Below the pieces are notes generated by a model. The model did no database searches, was not told the DNA's origin, and saw only the letters and a list, made by a program, of their open reading frames with translations. Positions 1 to 64,000 of a stretch of 64,000 bases of DNA are shown piece by piece. Every line of letters begins with the position of its first letter. Positions within the stretch are counted from its first letter, which is position 1. Made by a program: the position numbers and the translations under genes. Source of the stretch: Ectocarpus siliculosus (lineage: Eukaryota; Sar; Phaeophyceae; Ectocarpales; Ectocarpaceae); the NCBI GenBank assembly GCA_000310025.1, contig FN649735.1, positions 4,187,955 through 4,251,954 on the forward strand, in the 5' to 3' direction.

Positions 1-783
1 CCAGGGAAGAAGGGAATCAGATGGGACAAGGTGGTAGAGAAGGTTTGGAAGGAGATAGGAGACGAGGAGGAGACGTTGGACACGGAAGGGTTCGGGGGGT
101 TCAAGACGAAAGTCAAGGAGATGCTAGAGAGTAGGGAGGAGACAACCCTTCGGAAGAAGGTACGAAGCGAAGACCACTTGGAGATATACGGGAAGTTGAA
201 AGAAGGGATAGGGATGAAGAAGTACTTGGACGGCCCAATGGACTATGCGAAAAAGCTGAAAATGCAATTTCGAGTAGGCGATCTGGACTTGCCAGAACGG
301 AGGAAGAGGTATACCAGCCGTAGGAGAGAGGAAGAGGAGGATAGACACACATGTCCATGTGGCAAATCGGAGGAGAGTAGACCCCACATAGTTGGGGAGT
401 GTGAGTTGTACAGGAAGGAAAGAGAGGATCTCGAGGAGGAAATGAGACAGAGAGGGTGTGACATGGACAAGTTTGGTAAATTAGACAACAGCGAAAAAAC
501 GATCGCGATAATTGGGGATAGATGGTGGGCACAAGAGGCCCTAGAGGACGGGGATAAGATGTGCAAGAAATTTTCATGGAGTTTGTGGCAGAAACGTAAA
601 GAGCTCCCAAATGTTGGTGGTGTCTCTAGTAGGTGTAGGAACGGTGCTCCGTCTCGAAAGGGACGCGTGGTCAATGGTCAAATGACTACGGCAAGTCAAC
701 AAATGAGTACGCCCCCCCCCCCCCCCCATAAAAAAACAAACAAAGAAACAAACAAACGATACCGTGCCTCGCGCGTCGCTTGA
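1..783 (+). pseudogene. 3' end of a LINE ORF2 (C-terminal zinc-knuckle region)
   Basis: The reading frame is open from the window edge to a stop at 783, so the visible protein is the C-terminal part of a longer ORF. It is highly charged and contains a C-x-C-x8-H-x4-C cluster (CPCGKSEESRPHIVGEC, about bases 350-400), the zinc knuckle that typically follows the reverse transcriptase in non-LTR retrotransposons. Upstream there is a Lys/Glu-rich region and a RWDKVVEKVW-like segment. The ORF runs into a 16-base C run (712-727) and an A-rich stretch (729-757) that looks like the 3' tail of the element. No reverse transcriptase is visible because the window cuts it off. Whether the full ORF is intact cannot be judged. 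It is a different family from the LINE at 60314-63297, which lacks this knuckle. Confidence 0.7.
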
Positions 784-1381
784 TCCCATGCAACCTGTCC
801 CGGCTACGTTCGGATGCCCACGAGATTGGAAACCCGGGCTGCACGACAGCGCAGCCCTGTCGCTTTCCTTCTGTTGTTTCTTTTCTTTTTGTGCCTCGTG
901 CTTTTCGTCATGTTTTCCCGTGTAGTGAGATATCCCCAGGCATCATGCGGATCATTTCGCGGGAACCTCAAAGATGCAGCGGGAAGCAAGCAACGGCATG
1001 AAACTACCATACGGCGCAGGGCACATGGCGATCAAGAAGGGCAAGGCAAACGATACTTAGCGCTTCATAGTCCGCCACAGCTGACTATCGGTACTGCACG
1101 CCACCGCCGAGAGACAGACTGGGGTCTCTCTGAGGTAGCGCTCGCCGTTGTGCTTCTTGGTGGAGGAACTCTTTGAGTCCTCCGATTTGGGGATTTTCTA
1201 GGCGGGCGGCGCGTCACGAAGGCCAACGGCTGAGCTGTGCCGTCCCGTTTCGCGGTCAAATTGCGTGCAGGTTGCGTATCGCACAGTTCTGTGTTGGTAA
1301 TATGAGCGTAATGCACGGCATCGGACGACCCGACGGGTTGTACTGTTGCATCCCGAAGCAGATATCGCACGACTTCGAATT
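784..1381. other. No recognisable gene
   Basis: Short overlapping open frames occur on both strands but none has a domain, a repeat partner in the window or convincing splice sites. The stretch lies between the LINE tail and the first DIRS-like terminal repeat. Confidence 0.5.
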
Positions 1382-1618
1382 GGGTGTTTTCTGAATGGTA
1401 GTGCGTACCATTGGGAGGCTCAATCGTCCGAGACTGCTACTGTGCAACAGTTTCGTCCCGTCTGGTAGTATTCGGAGGGAGATTTTGTGTTTAGAAGCAG
1501 AGACACGTTAGGATACCGCAGCGGCTTTGTGCCATGCGGACCGTGTGGTACGGGGGATGTCTCCCTCCGTAGGCCACAGAAATATTAGTCACGGCATTTC
1601 GAAAGAAAACAACAAAAT
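1382..1618 (+). repeat. DIRS-like terminal repeat, copy 1
   Basis: This 237-bp block recurs at 2119-2355 with about nine substitutions. It ends in a motif close to AATTCGAAAGAAAACAACAAAA. Near versions of that terminus end the tyrosine-recombinase elements at about 42306 and 59690 (+ strand) and at about 16330 (- strand). The internal order also matches the 3' non-coding region of those elements: a GTACCATT motif, a GGAGGGAGA purine run, then CTCCCTCC. I infer a 3' terminal repeat of a DIRS/Ngaro-type element with no coding region attached. Confidence 0.55.
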
Positions 1619-2118
1619 GAAAGTTTGTTGTCGAAGACCGAATAAACTGTAGTTAATTGTGCACGGAAGAATTCGGAACATCTCCCAGATCTAAGGTTGT
1701 ATTTGGGTTCTTGTTGTGGCGTGTTGGTTGAGTTGTCTTGGTTTGGTTTTCTGGGGTCTTACAAAAAGAAAGGTCTCACGGAGTTCTCATTCTGCTGCCT
1801 CGCTGCTCCTGCATCAAGAGGATGATAGACGCGTGTCTACGGGACCAAGGGCCACGTGTTGAGGAATGCACAGTGTGTAACACGCAGCCCGCGTCAGAGG
1901 GTCACGCGGGAAGGAGGGCAGCAGCTAGCTACATCGAAGTTTGGACCCGTAGCTAGCAGAAATTCGTAGGTTTTCTCCCGCCTACCCACCCCTTTTCTTT
2001 CGAAGGTGGGGGATAGGAGATGTTACGAGTGAGGACTCACCTAGGAGAGGCATCTTAATATTTCTGTGACTCGGAATTGGTGCAACCGTTTGCCACGTAG
2101 ACGTATGGCGTAGCATTG
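1619..2118. other. Spacer between two DIRS-like terminal repeats
   Basis: About 500 bp lies between the paired repeats, with no gene recognised. Split-direct-repeat elements (Ngaro/PAT type) end in a B1-A2-B2 arrangement, and this spacer could be the A2 part. Demonstrating that needs the matching 5' A1 sequence, which I do not find in the window. Confidence 0.4.
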
Positions 2119-2355
2119 GGGTGTTTTCTGAATGGTAGTGCGTACCATTGGGAGGCTCAATCGTCCGAGACTGCTACTGTGCAACAGTTTCGTCCCGTCT
2201 GGTAGTATTTGGAGGGAGATTTTGTGTTTAGAAGCAGAGACACGTTAGGATACCGCATAGGCTTTGCGCCGTGCGGAACGTGTGGTACGGGGGATGTCTC
2301 CCTCCGTAGGCCACAGAAATATTAATCAAGGCAATTCGAAAGAAAACAACAAAAT
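2119..2355 (+). repeat. DIRS-like terminal repeat, copy 2
   Basis: Second copy of the 237-bp block at 1382-1618. Its end abuts the first base of large unit A. Unit C resumes in the same way directly after a DIRS-like terminus at 42306. Confidence 0.55.
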
Positions 2356-2392
2356 TATGTTTTTTTTATAACCTTGGATTAGGTAAACCCCA

Positions 2393-2760
2393 GTTCGCCA
2401 GCGACACGGGTGCTTCCACTCATTGGCGCGTCCCGTGCTGATACGTGTTTGTCTGTTTTTTCGATGCGTTGGATACGGTGAACTCCACTTGCCAACAGCA
2501 CGGGTGCTTCCACTCATTGGCGCCTCCCTTGCTGAAACTGACAACACATATGCAGCGCTGGTGCTTCCACTCAATGGCGCATCCCGTGCTGATACTTGTA
2601 CGACTTCGTTTTCGATGCGTGGAGATCGGTCAACTCTACTCGCCAAAAGCACGGGTGCTCCCACCCATTGGCGCGTCCCGTGCTGATACATACGTGTACG
2701 GCTTTTGTTTTGTTTTGTTTTTCGTTGAGATCGGTTAACTCTACTCGCCAAACTGCCGCC
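2393..2760 (-). repeat. Hairpin-core minisatellite in unit A (4 cores)
   Basis: Four cores of about 37 bp occur at a spacing of roughly 60-90 bp. Each core in its full form is bounded by AGCACGGG and CCCGTGCT, a perfect 8-bp inverted pair around CGCGCCAATGAGTGG (read on the - strand). The spacers between cores are of a few recurring types. The same array is found in units B and C, and in expanded opposite orientation at 38035-39530. Confidence 0.8.
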
Positions 2761-5325
2761 GCTACTGCGTTAGGCGGCTTCTGCTGTGCTTCCGTTGCTC
2801 CACACGCTCTGTAGCTCTCACACGTTACCCGACTTTGCTACAGCCCCTGCGTGGACTCGATCACGGAATGACAACCCCAACTATAGACTAATAATTCCAA
2901 ACACCGTGACCCTGGGTGTCCGATAGAAATGAAGCCAAATTCTAATTCGACTGTTACAATATAAACACCAGTCTATTCTATCTGCTCGACGAACAAACCT
3001 TACTATTATTGCGCACTGGGCTGAGTCTTTGCCCTCTTTTTCCTGTGGTGGCGTGTTCCAGGGATTGCTCCAGGTGTTGACGTGTGACCTTGGGACACGA
3101 AGCGAAGTCGGAGAGCGCAGGACGTAATGGTCAGTGAGGCAGGTGTGATTCGGATAAGGGCGCATTTCTCTGTTCACGGATCTTCGCAGTGGGTATCCAC
3201 CAATGGAGAGGACTAATCACACGCTCGGAGCTCTGACCGAAGGGTTAGGAGTTCGTTGCGGAGCATACAACGTACGCCCAAACGCGGGTGAGGAGGACGT
3301 GGGGATGCCAGCGACGACGAAACAACGGTGGCCGAGGACATCGCTGCGACCTCACGAACAACCTCAACTTCCACCACATGTCGAATAGTGTCGGCAGCAC
3401 CGTGCGCGGACAACTCACCGGACGACATTAATAGACGAACCCTGTGAGTGAGTGTGTGTGGTATGGAGGATTCGGGGTAATTCGATTCCGTGGTTCGTGA
3501 AGCGTCTTAGATAATTTCTTTTTCAGTAGAGCGATGAAAGAGAGAGAGCCGCCGAGGTTCCAAAGCAAGAGTGGCGCGTTGCGTGCAGAAATCAGTAGGG
3601 TACGCCAGCAGCTACGCTACATTGGAGTCTTTCGTTGGGGCTTGATCGATTATTTCTTGGCACAAACAAGATGTACTCCCCGTTAGTCTACAATGTAGAC
3701 GTCTCGATCTACGTGTAACCACGTGCATGTTGTTATGTGGTAGTTTTTTTTTTTTATATTTCCGCGTGTTGTTGTTGGACGTTGGTACCTGGTCATGCCA
3801 GACAAGACCGACCCGCTGCCAAACAACGCGCTCCACGCCAGACAGACCCCAACGGTCCATACTCACGCCAATTGTCGGCCGTTGTGTACGATTTCGTTGC
3901 ACGCACTGGGCCTACAGAAGAAGGCAATCGTTTTTCACTTTACGGCGGCCATCACAACAACGGGCCGGAGCTGTCGGGACTGTCGGGACTGTCGGGTTCG
4001 CCCAGTGGTTACCCTCGACCGTCTGACGCCCACAAGAAGCACTGGCTGCAGCTGCTGGGGGGGACCCTGACCCTGCTGCTGCAGGTTGTTGCCGTTGTTC
4101 ATCACTCTGGCGTGTCTAGGACCAAAATTCGATCAAGTCCCAAACGAAAACTCTTTTCTCTCGCTGCTGCTTTGCTGCACTGCCTTTGCGGGCGATGCAA
4201 CGTTTTTCCCTTCGAGGTCCTCGGCTTCCCAAGGATCCCAAAAGCTTCTGCCAACCTCTCTCTCTTCTCTGTACCCTGTACATAGCTATACCCCCGTATA
4301 CCCTTTTTTGTCTCTCGCCGCTCTTTCACGAAATTTCCGGTACGCTTCCACAAACCACGGATTCACGGTTATACCGAATCCTTCGTGACACCGCTCACCA
4401 CGTAGCAGATTGCTGTAGACTATGTGGCACATAACAGCGCTTGCGTAGATGTGTAGATACCTGTTTTCGACAAGAAAATGAATAGAGTCTGAATGCAAGC
4501 GCCATAAGGAGCTGTACGAGGTTTCGTGTGAACGCTCACGCCACTCGCCGCCTCTTTGAACACACGCTCACATTTGTTTTACATTTATTTTTGTTCCGAC
4601 TGCGTCTTTTCCACAATAATTTTTCCCGCGCCTTGATCGTGTGCGAGATCGCGCGTGGGGTATCCGAGATAACCGCCCACCCTCTTGTCTCTCGCCCACC
4701 AGCTCACACACTCCATCTTGTCGCCCTATCTGCACTCCTGACCAGCGCAAGATACCGTCAACCCCCAAAGCGCACTGTGAGTATGATGCGGTTGTTCGAC
4801 GTTGCGGCAGCCTGTGTAAGTGTAGATGGTACCTGGTACGTGTGTGTATTGTTTTCGTTCTAGACATGTACATCCTGACAGCTCCTTCTGTCAACCCGAT
4901 TCTGTTCTGTACAAGAAGAGAACGTTTAAACAATTGTTTCCACCGGCAAGAGTGTGTGTGTGATGTTGGGTATTTGGGTTCTTTCTATGATACTTCATAG
5001 AATCTATCGAGTGGAAGGCGGTGCCAGCCATGATCGCCTCGCCCAAAAAGGGGAAAGAAAACAACTATGTACTGCTGTACACTACATAGTCTGAGAATGC
5101 CGGGTCTTTCTTCACAACAAACTCTGCCCCTAGTAGAGGGAGAACTCGTGAAGACTGTCGGAGAAATACACTGCGCTGTGTCAATTACCCCGAGCACTGT
5201 TTAGCCCTCCCCCGCTGCCTGGAAGTTTGCCCCGTCTCGTGATTACTTGGGTCATCTTTCGTACGCCTTACGTACGATGGTCTTTCCTATTCAGGTGTTC
5301 GGTTCTCAGCAATCTCAAGGTCAAG
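2761..5325. other. Upstream region of the unit A WSC gene
   Basis: This region is conserved in units B (23930-26173) and C (36383-36618 plus 42307-44282). It contains small conserved open frames, for example 61 codons at 3203-3388 (+) with 71 codons opposite at 3213-3428 (-). It also holds a short tandem CTGTCGGGA repeat near 3970-4000 (two to three copies depending on the unit). About 350 bp at 4042-4390 is absent from B and C. I cannot assign a gene or locate a promoter with confidence. Confidence 0.5.
3203..3388 (+). CDS. Conserved small ORF of unknown nature, unit A
   Basis: A 61-codon frame starting MERTNHTLGAL. Equivalent frames of the same length occur at 24392-24577 and 42520-42705 with only one or two amino-acid differences. 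The units are recent duplicates, so retention of a short frame is weak evidence. The opposite strand is also open in all copies (71 codons). No domain is recognised. It may be non-coding or part of an upstream exon. Confidence 0.2.
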   Translation: MERTNHTLGALTEGLGVRCGAYNVRPNAGEEDVGMPATTKQRWPRTSLRPHEQPQLPPHVE

Positions 5326-8300
5326 ATGCATCTCCTTTCACTGGCGCTACCGATGGTCCTTCTTGGGGTCGCGATTGGTGAGATATAAAGATGTAGCGTG
5401 CACACAAAGATCGGATTCACGGTCTTCCTCTCAATGTCCTAACAGTATCATGGATGTTTTCTCGGGGCTGAACAGGTACGTGCTCGTTACCTCAGCACCC
5501 AGAATTTACCGCTCCTAGAACTTCGGCGATAGAGTCGGGCACCCCGCGCTCACGGCAAAAGGGCGGGGTTCGCCAATGGTCTTGGGGAATCTTATTCGCT
5601 CACGAGTGTGTCCAAAATTGGTGGTTTCAGAGTTCTTGGGTTGTGCATGAGATCTCCGGACCCCATAATCATGCCAAGATTCTCAACGAGTGTGTCCTAA
5701 ATTGGTGGTTTCAGAGTTCTTGGGTTGTGCATGAGATCTCCGGACCCCATAATCATGCCACCATTCTCAACGACTGTCGACCACCAGCAGCAGGGCAGCG
5801 CCAGAGGCAGGTTGCTCGCCACTCGGTTGGCGGTTTCAGAGTTCTTGCGTTGTGCATGAGATCTCCGGACCCTACGATCATGCCAAGAATCTCAACGACT
5901 GTCGACCACCACCAGCAGGGCAGCGCCAGAGACAGGTTTCTCGCCACTCGGAGGAGCTGCGTCGATTCTCGAAGGGAGCTGTTGTATTCTACCCGTAGCC
6001 ATGACTCCGGATAAATGTGTCCAACCTCGGACAAATGGGTCTAACTTGTAGCAGCAACGCAATGATCACTGTGGTCCCTCATCCACTTGACTGTAAAGTG
6101 TTCAATTCTTCGAAGGATCAAAGGAAGCGCCCGAGGCCCGGGGCATAACCTCTCATGTAGGGAAAACAACTGCTCACCTCCGATTCTACGTACAGCCATC
6201 CGCCGAGGGTGGCAGCATATTTGTTCGTCCCTCGTGGGCCTTTGCACATGGGGCGTCTTGACAAAGGGTCTCTGCTCAGTTCGTGAGATCCGCGTCGTCC
6301 GATTAATGCCGGGGCAGGTCAGTCCGATGACCCATCTTACCTCGGGTGCTTCTCCGACCCTGCTGGCAACCGCGTCTTCAACATCTCGGATTCTACCTCC
6401 GCTATGACCGCAGAGGCGAGTGACCGATCGATGGGCGGAAACACGATACATTACATGTGTGCGCGTTTGTTTGGTTGCATTGCGTTGTCAGCGGGAAGGT
6501 TATAGGCGAGATGGATTGCGCTCTTCGAGTTGCCTGCTTGCGGCGGTTGTTGTTGCTGATGCTCTGCGGTATTCGCGAAGGATTTGTCCACCCTCTCGAA
6601 GTAGCTGCCAGTGACCCACCACCCCAGCGCTGCCATATTTCCATCTGCGAACGTCACCCCTCCCCTGTGCGGACTTTCGACCGCCTCGCGTGCATACACA
6701 CGACCCTTCGACGACAGGCCTGTTCCGAGCTCTGCCCTGACTCGGCTTTCTATGGCACCCAGTACTCGACAGAGGTAAGAATGTCAGATTCGAAACTATC
6801 TGCGTCAGGCACTGATCAACGGTGGGGTGGCGTGCGAGAGATCGCCACAGCAAGGCTTAGATGTGGTGCTGATACCGGGGATGGACGTTGCGGACCCACG
6901 TGCATGATTACATGGTCACACTTGGGCGCCATGCCTTCTCTATACCTGCAAACAACGACAGGGAGGTCTCAACGTTTCAGCCGTTGCACTTTGGCTTCCC
7001 TAAGCCATCGGGTTTGGTAGGTCCCCGCTATGCATCTCTTGGCTGGTTGTTCGCTTCTTGATACGCTGTAGCCTTCCCTTGACGCCACACAACATCAGAG
7101 GTCAGTGTTTCTTCCTTTGGCATGACCATATCGGACTGTATAGACTAGACGATAACACACACACACAAGTTGAAACCGTTGCCGCACGATCGGGACCACT
7201 CCGTAGACGCGTCCTTCGTGAATCCACATTAATTTCATTTGTTGCTTTTCTCGGCCGTTGCTCGGCGGCACCGCCACCGCCAAGCATACCCTTCTCCGCT
7301 CACTCTGCATAGTACAGAGCGCCGCATGCCACTCTCGAACCCACGACACCATCTCACACCACCCTTTGCACCCAAAACCTTTCGCCGTTTCCCCAACACA
7401 GTGCTGGTGCGGTGACAACGTCGGATACGCCGACAACGGCGACGGCGTCTGCGACATGGCTTGCTCCGGCAACTCTGATGAGATATGCGGCGGATCCTAC
7501 GCCCTCTCCGTATACTCGAACGACCCCAATTACCTTGGGTGCTGGAGCGATCCCCACACGGCGGACACGCGGCTGTTTTCCATCCAGATCGATTCATCGG
7601 AGGACATGACTACTGCGGTGAGGGGCCAGCGTACGTAGAATAACGATTGTTCTTTTACAACCACGCCCGCTGTAGTTGAGTTTGGGTTTCGTCTCTCCGC
7701 AATGTCGGCACTGTCCGGTGGTGTTGTTCCATGTTTTGAAGCCAAACCGTATTTGGTACGTGAAGAGCAACGTGGGGTTGCAGTATTGTCCACCAGCATG
7801 GCCGAAGAGGCCAGGAAATATCAATCACCTTGCATGCTATGGCCGGGGATGGAGATAGAAAAAATGTTGACGATCTTCCTATCCGGGGGGTAGACGAGTC
7901 GAGTCGCCATCTCGAAACCACTCGCGGCATAAAATATTGATTACGAGTGGTTTATACCACGAAAGAGAAGTTTCATTGCCGTGCACAAGAATGAGCGGAA
8001 GCTCCAGAGCGCGTGAAGAGACAGCAGTGGCGACCCAACATGCTGTAGGTGGCGGCAGACCGGCATTTTCCCGCCCTCCTACAATCGGTTTTCTTCGAAA
8101 TTCGGGTAATACGTTCGGGGATATTCGGGCTCTAGTCGAGGAGTTGGTCGCGTGGTGCGTATCAGTTGGGGACTTCGCCTGTTTGAGTCCTTCTGTGGCG
8201 AGATGATGTTCGTTCCGTGTGGTTCTCTTGCGAGCGTGTCGCCTAGAAACCGAAATGGCACACGACGCCATTCGCAAGAAGAACCATATGCCGGGGTTAT

Positions 8301-11300
8301 CAATACGTCTCTCTTCAGCGCCCACCGTGACGACAGCGCAACTGTCAAGTCGACGTCACAACACAATACGAATTGCATGCTGACGTCGCCGCACGTACTT
8401 TGTATCATCATGTTGAGTTGGCCTTCGCGCCACTACTGATGGGCACATGGATGCTCACTCAGCTCGGAAAATAATGCACCATACGACGCCCGTCTGTTTC
8501 GCCACACTGCAGGTCTGTGAAGGTCTCTGCGCCGACTATCCGTTGTACGGAACGCAGTATTCCACTGAGGTGAGAAGAGAGATACACCAGTAGAGTGAAC
8601 TTCTCGGACGCCTGACGCTTGGAGAGGACAAGCTGGCTGAAACAGAGAACGTGCACGAACACGTATGGCAGAAACCGACGCAATCATGCCGCACGCATCG
8701 TTGTGAAGACGAAACGTACTTGTCCTTTTCCTCTCTGCCCCGGCCATATCTGCTCGTATGTGGCACGCGTTGTTTTCTCGAGACAGTGCTGGTGCGATGA
8801 CGGGACGGCCGACTATGAGCGGAATGGTCCGGCCGTCTGCGACTTCCCCTGTGCTGGATCCTCCGACGGCGAGTTCTGCGGCGGGTTTGACGCCATGTCT
8901 ATCCGCCAACACGAAGTGGAGAATCCCTACTACCGTGGATGCTACTCCGACCCGGCCGACAACCGCATCTTCGAGCTGGTGACTTCCTCTAGTGACATGA
9001 CCGCGGAGGTGAGCAACAAGCAAGCCTGGGGTCGTGGGTTGAGCTATTGATGTGGTCATGCGCCGCTGTCACAAGGCGTGGTATTGTTGCGGATTCGTGG
9101 TATGTCTGAACACGTACCGTGGCTGCTACTCCGACCCCGCCGACAACCGCGTTTTCGTGCAAGACGATTCGTCTGACGCCATGACCGCAGAAGTGAGCGG
9201 GAGAGCGATAGATGCGTGAAAGCGGTTGTTTTCGGTTGCGTGTATTTGTTCAGCATGGTGCTGACGTGGGCGGCGTGCTCTGTGCTAGGGTTTGGAAAAA
9301 TGTGAATTTGCCGCTGCATGATTCCCGATGTCGATACCGCGTTGGCATCGCCCGTGAATGGTCAGAGGCTCTCGAAATCGACGCGGAAGTCACTTCACCA
9401 TCGCTGCAACCAGCCCTCGACGGTGCTCTTGGTTGGCAATGCCCCTAACTACTCCTTTCCCCGTCGTCCTGATGATCGATCATTGGGTTACGAAATGTTT
9501 ACAGCTCTGCGCGTCGGAATGCTCCAACTCGGCCTTCTATGGAACACAGTACTCGACAGAGGTGAGGTCGTTGTCACAGTGTACTACTGTAGTCTCCGAC
9601 TATGCCATCGGGATGGGTTCGGGTTTGTGAACCTTTCCGCAGTCGCTCTTCTTGCCTCTTGGTGCTCTGTCGCGGGTGATATGGTATTGACCTATATCGT
9701 GTGTCCCCAAAGGGTGTTCTCAAAAGGGGACAGACATATACCCGGGTCGGGCCGGGTATTAGGGGGCGTTTTTGGTTGTTCCTGCTGCCTCCCGTGTTGC
9801 GTCACTCGTCCTGACACCACGGCACACATCAATACGCCTTCCTTCATTTTGTCCAAGCGTCAACACCATGAATATGCATCATCTTGCCTCATGAGAAGAC
9901 CAAACCCCCCTCTCCTCCGTATGTACCACCCTTGTCGCCTCACTGTACCACCCCGTCGAAAACAGTGCTGGTGCGGGGACATCAATGCCCCATACTCGGT
10001 CAACGGCGAAGGTGTGTGCGACATGCCCTGCTCCGGTAACTCCGACGAAACCTGTGGGGGATCCTTCAACATGGATGTCTACGCCCACGACCCCGCGTAC
10101 CTTGGGTGCTTCTCGGACCCAGCCGACGGCCGCATTCTCGTGTGGGAGAGCTCTACCTCCTCTATGACGGCAGAGGTGACTCAATTTTGTTTCCGATCAA
10201 AAGTCGTTTCGTCGTTTCCAGCACGCTCACATGCCAACAGGAATAATGCGCAGTCGAAATGTGTGCTTCGTTTTTGTTGTTGCTGTCGTTGTTGCTGCTT
10301 TTCGTGTTTTCCCGGCATCGTTTAGTGCTTGTACACAAAGCGTCAAACGTGTTCGCTATCAACTCACCCCGACCTTCTCCCTTTTCGATTTGGTCCTCAC
10401 TTCTTCCCGGCCCCCTACCCGAACAATCGACCATTGCTTGCGCACGCTCGCACATGACCAAGCAATCAGGTCTGCGCCTCGGTCTGCAGCAGCTCGGCCT
10501 ACTATGGAACCCAGTATTCTCAAGAGGTACGGGCTCTTCTAGGCGTGTCCAAAGGGTGTCAGCCGTTCGTTATGGGGTACTGTTGCACAAGAAACATGGT
10601 CGTAAGAGCGTGTCGAGCGCTCTTGTAGGCCGTGGGTGACAACGGCGGTCAGTGTAACTTGGTTCCGAAGCTTTTGGCAAGGATTGTAGTTGGCGTACTG
10701 TAGTTGCTGGCCCATCCTCGATGAATCTCAAATGCCTCAAAGCCGTGCCCAGTCATGATGACGTGCCTGTGCCCTTGAGAATGGAAAACGTCTTGGCTTC
10801 ACCCAGTCGTACCTCGGCTACTTCAAGTCACCGAGGGACGTACCAGTACCGTTTCTGTGTAGTTTTTCTGCCTTCACTTACCGTCTCTATGCCGGCGAAA
10901 TACGTGCGAAAGGATTGGAAATGATACTTGCAGATGAGTCTGTTTCTGGACAATCAAAGGATGACGAATGGCACGAACGGAGCATCGCCATGATTCAACG
11001 ACTTGATTTGCTCGTCGCGTTCTCCAGAACCAGTCAGGAGCGCAACTTGTGTGCATTGATTTCGAACATTGCGGCCGCATCTCGGTGCTTTTGTTCTGAA
11101 ACCGCCACCACTGCCAGATCACCAATCTCACCTGGCTTCGTGCAACACCGTACCTCGCCAATGCGGCCCATCTTCAGCATGATGAGACCCGTGCGCCCCT
11201 CCTGTTCACACCCCCTTGCATACTGATGCCGCTGCATGAAACAGTGCTGGTGCGGTGACAACGCCGACTACGCTGCCAACGGTTTCGGCGTCTGTGACAT

Positions 11301-11370
11301 GCCCTGCTCGGGCAACTCCGACGAGATGTGTGGTGGTGCCTACACCATGTCGGTGTACCAAGCACTCTAA
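5326..11370 (+). CDS. Secreted four-WSC-domain protein, unit A (10 exons)
   Basis: Probable extracellular carbohydrate-binding protein. Predicted exons are 5326-5377, 6318-6415, 6718-6774, 7402-7617, 8513-8569, 8787-9008, 9505-9561, 9966-10175, 10470-10526 and 11245-11370 (stop TAA), 383 codons in all. Exon 1 encodes MHLLSLALPMVLLGVAIG, a typical signal peptide; its intron is phase 1 and all others are phase 0. Each WSC domain is assembled from the end of one large exon (YLGCxSDP...MTAE), a 57-nt exon (CxELC...YGTQYSTE) and the start of the next large exon (CWCGDN...VCDMxCSGNSDEICGG). There is no transmembrane segment or catalytic domain. Intron 2 uses a GC donor (GAG|GCGAGT). Exons are flanked by good CAG acceptors and GTGAG/GTAAG-like donors. 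A remnant of a lost module lies in intron 6. The WSC assignment is firm; ligand and function are unknown. Confidence 0.87.
5600..5950 (+). repeat. Tandem repeat in intron 1 of the unit A WSC gene
   Basis: The motif GGTTTCAGAGTTCTTGGGTT followed by GTGCATGAGATCTCCGGACC recurs at about 5622, 5706 and 5831, giving units of about 84 to 125 bp. Unit C has three copies (44584, 44668, 44792) and unit B two (26470, 26554). The copy number difference lies within an intron and does not affect the protein. Confidence 0.8.
9106..9192 (+). pseudogene. Remnant WSC exon (deleted module), unit A
   Basis: The sequence from TYRGCYSDPADNRVF to MTAE and its donor (GAA|GTGAGC) matches the end of unit C exon 8 (49109-49330). 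The preceding 57-nt exon and most of the large exon are gone. The join is after GGTATGT, with a 2-bp TC microhomology between the two ends as seen in unit C. A cryptic acceptor at 9074-9075 (CACAAG|GCG) would give an open phase-0 exon 9076-9192, so the remnant might still be spliced in. Confidence 0.75.
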
Positions 11371-12515
11371 AATCCCGTCCACGTGTTTGCTTCATCGAGG
11401 TATGCAGCCACCATCATTCCCTCGGAAGATAACAAGATGGGCAAACATTTTCTCATGGATAGTAGACGGCAGAACTATACCGCGCGCCTGCAATTGTTCA
11501 TAGAAGGTTCCTTCTTCTGCTCGAGCAGGACGCGCGGAAGGAAGACCCATGAGTACGGCAAGCAATGTGGTCTAGTAGAGGAATCGTGAACTCCAAAATC
11601 TAGCAGATTAGATAGTCCGTCTATGCAGCGACAGTCTGATTGGCTGCTGCAGGACACAAGCGATATTTCTTGAGTGCTGCCCCTGGCGATGGCGACACAA
11701 CTCTAGGGATACTGCCCGTGCCTTCAATCCCTCCACCAGCCAGTCAGCATGCCAACGAAACCAGCCGCGACGAGCCGGTGAACGCCGGGCCCACAAATCG
11801 CGTGTTAGGCGCTAGTGCAGTGGATCATAGAGATTTCCTAGGGTCACGTGACAACGCTCGTAGTGTAGCCCTAACCCTAACCCTAACCCGAAGTGATGCG
11901 ATTACTTCCGGTCTCTGGCAAAAGTGACCTCTAATCATGTACACTAATCCTCGATGCTGCCATGGACTCTTTGTTCTCCGGCAGAAACGTCGCCGACTTC
12001 GGGCTGTTCCACAAAACTTGGTGTCCGCACGAGCGAAGCGAAAGCCAGTCGTGCTCCTCGACGCACGTAGTGAAGCTCGGTCGGTGTTGGAATATGTGCG
12101 ACATCAACAAGGGTTAAGGATGCACTGCACGATTTGAAGCAGAGGGACAGGTTTCCCAAGATATATCGGCAACGTAGAGTATGTCGGGCTATTGGCTTTG
12201 GAGGGGTATCGAAAGCGCACGCGGAGGAAGGATTGGTGATGTACCGTTCGACCGGTGCTTGGATGTCAGGTGTTCGGGTTGTTCCTGAACAATTAATGGG
12301 CCCGGGATGAGAAGGAAGGTTTTTCACGGACAGTACAGTATTCAGAAGTAGAGTAGGAAGCAGCGAAATAGAGGGAGAAGAAACACCACAAGGTGGTATC
12401 AACACGAATGACTATTGAGCATGTGGACATGGCAGAATCAAGGGACAACAATGTCTCGGAGTACCGGAGATGTGGACCATGGTCGGCGAGGGTCGGTTCG
12501 CAATCGCCGCTCTAC
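11371..12515. other. 3' region of the unit A WSC gene
   Basis: Conserved in B and C. It holds a short telomere-like tract at 11869-11889 (three CCCTAA repeats plus CCC). It also has an ATG-led frame at 11961 that ends at a TAA codon near 12117, where unit C stays open for 71 codons (52097-52312, Cys-rich, no known domain). The - strand frame at 11944-12405 is also open in B but has a stop in C. I do not assign a gene. Confidence 0.5.
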
Positions 12516-13012
12516 TGTTCCAGACAAGCTTATATCTCTCTTTTAACCGGGATAGTTACCTCTCACCTGGGCACAGACAATAAGCTATATCTGTGGAGAT
12601 CGATCATGTAGGACAATCAAGCGGTGGTACGACTTCAAGCGGGTTATCGGTGACGTCTAACAGCAGTCATACGGTTCCTCATAAGCTCGATAATCAGCGT
12701 ATCAGGTTCAGCACTCACAAGGGTTGGCAGTTGATCAGGCACAAAGGCAAGGGTATGGCTTAGTTTTTCTCGCGTGATCGGCGGTGGTAACTAACCACCT
12801 GGGAGTTGGTCGGGAAGGCACGCCGAGGGAGGCGGTGCAATCCCGGGGGTCAGGGGACATGTCCTGAACCCCCCCAACAGGCTGGACCGGGGGAACATAA
12901 TAGGTCTGTTCGAATCCCCGGTCATTACAGCCCGCGCCCTCCGGATACTTCGCGACCATAGCAGAGCATCCATCATCGTATTAAGAACCGGTTGGGCCGT
13001 CCGGCCGGAACA
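12516..13012. mobile_element. Solo-LTR-like insertion present only in unit A
   Basis: 497 bp beginning TGTTCC and ending GGAACA, flanked by CTAC on both sides (12512-12515 and 13013-13016). Units B (about 32941) and C (about 52651) have a single CTAC at the same place with uninterrupted flanks, so this is an insertion with a 4-bp target duplication. The TG...CA ends and lack of coding capacity fit a solo LTR. A short-terminal-repeat MITE is the alternative. Confidence 0.75.
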
Positions 13013-14440
13013 CTACCTATTCATGCCGGTCAGGTTGTCAACTAGCGCCACCAGCAGGGCAATCTCGCAGCATGGCCGTATCCGCCTCGGCTATCATGCC
13101 TGAAGTGCATGTACGAGTATTGTAGATGGTCCGCAGATCCCATTCGCCTGTGTTGGTGCAGGGAATTGTTGGAGCTGCGGTGGTCGCGTCGAGTAGACGG
13201 GCACGTGGAGACTGACGAGAGATCTGCCGGGTATCGGAGCTGGTGCTGCTGTGTTCGCTGCAGCCACAGGTTCTCGGGGGTTGCCATTGGAGTGGGAGTG
13301 CTGATGTTGCGTGTTTTGAAGCAAGTCTGTCGATAGGACATCACTAACAGTCGGTACTAGGATACGAAACACGCGTGTGAGTGATGGGCATCCTCAAAAC
13401 CTGTTGCGGGTTGTCAAGGCTGATGGAGTAAGTCCGCACATGCGAGCCTAGCCCGCCCTGCGCTGACCCGACTACCAAGCGAGAACTGTGAAGAAAGAGT
13501 GATGTCTCAGGTGTTGTCGCGACTGCACAAACCGTGGGGCCTAGACTTTCACCGCCATTGCGGTTGGTTTTTCACGGTGGTGCTGGTCCCTAACGAACAA
13601 CCTCTCGCTTCCAGGACGAGCTCTCACATAGAAGCCCATACGCATTGTTGTCGCCCATATGCAATGCTGTCGGAATATAGTTGTCCAGTACCTGAGCAGG
13701 TGTCACAGTCGCGAGTAAGTTCGTTCGTCGCTATCCGAGCAGTTCGATGCGGGTTACATTTCCTACCATCCTGTAGAGGTTGGGGCCTGGTTGGTGAAAT
13801 ACCGTTGACGCGGGGAGGGCTCAAGCCCGCCCCCTCCGCCCTTTGTCTCTCTCCTCAAGACGTTCCTATGGCCTGGGTGACTCAGGTATACGCACGGTGG
13901 GTAAACAGACCCCAACGTAAAGTACATCGCAGGTGACCGGTAGGCCATGAGTGCATGCACCCCGGCGTTGACTATCTGAGGTTCTGTAGAAAGGGTCCGC
14001 CGTCCAGACTGGTACAGGCGATTGGCAATGTCAGCCAAAAGCAAAGTCCCAACGGCCAGCATAGGCTTGGACACTCATGACAGCCCAGGCCGGGCCTAGA
14101 ACACTGGATACTCAGGTGAGGCCGTCATTCGCAACGCTCCTCGTGCGCATGACTACCGCAACATCTGATGTACACACAATTTCTTCCCATACTGCCGGCA
14201 GCTGCGGGACTCTCGACGCGAGCACCACACGCGCTTAAGTGTCGAGATGTGAAACCTTAGGAACTTTCTTTCCTCGCTCTAGCGCCCGCATCGTTGTGTC
14301 TGTTTCGAGGTAAACACATACTCTTCTTCTGAATGACGGCTACCAATGTTATTGTTGTTGTTGTTGTTGTTGTTGCTGCTGTTGTTGTCGTCGATGTCGA
14401 CGTGGACGTTGTTGTTTTTTGTCGTCGGTGTCGTTCGTGG
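13013..14440. other. Unit 3' region shared by all three copies
   Basis: Matches 32954-33943 in B and 52660-54085 in C. Open frames of 75 and 145 codons (13109-13336, 13499-13936) are kept in B but broken or shifted in C. Their differences are spread over all codon positions, so I read the region as non-coding. A GTT/TTG microsatellite lies near 14350-14400. Confidence 0.55.
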
Positions 14441-14479
14441 TACCATCTACATTATTTAGACATAATATGCGAGTTCTCA

Positions 14480-14910
14480 TGGGAATTCGCATGTGGTTAT
14501 GACCTCTCATGAGAGCTCAGGAGAGCCCATGATAGCTAAATGAGCTCTCATGAAAGCTCATGAGAGCCCATGAGAGAGAGCTAATTTAGCTCTGATGAGC
14601 TCTGATGAGCTGATGAGACTCATGAGAGCTTTTGAGAGCTTTTGATAGCTTATGAGAGGCCATGAGAGCTAAATTAGCTCTCTCTCATGGGCTATGAGAG
14701 CTAAATCTAATGAGAGCTCATGAGAGCCCACTAGAGCTCATTTAGCTCTCATGAGAGCTCATGAGAGCCCATGAGAGCTAAATGAGCTCTCATGACAGCT
14801 AATGAGTTCTCATGAGCTCTGAGAGCTCGTGAGCTCTCGTGGGCTCTCATGAGCTCTCATGGACTCTCATGAGAACCCATGAGACTCCCGGAGACTCCTA
14901 GAGACTCACT
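14480..14910. repeat. Palindromic AGCTCTCATGAG-type minisatellite, unit A only
   Basis: Dense, irregular repetition of GAGCTCATGAG, CTCTCATGAG and GAGAGCCCATGAGAGC. Many units are self-complementary (GAGCTC, CTCATGAG), so the whole stretch can fold on either strand. B lacks it (the segment 14010-17040 is missing there) and C diverges just before it. Confidence 0.85.
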
Positions 14911-16320
14911 GAGACCCATCATACCTGGCAATACCCGATGGGAACGCACGATCTTTTTTGAGAAGCCATGAGAAGCATGAACATCCACGAGACCTCGTGT
15001 GGCTGCGTCTGCAACCGCCGTGTGCACCAATCCACGGACTGGTGGGTGCGCCATGGTCAGCCGTTGACTTCTCATTGCTGTTGTTGTTGTTGTTGTTGTC
15101 ATGCATTGTTCACATACGGCCTCTTACGGCATACCATCACGTTTCCCCGGTCACCACGACGTCCAACACGCCGCCGTTTGATGATGCAGATCGCAAAACC
15201 GCGAAGTCGGTTGATCGTCATCGTGTGGATCTATGGATGTCCCGTTTCGAAGTCTAGGTTTAGAGTTGATGGTCGGGCTAGGTTTACCCTATACGAAGCA
15301 TTTAATGATAGGGCATTTGGTTTTCATGGAATGGCCCAGCAGGGTTAATGTACCCGGGTCAATACAAAGCATAGATTCTCTAGCAATGGGCTCACATCCC
15401 TTAATGAAGTACAAGAGAGATAGCTGGTAAATCGTTTGCTGTTATGCCCAATCCTTGGTGATCTGTTCGGGCGCGTTGCCTCGCAAGACTTAGTTGTCAG
15501 TAGATCCCGACAAGTCCTTCTTGGCTGAACAATATCTTAGCAGGAATGTAACACACCAGGTAACACGTTATGTTAGCAGCACCTTCTTCACGGGGCTGCT
15601 ACATGGGGAAACTACATGGGCGACAGGGAAGGACCAGAAAAAGCCGCCTTTTACGCCCAAAACACGAATCATCCGGCCTCTCGCCGCCCCTACACAGGGA
15701 AACCGTGTGCGTGTTACTCGACACACGTTCGACGAGTATGGATTGTCCTTTCGATAGTCCTCGAGAACGCAACTGTCGCACAGGTAATGCTTCTACCTTG
15801 TGTCCCATCGGGACTATACGTCCAGTTCGCACATCTCCGTGCCAATTACCACCGTTACAACACCTTGATGTCTGGAACAGCATGTGCTCTACGTATCATA
15901 TGGCACGTGGTCGGCAGTCACAGTACCATCAGCGCAACCAAACAAAATTGCTGCAGGCCCACTTATCATACAGACCAAGCCATCCTACAACGCGCCGCGC
16001 AGCTTTCGAACAAGGAACATTTTAGATGGCGAAATTCGATGAAAATATATCCTCTGCCCGGGCAAATCATCGTGTGTAGGAATACCTAGGTGTAATACGT
16101 AGCTAACACGCACTATTTCTCCCCTTAGACTGTATATCTCAAAATAGGTAATGAAACCCATGCCTGAAAAGGTTTAGACGTAGACACCTGCTGCTCGACA
16201 CACCTCATGTTTGTCCCTTGTCCTAGTGGATTATTGTCGACCGACACTGAGTTATCTGGGCAACACTCATCTCTGAGGTCTCCAAAGAAGCACATTCCTA
16301 CTAGCGTCCTCTGAAGGGTG
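14911..16320. other. No recognisable gene
   Basis: Includes a TTG microsatellite near 15075-15100. Open frames up to about 157 codons on either strand carry no domain I recognise. This stretch has no counterpart in B or C. Its right end meets the 3' terminus of the - strand DIRS-like element. Confidence 0.5.
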
Positions 16321-16805
16321 TCTTCATTTTGTTTTCTTTCGAATTGCTTCATTATTTCCTCGGTTTCTAGGCTACGTGTTGGGGAGAGAGAAGCACGAAA
16401 CGCTCATCGTCTCTCTGGCCGTGTTAGCTGCGAAGGCCGGCGTCAACTCTTACAAATGCATCTCTCTCCCCACAAATACTAGCCGGGGGACTACGACTGC
16501 AAACGCAGGAGTCCCAAAACTGACCAAGTCCTCGAATGGTACACACCATTCTACAACACCCACATCGAGGTCAGTTTCTGGACCACTACGGAATAAGTCA
16601 ACTATGCGTTCCCCATACGGTCCCCTCCCCCGGCTGTCTCGATACTATCCTGCTGTCGTCTGTAAGTTTCCGTGACACTCGCCGCGAATCCTCTACATTG
16701 TTTCGCGCGTACAGCTTGTAGGCATCCGACCTCCACTTCCCTTCTCTCTGAATCACTCGTTCTGCGATGTCTCTGCACGGAGGGCAGCACTATACCTCAC
16801 TACTC

Positions 16806-17735
16806 TCACTGCTCTTCTACTACGGTACGAAGCCAACGGTGTGGAGTCAGGCAACGTCGCATGACACGTGAAAGCTCCACCACAAGAGCCACCGCGCCGC
16901 CGCGTGCTCTCACACCAGACTGCGGTCCGGTGACTTCGTCTCGCGTACGAACCCGTATGTTGCCTTTCTGCTCTTGATCGGCCTTGTGCCCTCTAAAGCT
17001 CATTTCGACACGGTCTGCTCTACGATAGTGACTAAGGTCTAGTTGCGCCTCGCCGGCAAACAATGCTACGTCCGCCCTCGTAAGACAGTGTGCCTCATGC
17101 ACCCTGCCCGCATCATTCGCGAACACCTCATCAGACCGTGTGATGAAGAGACATGACAGGCACAGACACAGCCACATCACTCTGCCCCCTTCTCCCCAGT
17201 TCTGGCTTGCGCTTTCACCGTCCAGCAGCATACGCCAAGACACAGGCAGGCGCACACGGCGTACCATCCCCATAGCCACGTGGTTCCTCGCAGTCCCCCT
17301 TAGCGCACATTTCAACATCGGAGACGACAAGTCTAGCTCGAACGAAGATTCCAGCCTATGAAAATGTTGCACAGCCGTGAGTTTTCCGGATATTGTACTC
17401 GCTAGATTACTCTCAGACTCGAAACACCAGGCTACGAAGTCTATCAACTCCCACACATGAAGGTCCCTGGCACGTTGCCCTAGAAACTTGGGCTTCTCCG
17501 TCAGCCTACGAAACGTGCACCAAGAGCTGAAGCCTGACGTGTAAGTCCTTCTAGATGAAGACGCAACTGAGTGCTCGACGAGCTGGATGCCAAGACGTCG
17601 GTAACAAAGTCCCGTCCTGCCTGTCCCAGGTCCTGAACCTGCTGATTGCCCTGGGGCCGACCTCGTGTAGACCGGCGTGCTGCCGTTTGATTTGGCCGCA
17701 TGTGCGCTGCCATCCGAGGTAGCCCCCCCCGCCAC
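16806..17735 (-). pseudogene. Tyrosine recombinase of DIRS-like element, unit A (C-terminus frameshifted)
   Basis: 309 codons colinear with the intact copy at 40877-41929. The N-terminal SAM-like part (RRTYTSGFSSWCTF...VWELIDFVAWCF) and the box I arginine (FITRSDEVFAN) are present. Near base 16865 the frame shifts (VELSRVMRRCL in place of VELLSCHATF). The H-x-x-R box and catalytic tyrosine are therefore no longer in frame, although their sequence persists downstream near 16680-16800. The ORF start overlaps the RNase H tail in another frame. The protein is probably inactive. Confidence 0.8.
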
Positions 17736-17753
17736 GCGGGAGAGCCCGCACCC

Positions 17754-18335
17754 CTATTTGTCTTTCCCGTGGGTGAAGAAGTCAGCGGCCTTGGGTCTCG
17801 CGCCGCCCTCGCCAGCGGCGCGCGCCTCTCCTCCGCGCCCTCCCCCGTTGCCGTGGCCAACGCTGCGACCACGGTTCTTGTCGCTCGTGGCGCTCCCGCC
17901 GACACCGCCCCGGCCGATCAAGTCGCCGATCGTTGCTTGAAGCTGCTGGCGATCGCCGGCAGCCTCGTCGCGCTCCCGCTGCAGCTCCTCCCTCAGGCCG
18001 TCCACCAGCCCGCGGAGAGAACCGAGCTCAGTCTCGTCAGCGGGGCGGGTTGCCGCGGGTGCCTGTCCGACGAGGATACCGCTCGACGCCTCGCGGGAGT
18101 ACGTGACCCGCTGCGCGTCGAGGGGCGGGCCGTCGAGCTCGCCACCGATCGCGCGGTAGACCTCCTCGTGCGTGGTGTCGATGGTATCGCCGCCCGACCT
18201 CGCCCTGCTGGCCCGGCCGCTGCCCTGCCGCTCCGCGTGGAGGCCCGTGTCGGCATCTCGTCGCGGTCGGAGTCGAATAAGCAGCGAACCGGCGGCAGCC
18301 GGCGGGCGAACGTCAGGGCGGCGTTGCGGGAACAT
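17754..18335 (-). CDS. Gag-like ORF of DIRS-like element, unit A (internally deleted)
   Basis: 193 codons beginning MFPQRRPDVRPP. The N-terminal half contains DTTHEEVYRAIGGELDGPPL. A predicted coiled coil follows (LRGLVDGLREELQRERDEAA, then GDRQQLQATI), then a Gly/Arg-rich tail ending FFTHGKDK. Compared with the inverted-block copy it lacks the CCCH zinc-binding segment, which was removed together with about 120 codons. It could still be translated but lacks the presumed nucleic-acid-binding finger. The Gag label rests on position and composition, not on a named domain. Confidence 0.55.
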   Translation of the reverse strand: MFPQRRPDVRPPAAAGSLLIRLRPRRDADTGLHAERQGSGRASRARSGGDTIDTTHEEVYRAIGGELDGPPLDAQRVTYSREASSGILVGQAPAATRPADETELGSLRGLVDGLREELQRERDEAAGDRQQLQATIGDLIGRGGVGGSATSDKNRGRSVGHGNGGGRGGEARAAGEGGARPKAADFFTHGKDK

Positions 18336-18475
18336 TTCTTTTCCTCTTCATCGCGGGCGTAGTCGATCGCGCGCCTGGATCTGCAGTTAGAATGCTCTAC
18401 AAGTTCCTATCTTCGGGCGGACATATCGGACGAGGTTCTGCGTCGGGCGCAGAACGACGCGTTGTTATATCGCGA

Positions 18476-18782
18476 GCTTGCATTGGTCTAGTAGGTAACC
18501 TCGGAACCTTCTAGAGGTCAGGTCAGGGGTTCGAATCCCGGCGTAAGCGAGCTTTTCTTGCAAAGTGAGTTTTTCTCTCGCTTCCGCTCCTGGCTTAGTG
18601 GATAGCGCTAGGTCGTGTGTACGCAGAGGGAAGAGAGTGCTGAACTCTTCTCGCCCTAAAAATCGAAGGCAAAGCACCGCAGGAGGGGAAGGTCGAGAGT
18701 GAGTCTCCTGTGTGACCACGGGTTGGAGCAAAACGGCACTAGTGCTGTGAGCGCTGATTTGAAGTGAAGACAAAAAATAAAA
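18476..18782 (+). mobile_element. tRNA-headed SINE-like sequence, unit A
   Basis: The first 73 bases resemble a tRNA: 7-bp imperfect acceptor arms (GCTTGCA / CGTAAGC), an A-box-like TGGTCTAGTAGG, a D arm closing GGT/ACC, and a canonical B box GGTTCGAATCC. The anticodon arm is imperfect. A second A-box-like TGGCTTAGTGG lies at about 18593. The sequence ends in an A-rich tail (CAAAAAATAAA). The inverted block at 39690-39712 joins the flanks directly without it, so it is a presence/absence element. No clear target duplication was found. Confidence 0.55.
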
Positions 18783-18911
18783 TGGTTTGTTCTCGACGCC
18801 TGTACAATTTGAGTGGAGTGATTATTGCTGCTTACGCTACGGTCATTGGGGGTCCCGTACCTCGACAATCCCGAATATTCCTCGACACGTGTTTTGGAGG
18901 TGTTTGTCCAA

Positions 18912-18916
18912 TACGG
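18912..18916. repeat. Target-site duplication (left) of the LTR element
   Basis: TACGG here and again at 23368-23372. The unoccupied site in unit C at about 35812-35830 reads CCAATACGGTAATGCC with a single TACGG. Confidence 0.92.
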
Positions 18917-19103
18917 TGTTTGGGGTGCTCGGCAGAGTATACTGTCTACGGGACCTCCGGGGGATACGCGGATGAAATGTGTTGATGGGCATGCTGCATG
19001 GCGATGGTGTTGCCTACCGCATGTCTCTCACTCTCTAATCAACAAAGGTCTTGAGTCAACCTTCTTTTTCTTTCGGCCTCTGACGGGCTACCGCACCCAA
19101 ACA
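18917..19103 (+). repeat. 5' LTR
   Basis: 187 bp starting TGTTTGGGGTG and ending CACCCAAACA, so the ends form an imperfect inverted pair with TG/CA termini. It differs from the 3' LTR by one T/C change in the CCTTCTTTTTC stretch. Confidence 0.95.
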
Positions 19104-19354
19104 CAATATATTGTATGGCCTGGTGTTGGTAGTGGGTATTGACGTCTGAGCTGTATGTGCCGGGCCAATGGGGCGGCGAATACGATATATATAGCTAAGC
19201 TGGGACGTGGCCAACGGGGACGGGACAGCACGGCAGCGGGTAGTGTATAGCTGGGACGGTGGCCATCGGGGACCGGGACAGCAGGGGGTGTATTGCTGGG
19301 ACAGCGCTTCAGGGCTGGAACAGCAGGGTACGGGATATTTTTCAAGTGTAGACT

Positions 19355-21206
19355 ATGGCGGAGAGAAGCGGCGGAATAGGAAGAGATTCGCAAAGGGAGG
19401 AGACTACAGTTGTGCGCATCATCAAGATGGAGGAGAGGTCGCGCAACGCAGCAGAGAAGCTACGAGCTGCCGAGTCGGAAGTGGAGAGGCTGGTTAAGGT
19501 GCTCAGAGCTGCGGAGGCTGCCGAGTATGAGAAGGAGAGACTTAGGCGGCAGCAACAACAACAACAACAACAGCAGCGATGGAGTGCTCAATGGCAGCAG
19601 CAGCCATCGCAGGTACAGCAGTGTTCTCGTGGTGGTTTTGTCCCCTCCAGCAGAACCAACACTGCGTTTTCACTCAGAGCCACCAGGCGAGGCAGCACCA
19701 GCAGTTGGCGCGGCAGCAACAACAGCCGCCGCCAACCGGAGTTGGTGGGATATATGACTGCGGGAGCAACGCCGTGTATTTCCAGCAGGAATCACCCCCT
19801 CCGCCTGGTACGGTATACCATTGCACTCGGTGCGGCAGGAACGGCCACCACGACGAAGAATGCGCCGCACCCCGCAGGTTCGAGGGTACGTGCGGCGCAT
19901 GTGGTCAGTACGGCCATATGTGGCGGAACTGCGCCGTGCATCTTCATGGCAGCAGCGGCGAGGATGACGGCCGTATCGTCCGCGGTGGCTGCTGGATGGG
20001 CGTCAATGGCGGCGGCAGCTGCATGGACATCGGTGGAAGCTCGGTCGTACAGCAGCAGGTGGTGGTTGAGAGCGAGTACCGCTCTGATTTTGTCGACCTG
20101 GTTCACGTTGGGGGCGAGGTGATGGCAGAGAGCGAGTGCCGCTCTGATTTCGTCGACCCGGTTCACGCTGGCGGCGCTGTGGACGGTGATGATGACGGAT
20201 GGTTTGGATGTAATGATGCTGTGGACATGGTTCACGCTGGTGGCAGTGTCTGCGATGATGTTTTCCCCGCTGCTGGGGCGGGGGAAATGGTCGGAGCGCC
20301 TGCGTTGGCGACTGGAGTGGCGGCATCGGCAGCAGCTCCAGCGGCGACGGCGGCGATCTCCGGCGGCAGTGTTTTCCCCGCGGCGGCGGCGGGGGGAACG
20401 GCCGGGGTCCCCGCGGTGGCGGCAGGAGCGGCGGCATCGGCAGCAGCTCCGGCGGCGACGGCGGCGACCTCTGGCGGCAGTGTTTTCCCCGCAGCGGCAG
20501 CGGCGGGGGGAACGGCCGGGGTCCCCGCGGTAGGGGCAGGAGCGGCGGCATCGGCAGCAGCTCCGGCGGCGACGAGGTGGCGACTTACGGCGGCGGTAGT
20601 GTTTCCTTCGCAGCAACGGCGGAGGAAGCGCCCGGAGGGCTCGTGGCGACAGCTGGAGTAGCGGCACCGGCGGCGGTTCCAGCGGCGACGGCGGCGGTGC
20701 CCGGCGACACTGTTATCTCCCCGACGGTGGCGGGGAGAACGACCGGAGCGCCCGCGTTGGTGGTTGGAGCGTCGGTATCGACGGCGGTTCCAGCGGCGAC
20801 GGTGGCGGCACCCGACGGTCTTGTTTCTCCCGCTGCGGCGGCGGGGAGAATGGCTCGAGAGCCCGCGCAGGTGGCTACAGTGGCGGCATCGGCGGCTGGA
20901 GTGGCGACATCGGTGACGGCACCACCCGCGACCGCGGCGACGGCACCGGTCGCTACGATGGCGACCGTCGGTAACGTTTCCCCCACCATATCGGTTGGGG
21001 GGGCGGCCAGCAACGGAGAAGCGGTGGTCAACGGCATCGACGACGGCAGCGATGATGGCGGTTGGTGCGCAGGTGAGGTTGATGGCTGCTGGGATGACAG
21101 CGTCTGTGGCGAGAGGGGGGCGTCCACGCACCCTTTCGATCCCGGCACCGTGTGTTCGGGGGTGCGCGGCGCCAACTATCCCGGGGTGGACGACCTGGTC
21201 GATGGT

Positions 21207-21243
<37 letters not shown>

Positions 21244-21506
21244 GCAGCGGCAGCAGTAGCAACGACGAGGCAGAGGGGATGGATGTGGCCTGGTTTGGGG
21301 CACTGCTGCGCCCCTTCGACCCGGGGAAGCTGTGCCGGCTGAAGGCTGGGAGAGTGGGGCTGGTGATGGGGATGGACACCCCGTTCGACCGTGGAAAGAT
21401 GTCGCGTGGGCAACGGCCGGGGAGCCCGTGTTCGCGACCGGAGCAACGACAGGAGGATCATGAAGCGGGGAAAGGAGTTCGGAGGATCGGGCGAGTCCAA
21501 CAATGA
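19355..21506 (+). CDS. Gag-like protein with two CCHC zinc knuckles (three-frame)
   Basis: Nucleocapsid-like structural protein of the LTR element. The first frame (ATG at 19355) encodes a coiled-coil (MEERSRNAAEKLRAAESEVE...) and a polyglutamine tract. A second frame (about 19650-20570) encodes a Gln-rich segment and two C-x2-C-x4-H-x4-C knuckles at 19822-19863 and 19891-19932, then Ala/Gly-rich repeats of about 40 residues. A third frame (20577-21506) continues the repeats, then an Asp/Gly-rich part, a polyserine tract (about 21209-21240) and two RPFDPGKL / TPFDRGKM-type motifs. Both changes are equivalent to -1. The first could be a 38-nt intron (CAG|GTACAG to CTCCAG, about 19612-19649). 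The second sits at an indel between repeats. Alternatively the gene is broken in a young element. Confidence 0.65.
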
Positions 21507-23169
21507 CGGCAAGCAGCGCGACTTCTGCTGGGGTCTTAAACTCGCCAAGGCACGTGACGTTTGTTTGCGTATTCTTGTCATTTTTCTGAAATTTGTTTTG
21601 TGCACGATGTTGTTCTTGTGTTTTGATCTTCAGATACAATGCTGCATTTTTCACCGTCTGCAAATCATTTTTCCTATCGTTGGCACATTTGCAGGTTTGG
21701 ATTTGTTTTTGTTTTGTTCTGTAGAGATGCCCACCCGCGCTTTACCTTGCAGGGACACTAATTTCACGGCCAAATGGCAGGGAATTTCCATGGCTGATTA
21801 TTGTTGTTTTTCTGGGAGACAAATGGAATGTTGCGGCCGGGGGGCTGTTGTTTGTCAAGACAATATCTCAAATGGCGGTGGTAGTATTATTTCTGCGTAC
21901 GGTTTGTTCCACTTTGGTTTTCCTTCTTTGTTGGGATCACATTCTCTCTATGTTTTTCTGATGGTACTGGATGTATGTAGTAGGCATTGGCTTGGCGTTC
22001 GACGTGCTGGGTAAAGACGTTGGGGGGCACGCACCGTTTCTCTGTCCCCCCGATGTACCGGTACCCGACGAGTCAATCCTTGCGGAATACCAATTTCCTT
22101 TCCAAGTAGGCCTGTACGGCAGGCTGGTATGTGCTGGACGTGTGACGCCTTTTCTTTGATATGTTTTGTTTTCTTGTTTCGGTTTGGAGTTGATGAAGTT
22201 GGATGCAGAATTGGCATGCTGGATTTTGCGGAATCACGCCTGATTGTTGCACTGCTGTCGGAAATCATGGGGGGGGGAATGTGATACCATGCTGTCCGCC
22301 GCAGCACAACAAGCAGTGTTTCTGACATCGGGTTTGGTAGTTCATGTTGAGATTTTCCGTGTTTTCCCTGGGGATTTTATATGGAATTGATGTTGGCTGA
22401 GGGTACTTCATGTCTGGATCGTTTTCCGCGTTTTACCTGCGGAGGTGACATGGAATTGAATATTGAATGGGATTTTCGTTGCGTTTATATGAGATGTCCC
22501 AGCAGGGGGGATGCGGGATTGTTGATTGTCTGTTTTGGATTTGTTGGTTTCTTCATGTTTGTTTCGGACTTGTTTGTTTGGTTTCTTCGTGTTTGGGATG
22601 GGTGTTACAGCAGGGAGGCTGTTGGACTGGTATGTTTGTCAAGGTATTGGGTATTGGAGGAAGGATTTGGCATGTTCTCGTAAGTCATGGTTGAAGCCTT
22701 TGTGCTTCCGAAGGTTATTTGAGCTGGTCAATGAGTTGAAACATGAATGTTTATCTGAGGAATTTGTTCTGAGTAAGTCAGGACGTTGGACACATTTTTC
22801 CGGAGTTACCCGTCCCCGTTCTGACGTGATTCTGATGTAATGTGTGTCTTTGCTGGGTATTTTTCCAAGGGTATTTGTTTGTGTTTCGACTTGAGAATTT
22901 GGTAAAGCATTTTTCTCAAGAGGGTGAATTGTTTATTGACAGACCTTTTAGGAGATAGTAATTTGATATCATCAGAAGATTTGAAAGATTTCGTAGAGCA
23001 TGTTTTATTGGGAGATCGACAGATTTCGTAGAATATTGTTTTATTGGGAAATTGTTTGAATTGGAATGAATGGTGGACGATTTCCGTGTGGATGCGTAGT
23101 TTGATTTATCGCCGTTTTAACTGGCAATGATAGTCGTGACGAGGCTTTCGTAGATCGTATCTCGTACCG
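21507..23169. other. Long non-coding 3' part of the LTR element
   Basis: T/G-rich stretch with only short open frames, lying between the Gag-like gene and the polypurine tract. This is where pol would be expected in an autonomous element, but no such motif is present. Confidence 0.7.
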
Positions 23170-23170
23170 A

Positions 23171-23180
23171 GCAGGGGGGC
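23171..23180 (+). promoter_or_regulatory. Polypurine tract before the 3' LTR
   Basis: GCAGGGGGGC immediately upstream of the LTR start at 23181, preceded by CGA. The purine run on the + strand sets the orientation of the element and agrees with the zinc-knuckle frame. Confidence 0.65.
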
Positions 23181-23367
23181 TGTTTGGGGTGCTCGGCAGA
23201 GTATACTGTCTACGGGACCTCCGGGGGATACGCGGATGAAATGTGTTGATGGGCATGCTGCATGGCGATGGTGTTGCCTACCGCATGTCTCTCACTCTCT
23301 AATCAACAAAGGTCTTGAGTCAACCTTCTTTCTCTTTCGGCCTCTGACGGGCTACCGCACCCAAACA
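23181..23367 (+). repeat. 3' LTR
   Basis: 187 bp, 186 identical to the 5' LTR. It ends CCCAAACA and is followed by the TACGG duplication at 23368-23372. Confidence 0.95.
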
Positions 23368-23387
23368 TACGGTAATGCCAGACGCCT

Positions 23388-23930
23388 ACCGCACGGGTGC
23401 TTCACTCATTGGCGCGTCCCGTGCTGATGCCCAGGCGACGTCACAATATGGAGAGTGCGTAGATGACATACTTTGGACGTGCTCTTTTTCTTTCTCTCTT
23501 CAGAGCACTAGCGATGGATTTTTTTATTGTTATTAATTGCATGTTTTTTATATAACCTTGGATTAGGTAAACCCCAGTTCGCCAGCGACACGGGTGCTTC
23601 CACTCATGGCGCGTCCCGTGCTGATACGTGTTTGTTTGTTTTTTCGATGCGTTGGATACGGTGAACTCCACTTGCCAACAGCGCGGGTGCTTCCACTCAT
23701 TGGCGCCCCCCTTGCTGAAACTGACAACACATATGCAGCGCTGGTGCTTCCACTCAATGGCGCATCCCGTGCTGATACTTGTACGACTTCGTTTTCGATG
23801 CGTGGAGATCGGTCAACTCTACTCGCCAACAGCACGGGTGCTCCCACCCATTGCCGCGTCCCGTGCTGATACATACGTGCACGGCTATTGTTTTGTTTTG
23901 TTTTTCGTTGAGATCGGTTAACTCTACTCG
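23388..23930 (-). repeat. Hairpin-core minisatellite in unit B (5 cores)
   Basis: One core at about 23391 and four at 23588-23870, with the same recurring spacer types as in unit A. Confidence 0.8.
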
Positions 23931-26173
23931 CCAAACTGCCGCCGCTACTGGGTTAGGCGGCTGCTGCTGTGCTTCCGTTGCTTCACACGCTCTGTAGCTC
24001 TCACACGTTACCCGACTTTGCTACAGCCCCTGCGTGGACTCCATCACGGAATGACACCCCCAACTATAGACAAATAATTCCAAACACCGTGACCCTGGGT
24101 GTCCGATAGAAAATGAAGCCAAATTCTAATTCGACTGTTACAAAATAAACACCAGTCTATTCTATCTGCTGGACGAACAAACATTCCTATTATTGCGCAC
24201 TGCGCTGAGTCTTTGCCCTCTTTTTCCGGTGGTGGCGTGTTCCAGGGATTGCTCCAGGTGTTGACGTGTGACCTTGGGACACGAAGCGAAGTCGGAGAGC
24301 GCAGGACGTAATGGTCGGGTAAGTGAGGCAGGTGTGATTCGGATAAGGGCGCATTTCCCTGTTCACGGATCTTCGCAGTAGGTATCCACCAATGGAGAGG
24401 ACTAGCCACACGCTCGGAGCTCTGACCGAAGGGTTAGCAGTTCGTTGCGGAGCATACAACGTACGCCCAAACGCGGGTGAGGAGGACGTGGGGATGCCAG
24501 CGACGACGAAACAACGGTGGCCGAGGACATCGCTGCGACCTCACGAACAACCTCAACTTCCACCACATGTTGAATAGTATCGGCAGCACCGTGCGCGGAC
24601 AACTCACCGGACGACATTAATAGACGAACCCTGTGAGTGAGTAGCGTGTGTGGTATGGAGGATTCGGGGTAATTCGATTCCGTGGTTCGTGAAGCGTCTT
24701 GATAATTTCTTTTTCAGTAGAGCGATGAAACAGAGAGAGCCGCCGAGGTTCCAAAGCAAGAGTGGCGCGTTGCGTGCAGAAATCAGTAGGTACGCCAGCA
24801 GCTACGCTACATTGGAGTCTTTCATTGGGGCTTGGTCGATTCTTTCTTGGCACAAACAAAATGTACTCCCCGTTAGTCTACAATGTAGACGTTTCGATCT
24901 ACATGTAACCACCTGTTGATACAAAGTTGTTAGGTAGTTTTTTTTATATATATTTCCGCGTGTTGTTGTTGGACGTTGGTACCTGGTCATGCCAGACAAG
25001 ATCGACCCGCTGCCAAACAACGCGGTCCACGCCAGACAGACCCCAACGGTCCATACTCACGCCAATTGTCGGCCGTTGTGTACGATTTCGTTGCACGCAC
25101 TGGGCCTACAGAAGAAGGCAATCGTTTTTCACTTTACGGCCGCCATCAAAACAACGGGGCTGTCGGGACTGTCGGGACTGTCGGGTTCGCCCAATGGTTA
25201 CCCTCGACCGTCTGACGCCCACAAGAAGCACTGAGCAGACACCGCTCACCACGTAGCAGATTGCTGTAGACTATGTGGCACGTAACGGCGCTTGCGTAGA
25301 TGTGTAGATACCTGTTTTCGACAAGAAAATGAATAGAGTCTGAATGCAAGCGCAATAAGGAGCTGTACGAGGTTTCGTGTGAACGCTCACGCCACTCGCC
25401 GCCTCTTTGAACACACGCTCACATTTATTTTACATTTATTTTTGTTCCGACTGCGTCTTTTCCACAATAATTTTTCCAGCGCCTTGATCGTGTGCGAGAT
25501 CGCACGTGGGGTATCCGAGATACCCGCCCACCCTCTTGTCTCTCGCCCACCAGCTCACACACTCCATCTTGTCGCCCTATCTGCACTCCTGACCAGCGCA
25601 AGATACCGTCAACCCCCAAAGCGCACTGTGAGTATGATGCGGTTGTTCGACGTAGCGGCAGCCTGTGTCCGTGTAGATGGTACCTGGTACGTGTGTATTG
25701 TTTTCGTTCTACATGTACATCCTGACCGCTCCTTCTGTCAACCCGGTTCTGTTCTGTACAAGAAGAGAACGTTTAAACAATTGTTTCCACCGGCAAGAGT
25801 GTGTGTGTGATGTTGGGTATTTGGGTTCTTTCTATGATACTTCATAGAATCTATCGAGTGGAAGGCGGTGCCAGCCATGATCGCCTCGCCCAAAAAGGGG
25901 AAAGAAATCAACTATTGTACTGCTGTACACTACATAGTCTGAGAATGCCGGGTCTTTCTTCACAACAAACTCTGCCCCTAGTAGAGGGAGAACTCGTGAA
26001 GACAGTCGGAGAAATACACTGCGCTGTGTCAATTACCCCGAGCACTGTTAAGCCCTCCCCCGCTGCCTGGAAGTTTGCCCCGTCTCGTGATTACTTGGGT
26101 CATCTTTCGTACGCCTTACGTACGATGGTCTTTCCTATTCAGGTGTTCGGTTCTCAGCAATCTCAAGGTCAAG
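23931..26173. other. Upstream region of the unit B WSC gene
   Basis: Colinear with 2761-5325 of unit A but without the 350-bp block near 4042-4390; at 25233 the flanks are joined through AGCAGA. No gene is assigned. The 61-codon frame at 24392-24577 is kept. Confidence 0.5.
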
Positions 26174-29100
26174 ATGCATCTCCTTTCACTGGCGCTACCG
26201 ATGGTCCTTCTTGGGGTCGCGATTGGTGAGATATAAAGATGTAGCGTGCACACAAAGATCGGATTGACGGTCGTCCTCTCAATGTCCCAACAGTATCATG
26301 GATGTTTTCTCGGGGCTGAACAGGTACGTGCTCGTTACCTCAGCACCCAGAATTTACCGCTCCTAGAACTTCGGCGATAGAGTCGGGCACCCCGCGCTCA
26401 CGGCAAAAGGGCGGGGTTCGCCAATGGTCTTGGGGAATCTTATTCGCTCACGAGTGTGTCCAAAATTGGTGGTTTCAGGGTTCTTGGGTTGTGCATGAGA
26501 TCTCCGGACCCCATAATCATGCCAAGATTCTCAACGAGTGTGTCCTAAATTGGTGGTTTCAGAGTTCTTGGGTTGTGCATGAGATCTCCGGACCCCATAA
26601 TCATGCCAACATTCTCAACGACTGTCGACCACCAGAAGCAGGGCATCCGCCGAGCGTAGCAGCATATTTGTTCGTACCTCGTGGGCCTTTGCACATGGGG
26701 CGTCTTGACAAAGGGTCTCTGCTCAGTTCGTGAGATCCGCGTCGTCCGATTGATGCCGGAGCAGGTCAGTCCGATGACCCATCTTACCTCGGGTGCTTCT
26801 CCGACCCTGCTGGCAACCGCGTCTTCGAGTTCTCGGATTCTACCTCCGCTATGACCGCAGAGGCGAGTGACCGATCGATGGGCGGAAACACGATACACAA
26901 CATGTTGTGCGCGTTTGTTTGGTTGCATTGCGTTGTCAGCGGGAAGGTTATAGGCGAGATGGATTGCGCTCTTCGAGTTGCCTGCTTGCGGCGGTTGTTG
27001 TTGCTGATGCTCTGCGGTATTCGCGCAGGATTTGTCCACCCTCTCGAAATAGCTGCCAGTGACCCACCACCCCAGCGCTGCCATATTTCCATCTGCGAAC
27101 GTCACCCCTCCCCTGTGCGGACTTTCGACCGCCTCGCGTGCATACACACGACCCTTCGACGACAGGCCTGTTCCGAGCTCTGCCCTGAGTCGGCTTTCTA
27201 TGGCACCCAGTACTCGACAGAGGTAAGAATGTCAGATTCGAAACTATCTGCGTCAGGCACTGATCAACGGTGGGGTGGCGTGCGAGAGATCGCCACAGCA
27301 AGGCTTAGATGTGGTGCTGATACCGGGGATGGACGTTGCGGACCCACGTGCATGATTACATGGTCGCACTTGGGCGCCATGCCTTCTCTATACCTGCAAA
27401 CAACGACAGGGAGGTCTCAACGTTTCAGCCGTTGCACTTTGGCTTCCCTAAGCCGTCGGGTTTGGTAGGTCCCCGCTATGCGTCTCTTGGCTGGTTGTTC
27501 GCTTCTTGATATGCTAACCTTCCCTTTGCGCCACACAACATCAAGAGGTCAGCGTTTCTTCGTTTAGCATGACCATATCGGACTGTATAGACTAGACGAC
27601 AACACACACACACATAAGTTGAAACCGTTGCCTCACGATCGGTACCACTCCGTAGACGCGTCCTTCGTGAATCCAGAATATTTCATTTGATACTTTTCTC
27701 GGCCGTTGCTCGGCGGCGCCGCCACCGCCAAGCATACCCTTCTCCGCTCACTCCGCATAGCACAGAGCGCCGCATGCCACTCTCGAACCCACGACACCAT
27801 CTCACACCACCCTTTGCACCCAAAACCTTTCGCCGTTTCCCCAACACAGTGCTGGTGCGGTGACAACGTCGGATACGCCGACAACGGCGACGGCGTCTGC
27901 GACATGGCCTGCTCCGGCAACTCTGATGAGATATGCGGCGGATCCTACGCCCTCTCCGTATACTCGAACGACCCCAATTACCTTGGGTGCTGGAGCGATC
28001 CCCACACGGCGGAGACGCGGCTGTTTTCCATCCAGATCGATTCATCGGAGGACATGACTACTGCGGTGAGGGGCTAGCGTACGTAGAAAGCAATTTGTTC
28101 TTTTACAACCACGCCCGCTGTAGTTGAGTTTGGGTTTCATCTCTCCGCAATGTCGGCACTGTCCGGTGGTGTTGTTCCATGTTTTGAAGCCAAGCCGTAT
28201 TTGGTACGTGAAGAGCAACGTGGTGTTGCAGTATTGTCCACCAGCATGGCCGAAGAGGCCAGGAAATATCAATCACCTTGCATGGTATGGCCGGGGATGG
28301 AGATAGAAGAAATGTTGACGATCTTCCTATCCGGCGGGTAGACGAGTCGAGTCGCCATCTCGAAACCACTCGCGGCATAAAATATTGATTACGAGTGGTT
28401 CATACAACGAAAGAGAAGTTTCATTGCCGTACACAAGAATGAACGGAAGCTGGAGAGCGCGTGAAGAGACGGAAGGACAGCAGTGGCGACCCAACATACT
28501 GTAGGTGGCGGCAGACCGGCATTTTCCCGCCCTCCTACAATTGGTTTTCTTCGAAATTCGGGGAATACGTTCGGGGATATTCGGGCTCTAATCGAGGAGT
28601 TGGTCGCGTGGTGCGTATCAGTTGGGGACTTCGCCTGTTTCAGTCCTTCTGTGGCGAGATGATGTACGTTCCGTGTGGTTCTCTTGCGAGCGTGTCGCCT
28701 AGAAACCGAAATGTCACACGACGCCATTCGCAAGAAGAACCACATGCCGCGGTTATCAATACGTCTCTCTTCAGCGCCCACGGTGACGACAGCGCAACTG
28801 TCAAGTCGACGTCACAACACAATACAAATTGCATGCAGACGTCGACGCACGTACCTTGTATCATCATGTTGAGTTGGCCTGCGTGCCACTACTGATGAGC
28901 ACGTAGATGCTCACTCAGCTTGGAAAATACCGCCATACGGCGCCCTTCTGTTTCGCCACACTGCAGGTCTGTGAAGGCCTCTGCGCCGACTATCCGTTGT
29001 ACGGGACGCAGTATTCCACTGAGGTGAGAAGAGAGATACACCAGTAGAGTGAACTTCTCGGACGCCTGACGCTTGGAGAGAACAAGCTGGCTGAAACGGA

Positions 29101-31791
29101 GAACGTGCACGCACACGTATGGCAGAAACCGGCGCCATCATGCCGTACGTATCTTTGTGAAGACGAAACGTACTTGTCCTTCTTCTCTCTGCCCCGGCCA
29201 TATCTGCTCGTATGTGGCACGCGTTGTTTTCTCGAGACAGTGCTGGTGCGATGACGGGACGGCCGACTATGAGCGGAACGGTCCGGCCGTCTGCGACTTC
29301 CCCTGTGCTGGATCCTCCGACGGCGAGTTCTGCGGCGGGTTTGACGCCATGTCTATCCGCCAACACGAAGTAGAGAATCCCTACTACCGTGGATGCTACT
29401 CCGACCCGGCCGACAACCGCATCTTCGAGCTGGTGACTTCCTCTAGTGAAATGACCGCGGAGGTGAGCAACAAGCAAGCCTGGGGTCGTGGGTTGAGCTA
29501 TTGAGGTGGTCATGCGCCGCTGTCACAAGTCGTGGTATTGTTGCGGATTGGTGATATGTCTGAACACGTATCGTGGCTGCTACTCCGACCCCGCCGACAA
29601 CCGCGTTTTCGTGCAGGACGATTCTTCTGACGCCATGACCGCAGAAGTGAGAGGGAGAGCGATAGATGCGTGAAAGCGGTCGTTTTCGGTTGCGTGTGTT
29701 TGTTTAGCATTGTGCTGACGTAGGCGGCGTGCTCTGTGCTAGGGTTTGGAAAAATGTGAATTTGCCGCTGCATGATTCCCGATGTCGATACCGCGTTGGC
29801 ATCGCCCGTGAATGGTCAGAGGCTCTCGAAATCGACGCGGAAGTCACCTCACCATCGCTGCAACCAGCCCTCGACGGTGCTCTTGGTTGGCAATGCCCCT
29901 AACTACTCCTTTCCCCGTCGTCCTGATGATCGATCATTGGGTTACGAAATGTTCACAGCTCTGCGCGTCGGAATGCTCCAACTCGGCGTTCTATGGAACA
30001 CAGTACTCGACAGAGGTGAGGTCGTTGTCACAGTGTACTGCTGTAGTCTCCGACTATGCCATCATCGGGATTTGTTCGGGTCTGTGAACCTTTCCGCAGT
30101 TGCTCTTCTTGCCTCTTGGTGCTCTGTCGCGGTTGATCTGGTATGGCCCTATATCGTGTGTCCCCAAAGGGTGTTCTCAAAAGGGGACAGATATATATAC
30201 CCGGGTCGGGATACCCGGGTCGGGCCGGGTATTAGGGGGCGTTTTTGGTTGTTCCTGCTGCCTCCCGTGTTGCGTCACTCGTCCTGACACCACGGCACAC
30301 ATCAATACGCCTTCCTTCATTTTGTCCAAGCGTCAACACCATGAATATGCATCATTTTGCCTCTTGAGAAGACCAAACCCCCCTCTCCTCTATATGTACC
30401 ACCCTTGTCGCCTCACTGTACCACCCCGTCGAAAACAGTGCTGGTGCGGGGACATCAATGCCCCATACTCGGTCAACGGCGAAGGTGTGTGCGACATGCC
30501 CTGCTCGGGTAACTCCGACGAAACCTGTGGGGGGTCCTACAACATGGATGTCTACGCCCACGACCCCGCGTACCTTGGGTGCTTCTCGGACCCAGGCGAC
30601 GGCCGCATTTTTGAGTGGGAGAGCTCTACCTCCTCTATGACGGCAGAGGTGACTCAATTTTGTTTCCGATCAAACGTCGTTTCGTCGTTTCCAGCACGCC
30701 CACATGCCAACAGGAATAATGCGCAGTCGAAATGTGTGCTTCGTTTTTGTTGTTGCTGTCGTTGTTGCTGCTTTTCTTGTTTTCCCGACATCGTTTAGTG
30801 CTGGTACACAAAGCGTCAAACGTGTTCGCTACCAACACACCCCGACCTTCTCCCTTTTCGATTTGGTCCTCACTTCTTCCCGGCCCCCTACCTGAACAAT
30901 CGACCATTGCTTGCGCACGCTCGCACATGACCAAACAACCAGGTCTGCGCCTCGCTGTGCAGCAGCTCGGCCTACTATGGAACCCAGTATTCTCAAGAGG
31001 TACGGGCTCTTCTAGGGTGTCGACCGTTCGTTATGGGGTAGTGTTGCACAAGAAACATGGTCGTAGGAGCGTGTCGAGCGCTCTTGTAGGCCGTGGGTGA
31101 CAACGGCGGTCAGTGTAACTTGGTTCCGAAGCTTTTGGCAAGGATTGCAGTTGGCGTACTGTAGTTGCTGGCCCATCCTCGATGAATCTCAAATGCCTCA
31201 AAGCCGTGCCCTTGAGAATGGAAAACGTCTTGGCTTCACCCCGTCGTACCTTGGCTACTCCAAGTCACCGAGGGACGTACCAGGACCGTTTCTGTGTAGT
31301 TTTTCTGCCTTCACTTACCGTCTCTATGCCAGCGAAATACGTGCGAAGGGCTTGCAAATGATACTTCCAGATGAGTCTGTTTCTGGACAATTACAGGATG
31401 ACGAAGGGCACGAACGGAGCATCGCCATGATTTAGCGACTCGATTTGATCGTCGTGTTCTCCAGAACCAGTCAGGAGCGCAACCTGTGTGCATTGATTTC
31501 GAACATTGCAGCCGCATCTCGGTGCTTTTGTTCTGAAACCGCCACCACTGCCGCATCACCTATCTCACAACACCGTACCTCACAATGCGGTCCGTCTTCA
31601 GCATGATGAGACCCGTGCGCTCCTGTTCATACCCCCCTGCATACTGATGCCGCTGCATGAAACAGTGCTGGTGCGGTGACAACGCCGACTACGGTGCCAA
31701 CGGTTTCGGCGTCTGCGACATGCCCTGCTCGGGCAACTCCGACGAGATGTGTGGTGGTGCCTACACCATGTCGGTGTACCAAGCACTCTAA
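26174..31791 (+). CDS. Secreted four-WSC-domain protein, unit B (10 exons)
   Basis: Paralogue of the unit A gene with every splice site kept. Exons are 26174-26225, 26765-26862, 27166-27222, 27850-28065, 28967-29023, 29241-29462, 29959-30015, 30439-30648, 30943-30999 and 31666-31791, again 383 codons. The signal peptide is identical to A. Differences from A are few, for example VFEFSDST for VFNISDST in exon 2 and CPESAF for CPDSAF in exon 3. The GC donor of intron 2 is conserved. It shares with A the deleted WSC module, so A and B derive from one ancestor after C split, unless later conversion spread the deletion. Intron 1 is shorter and holds only two tandem repeats. No feature suggests that it is a pseudogene. 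Confidence 0.87.
29560..29646 (+). pseudogene. Remnant WSC exon (deleted module), unit B
   Basis: Same remnant and same left join as in unit A at 9106-9192. The cryptic upstream acceptor (CACAAG) also keeps an open frame here. Confidence 0.75.
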
Positions 31792-33942
31792 AATCCCGTC
31801 CACGTGTTTGCTTCATCGAGGTATGCAGCCACCACCATTCCCTCGGAAGATAACAAGACGGGCAAACATTTTTTCATGGATAGTAGACGGCAGAACTATA
31901 CCGCGCGCCTGCAAGTGTTCGTAGAAGGGTCCTGCTTCTGCTCGAGCAGGACGCGCAGAAGGAAGATCCATGAGTACGGCAAGCAATGTGGTCTAGTAGA
32001 GGAATCGTGAACTCAAACATTTAGCAGGTTGGATGGTCCGTCTATGCAGCGACAGTCTGATTGGCTGCTGCAGGACAATAGCGATATTTCTTGAGTGCTG
32101 CCCCTGGCGATGGTGACACTCCGTCGACACAACTCTAGGGATACTGCCCGTGCCTTTAATCCCCCCACCAGCCAGTCAGCATGCCAACGACACCAGCCGC
32201 GACGAGCCGGTGAATGTCGGACCCACAAATCGAGTGTTCGGCGCTAGTGCAGTGAATCATGGAGATTTCCTAGGGTCACGTGACAACGCTCGTAGTGTAG
32301 CCCTGAACCTAACCCGAAGTGATGCGATTACTTCCGGTTTCTCTGGCAAAAGTCACCTCTAATCATGTACACTAATCCTCGATGCTGCCATGGACTCTTT
32401 GTTCTCCGGCAGAAACGTCGCCGACTTCGGGCTGTTCCACTAAACTTGGTGTCCGCACGAGCGAAGCGATAGCCAGTCGTGCTCCTCGACGCACGTAGTG
32501 AAGCTCGGTCGGTGTTGGAATATGTGCGACATCAACAAGGGTTAAGGATGCACTGCACGAATTGAAGCAGGGGGACAGGTTTCCCAAGATATATCTGCAA
32601 CGTACAGTATGTCGGGCTTTTGGCTTTGGAGGGGTATCGAAAGCGCACGCGGAGGAAGGATTGGTGTACAGTTCGACCGGTGCTTGAATGTCGAGTGCTC
32701 GGATTGTTCCTGAATGGTTAACGGGCCCGGGATGAGAAGGAAGGTCAATGTTTTTCACGGACAGTACAGTATACAGAAGTAGAGTAGAAAGCAGCGAAAT
32801 AGAAGGAGACGAAACACCACAAGGTGGTATCAACATGACGGACTATTGAAGGCGTGTACATGGCAGAATCAGGGGGTAACAATACCTCGAACTACCGGAG
32901 ATGTGGACCACGGTCGGCGAGGGTCGGTTCGCAATCGCCGCTCTACCTATTCATGCCGATCAGGCTGTCAACTAGCGCCACCAGCAGGGCCATCTCGCAG
33001 CATGGCTGTATCCGCCTCGGCTATCATGTCTAAAGTGCATGTACGAGTATTGTAGATGGTCCGCAGATCCCATTCGCCTGTGTTGGTGTAGGGAATTGTT
33101 GGAGCTGAGGTGGTCGGGTGGAGTAGACGGGCACGTGGAGACTGACGAAAGATCTGCCGGGTATCGGAGCTGGTGCTGCTGTGTTCACTGCAGCCACAGG
33201 TTCTCGGGGGTTGCCATTGGAGTGGGAGTGCTGATGTTGCGTGTTTTGAAGCAAGTCTGTCGATAGGACATCACTAACAGTCGGTACTAGGATACGAAAC
33301 ACGTGTGTGAATGATGTGCATCCTCAAAACCCGTTGCGGGTTGTCAAGGCTGATGGAGTGAGTCCGCACATGCGAGCCTAGCCCGCCCTGCGCTGACTCG
33401 ACTACCAAGCGAGAATTGTATAAGAGGAGTGATGTCTCAGGTGTTGTCGCGACCGCACAAACCGTGGGACCTAGACATTCACCGCCATTGCGGTTGGTCT
33501 TTCACGGTGGTGCTGGTCCCTAACGAACAACCTCTCGCTTCCAGGACGAGCTCTCACATAGAAGCCCAAATGCATTGTTGTCGCCCATATGCAATGCTGT
33601 CGGAATATAGTTGTCCAGTACCTGAGCAGGTGTCACAGTCGCGAGTAAGTTCGTTCGTCGCTATCCATGCAGTACGATGCGGGTTACATTTCCTACCATC
33701 CTGTAGAGGTTGGGGCCCGGTAGGTGAAATACCGTTGACGCGGGGAGGGCTCAAGCCCGCCCCCTCCGCCCTCTGTCTCCCTCCTCAAGAACTCCCTATG
33801 GCCTGGGTGACTCAGGTATACGAACGGCGGGTAAACAGACCCCAACGTACAGTACATCGCAGGTGACCGGTAGGCCATGAGTGCAAGCACCCCGGCGTTG
33901 ACTATCTGAGGTTGTGTAGAAAGGGTCCGCCGTCCAGACTGG
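31792..33942. other. 3' region of the unit B WSC gene
   Basis: Colinear with 11371-14008 of unit A minus the solo-LTR-like insert. The telomere-like tract is degenerate (CCCTGAACCTAACCC at 32301). Open frames here are not supported across all three copies. Confidence 0.5.
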
Positions 33943-33945
33943 TAG

Positions 33946-34638
33946 TTGCGCCTCGCCGGCAAACAATGCTACGTCCGACCTCGTAAGACAGTGTGCCTCA
34001 TGCACCCTGCCCGCATCATTCGCGAACACCTCATCAGACCGCGTGATGAAGAGACATGACAGGCACAGACACAGCCATATCACTCTGCCCCCTTCTCCCC
34101 AGTTCTGGCTTGCGCTTTCACCGTCCAGCAGCATACGCCAAGACACAGGCAGGCGCACACGGCGTACCGTCCCCATAGCCACGTGGTTCCTCGCAGTCCC
34201 CCTTAGCGCACATTTCAACATCGGAGACGACAAGTCTAGCTCGAACGAAGATTCCAGCCTATGAAAATGTTGCACAGCCGTGAGTTTTCCGGATATTGTA
34301 CTCGCTAGATTACCCTCAGACTCGAAACACCAGGCTACGAAGTCTATCAACTCCCACACATGAAGGTCCCTGGCACGTTGCCTTAGAAACTTGGGCTTCT
34401 CCGTCAGCCCACGAAACGTGCACCAAGAGCTGAAGCCTGACGTGTAAGTCCTTCTAGATGAAGACGCAACTGAGTGCTCGACGAGCTGGATGCCAAGACG
34501 TCGGTAACAAAGTCCCGTCCTGCCTGCCCCAGGTCCTGAACCTGCTGATTGCCCTGGGGCCGACCTCGTGTAGACCGGCGTGCTGCCGTTTGATTTGGCC
34601 GCATGTGCGCTGCCATCCGAGGTAGCCCCCCCCGCCAC
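33946..34638 (-). pseudogene. Tyrosine recombinase fragment, unit B
   Basis: Retains the N-terminal region and the box I arginine (FITRSDEVFAN) but stops matching after VALFAGEAQL, where the deletion join falls. The H-x-x-R box and the tyrosine are gone, so it cannot be an active recombinase. The open frame continues past the join to 33796 through unrelated sequence. Confidence 0.85.
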
Positions 34639-34656
34639 GCGGGAGAGCCCGCACCC

Positions 34657-35240
34657 CTATTTGTCTTTCCCGTGGGTGAAGAAGTCAGCGGCCTTGGGTC
34701 TCGCGCCGCCCTCGCCAGCGGCGCGCGCCTCTCCTCCGCGCCCTCCCCCGTTGCCGTGGCCAACGCTGCGACCACGGTTCTTCTCGCTCGTGGCGCTCCC
34801 GCCGACACCGCCCCGGCCGATCAAGTCGTCGATCGTTGCTTGAAGCTGCTGGCGATCGCCGGCAGCCTCGTCGCGCTCCCGCTGCAGCTCCTCCCTCAGG
34901 CCGTCCACCAGCCCGCGGAGAGAAGCGAGCTCAGTCTCGTCAGCGGGTCACGTACTCCCGCGGGTGCCTGTCCGACGAGGATACCACTCGACGCCCCGCG
35001 GGAGTACGTGACCCGCTGCGCGTCGAGGGGCGGGCCGTCGAGCTCGCCACCGATCGCGCGGTAGACCTCCTCGTGCGTGGTGTCGAGGGTATCGCCGCCC
35101 GACCTCGCCCTGCTGGCCCGGCCGCTGCCCTGCCGCTCCGCGTGGAGGCCCATGTCGGCATCTGGTCGCGGTTGGAGTCGAACAAGCAGCGAACCGGCGG
35201 CAGGCGGCGGGCGAACGTCAGGGCGGCGTTGCGGGAACAC
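34657..35240 (-). pseudogene. Gag-like ORF with frameshift, unit B
   Basis: The N-terminal part (35240 down to about 34960) and the coiled-coil plus Gly/Arg-rich part (34908-34657) are in different frames. The break coincides with a new perfect inverted repeat (34942-34964 with 34995-35017) that replaces the sequence seen in A and leaves the segment two bases longer. Confidence 0.75.
34942..35017. repeat. Perfect 23-bp inverted repeat created in unit B
   Basis: Arms 34942-34964 and 34995-35017 are exact reverse complements, starting AGCGGGTCACGT and ending ACGTGACCCGCT. In A the left position carries an unrelated sequence, and the right arm differs by one base that the B version matches. Confidence 0.85.
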
Positions 35241-35387
35241 TTCTTTCCCTCTTCATCACCGCGGGCGTAGTCGATCGCGCGCCTGGATCTGCAGTTAGAA
35301 TGCTCTACAAGTTCCTATCTTCGGGCGGAAATATCGGACGAGGATCTCTCGGCGTCGGGCGCAGAACGGCGCGTTGTTATATCGCGA

Positions 35388-35701
35388 GCTTGCATTGGTC
35401 TAGTAGGTAACCTCGGAACCTTCTAGAGGTCAGGTCAGGGGTTCGAATGCCGGCGTAAGCGAGCTTTTCTTGCAAAGTAAGGTTTCCTCTCGCTTCCGCT
35501 CCTGACTTGGTGGATAGCGCTAGTTCGCGTGTACACAGAGGGAAGAGGAGAGTGCTGAACTATTCTCGCACTAAAAATCGAAGGCAAAGTACCGCAGGAG
35601 GGGAAGGTAGAAAGTGAGTCTTCTGTGTGACCACGGGTTGGAGCAAAACGGCACTAGTGCTGTGAGCGCTGATTTGAAGTGAAGACAAAAAAAACAAAAA
35701 A
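35388..35701 (+). mobile_element. tRNA-headed SINE-like sequence, unit B
   Basis: Counterpart of 18476-18782. The B box carries one substitution (GGTTCGAATGC) and the A-rich tail is longer (ACAAAAAAAACAAAAAA). Confidence 0.5.
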
Positions 35702-35842
35702 TGGTTCGTTCTCGACGCCTGTACAATTTGAGTGGAGTGATTATTGCTGCTTACGCTACGGTCATTGGGGGTCCCGTACCTCGACAATCCCGAATATTCC
35801 TCGACACGTGTTTGTCCAATACGGTAATGCCAGACGCCTACC

Positions 35843-36382
35843 GCACGGGTGCTTCACTCATTGGCGCGTCCCGTGCTGATGCCCAGGCGACGTCACAATA
35901 TGGAGAGTGCGTAGATGACATACTTTGGACGTGCTCTTTTTCTTTCTCTCTTCAGAACACTAGCGATGGATTTTTTTATTGTTATTATTATTTTTTGTTT
36001 ATAACCTTGGATTAGGTAAACCTCAGTTCGCCAGCGACACGGGTGCTTCCACCCATTGGCGCGTCCCGTGCTGATGCGTGTTTGCTTGTTTTTTCGATGC
36101 GTTAGATACGGTAAACTCCACTTGCCAACAGCGCGGGTGCTTCCACTCATTGGCGCCTCCCTTGCTGAAACTGACAACACATATGCAGCGCTGGTACTTC
36201 CACTCAATGGCACATCCCGTGCTGATACTTGTACGACTTCGTTTTCGATGCGTGGATATCGGTCAACTCTACTCGCCAACAGCACGGGTGCTCCCACCCA
36301 TTGGCGCGTCCCGTGCTGATACATACGTGTACGGCTATTGTTTTGTTTTGTTTGTAGTTGAGATCGGTTAACTCTACTCGCC
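35843..36382 (-). repeat. Hairpin-core minisatellite in unit C (5 cores)
   Basis: One core at about 35846 and four at 36040-36325, colinear with those of unit B after the LTR element is removed. Confidence 0.8.
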
Positions 36383-36875
36383 AAACTGCCGCCGCTACTG
36401 GGTTAGGCGGCTGCTGCTGTCCTTCCGTTGCTTCACACGCTCTGTAGCTCTCACACGTTATCTTACTTTGCTACAGCCCCTGCGTGGACTCGATCACGGA
36501 ATGATACCCCCAACTTCCAAACACCGTGACCCTTGGTGTCCGATAGAAAACGAAGCCAAATTCTAATTCGACTGTTACATAATAAACACCAGTCTATTCT
36601 ATCTGCTCGACGAACAAAAGGAATGTTTGTTCGTCGAAGCAGATAGAATAAACTGGTGTTTATTTTGTAACAGTCGAATTAGAATTTGGCTTCATTTTCT
36701 ACCGGAAACCCAGGGTCACGGTGTTTGGAATTATTAGTCTATAGTTGGGGGTGTCATTCCGTGATCGAGTCCACGCAGGGGCTGTAGCAAAGTCGGGTAA
36801 CGTGTGACAGCTACAGAGCGCGTGAAGCAACGGAAGGACAGCAGCAGCCGCCTAACGCAGTAGCGGCGGCAGTTT
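36383..36875. repeat. Large palindrome (fold-back junction)
   Basis: Left arm 36383-36618 (236 bp) and right arm 36626-36875 (250 bp) are near-perfect reverse complements separated by 7 bp (AGGAATG). Both arms are copies of the unit sequence corresponding to A 2752-2990. The right arm begins the inverted block. Confidence 0.92.
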
Positions 36876-38034
36876 AGAAAAGGGCGGGACGGGACACGGC
36901 GCAAGCATTGGGGAAGTGACCAGCACGCGACTCTCCATATAAAGGTGTGTACTCGTGTCCAACATCCATCGTGTCGGCCGTGTTCCTATTCGCGTCCCGC
37001 TACTCTTGTGACCTCACCGCTGCGTGCATTTAGCACGAGGGGGGAGGGTGCAGTAAGATAAGCGGCGGCAAGCCACCGCAGTCTCGCTCGCCGCGCCGCT
37101 CAGATAGGTCCCTTCCCAAACATGGGATGCGGTTCATCCCAACCGAGACGTACTCTCGCTGAAGAAAAAAAATGCGGTTCGTCCCAACCGAGACGTACTC
37201 TCTCTGAAGAAAAAATTCAACGGCAAAAAGAAAGAGCGGGGCCTGTTGTATGGTCGCACGCTGACTTGTCGCGGTTGATAGCAGCCATTGTACTGCACGG
37301 GGTGGAGGAACCCTGCGGCATCGGACATAACCAATCGACCCGCGGCAGTAGGGCATGATGCTGTCACGAGTATGCACATGAGGCAGGTGCCTTGTTTTCT
37401 GTTTCCCCCGGCTTACTAGGGACTACTTGCCGGTACAATCTTGTCTGTGCCGCGCACAGAGGGGCATATAGCTGAAGGAATCGACGATAATATGCCCACT
37501 CACGTAAGCAATCGTCTCCACGGATGGTATTGACAAGTCCCCACTGATGGTATCGACAAGTCCCATGGCATACAAAGCGGCCGCATACGTAATCGGAAAG
37601 TGCATTCAACAGCATTCACGGGAACGGATAAAAGCAAAAACACATGCATGCGAGAGACAGACTCAAAGAAAAAGACTGAAAAACAAAGAAGACGAGAAAA
37701 AAAAACGAGACAGCGAACTACGTGCTGTATGCATAAGGAAAAAGAAGATGAGAAAAAAATAGGGGGGGGAGGTGAAAGTGACACGCTAGGTTCGAACTCG
37801 CGAGGAACGTCAGGTAGCGGTCCATGTGAGTGCATCACGGTCTCGAGGGGCATCACGTCAAATTCATTGCCGCTGTGACACAAACCTTCTATAAGAATAC
37901 GTCACGTCCATCGACGATTAAGCGACCAAAAACGCCCGGACAGCAATTGATGCATGCCAAAAACTCGTCAACCTGCCGTAGGATTGTCTATGCGGAAGTG
38001 ATCTCAATGAAAAAAAAAAAAACAAGGACACGCA
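36876..38034. other. Single-copy insert inside the inverted block
   Basis: No counterpart elsewhere in the window. It contains a TATA-like CATATAAAGG at 36936-36945 and a small ORF at 37122-37358. Beyond that is A-rich sequence (37600-37780) with no recognisable gene. Confidence 0.5.
37122..37358 (+). CDS. Small ORF with N-myristoylation-like start, unknown function
   Basis: 78 codons starting MGCGSSQPRRTL. The N-terminus MGCGSS has the form of a myristoylation/palmitoylation signal, which would place the product at a membrane. A 15-residue segment is duplicated in tandem (GCGSSQPRRTLAEEK, then CGSSQPRRTLSEEK). A TATA-like box lies about 180 bp upstream. No domain is recognised and there is no second copy for comparison. 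The frame may be fortuitous or the first exon of a longer gene. Confidence 0.3.
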   Translation: MGCGSSQPRRTLAEEKKCGSSQPRRTLSEEKIQRQKERAGPVVWSHADLSRLIAAIVLHGVEEPCGIGHNQSTRGSRA

Positions 38035-39530
38035 CCAGCACGGGACGCGCCAATAGTGGAAGCACTCGTCCGTGCTGTTGGCGAGTGGAAGTTAACCGAT
38101 CTCAACGCAACGAAACACGAAGTCATACATGTATCAGCACGGGATGCGCCAATGAGTGGAAGCACCCGCGCTCTTGGCGAGTAGAGTTAACCGAATTCAA
38201 CGCAGCGGTAGGAAATACCACAAATCATGCATCAGTACGGGACGCGCCAATGAGTGGAAGCACCCGTGCTGCATATGTGATGTCAGCCTCAGCACGGGAC
38301 GCGCCAATGAGTGGAAGCACTCGTGCTGTTGGTGAGTAGAGTAAACCGATCTCAAAAAGAAAGAACAAAACGCCGTACATGTATCAGCACGGGACGCGCC
38401 AATGAGTGGAAGCACCCGCGCTGTTGGCGAGTAGAGTTAACCGAATTCAACGCAGCGGTAGGAAATACCACAAATCATGCATCAGTACGGGACGCGCCAA
38501 TGAGTGGAAGCACCCGTGCTGCATATGTGTTGTCAGCCTCAGCACGGGACGCGCCAACGAGTGGAAGCACTCGTGCTGTTGGCGAGTAGAGTTAACCGAT
38601 CTCAAAAAAGAAAGAACAAAACGCCGTACACGTATCAGCACGGGACGCGCCAATGAGTGGAAGCACCCGCGCGTGTTGGCGAGTAGAGTTAACCGAATTC
38701 AACGCAGCGGTAGGAAATACCACAAATCATGCATCAGTACGGGACGCGCCAATGAGTGGAAGCACCCGTGCTGCATATGTGTTGTCAGCCTCAGCACGGG
38801 ACGCGCCAACGAGTGGAAGCACTCGTGCTGTTGGCGAGTAGAGTTAACCGACCTCAAAAAGAAAGAACAAAACGCCGTACACGTATCAGCACGGGACGCG
38901 CCAATGAGTGGACGCACCCGTGCTGTTGGCGAGTAGAGTTAACCGAATTCAACGCATCGAAAACGAAGTCGTACACGTATCAGTACGGGACGCGCCAATG
39001 AGTGGAAGCACCCGTGCTGCATATGTGTTGTCAGTTTCAGCAAGGGACGCGCCAATGAGTGCTGTTGGCGAGTAGAGTTAACCGATCTCAAAAAGAAAGA
39101 ACAAAAACGCCGTACACGTATCAGTACGGGACGCGCCAATGAGTGGACGCACATGTGCTGTTGGCGAGTAGAATTAACCGATCTCCACGCATCGAAAACG
39201 AAGTCATACACGTATCAGTACGGGACGCGCCAATGAGTGGAAGCACCCGTGCTCATATGTGTTGTCAGTTTCAGCAAGGGACGCGCCAATGAGTGGAAGC
39301 ACCCGCGCTGCGTACAAGTATCAGTACGGGTCGCGCCAATGAGTGGAAGCACCCGTGCTGCATATGTGTTGTCAGTTTCAGCGAGGGACGCGCCAATGAG
39401 TGGAAGCACCCGCGCTGTTGGCAAGTGGAGTTCACCGTATCCAACGCATCGACAAAAAAAAAAAAAACACGTATCAGCACGGGACGCGCCAATGAGTGGA
39501 AGCACCCGTGCCGATGGCGAACCGGGGTTC
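38035..39530 (+). repeat. Expanded hairpin-core array (19 cores)
   Basis: Nineteen cores of the form CACGGGACGCGCCAATGAGT... CCCGTG, starting near 38039, 38135, 38233, 38293, 38387, 38482, 38541, 38637, 38733, 38796, 38889, 38980, 39040, 39121, 39216, 39275, 39322, 39380 and 39474. The spacers are of three recurring types: one with CATATGTGTTGTCAG, one with TTAACCGATCTCAAAAAG, and one with TTAACCGAATTCAACGCA. A block of about 250 bp (spacer types in fixed order) is itself tandemly repeated near 38140-38890. It is on the opposite strand to the 4-5-core arrays of units A-C. Confidence 0.9.
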
Positions 39531-39834
39531 ACCGAATCCAAGAAAATATATATATAAAAAAAAAAAAAAGAGAAACCATCGCTAGTGTTCCAAAGAGAGA
39601 AATATTCGGGATTGGTCGACGTCCGGTGACCGTAGCGTCAGCAGCAATAATCACTCCATTCAATCCACAGGCGTCGAGAACGAACTAACGCGAGCTCGCG
39701 ATATAACAACGCGTCGTTCTGGGCCCGACGAAAACCCACGTCAGATAGTTTCGCCCGAAGATAGGATTTGTAGACCATTCTAACTGCAGATCCAGGCGCG
39801 CGATCGACTACGCCCACGATGAAGAGGAAAAGAA

Positions 39835-40783
39835 GTGTTCCCGCAACGCCGCCCTGACGCTCGCCCGCCGCCTGCCGCCGGTCCGCTGCTTATACGACTC
39901 CAACCGCGACCAGATGCCGACACGGGCCTCCACGCGGAGCGGCAGGGCAGCGGCTGGGCAAGCAGGGCGAGGTCGGGCGGCGACACCTTCGACACCACGC
40001 ACGAGGAGGTCTACCGCGCGATCGGTGGCGAGCTCGACGGCTCGCCCCTCGACGCGCAGCGGATCACGTACTCCCGCGAGGCGTCGAGCGGTATCCTCCT
40101 CGCGAGCGCCAGGGACAGGCACCCGCGGCGACCCCCCCGCTGATGAGACTGAGCTCGCTTCTCTCCGCGGGCTGGTGGACGGCCTGAGGGAGGAGCTGCA
40201 GCGGAAGCGCGATGAGGCTGCCGGCGATCGCCAGCAGCTTCAAGCAACGATCGACGACCTGATCGCCACCCAAGCAGCAGGACCTGGCCTTCCGGGGGGG
40301 GGTGCAACTGGTGGGCACAACCGCCCCACCATCGGCCTCTCGGGCCCCCGCTACACCCAGCGCCGAGGGGGCTAAGGCTACGGCAAAGGATAGAGCGCGG
40401 ATGTGGGGGGACCTCCGCCGGGTAAAAGCGTGGCTCATCCTGGGGCGGCCTCCGGCAGTTTCAAAACTGTCGCAGATGGAGTGGCAATCCTTGCTTCGCA
40501 AAGGCGTCCTGGTGACAGAGAAAGTGGCGGCATCGCTCGACACGCTCGTGGTTACTGCTTCGCCTTCAACTCGTCGTCCGGTTGCCATGATCGTAACTGC
40601 CCACACATCCACACCCAGAACCCTTCCCACGCTAGGCGCGGAGCGTCCGAAACTCCGGCAACCGGCGCGCGCGGCGTTGGCCACGGCAACGGGGGAGGGC
40701 GCGGAGGAGAGGCGCGCGCCGCTGGCGAGGGCGGCGCGAGACCCAAGGCCGCTGGCTTCTTCACCCACGGGAAAGACAAATAG
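39835..40783 (+). pseudogene. Gag-like gene with CCCH finger, frameshifted
   Basis: Similarity to the unit A Gag-like ORF runs MFPQRRPDARPP... in one frame to about 40100, then the coiled coil in a second frame to about 40290. Next comes SAEGAKATAKDRARMWGDLR, ending in ...MEWQSLLRKG, in a third frame. The second frame is then resumed for YCFAFNSSSGCHDRNCPHIH and the ending FFTHGKDK. The C-x8-C-x4-C-x3-H cluster is a CCCH-type finger, probably nucleic-acid binding. One shift falls on a run of eight G. At least three frame changes are needed, so this copy makes no full protein. Confidence 0.7.
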
Positions 40784-40876
40784 GGGTGCGGGCTCTCCCG
40801 CGTAGCGGGGGGGGCTACCTCGGATGGCAGCGCACCTGCGGCTAAATCGAACGGCAGCACGCCGGTCTACACGAGG

Positions 40877-41929
40877 TTGGCTCCAGGGCTATCAGCAGGT
40901 TCAGGACCTGGGACAGGCAGGACGGGACTTTGTTACCGACGTCTTGGCATGCAGCTCGTCGAGCACTCAGTTGCGTCTTCGTCTAGAAGGACTTACACGT
41001 CAGGCTTCAACTCTTGGTGCACGTTTCACAGGCTGACGGAGAAGCCCAAGTTTCTAGGGCAACGTGCCGGGGACCTTCATGTGTGGGAGTTGATAGACTT
41101 CGTAGCCTGGTGTTTCGAGTCTGAGGGTAATCTAGCGAGTACAATATCCGGAAAACTCACGGCTGTACAACATTTTCATAGGCTGGAAGCTTCTGTCGAG
41201 CTAGACTTGTCGTCTCCGATGTTGAAATGTGCGCTAAGGGGGATTGCGAGGAACCACGTGGCTGTGGGGACGGTACGCCGTGTGCGCCTGCCTGTGTCTT
41301 GGCGTATGCTGCTGGACGGGCAAAGCGCAAGCCAGAACTGGGGGGAAGGGGGCAGAGTGATGTGGCTGTGTCTGTGCTTGTCCTATCTCTTTATCACACG
41401 GTCTGATGAGGTGTTCGCGAATGATGCGGGCAGGGTGCATGAGGCACACTGTCTTACGAGGGCGGACGTAGCATTGTTTGCTGGCGAGACGCAATTAGTC
41501 TTTAGTCACTATCGTAGAGCAGACCGTGTCGAAATGAGGTTTAGAGGGCACAAGGCCGATCAAGAGCAGAAAGGAAACATACGGGTTCGTACGCGAGACG
41601 AAGTCACCGGACCGCAGTCAGGTGTGAGACCACGCGGCGGCGCGGTGGCTCTTGTGGTGGAGCTGTTATCGTGTCATGCGACGTTCCCTGACTCCGCACC
41701 GTTGGCTTCGTACCGTAGTGGAAGAGCAGTGAGAGTAGTGAGGTATACTGCTGCCCTCCGTGCACTCAGAGAAGTGGTAGCGAAGTCGGGGCGTAACCCC
41801 CAGGAGTACGCGTTGCACTCGTTGCGAATTGGAGGCTCGACGGCTCTTGCATCGGGCGGAGACATCGCAGAACGAGTGATTCAGAGAGAAGGGAAGTGGA
41901 GGTCGGATGCATACAAGCCGTACGCGTGA
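40877..41929 (+). CDS. Tyrosine recombinase of DIRS-like element (full length)
   Basis: 350 codons, predicted to integrate circular cDNA by strand exchange rather than by a DDE integrase. The N-terminal SAM-like DNA-binding part is at about residues 30-145. The catalytic part has box I Arg175 (LFITRSDEVF), a possible Lys226 (FRGHKADQ), His314-x-x-Arg317 (HSLRIGG), Trp341 and a terminal Tyr349 (YKPYA), so the R-H-R-Y set is complete. The ORF start overlaps the RNase H tail in another frame, as expected for RNase H followed by recombinase in this element class. The start codon is uncertain because the overlap frame is open upstream. It is the only copy here with all catalytic residues in one frame. 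Confidence 0.88.
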   Translation: MAPGLSAGSGPGTGRTGLCYRRLGMQLVEHSVASSSRRTYTSGFNSWCTFHRLTEKPKFLGQRAGDLHVWELIDFVAWCFESEGNLASTISGKLTAVQHFHRLEASVELDLSSPMLKCALRGIARNHVAVGTVRRVRLPVSWRMLLDGQSASQNWGEGGRVMWLCLCLSYLFITRSDEVFANDAGRVHEAHCLTRADVALFAGETQLVFSHYRRADRVEMRFRGHKADQEQKGNIRVRTRDEVTGPQSGVRPRGGAVALVVELLSCHATFPDSAPLASYRSGRAVRVVRYTAALRALREVVAKSGRNPQEYALHSLRIGGSTALASGGDIAERVIQREGKWRSDAYKPYA

Positions 41930-42029
41930 AACAATGTAGAGGATTCGCGGCGAGTGTCACGGAAACTTACAGACGGCAGTAGGATCGTACCGAGACAGCC
42001 GGGGGAGGGGACCGTCTGGGGGAACGGAT

Positions 42030-42306
42030 AGTTGACTTATTCGGTAGTCGTCCAGAAACTGACCTCGATGTGGGTGTTGTAGAATGGGGTGTACCATTTG
42101 AGGACTTGGTCAGTTTTGGGACTCCTGCGTTTGCAGTCGTAGTCCCCCCGGCTAGTATTTGTGGGGGAGAGAGATGGATTTGTAAGAGTTGATGCCGGCC
42201 TTTGCAGCTAACGCGGCCGGAGAGACGATGAGCGTTTCGTGCGTCTCTCTCCCCAACACGTAGCCTAGAAACCGAAGAAATAATGAAGCAATTCGAAAGA
42301 AAACAA
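42030..42306 (+). repeat. 3' terminal region of DIRS-like element
   Basis: Contains GTACCATTTGAGGACTTGG, a GGGGGAGAGAGA purine run, the complementary CTCTCTCCCC and the terminal AATTCGAAAGAAAACAAAAT. The same series is found at 59440-59690 and, inverted, at about 16330-16570. It is recognisable but diverged in the 1382-1618 / 2119-2355 pair. Confidence 0.7.
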
Positions 42307-44282
42307 AATAAACATTCCTATTATTGCGCACTGGGCTGAGTCTTTTGCCCTCTTTTTCCTGTGGTGGCGTGTTCCAGGGATTGCTCCAGGTGTTGACGTG
42401 TCACCTTGGGACACGAAGCGAAGTCGGAGAGCGCAGGACGTAATGGTCATGTGAGGCAGGTGTGATTCGGATAAGGGCGCATTTCCCTGTTCACGGATCA
42501 CCGCAGTAGGTATCCACCAATGGAGAGGACTAATCACACGCTCGGAGCTCTGACCAAAGGGTTAGGAGTTCGTTGCGGAGCATACAACGTACGCCCAAAC
42601 GCGGGTGAGGAGGACGTGGGGATGCCAGCAACGACGAAGCAACGGTGGCCGAGGACATCGCTGCGACCTCACGAACAACCTCAACTTCCACCACATGTTG
42701 AATAGCGTCCGCAGCACCGTGCGCGGACAACTCACCGGACGACATTAATAGACGAACCCTGTGGGTGAGTTAGTGTGTGTGGCATGGAGGATTCGGGGTA
42801 ATTCGATTCCGTGGTTCGTGAAGCGTCTTGATAATTTCTTTTTTCAGTAGAGCGATGAAAGAGAGAGAGCCGCCGAGGTTCCAAAGCAAGAACGCCAATA
42901 GCTACGATACATTGTAGTCTTTCGTTGGGGCTTGGTCGATTATTTCTTGGCACAAACAAGACGTACTCCCCGTTAGTCTACAATGTAGACGTTTCGATCT
43001 ACGTGTAACCACCTGCATGTTGATATGTAGTTTTTTTTATATATTTCCGCGTGTTGTTGTTGGACGTTGGTACCTGGTGATGCCAGACAAGATCGACCCG
43101 CTGCCAAACAACGCGCTCCACGCCAGACAGACCCCAACGGTCCATACTCACGCCAATTGTCGGCCGTTGTGTACGATTTCGTTGCACGCACTGGGCCTAC
43201 AGAAGAAGGCAATCGTTTTTCACTTTACGGCGGCCATCAAAACAACGGGGCTGTCGGGACTGTCGGGACTGTCGGGACTGTCGGGTTCGCCCAGTGGTTT
43301 ACCTTGACCGTCTGACGCCCACAAGAAGCACTGAGCAGACGAGCAGACACCGCTCACCGGTAGCAGATTGCTGTAGACTATGCGGCACATAACAGCGCTT
43401 GCGTAGATGTGTAGATACCTGTTTTCGACAAGAAAATGAATAGAGTCTGAATGCAAGCGCCATAAGGAGCTGTACGAGGTTTCGTGTGAACGCTCACGCC
43501 ACTCGCCGCCTCTTTGAACTTTGAACACACGCTCACATTTGTTTTACATTTATTTTTGTTCCGACTGCGTCTTTTCCACAATAATTTTTCCCGCGCCTTG
43601 ATCGTGTGCGAGATCGCACGTGGGGTATCCGAGATACCCGCCCACCCTCTTGTCTCTCGCCCTCCAGCTCACACACTCCATCTTGTCGCCCTATCTGCAC
43701 TCCTGACCAGCGCAAGCTACCGTCAACCCCCAAAACGCACTGTGAGTATGATGCGGTTGTTCGACGTAGCGGCAGCCTGTGTAAGTGTAGATGGTACCTG
43801 GTACGTGTGTGTATTGTTTTCGTTCTACATGTACATCCTGACCGCTCCTTCTGTCAACCCGATTCTGTTCTGTACAAGAAGAGAACGTTTAAACAATTGT
43901 TTCCACCGGCAAGAGTGTGTGTGTGATGTTGGGTATTCGTTCTATGATACTTCATAGAATGTATCGAGTGGAAGGCGGTGCCAGCCATGATCGCCTCGCC
44001 CAAAAAGGGGAAAGAACCCAACTATGTACTGCTGTACACTGCATAGTCTGAGAACGCCGAGTTTTTCTTCACAACAAACTCTGCCCCTAGTAAAGGGAGA
44101 ACTCGTGAAGACTGTCGGAGAAATACACTGCGCTGTGTCAATTACCCCGAGCACTGTTCAGCCCTCCCCCGATGCCTGGAAGTTTGCCCCGTCTCGTGAT
44201 TACTTGGGTCATCTTTCGATCGCCTTACGTACGATGGTCTTTCCTATTCAGGTGTTCGGTTCTCAGCAATCTCAAGGTCAAG
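42307..44282. other. Upstream region of the unit C WSC gene
   Basis: Colinear with units A and B from the CATTCCT point onward. It keeps the 61-codon frame (42520-42705), and the CTGTCGGGA repeat has one extra copy near 43250-43280. No gene is assigned. Confidence 0.5.
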
Positions 44283-47200
44283 ATGCATCTCCTTTCACTG
44301 GCGCTACCGATGATCCTTCTTGGGGTCGCCATTGGTAAGATATATAAAGATGTAGCGTGCACACAAAGATCGGATTGATGGTCGTCCTCTCAATGTCCTA
44401 ACAGCATCATGGATGTTTTCTCGGGACTGAAGAGGTGCGTGCTCGTTACCTCAGCACCTAGAATAAACCGCTCCGAGATCTTCTCGGCGATAGAGTCGGG
44501 CACCCCGCGCTCACGGCAAAAGGGCGGGGTTCGCCAATGGTCTTGGGGAATCTTATTCGCTCACGAGTGTGTCCAAAATTGGTGGTTTCAGGGTTCTTGG
44601 GTTGTGCATGAGATCTCCGGACCCCGTATTCATGCCAAGATTCTCAACGAGTGTGTCCTAAATTGGTGGTTTCAGAGTTCTTGGGTTGTGCATGAGATCT
44701 CCGGACCCCATAATCATGCCAAGGTTCTCAACGACTGTCGACCACCAGCAGCAGGGCAGCGCCAGAGGCAGGTTGCTCGCCACTCGGTTGGCGGTTTCAG
44801 AGTTCTTGCGTTGTGCATGAGATCTCCGGACCCCACGATCATGCCAAGAATCTCAACGACTGTCGACCACCACCAGCAGGGAAGCGCCAGAGACAGGTTT
44901 CTCGCCACTCGGAGGAGCTGCGTCGATTCTCGAAGGGAGCTGTTGTATTCTACCCGTAGCCATGACTACCGATAAATGTGTCCAACCTCGGACAAATGGG
45001 TCTAACTTGTAGCAGCAACGCAATGATCACTGTGGTCCCTCATCCACTTGACTATAAAATGTTCTAATCTTCGAAGGATCAAAGGAAGCGCCAGAGGCCC
45101 GGGGCATAACCTCTCATGTAGGCAAAACAACTGCCCACCTCCGATTCTACGTACAGCCATCCCCCGAGGGTAGTAGCATATTTGTTTGTCCCTCGTGGGC
45201 CTTTGCACATGGGGCGTCTTGACAAAGGGTCTCTGCTCAGTTCGTGAGATCCGCGTCGCCCGATTGATGCCGGAACAGGTCAGTCCGATGACCCATCTTA
45301 CCTCGGGTGCTTCTCCGACCCCGCTGGCAACCGCGTCTTCGAGATCTCGGATTCTACCTCCGCTATGACCGCAGAGGCGAGTGACCGATCGATGGGTGGA
45401 AACACGATACATAACATGTTGTGCGCGTGTGTTTGGTTGCTTCGCGTTGTCAGCGGGAAGGTTATAGGCGAGATGGATTGAGCTCTTCGCGTTTCCTGCT
45501 TGCGGCGGTTGTTGTTGCTGATGCTCTGCGGTATTCGCGCAGGATTTGTCCACCCTCTCGAAATAGCTGCCAGTGACCCACCACCCCAGCGCTGCCATAT
45601 TTCCATCTGCGAACGTCACCCCTCCCCTGTGCGGACTTTCGACCGCCTCGCGTGCATACACACGACCCTTCGACGGCAGGCCTGTTCCGAGCTCTGCCCT
45701 GACTCGGCTTTCTATGGCACCCAGTACTCGACAGAGGTAAGAATGTCAGATTCGAAACTATCTGCGTCAGGCACTGATCAACGGTGGGGTGGCGTGCGAG
45801 AGATCGCGACAGCAAGGTTTAGATGTGGTGCTGATACCGGGGATGGACGTTGCGGACCCACGTGCATGATTACATGGTCGCACTTGGGCGCCATGCCTTC
45901 TCTATACCTGCAAACAACGACAGGGAGGTCTCAACGTTTCAGCCGTTGCACTTTGGCTTCCCTAAGCCGTCGGGTTTGGTAGGTCCCCGCTATGCGTCTC
46001 TTGGCTGGTTGTTCGCTTCTTGATATGCTAACCTTCCCTTTGCGCCACACAACATCAGAGGTCAGCGTTTCTTCCTTTGGCATGACCATATCGGACTGTA
46101 TAGACTGGATGAAAACACACACACACACACAAGTTGAAACCGTTGCCTCACGATCGGGACCACTCCGTAGACGCGTCCTTCGTGAATCCAGATTTATTTC
46201 ATTTGATACTTTTCTCGGCCGCTGCTCAGCGGCACCGCCACCGCCAAGCATACCCTTCTCCGCTCACTCCGCATAGCACAGAGCGCCGCATGCCACTCTC
46301 GAACCCACGACACCATCTCACACCACCCTTTGCACCCAAAACCTTTCGCCGTTTCCCAAACACAGTGCTGGTGCGGTGACAACGTCGGATACGCCGACAA
46401 CGGCGACGGCGTCTGCGACATGGCCTGCTCCGGCAACTCTGATGAGATATGCGGCGGATCCTACGCCCTCTCCGTATACTCGAACGACCCCAATTACCTT
46501 GGGTGCTGGAGCGATCCCCACACGGCGGACACGCGGCTGTTTTCCATCCAGATCGATTCATCGGAGGACATGACTACTGCGGTGAGGGGCCAGCGCACGT
46601 AGAAAAGCGATTGTTCTTTTACAACCACGCGCGGTGTAGTTGAGTTTGGGTTTCATCTCTCCGCAATGTCGGCACTGTCCGGTGGTGTTGTTCCATGTTT
46701 TGAAGCCAAGCCGTATTTGGTACGTGAAGAGCAACGTGGGGTTGCATTGTTGCCCACCAGCATGGCCGAAGAGGCCAGGAAATATCAATCACCTTGCATG
46801 CTATGGCCGGGGATGGAGATAGAGAAAATGTTGACCATCTTCCTATCCGGGAGGTAGACGAGTCGAGTCGCCATCTCGAAACCACTCGCGGCATACAATA
46901 TTGATAACGAGGTTCATACAACGAAAGAGAAGTTTCATTGCCGTGCACAAGACTGAGCGGAAGCTGCAGAGCGCGTGAAGAGACGGAAGGACAGCAGTGG
47001 CGACCCAACATGCTGTAGGTGGCGGCAGACCGGCATTTTCCCGCTCTCCTACAATCGGTTTTCTTCGAAATTCGGGTAACACGTTCGGGGATATTCGGGC
47101 TCTCGTCGAGGAGTTGGTCAAGTGCGTATCAGTTGGGGACTTCGCCTGTTTCGGTGCTTCTTCTGTGGCGAGATGATGTACGTTCCGTGTGGTTCTCTTG

Positions 47201-50200
47201 CGAGCGTGTCGCCTAGAAACCGAAATGTCACACGACGCCATTCGCAAGAAGAACCATATGCCGGGGTTATCAATACGTCTCTCTTCAGTGCCCACGGCGA
47301 CGACAGCGCAACTGTCAAGTCGACGTCACAACACAATACGAATTGCATGCAGACGTCGACGCACGTACCTTGTATCATCATGTTGACTTGGCCTGTGCGC
47401 CACTACTGATGGGCACATAGATGCTCACTCAGCTCGGAAAACACCGCCATACGACGCCCTTCTGTTTCGCCACACTGCAGGTCTGTGAAGGTCTCTGCGC
47501 CGACTATCCGTTGTACGGGACGCAGTATTCCACTGAGGTGAGAAGAGAGATACACCAGTAGTGTGAACTTCTCGGACGCCTGACGCTTGGAGAGAACAAG
47601 ATGGCTGAAACGGAGAACGTGCACGCACACGTATGACAGAAACCGACGCAATCATGCCGTACGCATCTTTGCGAAGACGAAACGTACTTGTCCTTTCTCT
47701 CTCTGCCTCGGCCATATCTGCTCGTATGTGGCACGCGTTGTTTTCTCGAGACAGTGCTGGTGCGATGACGGGACGGCCGACTATGAGCAGAACGGTCCGG
47801 CCGTCTGCGACTTCGACTGTGTTGGATCCTCCGACGGCGAGTTCTGCGGCGGGTATGACGCCATGTCTATCCGCCAACACGAAGTAGAGAACCCCTACTA
47901 CCTTGGATGTTTCTACGACCCGCCCGACAACCACATCGGCGAGCCTGCGGCTTCCTCTAGTGACATGACCGCGGAGGTGAGCAACAAGCAAGCCTGGGGT
48001 CGTGGGTTGAGCTATTGAGGTGGTCATGCGCCGCTGTCACAAGGCGTGGTATTGTTGCGGATTCATGGTATGTCGTTGCTCACCCGTTGTCACGAAGCGT
48101 TCACGGATCATCGTCGGACCAACACGCCACCGCCGCCCACCACACTTCGATGTCGCTCTCCGTTCGCTTGGCTTCCTCACATCGACAATTGGCTTCGCCC
48201 CCACGTGAAAAACCGACCCAGGTCTGCTCGGAGCTCTGCAGCGCGTACCAGTATTACGGAACGCAGCACTCGACCGAGGTGAGGCGTCCACGATGCACCA
48301 CGAGTAACCAAGCGTGGATCGTGGGTCGTGAAGTAGCGAGTGGTGGTGGAACTGCATCATGGACGTTGCAATGGGCTTTCAGCAACCACGCCATTGCCCT
48401 TGTCCTGGTGGCTTTTGTGAGTCACCGATGTTCCTCGGATCATGTCGGTTCCGCACGCTGTCGTTCGCTCCTCTGTGCACCGCCCCGTTACTCAATGCAC
48501 CACCCATGGGAGTTGTGGCGTACGCGCATGCCGTGCGCCACGAACAATATACAACTAGCCCACATTGAACAAGGTCGACGCACGGTGTGGAGGACCAGCG
48601 GGTCGGCGCTTCCTTCGACCACACTCGTTAACTGGAAATCGTGTGCTGTTCTCTCCCGCCAGTGATTGAAAAGTCGGGCTGTTTGGTTCCCGTCCGCGTC
48701 TCTCGCTGTCTATTAGGTTTTGGTAAAAGCCTCACGAAGGCGAGCTACAGTAGTACATATCACCCGTCCCAGAAGCTGTCGCGGAACGTGCTGGTTCGGC
48801 GAAAAAGCTCAAAATATTTTTGTTCTCGCTCGGTCAGTATCCAGGTTATGGGACGGACGTTTGTTATTATTCCAGCATATCGGCTGACTCACGACCGCTT
48901 GTACGCACCCCAGATCCTGCTGTTTCTTGGTCTGCTGCTGCTATGACAACCGTTCTCGAACTCCGCACCATCACGATATCGCCCACCTACCACGCGTTTC
49001 CGTATTGTAGACTTACATGTCATGTACGGCACGATGCCGCCATGAAACCCCTGCCCTCCCGATCACTGTACCCTCCCCCCCCGTTCTCGACAATGCCGAA
49101 CGCAACAGTGCTGGTGCGGTTATGATTTCACCGGCTACTCCAACGCTGTCGTAGCCGTCTGCGACATGCCCTGCTCGGGCGACTCAAACGAGATTTGTGG
49201 AGGCTTCAACAGCAAGAGTGTCTACGAGACCGAAAACATCATTCTGAACACATACCGTGGCTGCTACTCCGACCCCGCCGACAACCGCGTTTTCGTGCAA
49301 GACGATTCTTCTGACGCCATGACCGCAGAAGTGAGCGGGAGAGCGATAGATGCGTGAAAGCGGTTGTTTTCGGTTGCGTGTGTTTGTTTAGCTTTGTGCT
49401 GACGTGGGCGGCATGCTCTGTGCTAGGGTTTGGAAAAAAAGTGAATATGCCGCTGCATGATTCCCGATGTCGATACCGCGTTGGCATCGCCCGTGAATGG
49501 TCAGAGGCTCTCGAAATCGACGCGGAAGTCACCTCACCATCGCTGCAACCAGCCCTCGACGGTGCTCTTGGTTGGCAATGCCCCTAACTACTCCTTTCCC
49601 CGTCGTCCTGATGATCGATCATTGGGTTACGAAATGTTCACAGCTCTGTGCGTCGCAATGCTCCGACTCGGCCTTCTTTGGAACGCAGTACTCGACAGAG
49701 GTGAGGTCGTTGTCACAGTGTACTACTGTAGTCTCCGACTATGCCATCGGGATGGGTTCGGGTCTGTGAACCTTTCCGCAGTCGCTCTTCTTGCCTCTTG
49801 GTGCTCTGTCGCGGTTGATCTGGTATGGCCCTATATCGTGTGTCCCCAAAGGGTGTTCTCAAAAGGGGACAGACATATACCCGGGTCGGGCCGGGTATTA
49901 GGGGCGTTTTTGGTTGTTCCTGCTGCCTCCCGTGTTCCGTCACTCGTCCTGACACCACGGCACACATCAATACGCCTTCCTTCATTTTGTCCAAGCGTCA
50001 ACACCATGAATATGCATCATCTTGCCTCATGAGAAGACCAAACCCCCCTCTCCTCTGTATGTACCACCCTTGTCGCCTCACTGTACCACCCCGTCGAAAA
50101 CAGTGCTGGTGCGGGGACATCAATGCCCCATACTCGGTCAACGGCGAAGGTGTGTGCGACATGCCCTGCTTGGGTAACTCCGACGAAACCTGTGGGGGGC

Positions 50201-51492
50201 CCTACAACATGGATGTCTACGCCCACGACCCCGCGTACCTTGGGTGCTTCTCGGACCCAGCCGACGGCCGCATTTTCGAGTGGGAGAGCTCTACCTCCTC
50301 TATGACGGCAGAGGTGACTCAATTTTGTTTCCGATCAAAAGTCGTTTCGTCGTTTCCAGCACGCTCACATGCCAACAGGAATAATGCGCAGTCGAAATGT
50401 GTGCTTCGTTTTCGTTGTTGCTGTCGTTGTTGCTGCTTTTCTTATTTCCCGACATCGTTTAGTGCTGGTACACAAAGCGTCAAACGTGTTCGCTACCAAC
50501 ACACCCCGACCTTCTCCCTTTTCGATTTGGTCCTCACTTCTTCCCGGCCCCCTACCCGAACAATCGACCATTTCCGGCGCACGCTCGCACATGACCAAAC
50601 AACCAGGTCTGCGCCTCGCTGTGCAGCGGCTCGGCCTACTATGGAACCCAGTATTCTCAAGAGGTACGGACTCTTCTAGGTTGTCGACCGTTCGTTATGG
50701 GGTAGTGTTGCACAAGAAACATGGTCTTAGGAGCGTGTCGAGCGCTCTTGTAGGCCGTGGGTGACAACGGCGGTCAGTGTAACTTGGTTCCGAAGCTTTT
50801 GGCAAGGATTGCAGTTGGCGTACTGTAGTTGCTGGCCCATCCTCGATGAATCTCAAATGCCTCAAAGCCGTGCCCAGTCATGATGACGTGCCTGTGCCCT
50901 TGAGAATGGAAAACGTGTTGGCTTCACCCAGTCGTACCGTGGCTACTCCAAGTCACCGAGGGACGTACCAGGACCGTTTCTGTGTAGTTTTTCTGCCTTC
51001 ACTCACCGTCTTTATGCCGACGAAATACGTGCGAAAGGATTGGAAATGATACTTGCAGATGAGTCTGTTTCTGGACAATCAAAGGATGACGAATGGCACG
51101 AACGGAGCATCGCCATGATTTAGCGACTTGATTTGATCGTCGCGTTCTCCAGAACCAGTCAGGAGCGCAACCTGTGTGCATTGATTTCGAACATTGCAGC
51201 CGCATCTCGGTGCTTTTGTTCTGAAACCGCCACCACTGCCGCATCACCAACCTCACCTGGCTTCGTGCAACACCGTACCTCACCAATGCGGTCCATCTTC
51301 AGCATGATGAGACCCGTGCGCTCCTGTTCATACCCCCTTCCATACTGATGCCGCTGCATGAAACAGTGCTGGTGCGGTGACAACGCCGACTACGGTGCCA
51401 ACGGTTTCGGCGTCTGCGACATGCCCTGCTCGGGCAACTCCGACGAGATGTGTGGTGGTGCCTACACCATGTCGGTGTACCAAGCACTCTAA
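44283..51492 (+). CDS. Secreted five-WSC-domain protein, unit C (12 exons)
   Basis: The most complete copy. Exons are 44283-44334, 45279-45376, 45680-45736, 46366-46581, 47481-47537, 47755-47976, 48222-48278, 49109-49330, 49644-49700, 50104-50313, 50607-50663 and 51367-51492, 476 codons. The signal peptide differs from A and B by one residue (PMILL). Intron 1 is phase 1, the rest phase 0. Exons 7 and 8 (VCSELCSAYQYYGTQHSTE and CWCGYDFTGYSNAVVAVCDM...) supply the WSC domain missing from A and B. Intron 2 again uses a GC donor. The end of exon 6 is unusually different from A and B (YYLGCFYDPPDNHIGEPAA against YYRGCYSDPADNRIFELVT). No membrane anchor or enzyme domain is seen, so the protein is predicted to be secreted and to bind wall or extracellular polysaccharide. 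That role is inferred from the WSC family. Confidence 0.88.
44570..44910 (+). repeat. Tandem repeat in intron 1 of the unit C WSC gene
   Basis: Three copies of the motif described at 5600-5950, at about 44584, 44668 and 44792. Confidence 0.8.
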
Positions 51493-54085
51493 AATCCCGT
51501 CCACGTGTTTGCTTCATCGAGGTATGCAGCCACCACCATTCCCTCAGAAGATAACAAGACGGGCAAACATTTTCTCATGGATAGTAGACGGCAGAACTAT
51601 ACCGCGCGCCTGCAATTGTTTGTAGAAGGTTCCTTCTTCTGCTCGAGCACGACGCGCGGAAGGAAGACCCATGAGTACGGCAAGCAATGTGGTCTAGTAG
51701 AGGAATCGTGAACTCCAAAATCTAGCAGGTTGGATAGTCCGTCTAAGCAGCGACAGTCTGATTGGCTGCTGCAGGACAGTAGTCGTATTTCTTGAGTGCT
51801 GCCCCTGGCGATGGCGACACTCCGTCGACACAACTCTAGGGATACTGCCCGTGCCTTCAATCCCTCCACCAGCCAGTCAGCATGCCAACGACACCAGCCG
51901 CGACGAGCCGGTGAACGTCGGCCCCACAAATCGCGTGTTAGGCGCTAGTGCAGTGCATCATGGAGATTTCCTAGGGTCACGTGACAACGCTCGTAGTGTA
52001 GCCCTAACCCTAACCCTAACCCGAAGTGATGCGATTACTTCCGGTTTCTCTGGCAAAAGTGACCTCTAATCATGTACACTAATCCTCGATGCTGCCATGG
52101 ACTCTTTGTTGTCCGGCAGAAACGTCGCCGACTTCGGGCTGTTCCACAAAACTCGGTGCCCGCACGAGCGAAGCGATAGCCAGTCGTGCTCCTCGACGCA
52201 CCTAGTGAAGCTCGGTCGGTGTTGGAATATGTGCGACATCAACAAGGGTTACGGATGCACTGCACGAATTGAAGTAGAGGGACAGGTTTCCCAAGATATA
52301 TCGGCAGCGTAGAGTATGTCGGGCTTTTGGCTCTGGAGGGGTATCGAAAGCACACGCGGAGGAAGGATTGGTGTACAGTTCGACCGGTGCTTGAATGTCG
52401 AGTGCTCGGATTGTTCCTGAATAGTTAACGGGCCCGGGATGAGAAGGAAGGTCAAGGTTTTTCACGGACAGTACAGTATACAGAAGTAGAGTAGGAAGCA
52501 GCGAAATAGAGGGAGACGAAACACCACAAGGTGGTATCAACATGACGGACTATTGAAGGTGTGTACATGGCAGAATCAAGGGGCAACAATACCTCGAACT
52601 ACCGGAGATGTGGACGACGGTCGGCGAGGGTCGGTTCGCAATCGCCGCTCTACCTATTCATGCCGGTCAGGTTGTCAACTAGCGCCACCACCAGCAGGGC
52701 AATCTTGCAGCATGGCCGTATCCGCCTCGGCTATCATATCTGGAGTGTCGACAGGATGCATGTAGAGCAGTACGAGTATTGTAGTTGGTCCGAAGACCTC
52801 ATTCGGTGTTGGTGTAGGGAATCGTTGGAGCTGCGGTGGTCGCGTCGAGTAGACGGGCACGTGGAGACTGACGAAAGATCTGCAGGGTATCTGAGCTGGT
52901 GCTGCTATGTTCGCTGCAGCCACAGATTCTTGGGGGGTTTCCATTGGAGTGGGAGTGCTGATGTTGCGTGCTTTGAAGCAATTCTGTCGATAGGACATCG
53001 CTAACAGTAGGTACTACAGTAGGATACGAAACACGTGTGTGAATGATATGCATCCTCAAAACCCGTTGCGGGTTGTCAGTGCTAGAGTGAGTCCACGTAG
53101 GGCGTACATGCGAATCTAACCCGCCCTGCGCTGACCCGAATACCAAGCGAGTACTGTTAAAGAAAGGAGTTGTGTCTCAGGTGTTGTCGCGACCGCACAA
53201 ACCGTGGGACCTAGATTTTCACTGCCTTTGCGATTGTTTTCTCACGGTGGTGCTGGTCCCTAACGAACAACCTATCGCTTCCAGGACGAGATCTCACATA
53301 GAATCCATATGCAATGCTGTCGGAATATAGTTATGTCCAGTACCTGAGCAGGTGTCCCAGTCGCGCGTTGTGCGTCGCTATCCGAGCAATACGATGCGGG
53401 TTACATTTTCTACCATGCTGTAGAGGTTGGGGCTCGGTAGGTGAAATACCGTTGACGCGGGGATGGCTCAAGACCGCCCCCTCCGCCCTCTGCCTCCTCC
53501 TCAAGACGTTCCTATGGCCTGGGTGACTCAGGTATACGCACCGCGGGCAAACAGACCCCAACGTACAGCACATCACAGTTGACCGGAAGGCCATTAGTGC
53601 AAGCAGCCCTTTGACCCCCGGGGCTGACTATCTGAGGTTCTGTAGAAAGGTTTCGCCGTCCAGACTGGCACAGGCGATTGGCAATGTCTGCCAAAAGCAA
53701 AAACGGCCAGCATAGGCTTGGACCCTCATTACAGTCCAGGCCGGGCCTAGAACACTGGATACTCAGGTGAGGCCGTCATTCACTATGCTCCTCGTGCCAT
53801 GACTACCGCAACATCCGACGTACACAAAATTCTCCCCATTCTGCCGGCAGCTGCGGGACTCTCGACGCGAGCACCACACGCGCTTGAGTGTCGAGATGTG
53901 AAACCCCTGGAGCTTTCTTACCTCGCTCTAGCGCCCGCAGCGTTGTGTCTGTTTCGAGCTAAACACACGCTCCTCTTCTGAATGACGGCTACAAATGTTA
54001 TTGTTATTGGTGTTGTTGTCGTCGTCGTTGTTGTTGTTGTCGACATCGTTGTTTTTGGTCGTCAGTGTCGTTCGTGGTGTTTGTT
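51493..54085. other. 3' region of the unit C WSC gene
   Basis: Colinear with A 11371-14436 without the solo-LTR-like insert. It has a CCCTAA tract at 52002-52022. The 71-codon frame 52097-52312 (Cys-rich, with ...RCWNMCDINKGYGC...) is open here but stopped by TAA in A and B. A TTG/GTC microsatellite lies near 53997-54045. Confidence 0.5.
52097..52312 (+). CDS. Cys-rich small ORF, open only in unit C
   Basis: 71 codons starting MDSLLSGRNVADFGLFHKTR with six cysteines. Units A and B share all but a few residues but carry TAA in place of the TAC tyrosine codon after DINKG. It could be an ancestral coding fragment lost in A and B or a chance frame. No domain is recognised and no splice sites were identified. 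Confidence 0.25.
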   Translation: MDSLLSGRNVADFGLFHKTRCPHERSDSQSCSSTHLVKLGRCWNMCDINKGYGCTARIEVEGQVSQDISAA

Positions 54086-57000
54086 GTATGGTTTTGTTGT
54101 TAGCGTCAAACAAGGTACCATTCTGACCTCTGTTCAGTACCTTGGGGCAATGTGTCCAACACAATCGAACGCGTCATTGGTCACAGGGTAACTGCCAATG
54201 TTAACGTACATCGAAAGAAAAAACGATCCCGAAGTCCAACACGAACGCGCCACGAATAAACGACACAGAAACATGGCCCCAGGCCGTCATTCGTCACAGG
54301 AGAGCGTAGGACAGAGACTCGATCGCTGCATGTCAACACGTGAGGGAAGATCACTTGAGACCTTACATCCTGCTTGGTTCTATCCTCGTAACCCGACAAT
54401 GGCGATGAAGTCACCGCTGGGTGTGTATCGTCCATTCCCGCACACACCTGCACCTTTGCGGGGGGTCTCAAATCGAGTCACTGGCGATATACCCGCAATC
54501 TCCAACCCGTATCCAAACACAACCCGGTGTCCGTAGCGTCCCTACCGTGCCTGCATATTCCATGGCAGGCTCTCGCCGACCAGCCTCACCCCCGTCGCAC
54601 GCAGACGCATCAAGAAGCAAAGTCAATTGCCAATGTACATTGCACATAGCGGAAAGACCTGAAACAGAAACATTCCAGTAACAATAGCCCTACCAAATTG
54701 TCGCGGGTGGGTATTTCTAGACGTCACGGTGTCGGCCGCACTGCGCAACGATTTCTCTACGCTTTACGGCGGCGATGTGAGCCTGGTGCGGCTCTTGGGC
54801 TTGCCACTTTTGCAAGATGGTTCTCTTGTCGGCGCAAGTTCCGTGGATTCGCGATGCCTTCGTACCGCCCTGCCCGCTCGTCGAATCAAGTATTGCAAAA
54901 AACTGCCGAATGTTTGGTACTCTCGATTGTGAATTCTCCCCGCTGCACCATTAGCGGGAGACCCTCGCCGTAAGAACCCCATTCGTTGAGCACGCTGCCC
55001 GCGCTGGACGCAACCCGAGGAAAACATACACGACCAACAAGCCATGGGCAACCTATGATGAATTACTTGATCTGTATAAATTCATCATGTGTTTAACCAC
55101 TTGCCCATGGCCTGAATTTCGTGGGCCCTAAATCAAACGCGCATCCTGGTCACCCCAGGTGGCCTACAATTGAGTGCCCGCGATGGGCAGCTCATGGGCA
55201 TCCCATGAAGGGCATTGGCTTGAGTACCGACGATGGAAAGTCCATGGGCAGCCCCAGCCCACCACGCGCTGCCCATGGAACTGCTCATGAGCAATCGGTA
55301 GTACTTCGTGAACAAGAAGACGGGATTCCCGAGAGTAAAACAATTTACACCTAAGAACTGTTCTATTGATGTGTGAAGCTTGTGTGAAGCTGGGGTGGAA
55401 ATCTTGTTTAGCCGTTGTGCGATTTGAACAAGGGCTAAGATCGAACGCCTACCGAAACAACGCATTCCATGTCAGAAAGGCCTAGACCGGAGCGGCCCCC
55501 ACCCATGCCAATTGCCTGCGATGTCCGACACAGAATCGGCGCACATTGCAGAAGAACCGATGTAGTTACCGCCAGTGCGGAGCGACCGGATGCGTAAGTA
55601 CGATGAATCCCTGACCCCCCCGCCCCCCCCCCCCCCTCGATGGAAGGTAACTCCCGGCAGACGGCGTCATTTCGTCGCACTGCTGCCTGACCGCCTTCGC
55701 CACCATTACGGCGGCGTACGGCGATCTGGGTGTCGGATCCCCCAGCCTTATCCCTGCAAGTAGGCGTTGTTTGGAGCCGGACACCCTTCCTTGTTGTCAG
55801 ACAGTAAATAATTTTTGACCCAGGACCTTGCTGGATTGAACTCCGAAGCAGCAGTAGAGAGAGAGTACAGACAGACGGAGGGAACGTGATTCCCGGCAGG
55901 AGAGCTGGTCGCCTCAACGCCATATCACAACACACCCACATAGCCCCACAATTAGTATAGTTCCCGGTAGATCAGTGAGGAGTCCCTAAGTGGGGATCGA
56001 TGTTGCTGTAGCGGAATGATATCCCAAATGCAAAAAATGATGAGAGCACTACATACATAATGTATTTGAGCGCCAACATCAGGTTGTTTCAAGCGTTTTT
56101 GGGGTCCATTCTGAGTGCACAGCTCGTCAGTATTCAGGACGACGCACGCACGAGTTCCTTTCGCGCAGTATTTGTCACAGTTTGTTTCTGGTGATGGTTT
56201 GTTTGTGCTCATTCTATTCGGACTCAAACCCCCCAAGACCTTTGTTTGTCGTGCGTGTTCGGACGTGCAAGGATCCAGCATACTTCGGGTGGGTATGGCC
56301 CGCCTCTCGACATGGTACGATCCGTTGACGTACTCTCATTCAGGTCTCGTGTAATTCTCGTGCTGTCGTTTCCGAATTGAAACACAGCGAACGTTGGTTA
56401 TCCGGAAGCGCCCATTCGCCGAACAACTCTATTTCAATTATTCTTGCCTTCTTGCATCCATGTTGTGGCGGGCCGTCTGCCCACAGAGAGATGATACTCT
56501 AGTTCAACTGCAACAATTTGGACCACCAAACGTCGGAAGCGTTTGGTACGACGTTTCGTGTACCCTTGCCCCCCCCCCCTTCCCCCGAGCAGTGCCATCC
56601 GCGAACGGTGATCGCGGATGGCGGTGGGGCCGACGGTACAGACGACACCGATTACACTGACGGCACCCACGACCTGGCCATGTTGGTGGTGGAAGAGATG
56701 GCCGAGGCCACCCCGAAAGGTGCTTTGGCGCCGAGAGTTAAACTTCACTGCTGCTGCGGGTGCTGTTGTTTCTTGCTTTGCCGTTGGCGCAGCGACCTCT
56801 TTGGATGTTGATGTTAACCAGGTGTGCTCCTGTTGTTGGACAAAATGACCAGAAAACAACACGCCCTTTCTATGCATCATGATAGACTATATCTGATATC
56901 CCTTCACCAATAACGTCACCATTTGAGATCCTGTAATTCAAACTCTATTCGGAGATGCCCACGTTGCACGTCTCACTATTTTCGGAAGCCGTGTTCCCCG

Positions 57001-57430
57001 TGTCCATGGTCCTGTAGTGGCTAAGGGTCCTTCAAGGGCCTCTTCTTTCCCAACAGGCCGTCACCAAAAGGCCATCACCAAAACTGTAGGATTTGGGGTC
57101 GCCACTACTGTACTAGACTACATACGTAGTGCGGCGGCGGTTGTGGGCGTCCGTTGGGCTAACGGCGGCGGACAAAGAACGAACACGTTCACAATAGGTG
57201 TGGATGACAGGGCTGCCGTGCCGCCGTGGTTGCATTGTTGGTTGGTTGTACGATGCAGAGCGATCCCGAAAGTCTCATTGATATTGATGGGTTGCTTCGA
57301 TATAATATGCCAACCATTGCTCGGCGGGGGCACGGTATCGTATCGTTGCTGATGTATTTCTTTTCATTCTGAAGCTTCAGTCTCATCGTTCAATATCCGT
57401 GGAAGTTTCATTCGCATGCCCCACCCCTTG
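54086..57430. other. No recognisable gene
   Basis: Outside the repeated units. Contains C-rich runs (55617-55636, 56571-56586), a stretch with repeated GCCCATGG/CCATGGGC words near 55030-55280, and open frames below 170 codons without domains. The long - strand frame 55435-55941 has no supporting motif. Confidence 0.5.
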
Positions 57431-57465
57431 CCCGACCCGGTCTAAAATGCTGATCTCGAGCTACA

Positions 57466-57648
57466 GTGCAAATCTCGTGGCGCCTCGAGTATGGCCGTCC
57501 CCGATTCCAACACAGACAGGTGGCCACAGGAAGTAAATTCTTTGTGCGGCGGATGCTTAACCAGTTGGGGCTACCACCGACTCGACCGGGGGACGACAAC
57601 CTTTCTAGATGGGAGGGTTCACAGGGCTGCAGCCGGATCCTTACATGA
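57466..57648 (+). pseudogene. Reverse transcriptase C-terminal remnant
   Basis: 60 codons including ATGSKFFVRRMLNQLGLPP. This resembles the segment after the RT palm in DIRS-like polyproteins (x-G-x-x-FLRRLxxLL). It is out of frame with the RNase H that follows. The assignment rests on position and this weak motif. Confidence 0.45.
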
Positions 57649-57684
57649 GGTCCAGAGTTCCGTTCGGATGTTTCGTTTTGGCTC

Positions 57685-58377
57685 ATGATGGTCGAGGGGG
57701 CGTTGGGTTCTGACAGGCAAGGGCGGCTCGAGATGCCGTTGTACAGTTTCATTTTCCAACCATACTGCCGTACGTTATGGAGCGACGCTAGCGGGGATGC
57801 GATGCGCGGTTACTGTTTAGAGACAGGCAAGTACTGGCGGATGGACTTCCCTACCGACGTCAGACAACGTCTGCGCCACCACGTCATGGGGAGGGACGAC
57901 CTCAGTATCAATCTCCTGGAATTACTCGGGATGGTAATCACAGCATGGGCTTTCACGGTAGACGCAGGCGCCACGCCTGAGTACCAGGGACAGAGCGTTC
58001 TCATGAGAGGGGACAACATGAGCGCCGTGTATTGGTGTAACCAATGCAGAGGGGCCACAGAGCCGAGGTCGGGAGCACTGGTGCGAACGATGGGATGTTT
58101 AGAGATGCGGAGCGGTTGGTGTTTCAGAGCACGGCATGTAGGAGGCATTTCCAATACCCTCGCGGACGGAATATCTAGGTGGGACCATGACCGTATCGCC
58201 CCCAACCTCCACGCGTTCCGACCGGATATTCAGCGGCAGGTGCAAGAACTGGGGCAGGCAGGACGGGATCTAGTCTCCGCCACCTTGGCGTCCAGCTCGT
58301 CGGTCAATCAGTTGCGCCTTCGTCTCGACGCACTTACGCGTCGGGTTTCAAATCTTGGTGCACGTTTTGAGGGATAA
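57685..58377 (+). CDS. RNase H domain of DIRS-like element
   Basis: 230 codons. All four acidic residues expected of an RNase H fold are present: the Asp of WSDASGDA, the Glu of NLLELLGMV, the Asp of MRGDNMSAVYW, and the Asp of ISNTLADGISRW. The domain removes RNA from RNA/DNA hybrids during reverse transcription. The C-terminal tail (QVQELGQAGRDLVSATLASS...) is the segment retained as a remnant in units A, B and the inverted block, which identifies what was deleted there. It overlaps the recombinase reading frame. The N-terminal junction with reverse transcriptase is broken. Confidence 0.85.
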   Translation: MMVEGALGSDRQGRLEMPLYSFIFQPYCRTLWSDASGDAMRGYCLETGKYWRMDFPTDVRQRLRHHVMGRDDLSINLLELLGMVITAWAFTVDAGATPEYQGQSVLMRGDNMSAVYWCNQCRGATEPRSGALVRTMGCLEMRSGWCFRARHVGGISNTLADGISRWDHDRIAPNLHAFRPDIQRQVQELGQAGRDLVSATLASSSSVNQLRLRLDALTRRVSNLGARFEG

Positions 58378-59282
58378 CAGAGAAGCCACGTTTTTTCCCC
58401 CCGGGCGTTTCAGATGACCGCAGAGTGTGGGAACTGATCGATTTTTCCGCATGGTGTTTTGAGATAGGAAACAACTCCGCTAGTACGATATCAGGGAAGC
58501 TTGCAGGGGTGCAGTTCCACCACAGAGTACAAGCATCTGTCGAGCTGGACATCTCGTCGCCGTTGCTGAAGTGTGCGTTGCGGGGGATCGCCCGGAACCA
58601 CGTGGCTATGGGCACCACGCGTCGTGAGCGCCTACCTGTATCCTGGCGCATGCTGTGCGACGGGGGAGGCAGGATCCCAAGTTGGGGAGCAGGCGGTCGG
58701 GTCATGTGGCTGTGTTTGGGTCCCAGTTTCTTTTTCATTACCCGCTCCGACGAGATCTTTGCAAACAACGCTGGGGCAACACACGCGTCTCACTGTCTCA
58801 CGCGGGCCGACGTAGCCTTGTTTTCTGGCAATGAGCAACTCAACTTCCGCAACTACCGCAAGGCAGACCGGCTAGGGTTGCGGTTCCGAGGACACAAGGG
58901 CGATCAGGATGAGAGAGGCAACATTCGTGTACGCACGCGGGATCACGTTAGGGGACCGCAGTCGGGTGTAAGAGCGAGCGGCGGGGCAGTCGCTCTTGTT
59001 GTTGAGCTTTTGTCGTGTCATGCGACGTTGCCCGACTCCGCACCGTTATCGTCATTCCGCGAGAAGGGAGGGGCGGTAAGCGTAGTGAAGTACAGCAGAG
59101 CACTGAGTGCGTTGAGAGACGTGGTCACTGAGTCTGGACGAGACCCCCGTCTCTACGGATTGCATTCATTGCGTATCGGGGGGCCTACAGCCTGGGCTTC
59201 AGGAGGCGACATTTCTGAGAGAGTAGTTCAGAGGGAAGGAAAATAGTCATCAGACGTATACAAGCAGTACGTTCAGAACAAT
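58330..59282 (+). pseudogene. Tyrosine recombinase with two nonsense codons
   Basis: Colinear with 40877-41929. An in-frame TGA at 58368-58370 interrupts the N-terminal part (after ASGFKSWCTF). A TAG at 59244-59246 replaces the conserved tryptophan just before the terminal tyrosine. Between them the 273-codon frame holds the box I Arg (FITRSDEIFANN) and H-x-x-R (HSLRIGG). The copy is therefore inactive. Confidence 0.85.
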
Positions 59283-59690
59283 TTGGAAGACTCGCGACGG
59301 GTGTCGCGAAAACTGACCAATGGGAGTAGGTCACAAATGAGACAGCCGGGGGAAGGGACGATATGGGGAACGAAGAGTTGACTGCACGTGGGCGGCGGTC
59401 TGGAGTAGACCTCGGTGTTGGATGTGGTTGAATGGTCGAGTACCATTTGGGGACTTGGTCATTCCAGACCCCTGCGTGCAGTAGCAGTAGTCGGATTTCC
59501 CCGACTGGATACAATAGCTGACTTGCGAGCAGAGTGAGAGAGAGACAGGTTTTGGAGGAGGAATCAGGCGCGAGGCTGGGGTGTTGCTAGCGCCGGTTCT
59601 TACCCCCTTCTTTCTCTCTCTCTCCACCCTTGGTGATATAGAAAACCGATAATGATGAAGCAACTCGAAAACAAAACAACAAACGGCCGG

Positions 59691-60313
59691 TTGAACAGCG
59701 AAAGAGGGTCCTGGGTGCTGCGCGCCAGATCTGTTTTTATTTATTTTTTGCGTGTGTTCTTGAGTGACCATTGTACACATGCGGCTGCTGCTGCGGTTGC
59801 TGCTGTTATGCTCGGAATGTGCTGCAATGGTCGTACGGTTACCGTCTTCAGGTTTGGTAACAGTCTGCTCGTTCGTATAGCGGTAGCGGTGCGCATCTAT
59901 CGCGACGGCAAGCGCATTGAGATAATAGTTCGTCCGTCGTGCTTCTAGTCTACACAGATAGGCGTGTTCTTCTTTGTTGCCACTTCATACCAGAAAAGAA
60001 ATACAGTCTCCACCAAGTTACAGTATCTCCACAGCAGTTCGGAGACCAAAACTATTATTCTTTTGTCGTGTTTGTTGTTGCTGAGCGCACATCGGATGTT
60101 GACGTTCGTTACACGTGTTCAAGCCAGCGGTGGGCCAGAGGGATGAGAGTGGGTGTCTTTCTCGAGAATTCATGCCTTGTCTTCTCGAGTCTCCCTTCCT
60201 TTAGTCTACCTCTCTCTCTCTGTTGCATTTTCGCCGTTAGGGTCCCGATGACATCGAACGTCAACGGCAATCGTTTTGCATCTTGCTGAGTAGGAGGCTA
60301 CCCGTGTACCCGG
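59691..60313. other. No recognisable gene
   Basis: Lies between the DIRS-like terminus and the LINE. Open frames (for example 59939-60289, +) show no motif. Confidence 0.45.
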
Positions 60314-63297
60314 TTGCTGCATGTGAGGCGATGGGCGCCGCCTCTTTCCGTCAAGCAATGCGCATGGCCCCTACGGTTCGCCGCACATGCAGTGCTGTGT
60401 GACAGCTTCCAGCGGTTCAGAGCGGCGACGGTGTTTTTCGCCGGTAGGGCCCCAGAACAACCCGAACCGCGACTGTTTCATTGTTTTGGGGTCCCCCCAC
60501 CCAGTGTGTCGGGGACCGATTGCAAGCGCCTTGACTACATCCTGACAAGGCAGGCACATCACGGCCTACTATCTAACGTGGTTGTCATCCCCCAGCCGGT
60601 TCGCCCAGTCAAAGCAGGCTCAGACCACAATATGGTAGTAGCCACCGTCAACCTCGGTGGCAGGCTTGCCCACAACCGTGCAGTCCGGACTAAACAAAAC
60701 AGAAGCAATTCAACCGACGGGAATTGCAGTTCGAAGCAGCACGGCGTGCGGTGACTAATCGGTTCCTCCTCAACCTCGACACACGACTGGACGAGCGAAC
60801 AACCACCGCCGCGGAATTGGCGATTGACTTTACCAATGTTCTCCTCGAAGCAGCGCGGACGACCCTAGGGGAGGAACCGCGGAGACGCCGCACGCAGGAG
60901 TGGTGTGAGACCCCAGAGACGAGAGCAGTGTTGGACGAGGCCCTTACCAAACGGCGGGAAGCGCGCCGAGCGATGAGGGGCAGTTGGAACTCAGCAACGT
61001 GGAGGGCTCTGAAAGCAGCGTGTAAGGGACTGGCTACAGCAGTCGAAACGGGCGTTTATGCCCACCTGGACGGATATGTGACTGAACTAGAAGCAATCTA
61101 CAAAGATCGCGACATGAGAGGACTGTACCAACACCTCAAGAGATCAGTGAGCCTCAGCGGGAGACAAGCGGGGGGACAGCAGTTCATCGCGGATGAGAAC
61201 GGCGTGTTGCTCCGGAACAGGGACGACATCCTCCAGCGGTGGCGAGATTCTTCAGCGCCCTGCTCAACACGAAATCCCCTACCCTGAACCCAGACATCAT
61301 CGAACGAGTGACACAACGGCCAGCGACACGCGACACTCAACGGTTGAGAGAGGTGCCAGAACTCGAGGAGGTGAAACGGGCAACGAAAGGCCTCAAGAAC
61401 TGGAAGGCACCCGGCCATGACTCCCTCCCTGCCGAGTTGCTCAAGATCTATGACGACGAACCCTTCGTCCTGGGGCACCTCTATACCATCCTCGTAAAGG
61501 TGTGGAACGGAGGAGATATTCCGCAAGAGTGGGATGCAGCCATCAAGGTGCTGTATGTACAAGAAGGTTGCCCGGTCCAACTGTAACAACTACAGGGGGA
61601 TTTCGCTACTATCTCACGTAGGCAAGGTCCCCATCAAGATCATCACCGACCGTCTAAGCGCCTTCTGCGAAGCTAACAACATCCTCCCGGGGGAACAGTG
61701 CGGATTTCGACCCGGGCGATCCACCGTCGACATGCTGTTCGTCGTGCGCCACCTCCAGGAGCTGGGGCGGAGAAAGAAAATACCACTCTACATGTCCTTC
61801 GTCGACTTGAAGAAGGCGTATGATTCGGTGGACCGAGAGATGCTATGAAAAGTGCTGGCCAGGGCCGGGATTCCCGCGAAGCTGATCAAAGTCATCCGCC
61901 AATTCCACGATGGAATGCGGGCCCGGGTGCGCATGGACGACGGAGAACTATCGGACTGGTTCTTCGTGACACAGGGCGTGCGACAAGGATGTGTGCTATC
62001 CCCACTGCTGTTCAACATCTTCTTCGCCGAGGTCCTCGAGGTCGTTGTCATCCGATTCAGCGAGGATGATGTTGTTCTGCGGAGCCTGGTGTGCGTGGAG
62101 GAGGGGAAGACGGAAGCGGGGGGGCCGGAGGAGACACCCCTTGACCGAGTACGGAGGGCAGTATGGGGGATGCTATATGCCGATGATGCCGGCGTCGTAT
62201 CTAGGTCAGCAGAAGGACTGGCGAGAATGATGATCATCATCGTTGAGGTGTTCGGGGAGTTCGGGCTGACGGTATCGGAGAAGAAGATGGAGACACTCCT
62301 GATGCGCGCGAAGGACAAGCCGACTACAACACCACAGCCTCCCCCGCCTCCACCGCTGACCATCGAAGCCGCGGGACAGAAATAAGCCTAGACGACCGAG
62401 TTCCGGTACCTCGGTGGCCTCGTCAACGAACGTGGCGACCTCACCCGGGAGATCAACTGCAGGAGCAGAGGAGCGTGGGCGTGCCTCAGGCGATATGGCC
62501 GGGAGCTCTTCGACAGACTGAAAGCGCCATTCCAACTCAAGATCCGCCTCCTCCAGGCGGAGGCGATGGAGGCACTGCTGTACGGCTGCATGACATGGTC
62601 ACCACTCAGCGGCCTTTACCAGACGCTGCGATCGATACACCACCGACTGCTCCTTGGAGTTATCGGGTACAAGCGCAAAAAAGACACCTACCGGCAGCTT
62701 TCCTACGCCCAGACGCTGAAGAGGGTCGGAGGCCAGAGCGTTGAAGCCACGATCCGACCACGACGCCTACTGTCCGCGGGAGCATTGGCACGGCAGCCGG
62801 ACGGGCGACTCCCGAAACGACTGATACTCGGCGAACTGGCGGGGGGGGAGAAGCGACGTAGGGGGGGACAGGAACAGAACTGGCCGAAGTGTGTGCAAGA
62901 CGACCTGAAGGCATTCGGGGCCGACCACGGATGTACGAAAACCGATCCATGTTGTCTCGGAATCCCGGTACCGAAAGACACGGCACCGAAGTCAAAGTGG
63001 ACGGAAGCCGCGAAGGTGGAGGGGGGAGTACCCTGGCATGCGGCGGTGATGCAGGGAGCTGAGAGGTTCATGACCTCCTGGCACAAGAAGGAAGAAGAGG
63101 CCAGCCGACAACGAGCGCTCAAACGAGACCACAAGCCAACAATCAATGGGGCGGGAGGGGGGCAGGAGACGGGCGAGACGGCGAGGGAAGAAAGTAAACG
63201 AAGAGACGGACCTAGTGGCGTGAATCGTGCCGGATTGAATTTCTTTTGGCCAGTTCCCCCTCCCCAACGCTGCACCATTGCACCAACCCCCCACTAG
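60314..63297 (+). pseudogene. LINE ORF2 with endonuclease and reverse transcriptase, broken
   Basis: Non-LTR retrotransposon remnant. The end of an APE-type endonuclease is at about 60490-60680 (DCKRLDYILTR, then the SDHNMV motif). A linker and thumb-proximal region follow (60724-61287), then the RT from about 61240: [62 protein letters not shown] and the catalytic [10 protein letters not shown] at about 62170-62200. A C-terminal region begins EFRYLGGLVNERGDL and contains ALLYGCMTWSPLSGL. Frame changes occur near 60740, 61250 and 61560. Stop codons TGA 61846-61848 (tryptophan position), TAA 62383-62385 and TAG 62389-62391 interrupt the rest. No RNase H or C-terminal zinc knuckle is seen. The clade is not determined; an RTE-like affinity is possible. 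Confidence 0.85.
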
Positions 63298-63461
63298 TGA
63301 TGACGTACCATTACCATGTATGTATCGCTCGTTGGTGGCCATGTTGGCGTGTTTGCTTGTTCGTTCGTTAGTGGTCTCTCCACCGTCTCTCCACCGTGTG
63401 CCTTATTCTGTCTCTCTTATTTCTTGTTATTTTCGGCCTGGTCTTTTTTTGTCCTCGCTCT

Positions 63462-63493
<32 letters not shown>

Positions 63494-63897
63494 TCTCTTT
63501 TCTTCCTGTTTCCTCTTATTTTTTTTCTCTATTCTATTTTTTCTCGGTGTCGCTCTGTTTTTCCTCTTTTTCTGTGTCAGATGGCCTTGTCTCTGCTTGT
63601 GTGTGAAGCACCAAGATTGAACCAAGGGGGTGTACCTCTTTCTCCCTGGCCCGTGATGCTGACTCCTAGTCTCAGTTGTTACCTCGCATAGCGCGCAGAG
63701 GGAGCGGAGGACTCCAGATTATCTGTTGTTGATTTCTATTGACTTGCGGACCCCTCGGGGCCAGTTTGTTTGAGCGTACCTTTTTAGGGTAAGCTAGGCT
63801 GCTGTGACCACGGGAATCGACCGCGTCAAGTGTTGGATCAGTACAGACACATGAAGGTACTGGGTAGAGAAAGATCGGAACGGTTTTTAATGTGAAC

Positions 63898-63932
<35 letters not shown>

Positions 63933-64000
63933 ATCAACAACAAGGAGAGGTTTCAATTCAACTACTATAAATAAATACAACTTACTGGAGTATGGAGGGT
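63298..64000. other. Low-complexity region after the LINE
   Basis: A pyrimidine-rich stretch with TTTTCG repeats (63455-63500) and a CAA microsatellite at about 63896-63935 (eleven or more units). No gene is recognised. Either could be the 3' tail of the LINE. Confidence 0.5.

Follow-up and report, generated by a model that had tools for sequence, protein, structure and literature searches.

How a set of closely similar WSC-domain genes in the brown alga Ectocarpus siliculosus came to stand head to tail, and whether its copies still encode working proteins, are the questions raised by a stretch of 64 kb on contig FN649735.1 (C10 hereafter; 4187955–4251954), which we call the window. It is highly probable, in our judgement, that four units, Z-A-B-C, form an array of a gene for a multi-WSC, putatively secreted protein, and that this array grew by unequal crossing-over, suffered one module loss and later exchanged sequence between its units.

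Layout of the array

Self-BLAST of the window resolves three direct units on the same strand, A, B and C, in sequence that holds no N. Comparison with the flanks (40 kb to the left and 20 kb to the right) adds a fourth, Z, just upstream, so that the triplication proposed in the initial annotation describes the window correctly but not the array.

Unit Z: window about −16541 to −4119 (C10 4171.4–4183.8 kb), upstream of the window, from the flank comparison
Unit A: 2354..18917, + strand, 16.6 kb with a long tail, from self-BLAST
Unit B: 23367..35819, + strand, 12.45 kb, from self-BLAST
Unit C: 35819..54078, + strand, 18.3 kb, of which 5.7 kb is an insert, last unit on the right, from self-BLAST

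Aligned units are 94.4–96.6% identical, the copies differing by ~3–6%, and long self-BLAST blocks reach 92–98% identity with one exception, the tail of A against the tail of C (85%). The homologous start codons lie at 5326, 26174 and 44283, the positions first reported, with start-to-start distances of 20,848 bp (A–B) and 18,109 bp (B–C). Removing a 4,451-bp LTR-type element and the ~5.69-kb insert of C reproduces the earlier periods of ~16.4 kb (A–B) and ~12.4 kb (B–C). Compared with unit A, unit B is shorter by 401 bp in intron 1 and by 3,027 bp in the tail (at A 14013), the latter being the 3-kb deletion already noticed. An extra piece of Z is found at window −24374, left of an LTR-type insert, and no fifth unit follows C, either up to the end of the window or in the 20 kb beyond it. 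The interval between Z and A holds an insertion and an assembly gap (2,671 N), which stops where the window begins; the placement of Z next to A is as good as the scaffolding. When the gene region of A was searched against the genome (189 Mb, 492 contigs), long matches (≥1.4 kb, 88–100%) among those listed (best 40 of 185 candidates) were confined to C10, where they lie at units A, B and C and, for Z, at 4171.5–4179.6 kb; elsewhere the same best 40 reached no more than 1.6 kb at 68%, or up to 90% in short pieces. The units are contiguous direct copies that include introns and intergenic DNA, as expected of tandem segmental duplication; self-BLAST, the genome search, the flanks, the homologous starts and Pfam all agree with the initial reading that a segment carrying a secreted-type WSC gene was duplicated in tandem.

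Several insertions and tail features differ between units or mark their ends:

LTR-type element between A and B: 18917..23367, no strand assigned, 4,451 bp, 187-bp terminal repeats 99.5% identical, target site duplication TACGG
C-specific insert: 36618..42307, no strand assigned, with a minisatellite of 250-bp period (38036–39310) and, at 39684–42312, a copy of the tail element in reverse orientation, from self-BLAST
A-specific fragment: 4039–4386, ~0.35 kb, with a site lacking the fragment in B
A-specific insertion: 12516..13012, no strand assigned, 497 bp, TGTTCC...GGAACA ends and a CTAC repeat on both sides (by eye), absent at the B site
Tail of unit A with part of a dispersed element: 17040..18917, − strand, homologues at B 33943–35813 and Z −6188..−4295

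The LTR-type element at 18917–23367 has an empty site in both B and Z. Beyond C, as far as the right flank reaches (20 kb past the window), the tail element has no close copy, only a relative of 69–71% identity (58236–59488). For open reading frames of the tail element and the LTR-type element, names such as tyrosine recombinase or gag would be guesses; neither the tail-element frames tested nor the zinc-knuckle-like frame of the LTR-type element had a Pfam match. We do not count the 170-aa open frame at 13424–13936 in A, open in B too, as a further gene, because stops interrupt the homologues of Z and C and the version in A has no Pfam match.

Gene models and the missing WSC module

In the gene models, all introns end in an AG acceptor, and all but the one after exon 2 begin with a GT donor.

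WSC gene A: 5326..11370, + strand, 383 aa, 10 coding exons, signal-peptide-like start and 4 WSC domains
Coding exons of gene A: 5326–5377, 6318–6415, 6718–6774, 7402–7617, 8513–8569, 8787–9008, 9505–9561, 9966–10175, 10470–10526, 11245–11370, + strand
GC splice donor after coding exon 2: 6416..6417 (B 26863, C 45377), + strand, identical in Z, A, B and C
Putative 5′ untranslated exon or promoter segment for gene A: 4683..4786, + strand, conserved to about GTGAGT at 4777
WSC gene B: 26174..31791, + strand, 383 aa, 10 coding exons, 4 WSC domains
WSC gene C: 44283..51492, + strand, 476 aa, 12 coding exons including 48222–48278 and 49109–49330, 5 WSC domains
WSC module of C and Z: C 48075..49242, + strand, ~1.17 kb, missing in A at 9105 and in B at 29559
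Leftover partial exon without its normal acceptor: A 9105..9192, + strand, B homologue 29559–29646

The open frames first described for A, B and C are intact, but the fourth gene of the array is interrupted: Z has 12 homologous exons, 476 codons and five WSC domains, with one stop (TGA, codon 191) at the position of the CGG-motif cysteine in C. Upstream of gene A, the block at 4683–4786 (query 297–400) is matched, among the matches listed, in dispersed paralogues (contig C244 twice, C139 and C4), and is probably a 5′ untranslated exon.

Protein A scores 200.1 bits against PF01822 over four stretches and protein C 250.6 bits over five (cut-off 27.8), and Pfam found no domain other than WSC in these two predicted proteins. 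Eight cysteines and the CGG motif are present in 17/18 domains of Z, A, B and C, the exception being the Z domain with the stop. Two phase-0 introns in fixed positions split each domain, and the mini-exon between them is 57 nt long in 18/18 cases; among paralogues one mini-exon measures 60 nt and another 63 nt. By reading, the hydrophobic segment at the protein start resembles a signal peptide. The predicted proteins end ...GGAYTMSVYQAL*, straight after the last WSC domain (VYQAL), and reading them revealed no membrane helix or cytoplasmic tail beyond that domain, so that on this reading the transmembrane anchor and cytoplasmic tail that mark a Wsc1-type sensor are absent from the predicted proteins.

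Two statements of the initial annotation, that all downstream exons repeat and that every splice site is kept, do not hold. The exon at C 48222–48278 is wholly missing, and that at 49109–49330 partly missing, in A and B, both being present in C and Z, and A and B are without the acceptor of the exon homologous to C 49109–49330. The deletion removed one mini-exon, one acceptor and the 5′ part of the following exon, with breakpoints that are identical in A and B and carry ~2-bp microhomology. If exon 6 is spliced directly to the following intact exon (A 9008→9505; B 29462→29959), the frame holds because the introns are in phase 0, and a chimeric domain with eight cysteines results. Splicing in A and B would then skip the leftover half-exon; since in-frame alternative acceptors lie before it (A 9074; B 29504 and 29528) and inside it (B 29615), such skipping is a prediction.

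Absence of the module from A and B is most likely a loss, because the module of C best matches the middle CWC exon in 6/8 outgroup loci (L007, L008, L009, L010, L011 and L013), the eight compared being drawn from a larger number of genome matches. On the same evidence we rejected an insertion of the extra module into C. The outgroup exon finder uses length and motif limits, so that these limits partly fix the exon lengths and counts it returns: it gives five CWC exons in L007 and L011 and, by order only, in L012; five in L008 by mechanical scan, one of them broken; four in L009, L010 and L013, which keep the module-type exon and by eye miss another domain; and three in L014, which has no match to the module. 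Dispersed paralogues with three to five predicted WSC domains show an older family, and the genome holds at least 102 WSC matches. EsV_1_7_cys matches number at least 150 (150/150 scored candidates; 880 at first look); expansion of EsV-1-7 is typical of brown algae.

Probable exchange between units and constraint on the copies

Presence of the module (Z and C with, A and B without) and of the 3,027-bp tail deletion (A long; Z and B short; C long at least to A 14441) occurs in all four combinations. Under tandem duplication that branched strictly, with no later exchange, one of these shared deletions must have arisen twice. Most informative sites would accord with such a history, 81/123 backing the single tree ZC|AB (ZA|BC 25, ZB|AC 17), as would a runs test of these sites up to 12515 (P = 0.11; the whole-unit value of P = 0.004 leans on an indel-rich block at ~13029–13167). 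Beside their shared tail deletion, moreover, Z and B are not the closest pair (96.78% vs 97.39 and 97.53%), and any exchange tract must therefore be short. However, the tail deletion, like that of the module, has one set of breakpoints with only ~2-bp microhomology, and we rejected independent origins of the shared deletions because their breakpoints are identical. The supported tree also shifts along the unit: ZC|AB takes 60/84 sites up to A 11000, but 1/11 in 11001–12515 (P = 1e-4, the cut being chosen after viewing bins). Against this shift, ZC|AB is back at 20/28 sites beyond 13013. Finally, the two terminal units stand out at their outer edges. In the 5′ flank Z is ~93% identical to the other units, which share 97–98%, and 51 of the 73 private changes there belong to Z vs 85/301 in the gene (P = 1e-10); in the outer tail C reaches 91–93% vs 94–96%, with 45 of the 90 private changes vs 63/301 in the gene (P = 2e-7). 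This edge pattern is expected if the inner units are C-type heads joined to Z-type tails by crossovers. Both non-tree-like sharing and more diverged outer edges, the marks of an exchanging array, are found here, but the runs test up to 12515 and the Z–B comparison in the tail speak against exchange. Strict branching strikes us as improbable, and the units have probably recombined with each other, judging from their alignments. An assembly artefact, in which two haplotypes or mis-expanded copies were strung into a false tandem, finds some support in the 2,671-N gap between Z and A. Against it, A, B and C lie within 64 kb without any N, the copies are ~3–6% apart and carry copy-specific insertions, and the element at 18917–23367 has a clear target duplication with clean empty sites elsewhere; the most diverged terminal edges are likewise a pattern that an artefact would not create. 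We give this explanation very little chance.

A further possibility, compatible with the duplication history proposed here, is that the copies are mostly decaying, a near-neutral by-product of repeat-rich DNA. The stop in Z and the domain lost from A and B point that way, as do nearly equal exon and intron divergences for A–C (0.0392 vs 0.0403). Over the 10 shared exons (six pairs, nominal P), dN/dS is not significantly below 1 in four pairs: A–C 0.56 (P = 0.08), Z–C 0.56 (P = 0.16), Z–B 0.69 (P = 0.20) and B–C 0.75 (P = 0.28); Z–C over 12 exons gives 0.79 (P = 0.37). Yet A, B and C are open over 10–12 exons with every WSC cysteine present, dN/dS is 0.30 for A–B (P = 0.005) and 0.50 for Z–A (P = 0.03), and exons diverge about half as much as introns in the pairs A–B (0.0202 vs 0.0367) and Z–C (0.0193 vs 0.0359). 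Against the older paralogues L007, L011 and L012, dN/dS is 0.20–0.38 over part of the exons, some outgroup exons running up to 12 nt beyond the likely donor. These ratios show long-term constraint on the WSC family; between recent copies constraint is modest, clear only for A–B and marginal for Z–A. We find predominant decay doubtful, if less so than strict branching. The initial view of retained function rather than dead copies fits the three open genes and the A–B ratio, and not the four pairs without significant constraint or the stop in Z; of the ratios between copies (0.30–0.75), only that of A–B is clearly below 1. That the family is "being expanded" likewise fits the tandem copies, but a domain was lost in two of them and the frame in one, and there are signs of exchange.

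In the history that we favour, duplication followed by module loss and exchange, the array would have started with two copies, whose left edge is now in Z and right edge now in C. Unequal crossing-over would have enlarged it, leaving the inner units with 5′ flanks like that of C and tails like that of Z. The ancestral gene presumably encoded five WSC domains, and a single deletion before the split of A and B would have taken out one module. Splicing past the leftover half-exon may then fuse one half of domain 3 and one of domain 4, so that a whole domain with eight cysteines and a protein of four domains result; the halves can join in this way because phase-0 introns cut each WSC domain at the same two places. 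Later exchange between units would have mixed the two deletions, and Z gained a stop. We regard as rather unlikely the further idea that the family is a self-editing repertoire, in which crossover or deletion between modules yields complete chimeric eight-cysteine domains. If it were true, arrays would tune WSC number and order (3, 4 or 5 domains in the loci seen) and supply variable extracellular proteins, perhaps recognising self, partners or pathogens.

Comparison with known WSC proteins and tandem arrays

Going by their predicted domains, the encoded proteins most likely serve in the cell wall as secreted multi-WSC proteins; the label "lectin-like" used at first rests on the WSC family name. 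According to a figure legend, WSC-domain proteins have been identified among brown-algal cell-wall proteins (PMC8307928). The array proteins resemble other PF01822 members in passing the family cut-off, with four and five domains and a signal-peptide-like start, and differ in that the predicted proteins consist of WSC domains only. Yeast Wsc1 (structure 7PZ2; PMC9024836) shares the cysteine-rich WSC domain (phmmer with protein A, E = 6.3e-5), and eight cysteines and the CGG motif are among its described features (PMC9024836); Wsc1 has one such domain vs four or five in the array proteins, and its domain surface is described as showing no evident site for glycans or other ligands (PMC9024836). 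In the fungus Serendipita indica, secreted WSC-domain proteins are enriched in the extracellular glycan matrix (PMC9252488). The array proteins are like these in their WSC domains and predicted secretion, but they belong to another kingdom, and the available portion of that paper describes no array or mini-exon architecture (PMC9252488).

Our literature search, in which most subscription papers fell outside the range covered, found no paper on this WSC array. If domain number matters for cell-wall binding, the array offers a natural set of variants with five domains, four domains and a broken gene. Tandem gene arrays evolve by unequal crossing-over and gene conversion, and growth of the array is a known, ordinary kind of gene-family event. 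The head-to-tail units, the conflicting shared deletions and the most diverged outer edges are all features of such arrays, and nothing fundamental sets this one apart, save that here the number of WSC domains also varies between units. It is a readable example of an array in which copies are added, a domain goes missing with the frame apparently intact, and sequence is probably swapped between copies.

Reverse-transcriptase-bearing and dispersed elements in and around the array

The following elements occur in and around the array:

60504-63943, right of the array: reverse-transcriptase-bearing element, with a PF00078 match at 61849-62385
~4151.2-4154.3 kb of G000:C10 (the window's contig), left of the array: copy of the reverse-transcriptase-bearing element
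57649-59488, 40670-42143 and 16323-17867 (minus strand): dispersed element with long ORFs

Pieces of the right and left reverse-transcriptase elements are mostly 77-80% alike, with one inverted piece at 72%. By eye, the long ORFs of the dispersed element resemble recombinase and RNase H sequences, and Pfam returned zero matches for the four ORFs tested.

Repeats within the units

Intron 1 carries an 84/125-bp tandem repeat (5602-5951 in A, 26450-26625 in B and 44563-44912 in C), from which the 125-bp part is missing in B. A low-complexity tract of CTCATGAGAG-like units and inverted repeats (14506-14884) lies in A's tail, within the stretch missing from B. The 3′ flanks of A and C each hold a telomere-like tract of (CCCTAA)3 type (11869-11889 and 52002-52022, respectively; none expected after shuffling); a search of the three units allowing up to 3 mismatches found no counterpart in B.

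The C-specific insert contains a minisatellite (38036-39541; five copies, period ~250 bp), the unit of which is ~77–87% like the left-edge sequence of the units, inverted (2374-2751, 23558-23934 and 36007-36384).

Relatives of the multi-WSC gene

Elsewhere in the genome, relatives of the multi-WSC gene are both dispersed and clustered: the matches listed include contigs C139, C244, C21, C14, C4, C25, C30 and C41, and among them the short contigs C139 and C244 hold several copies.
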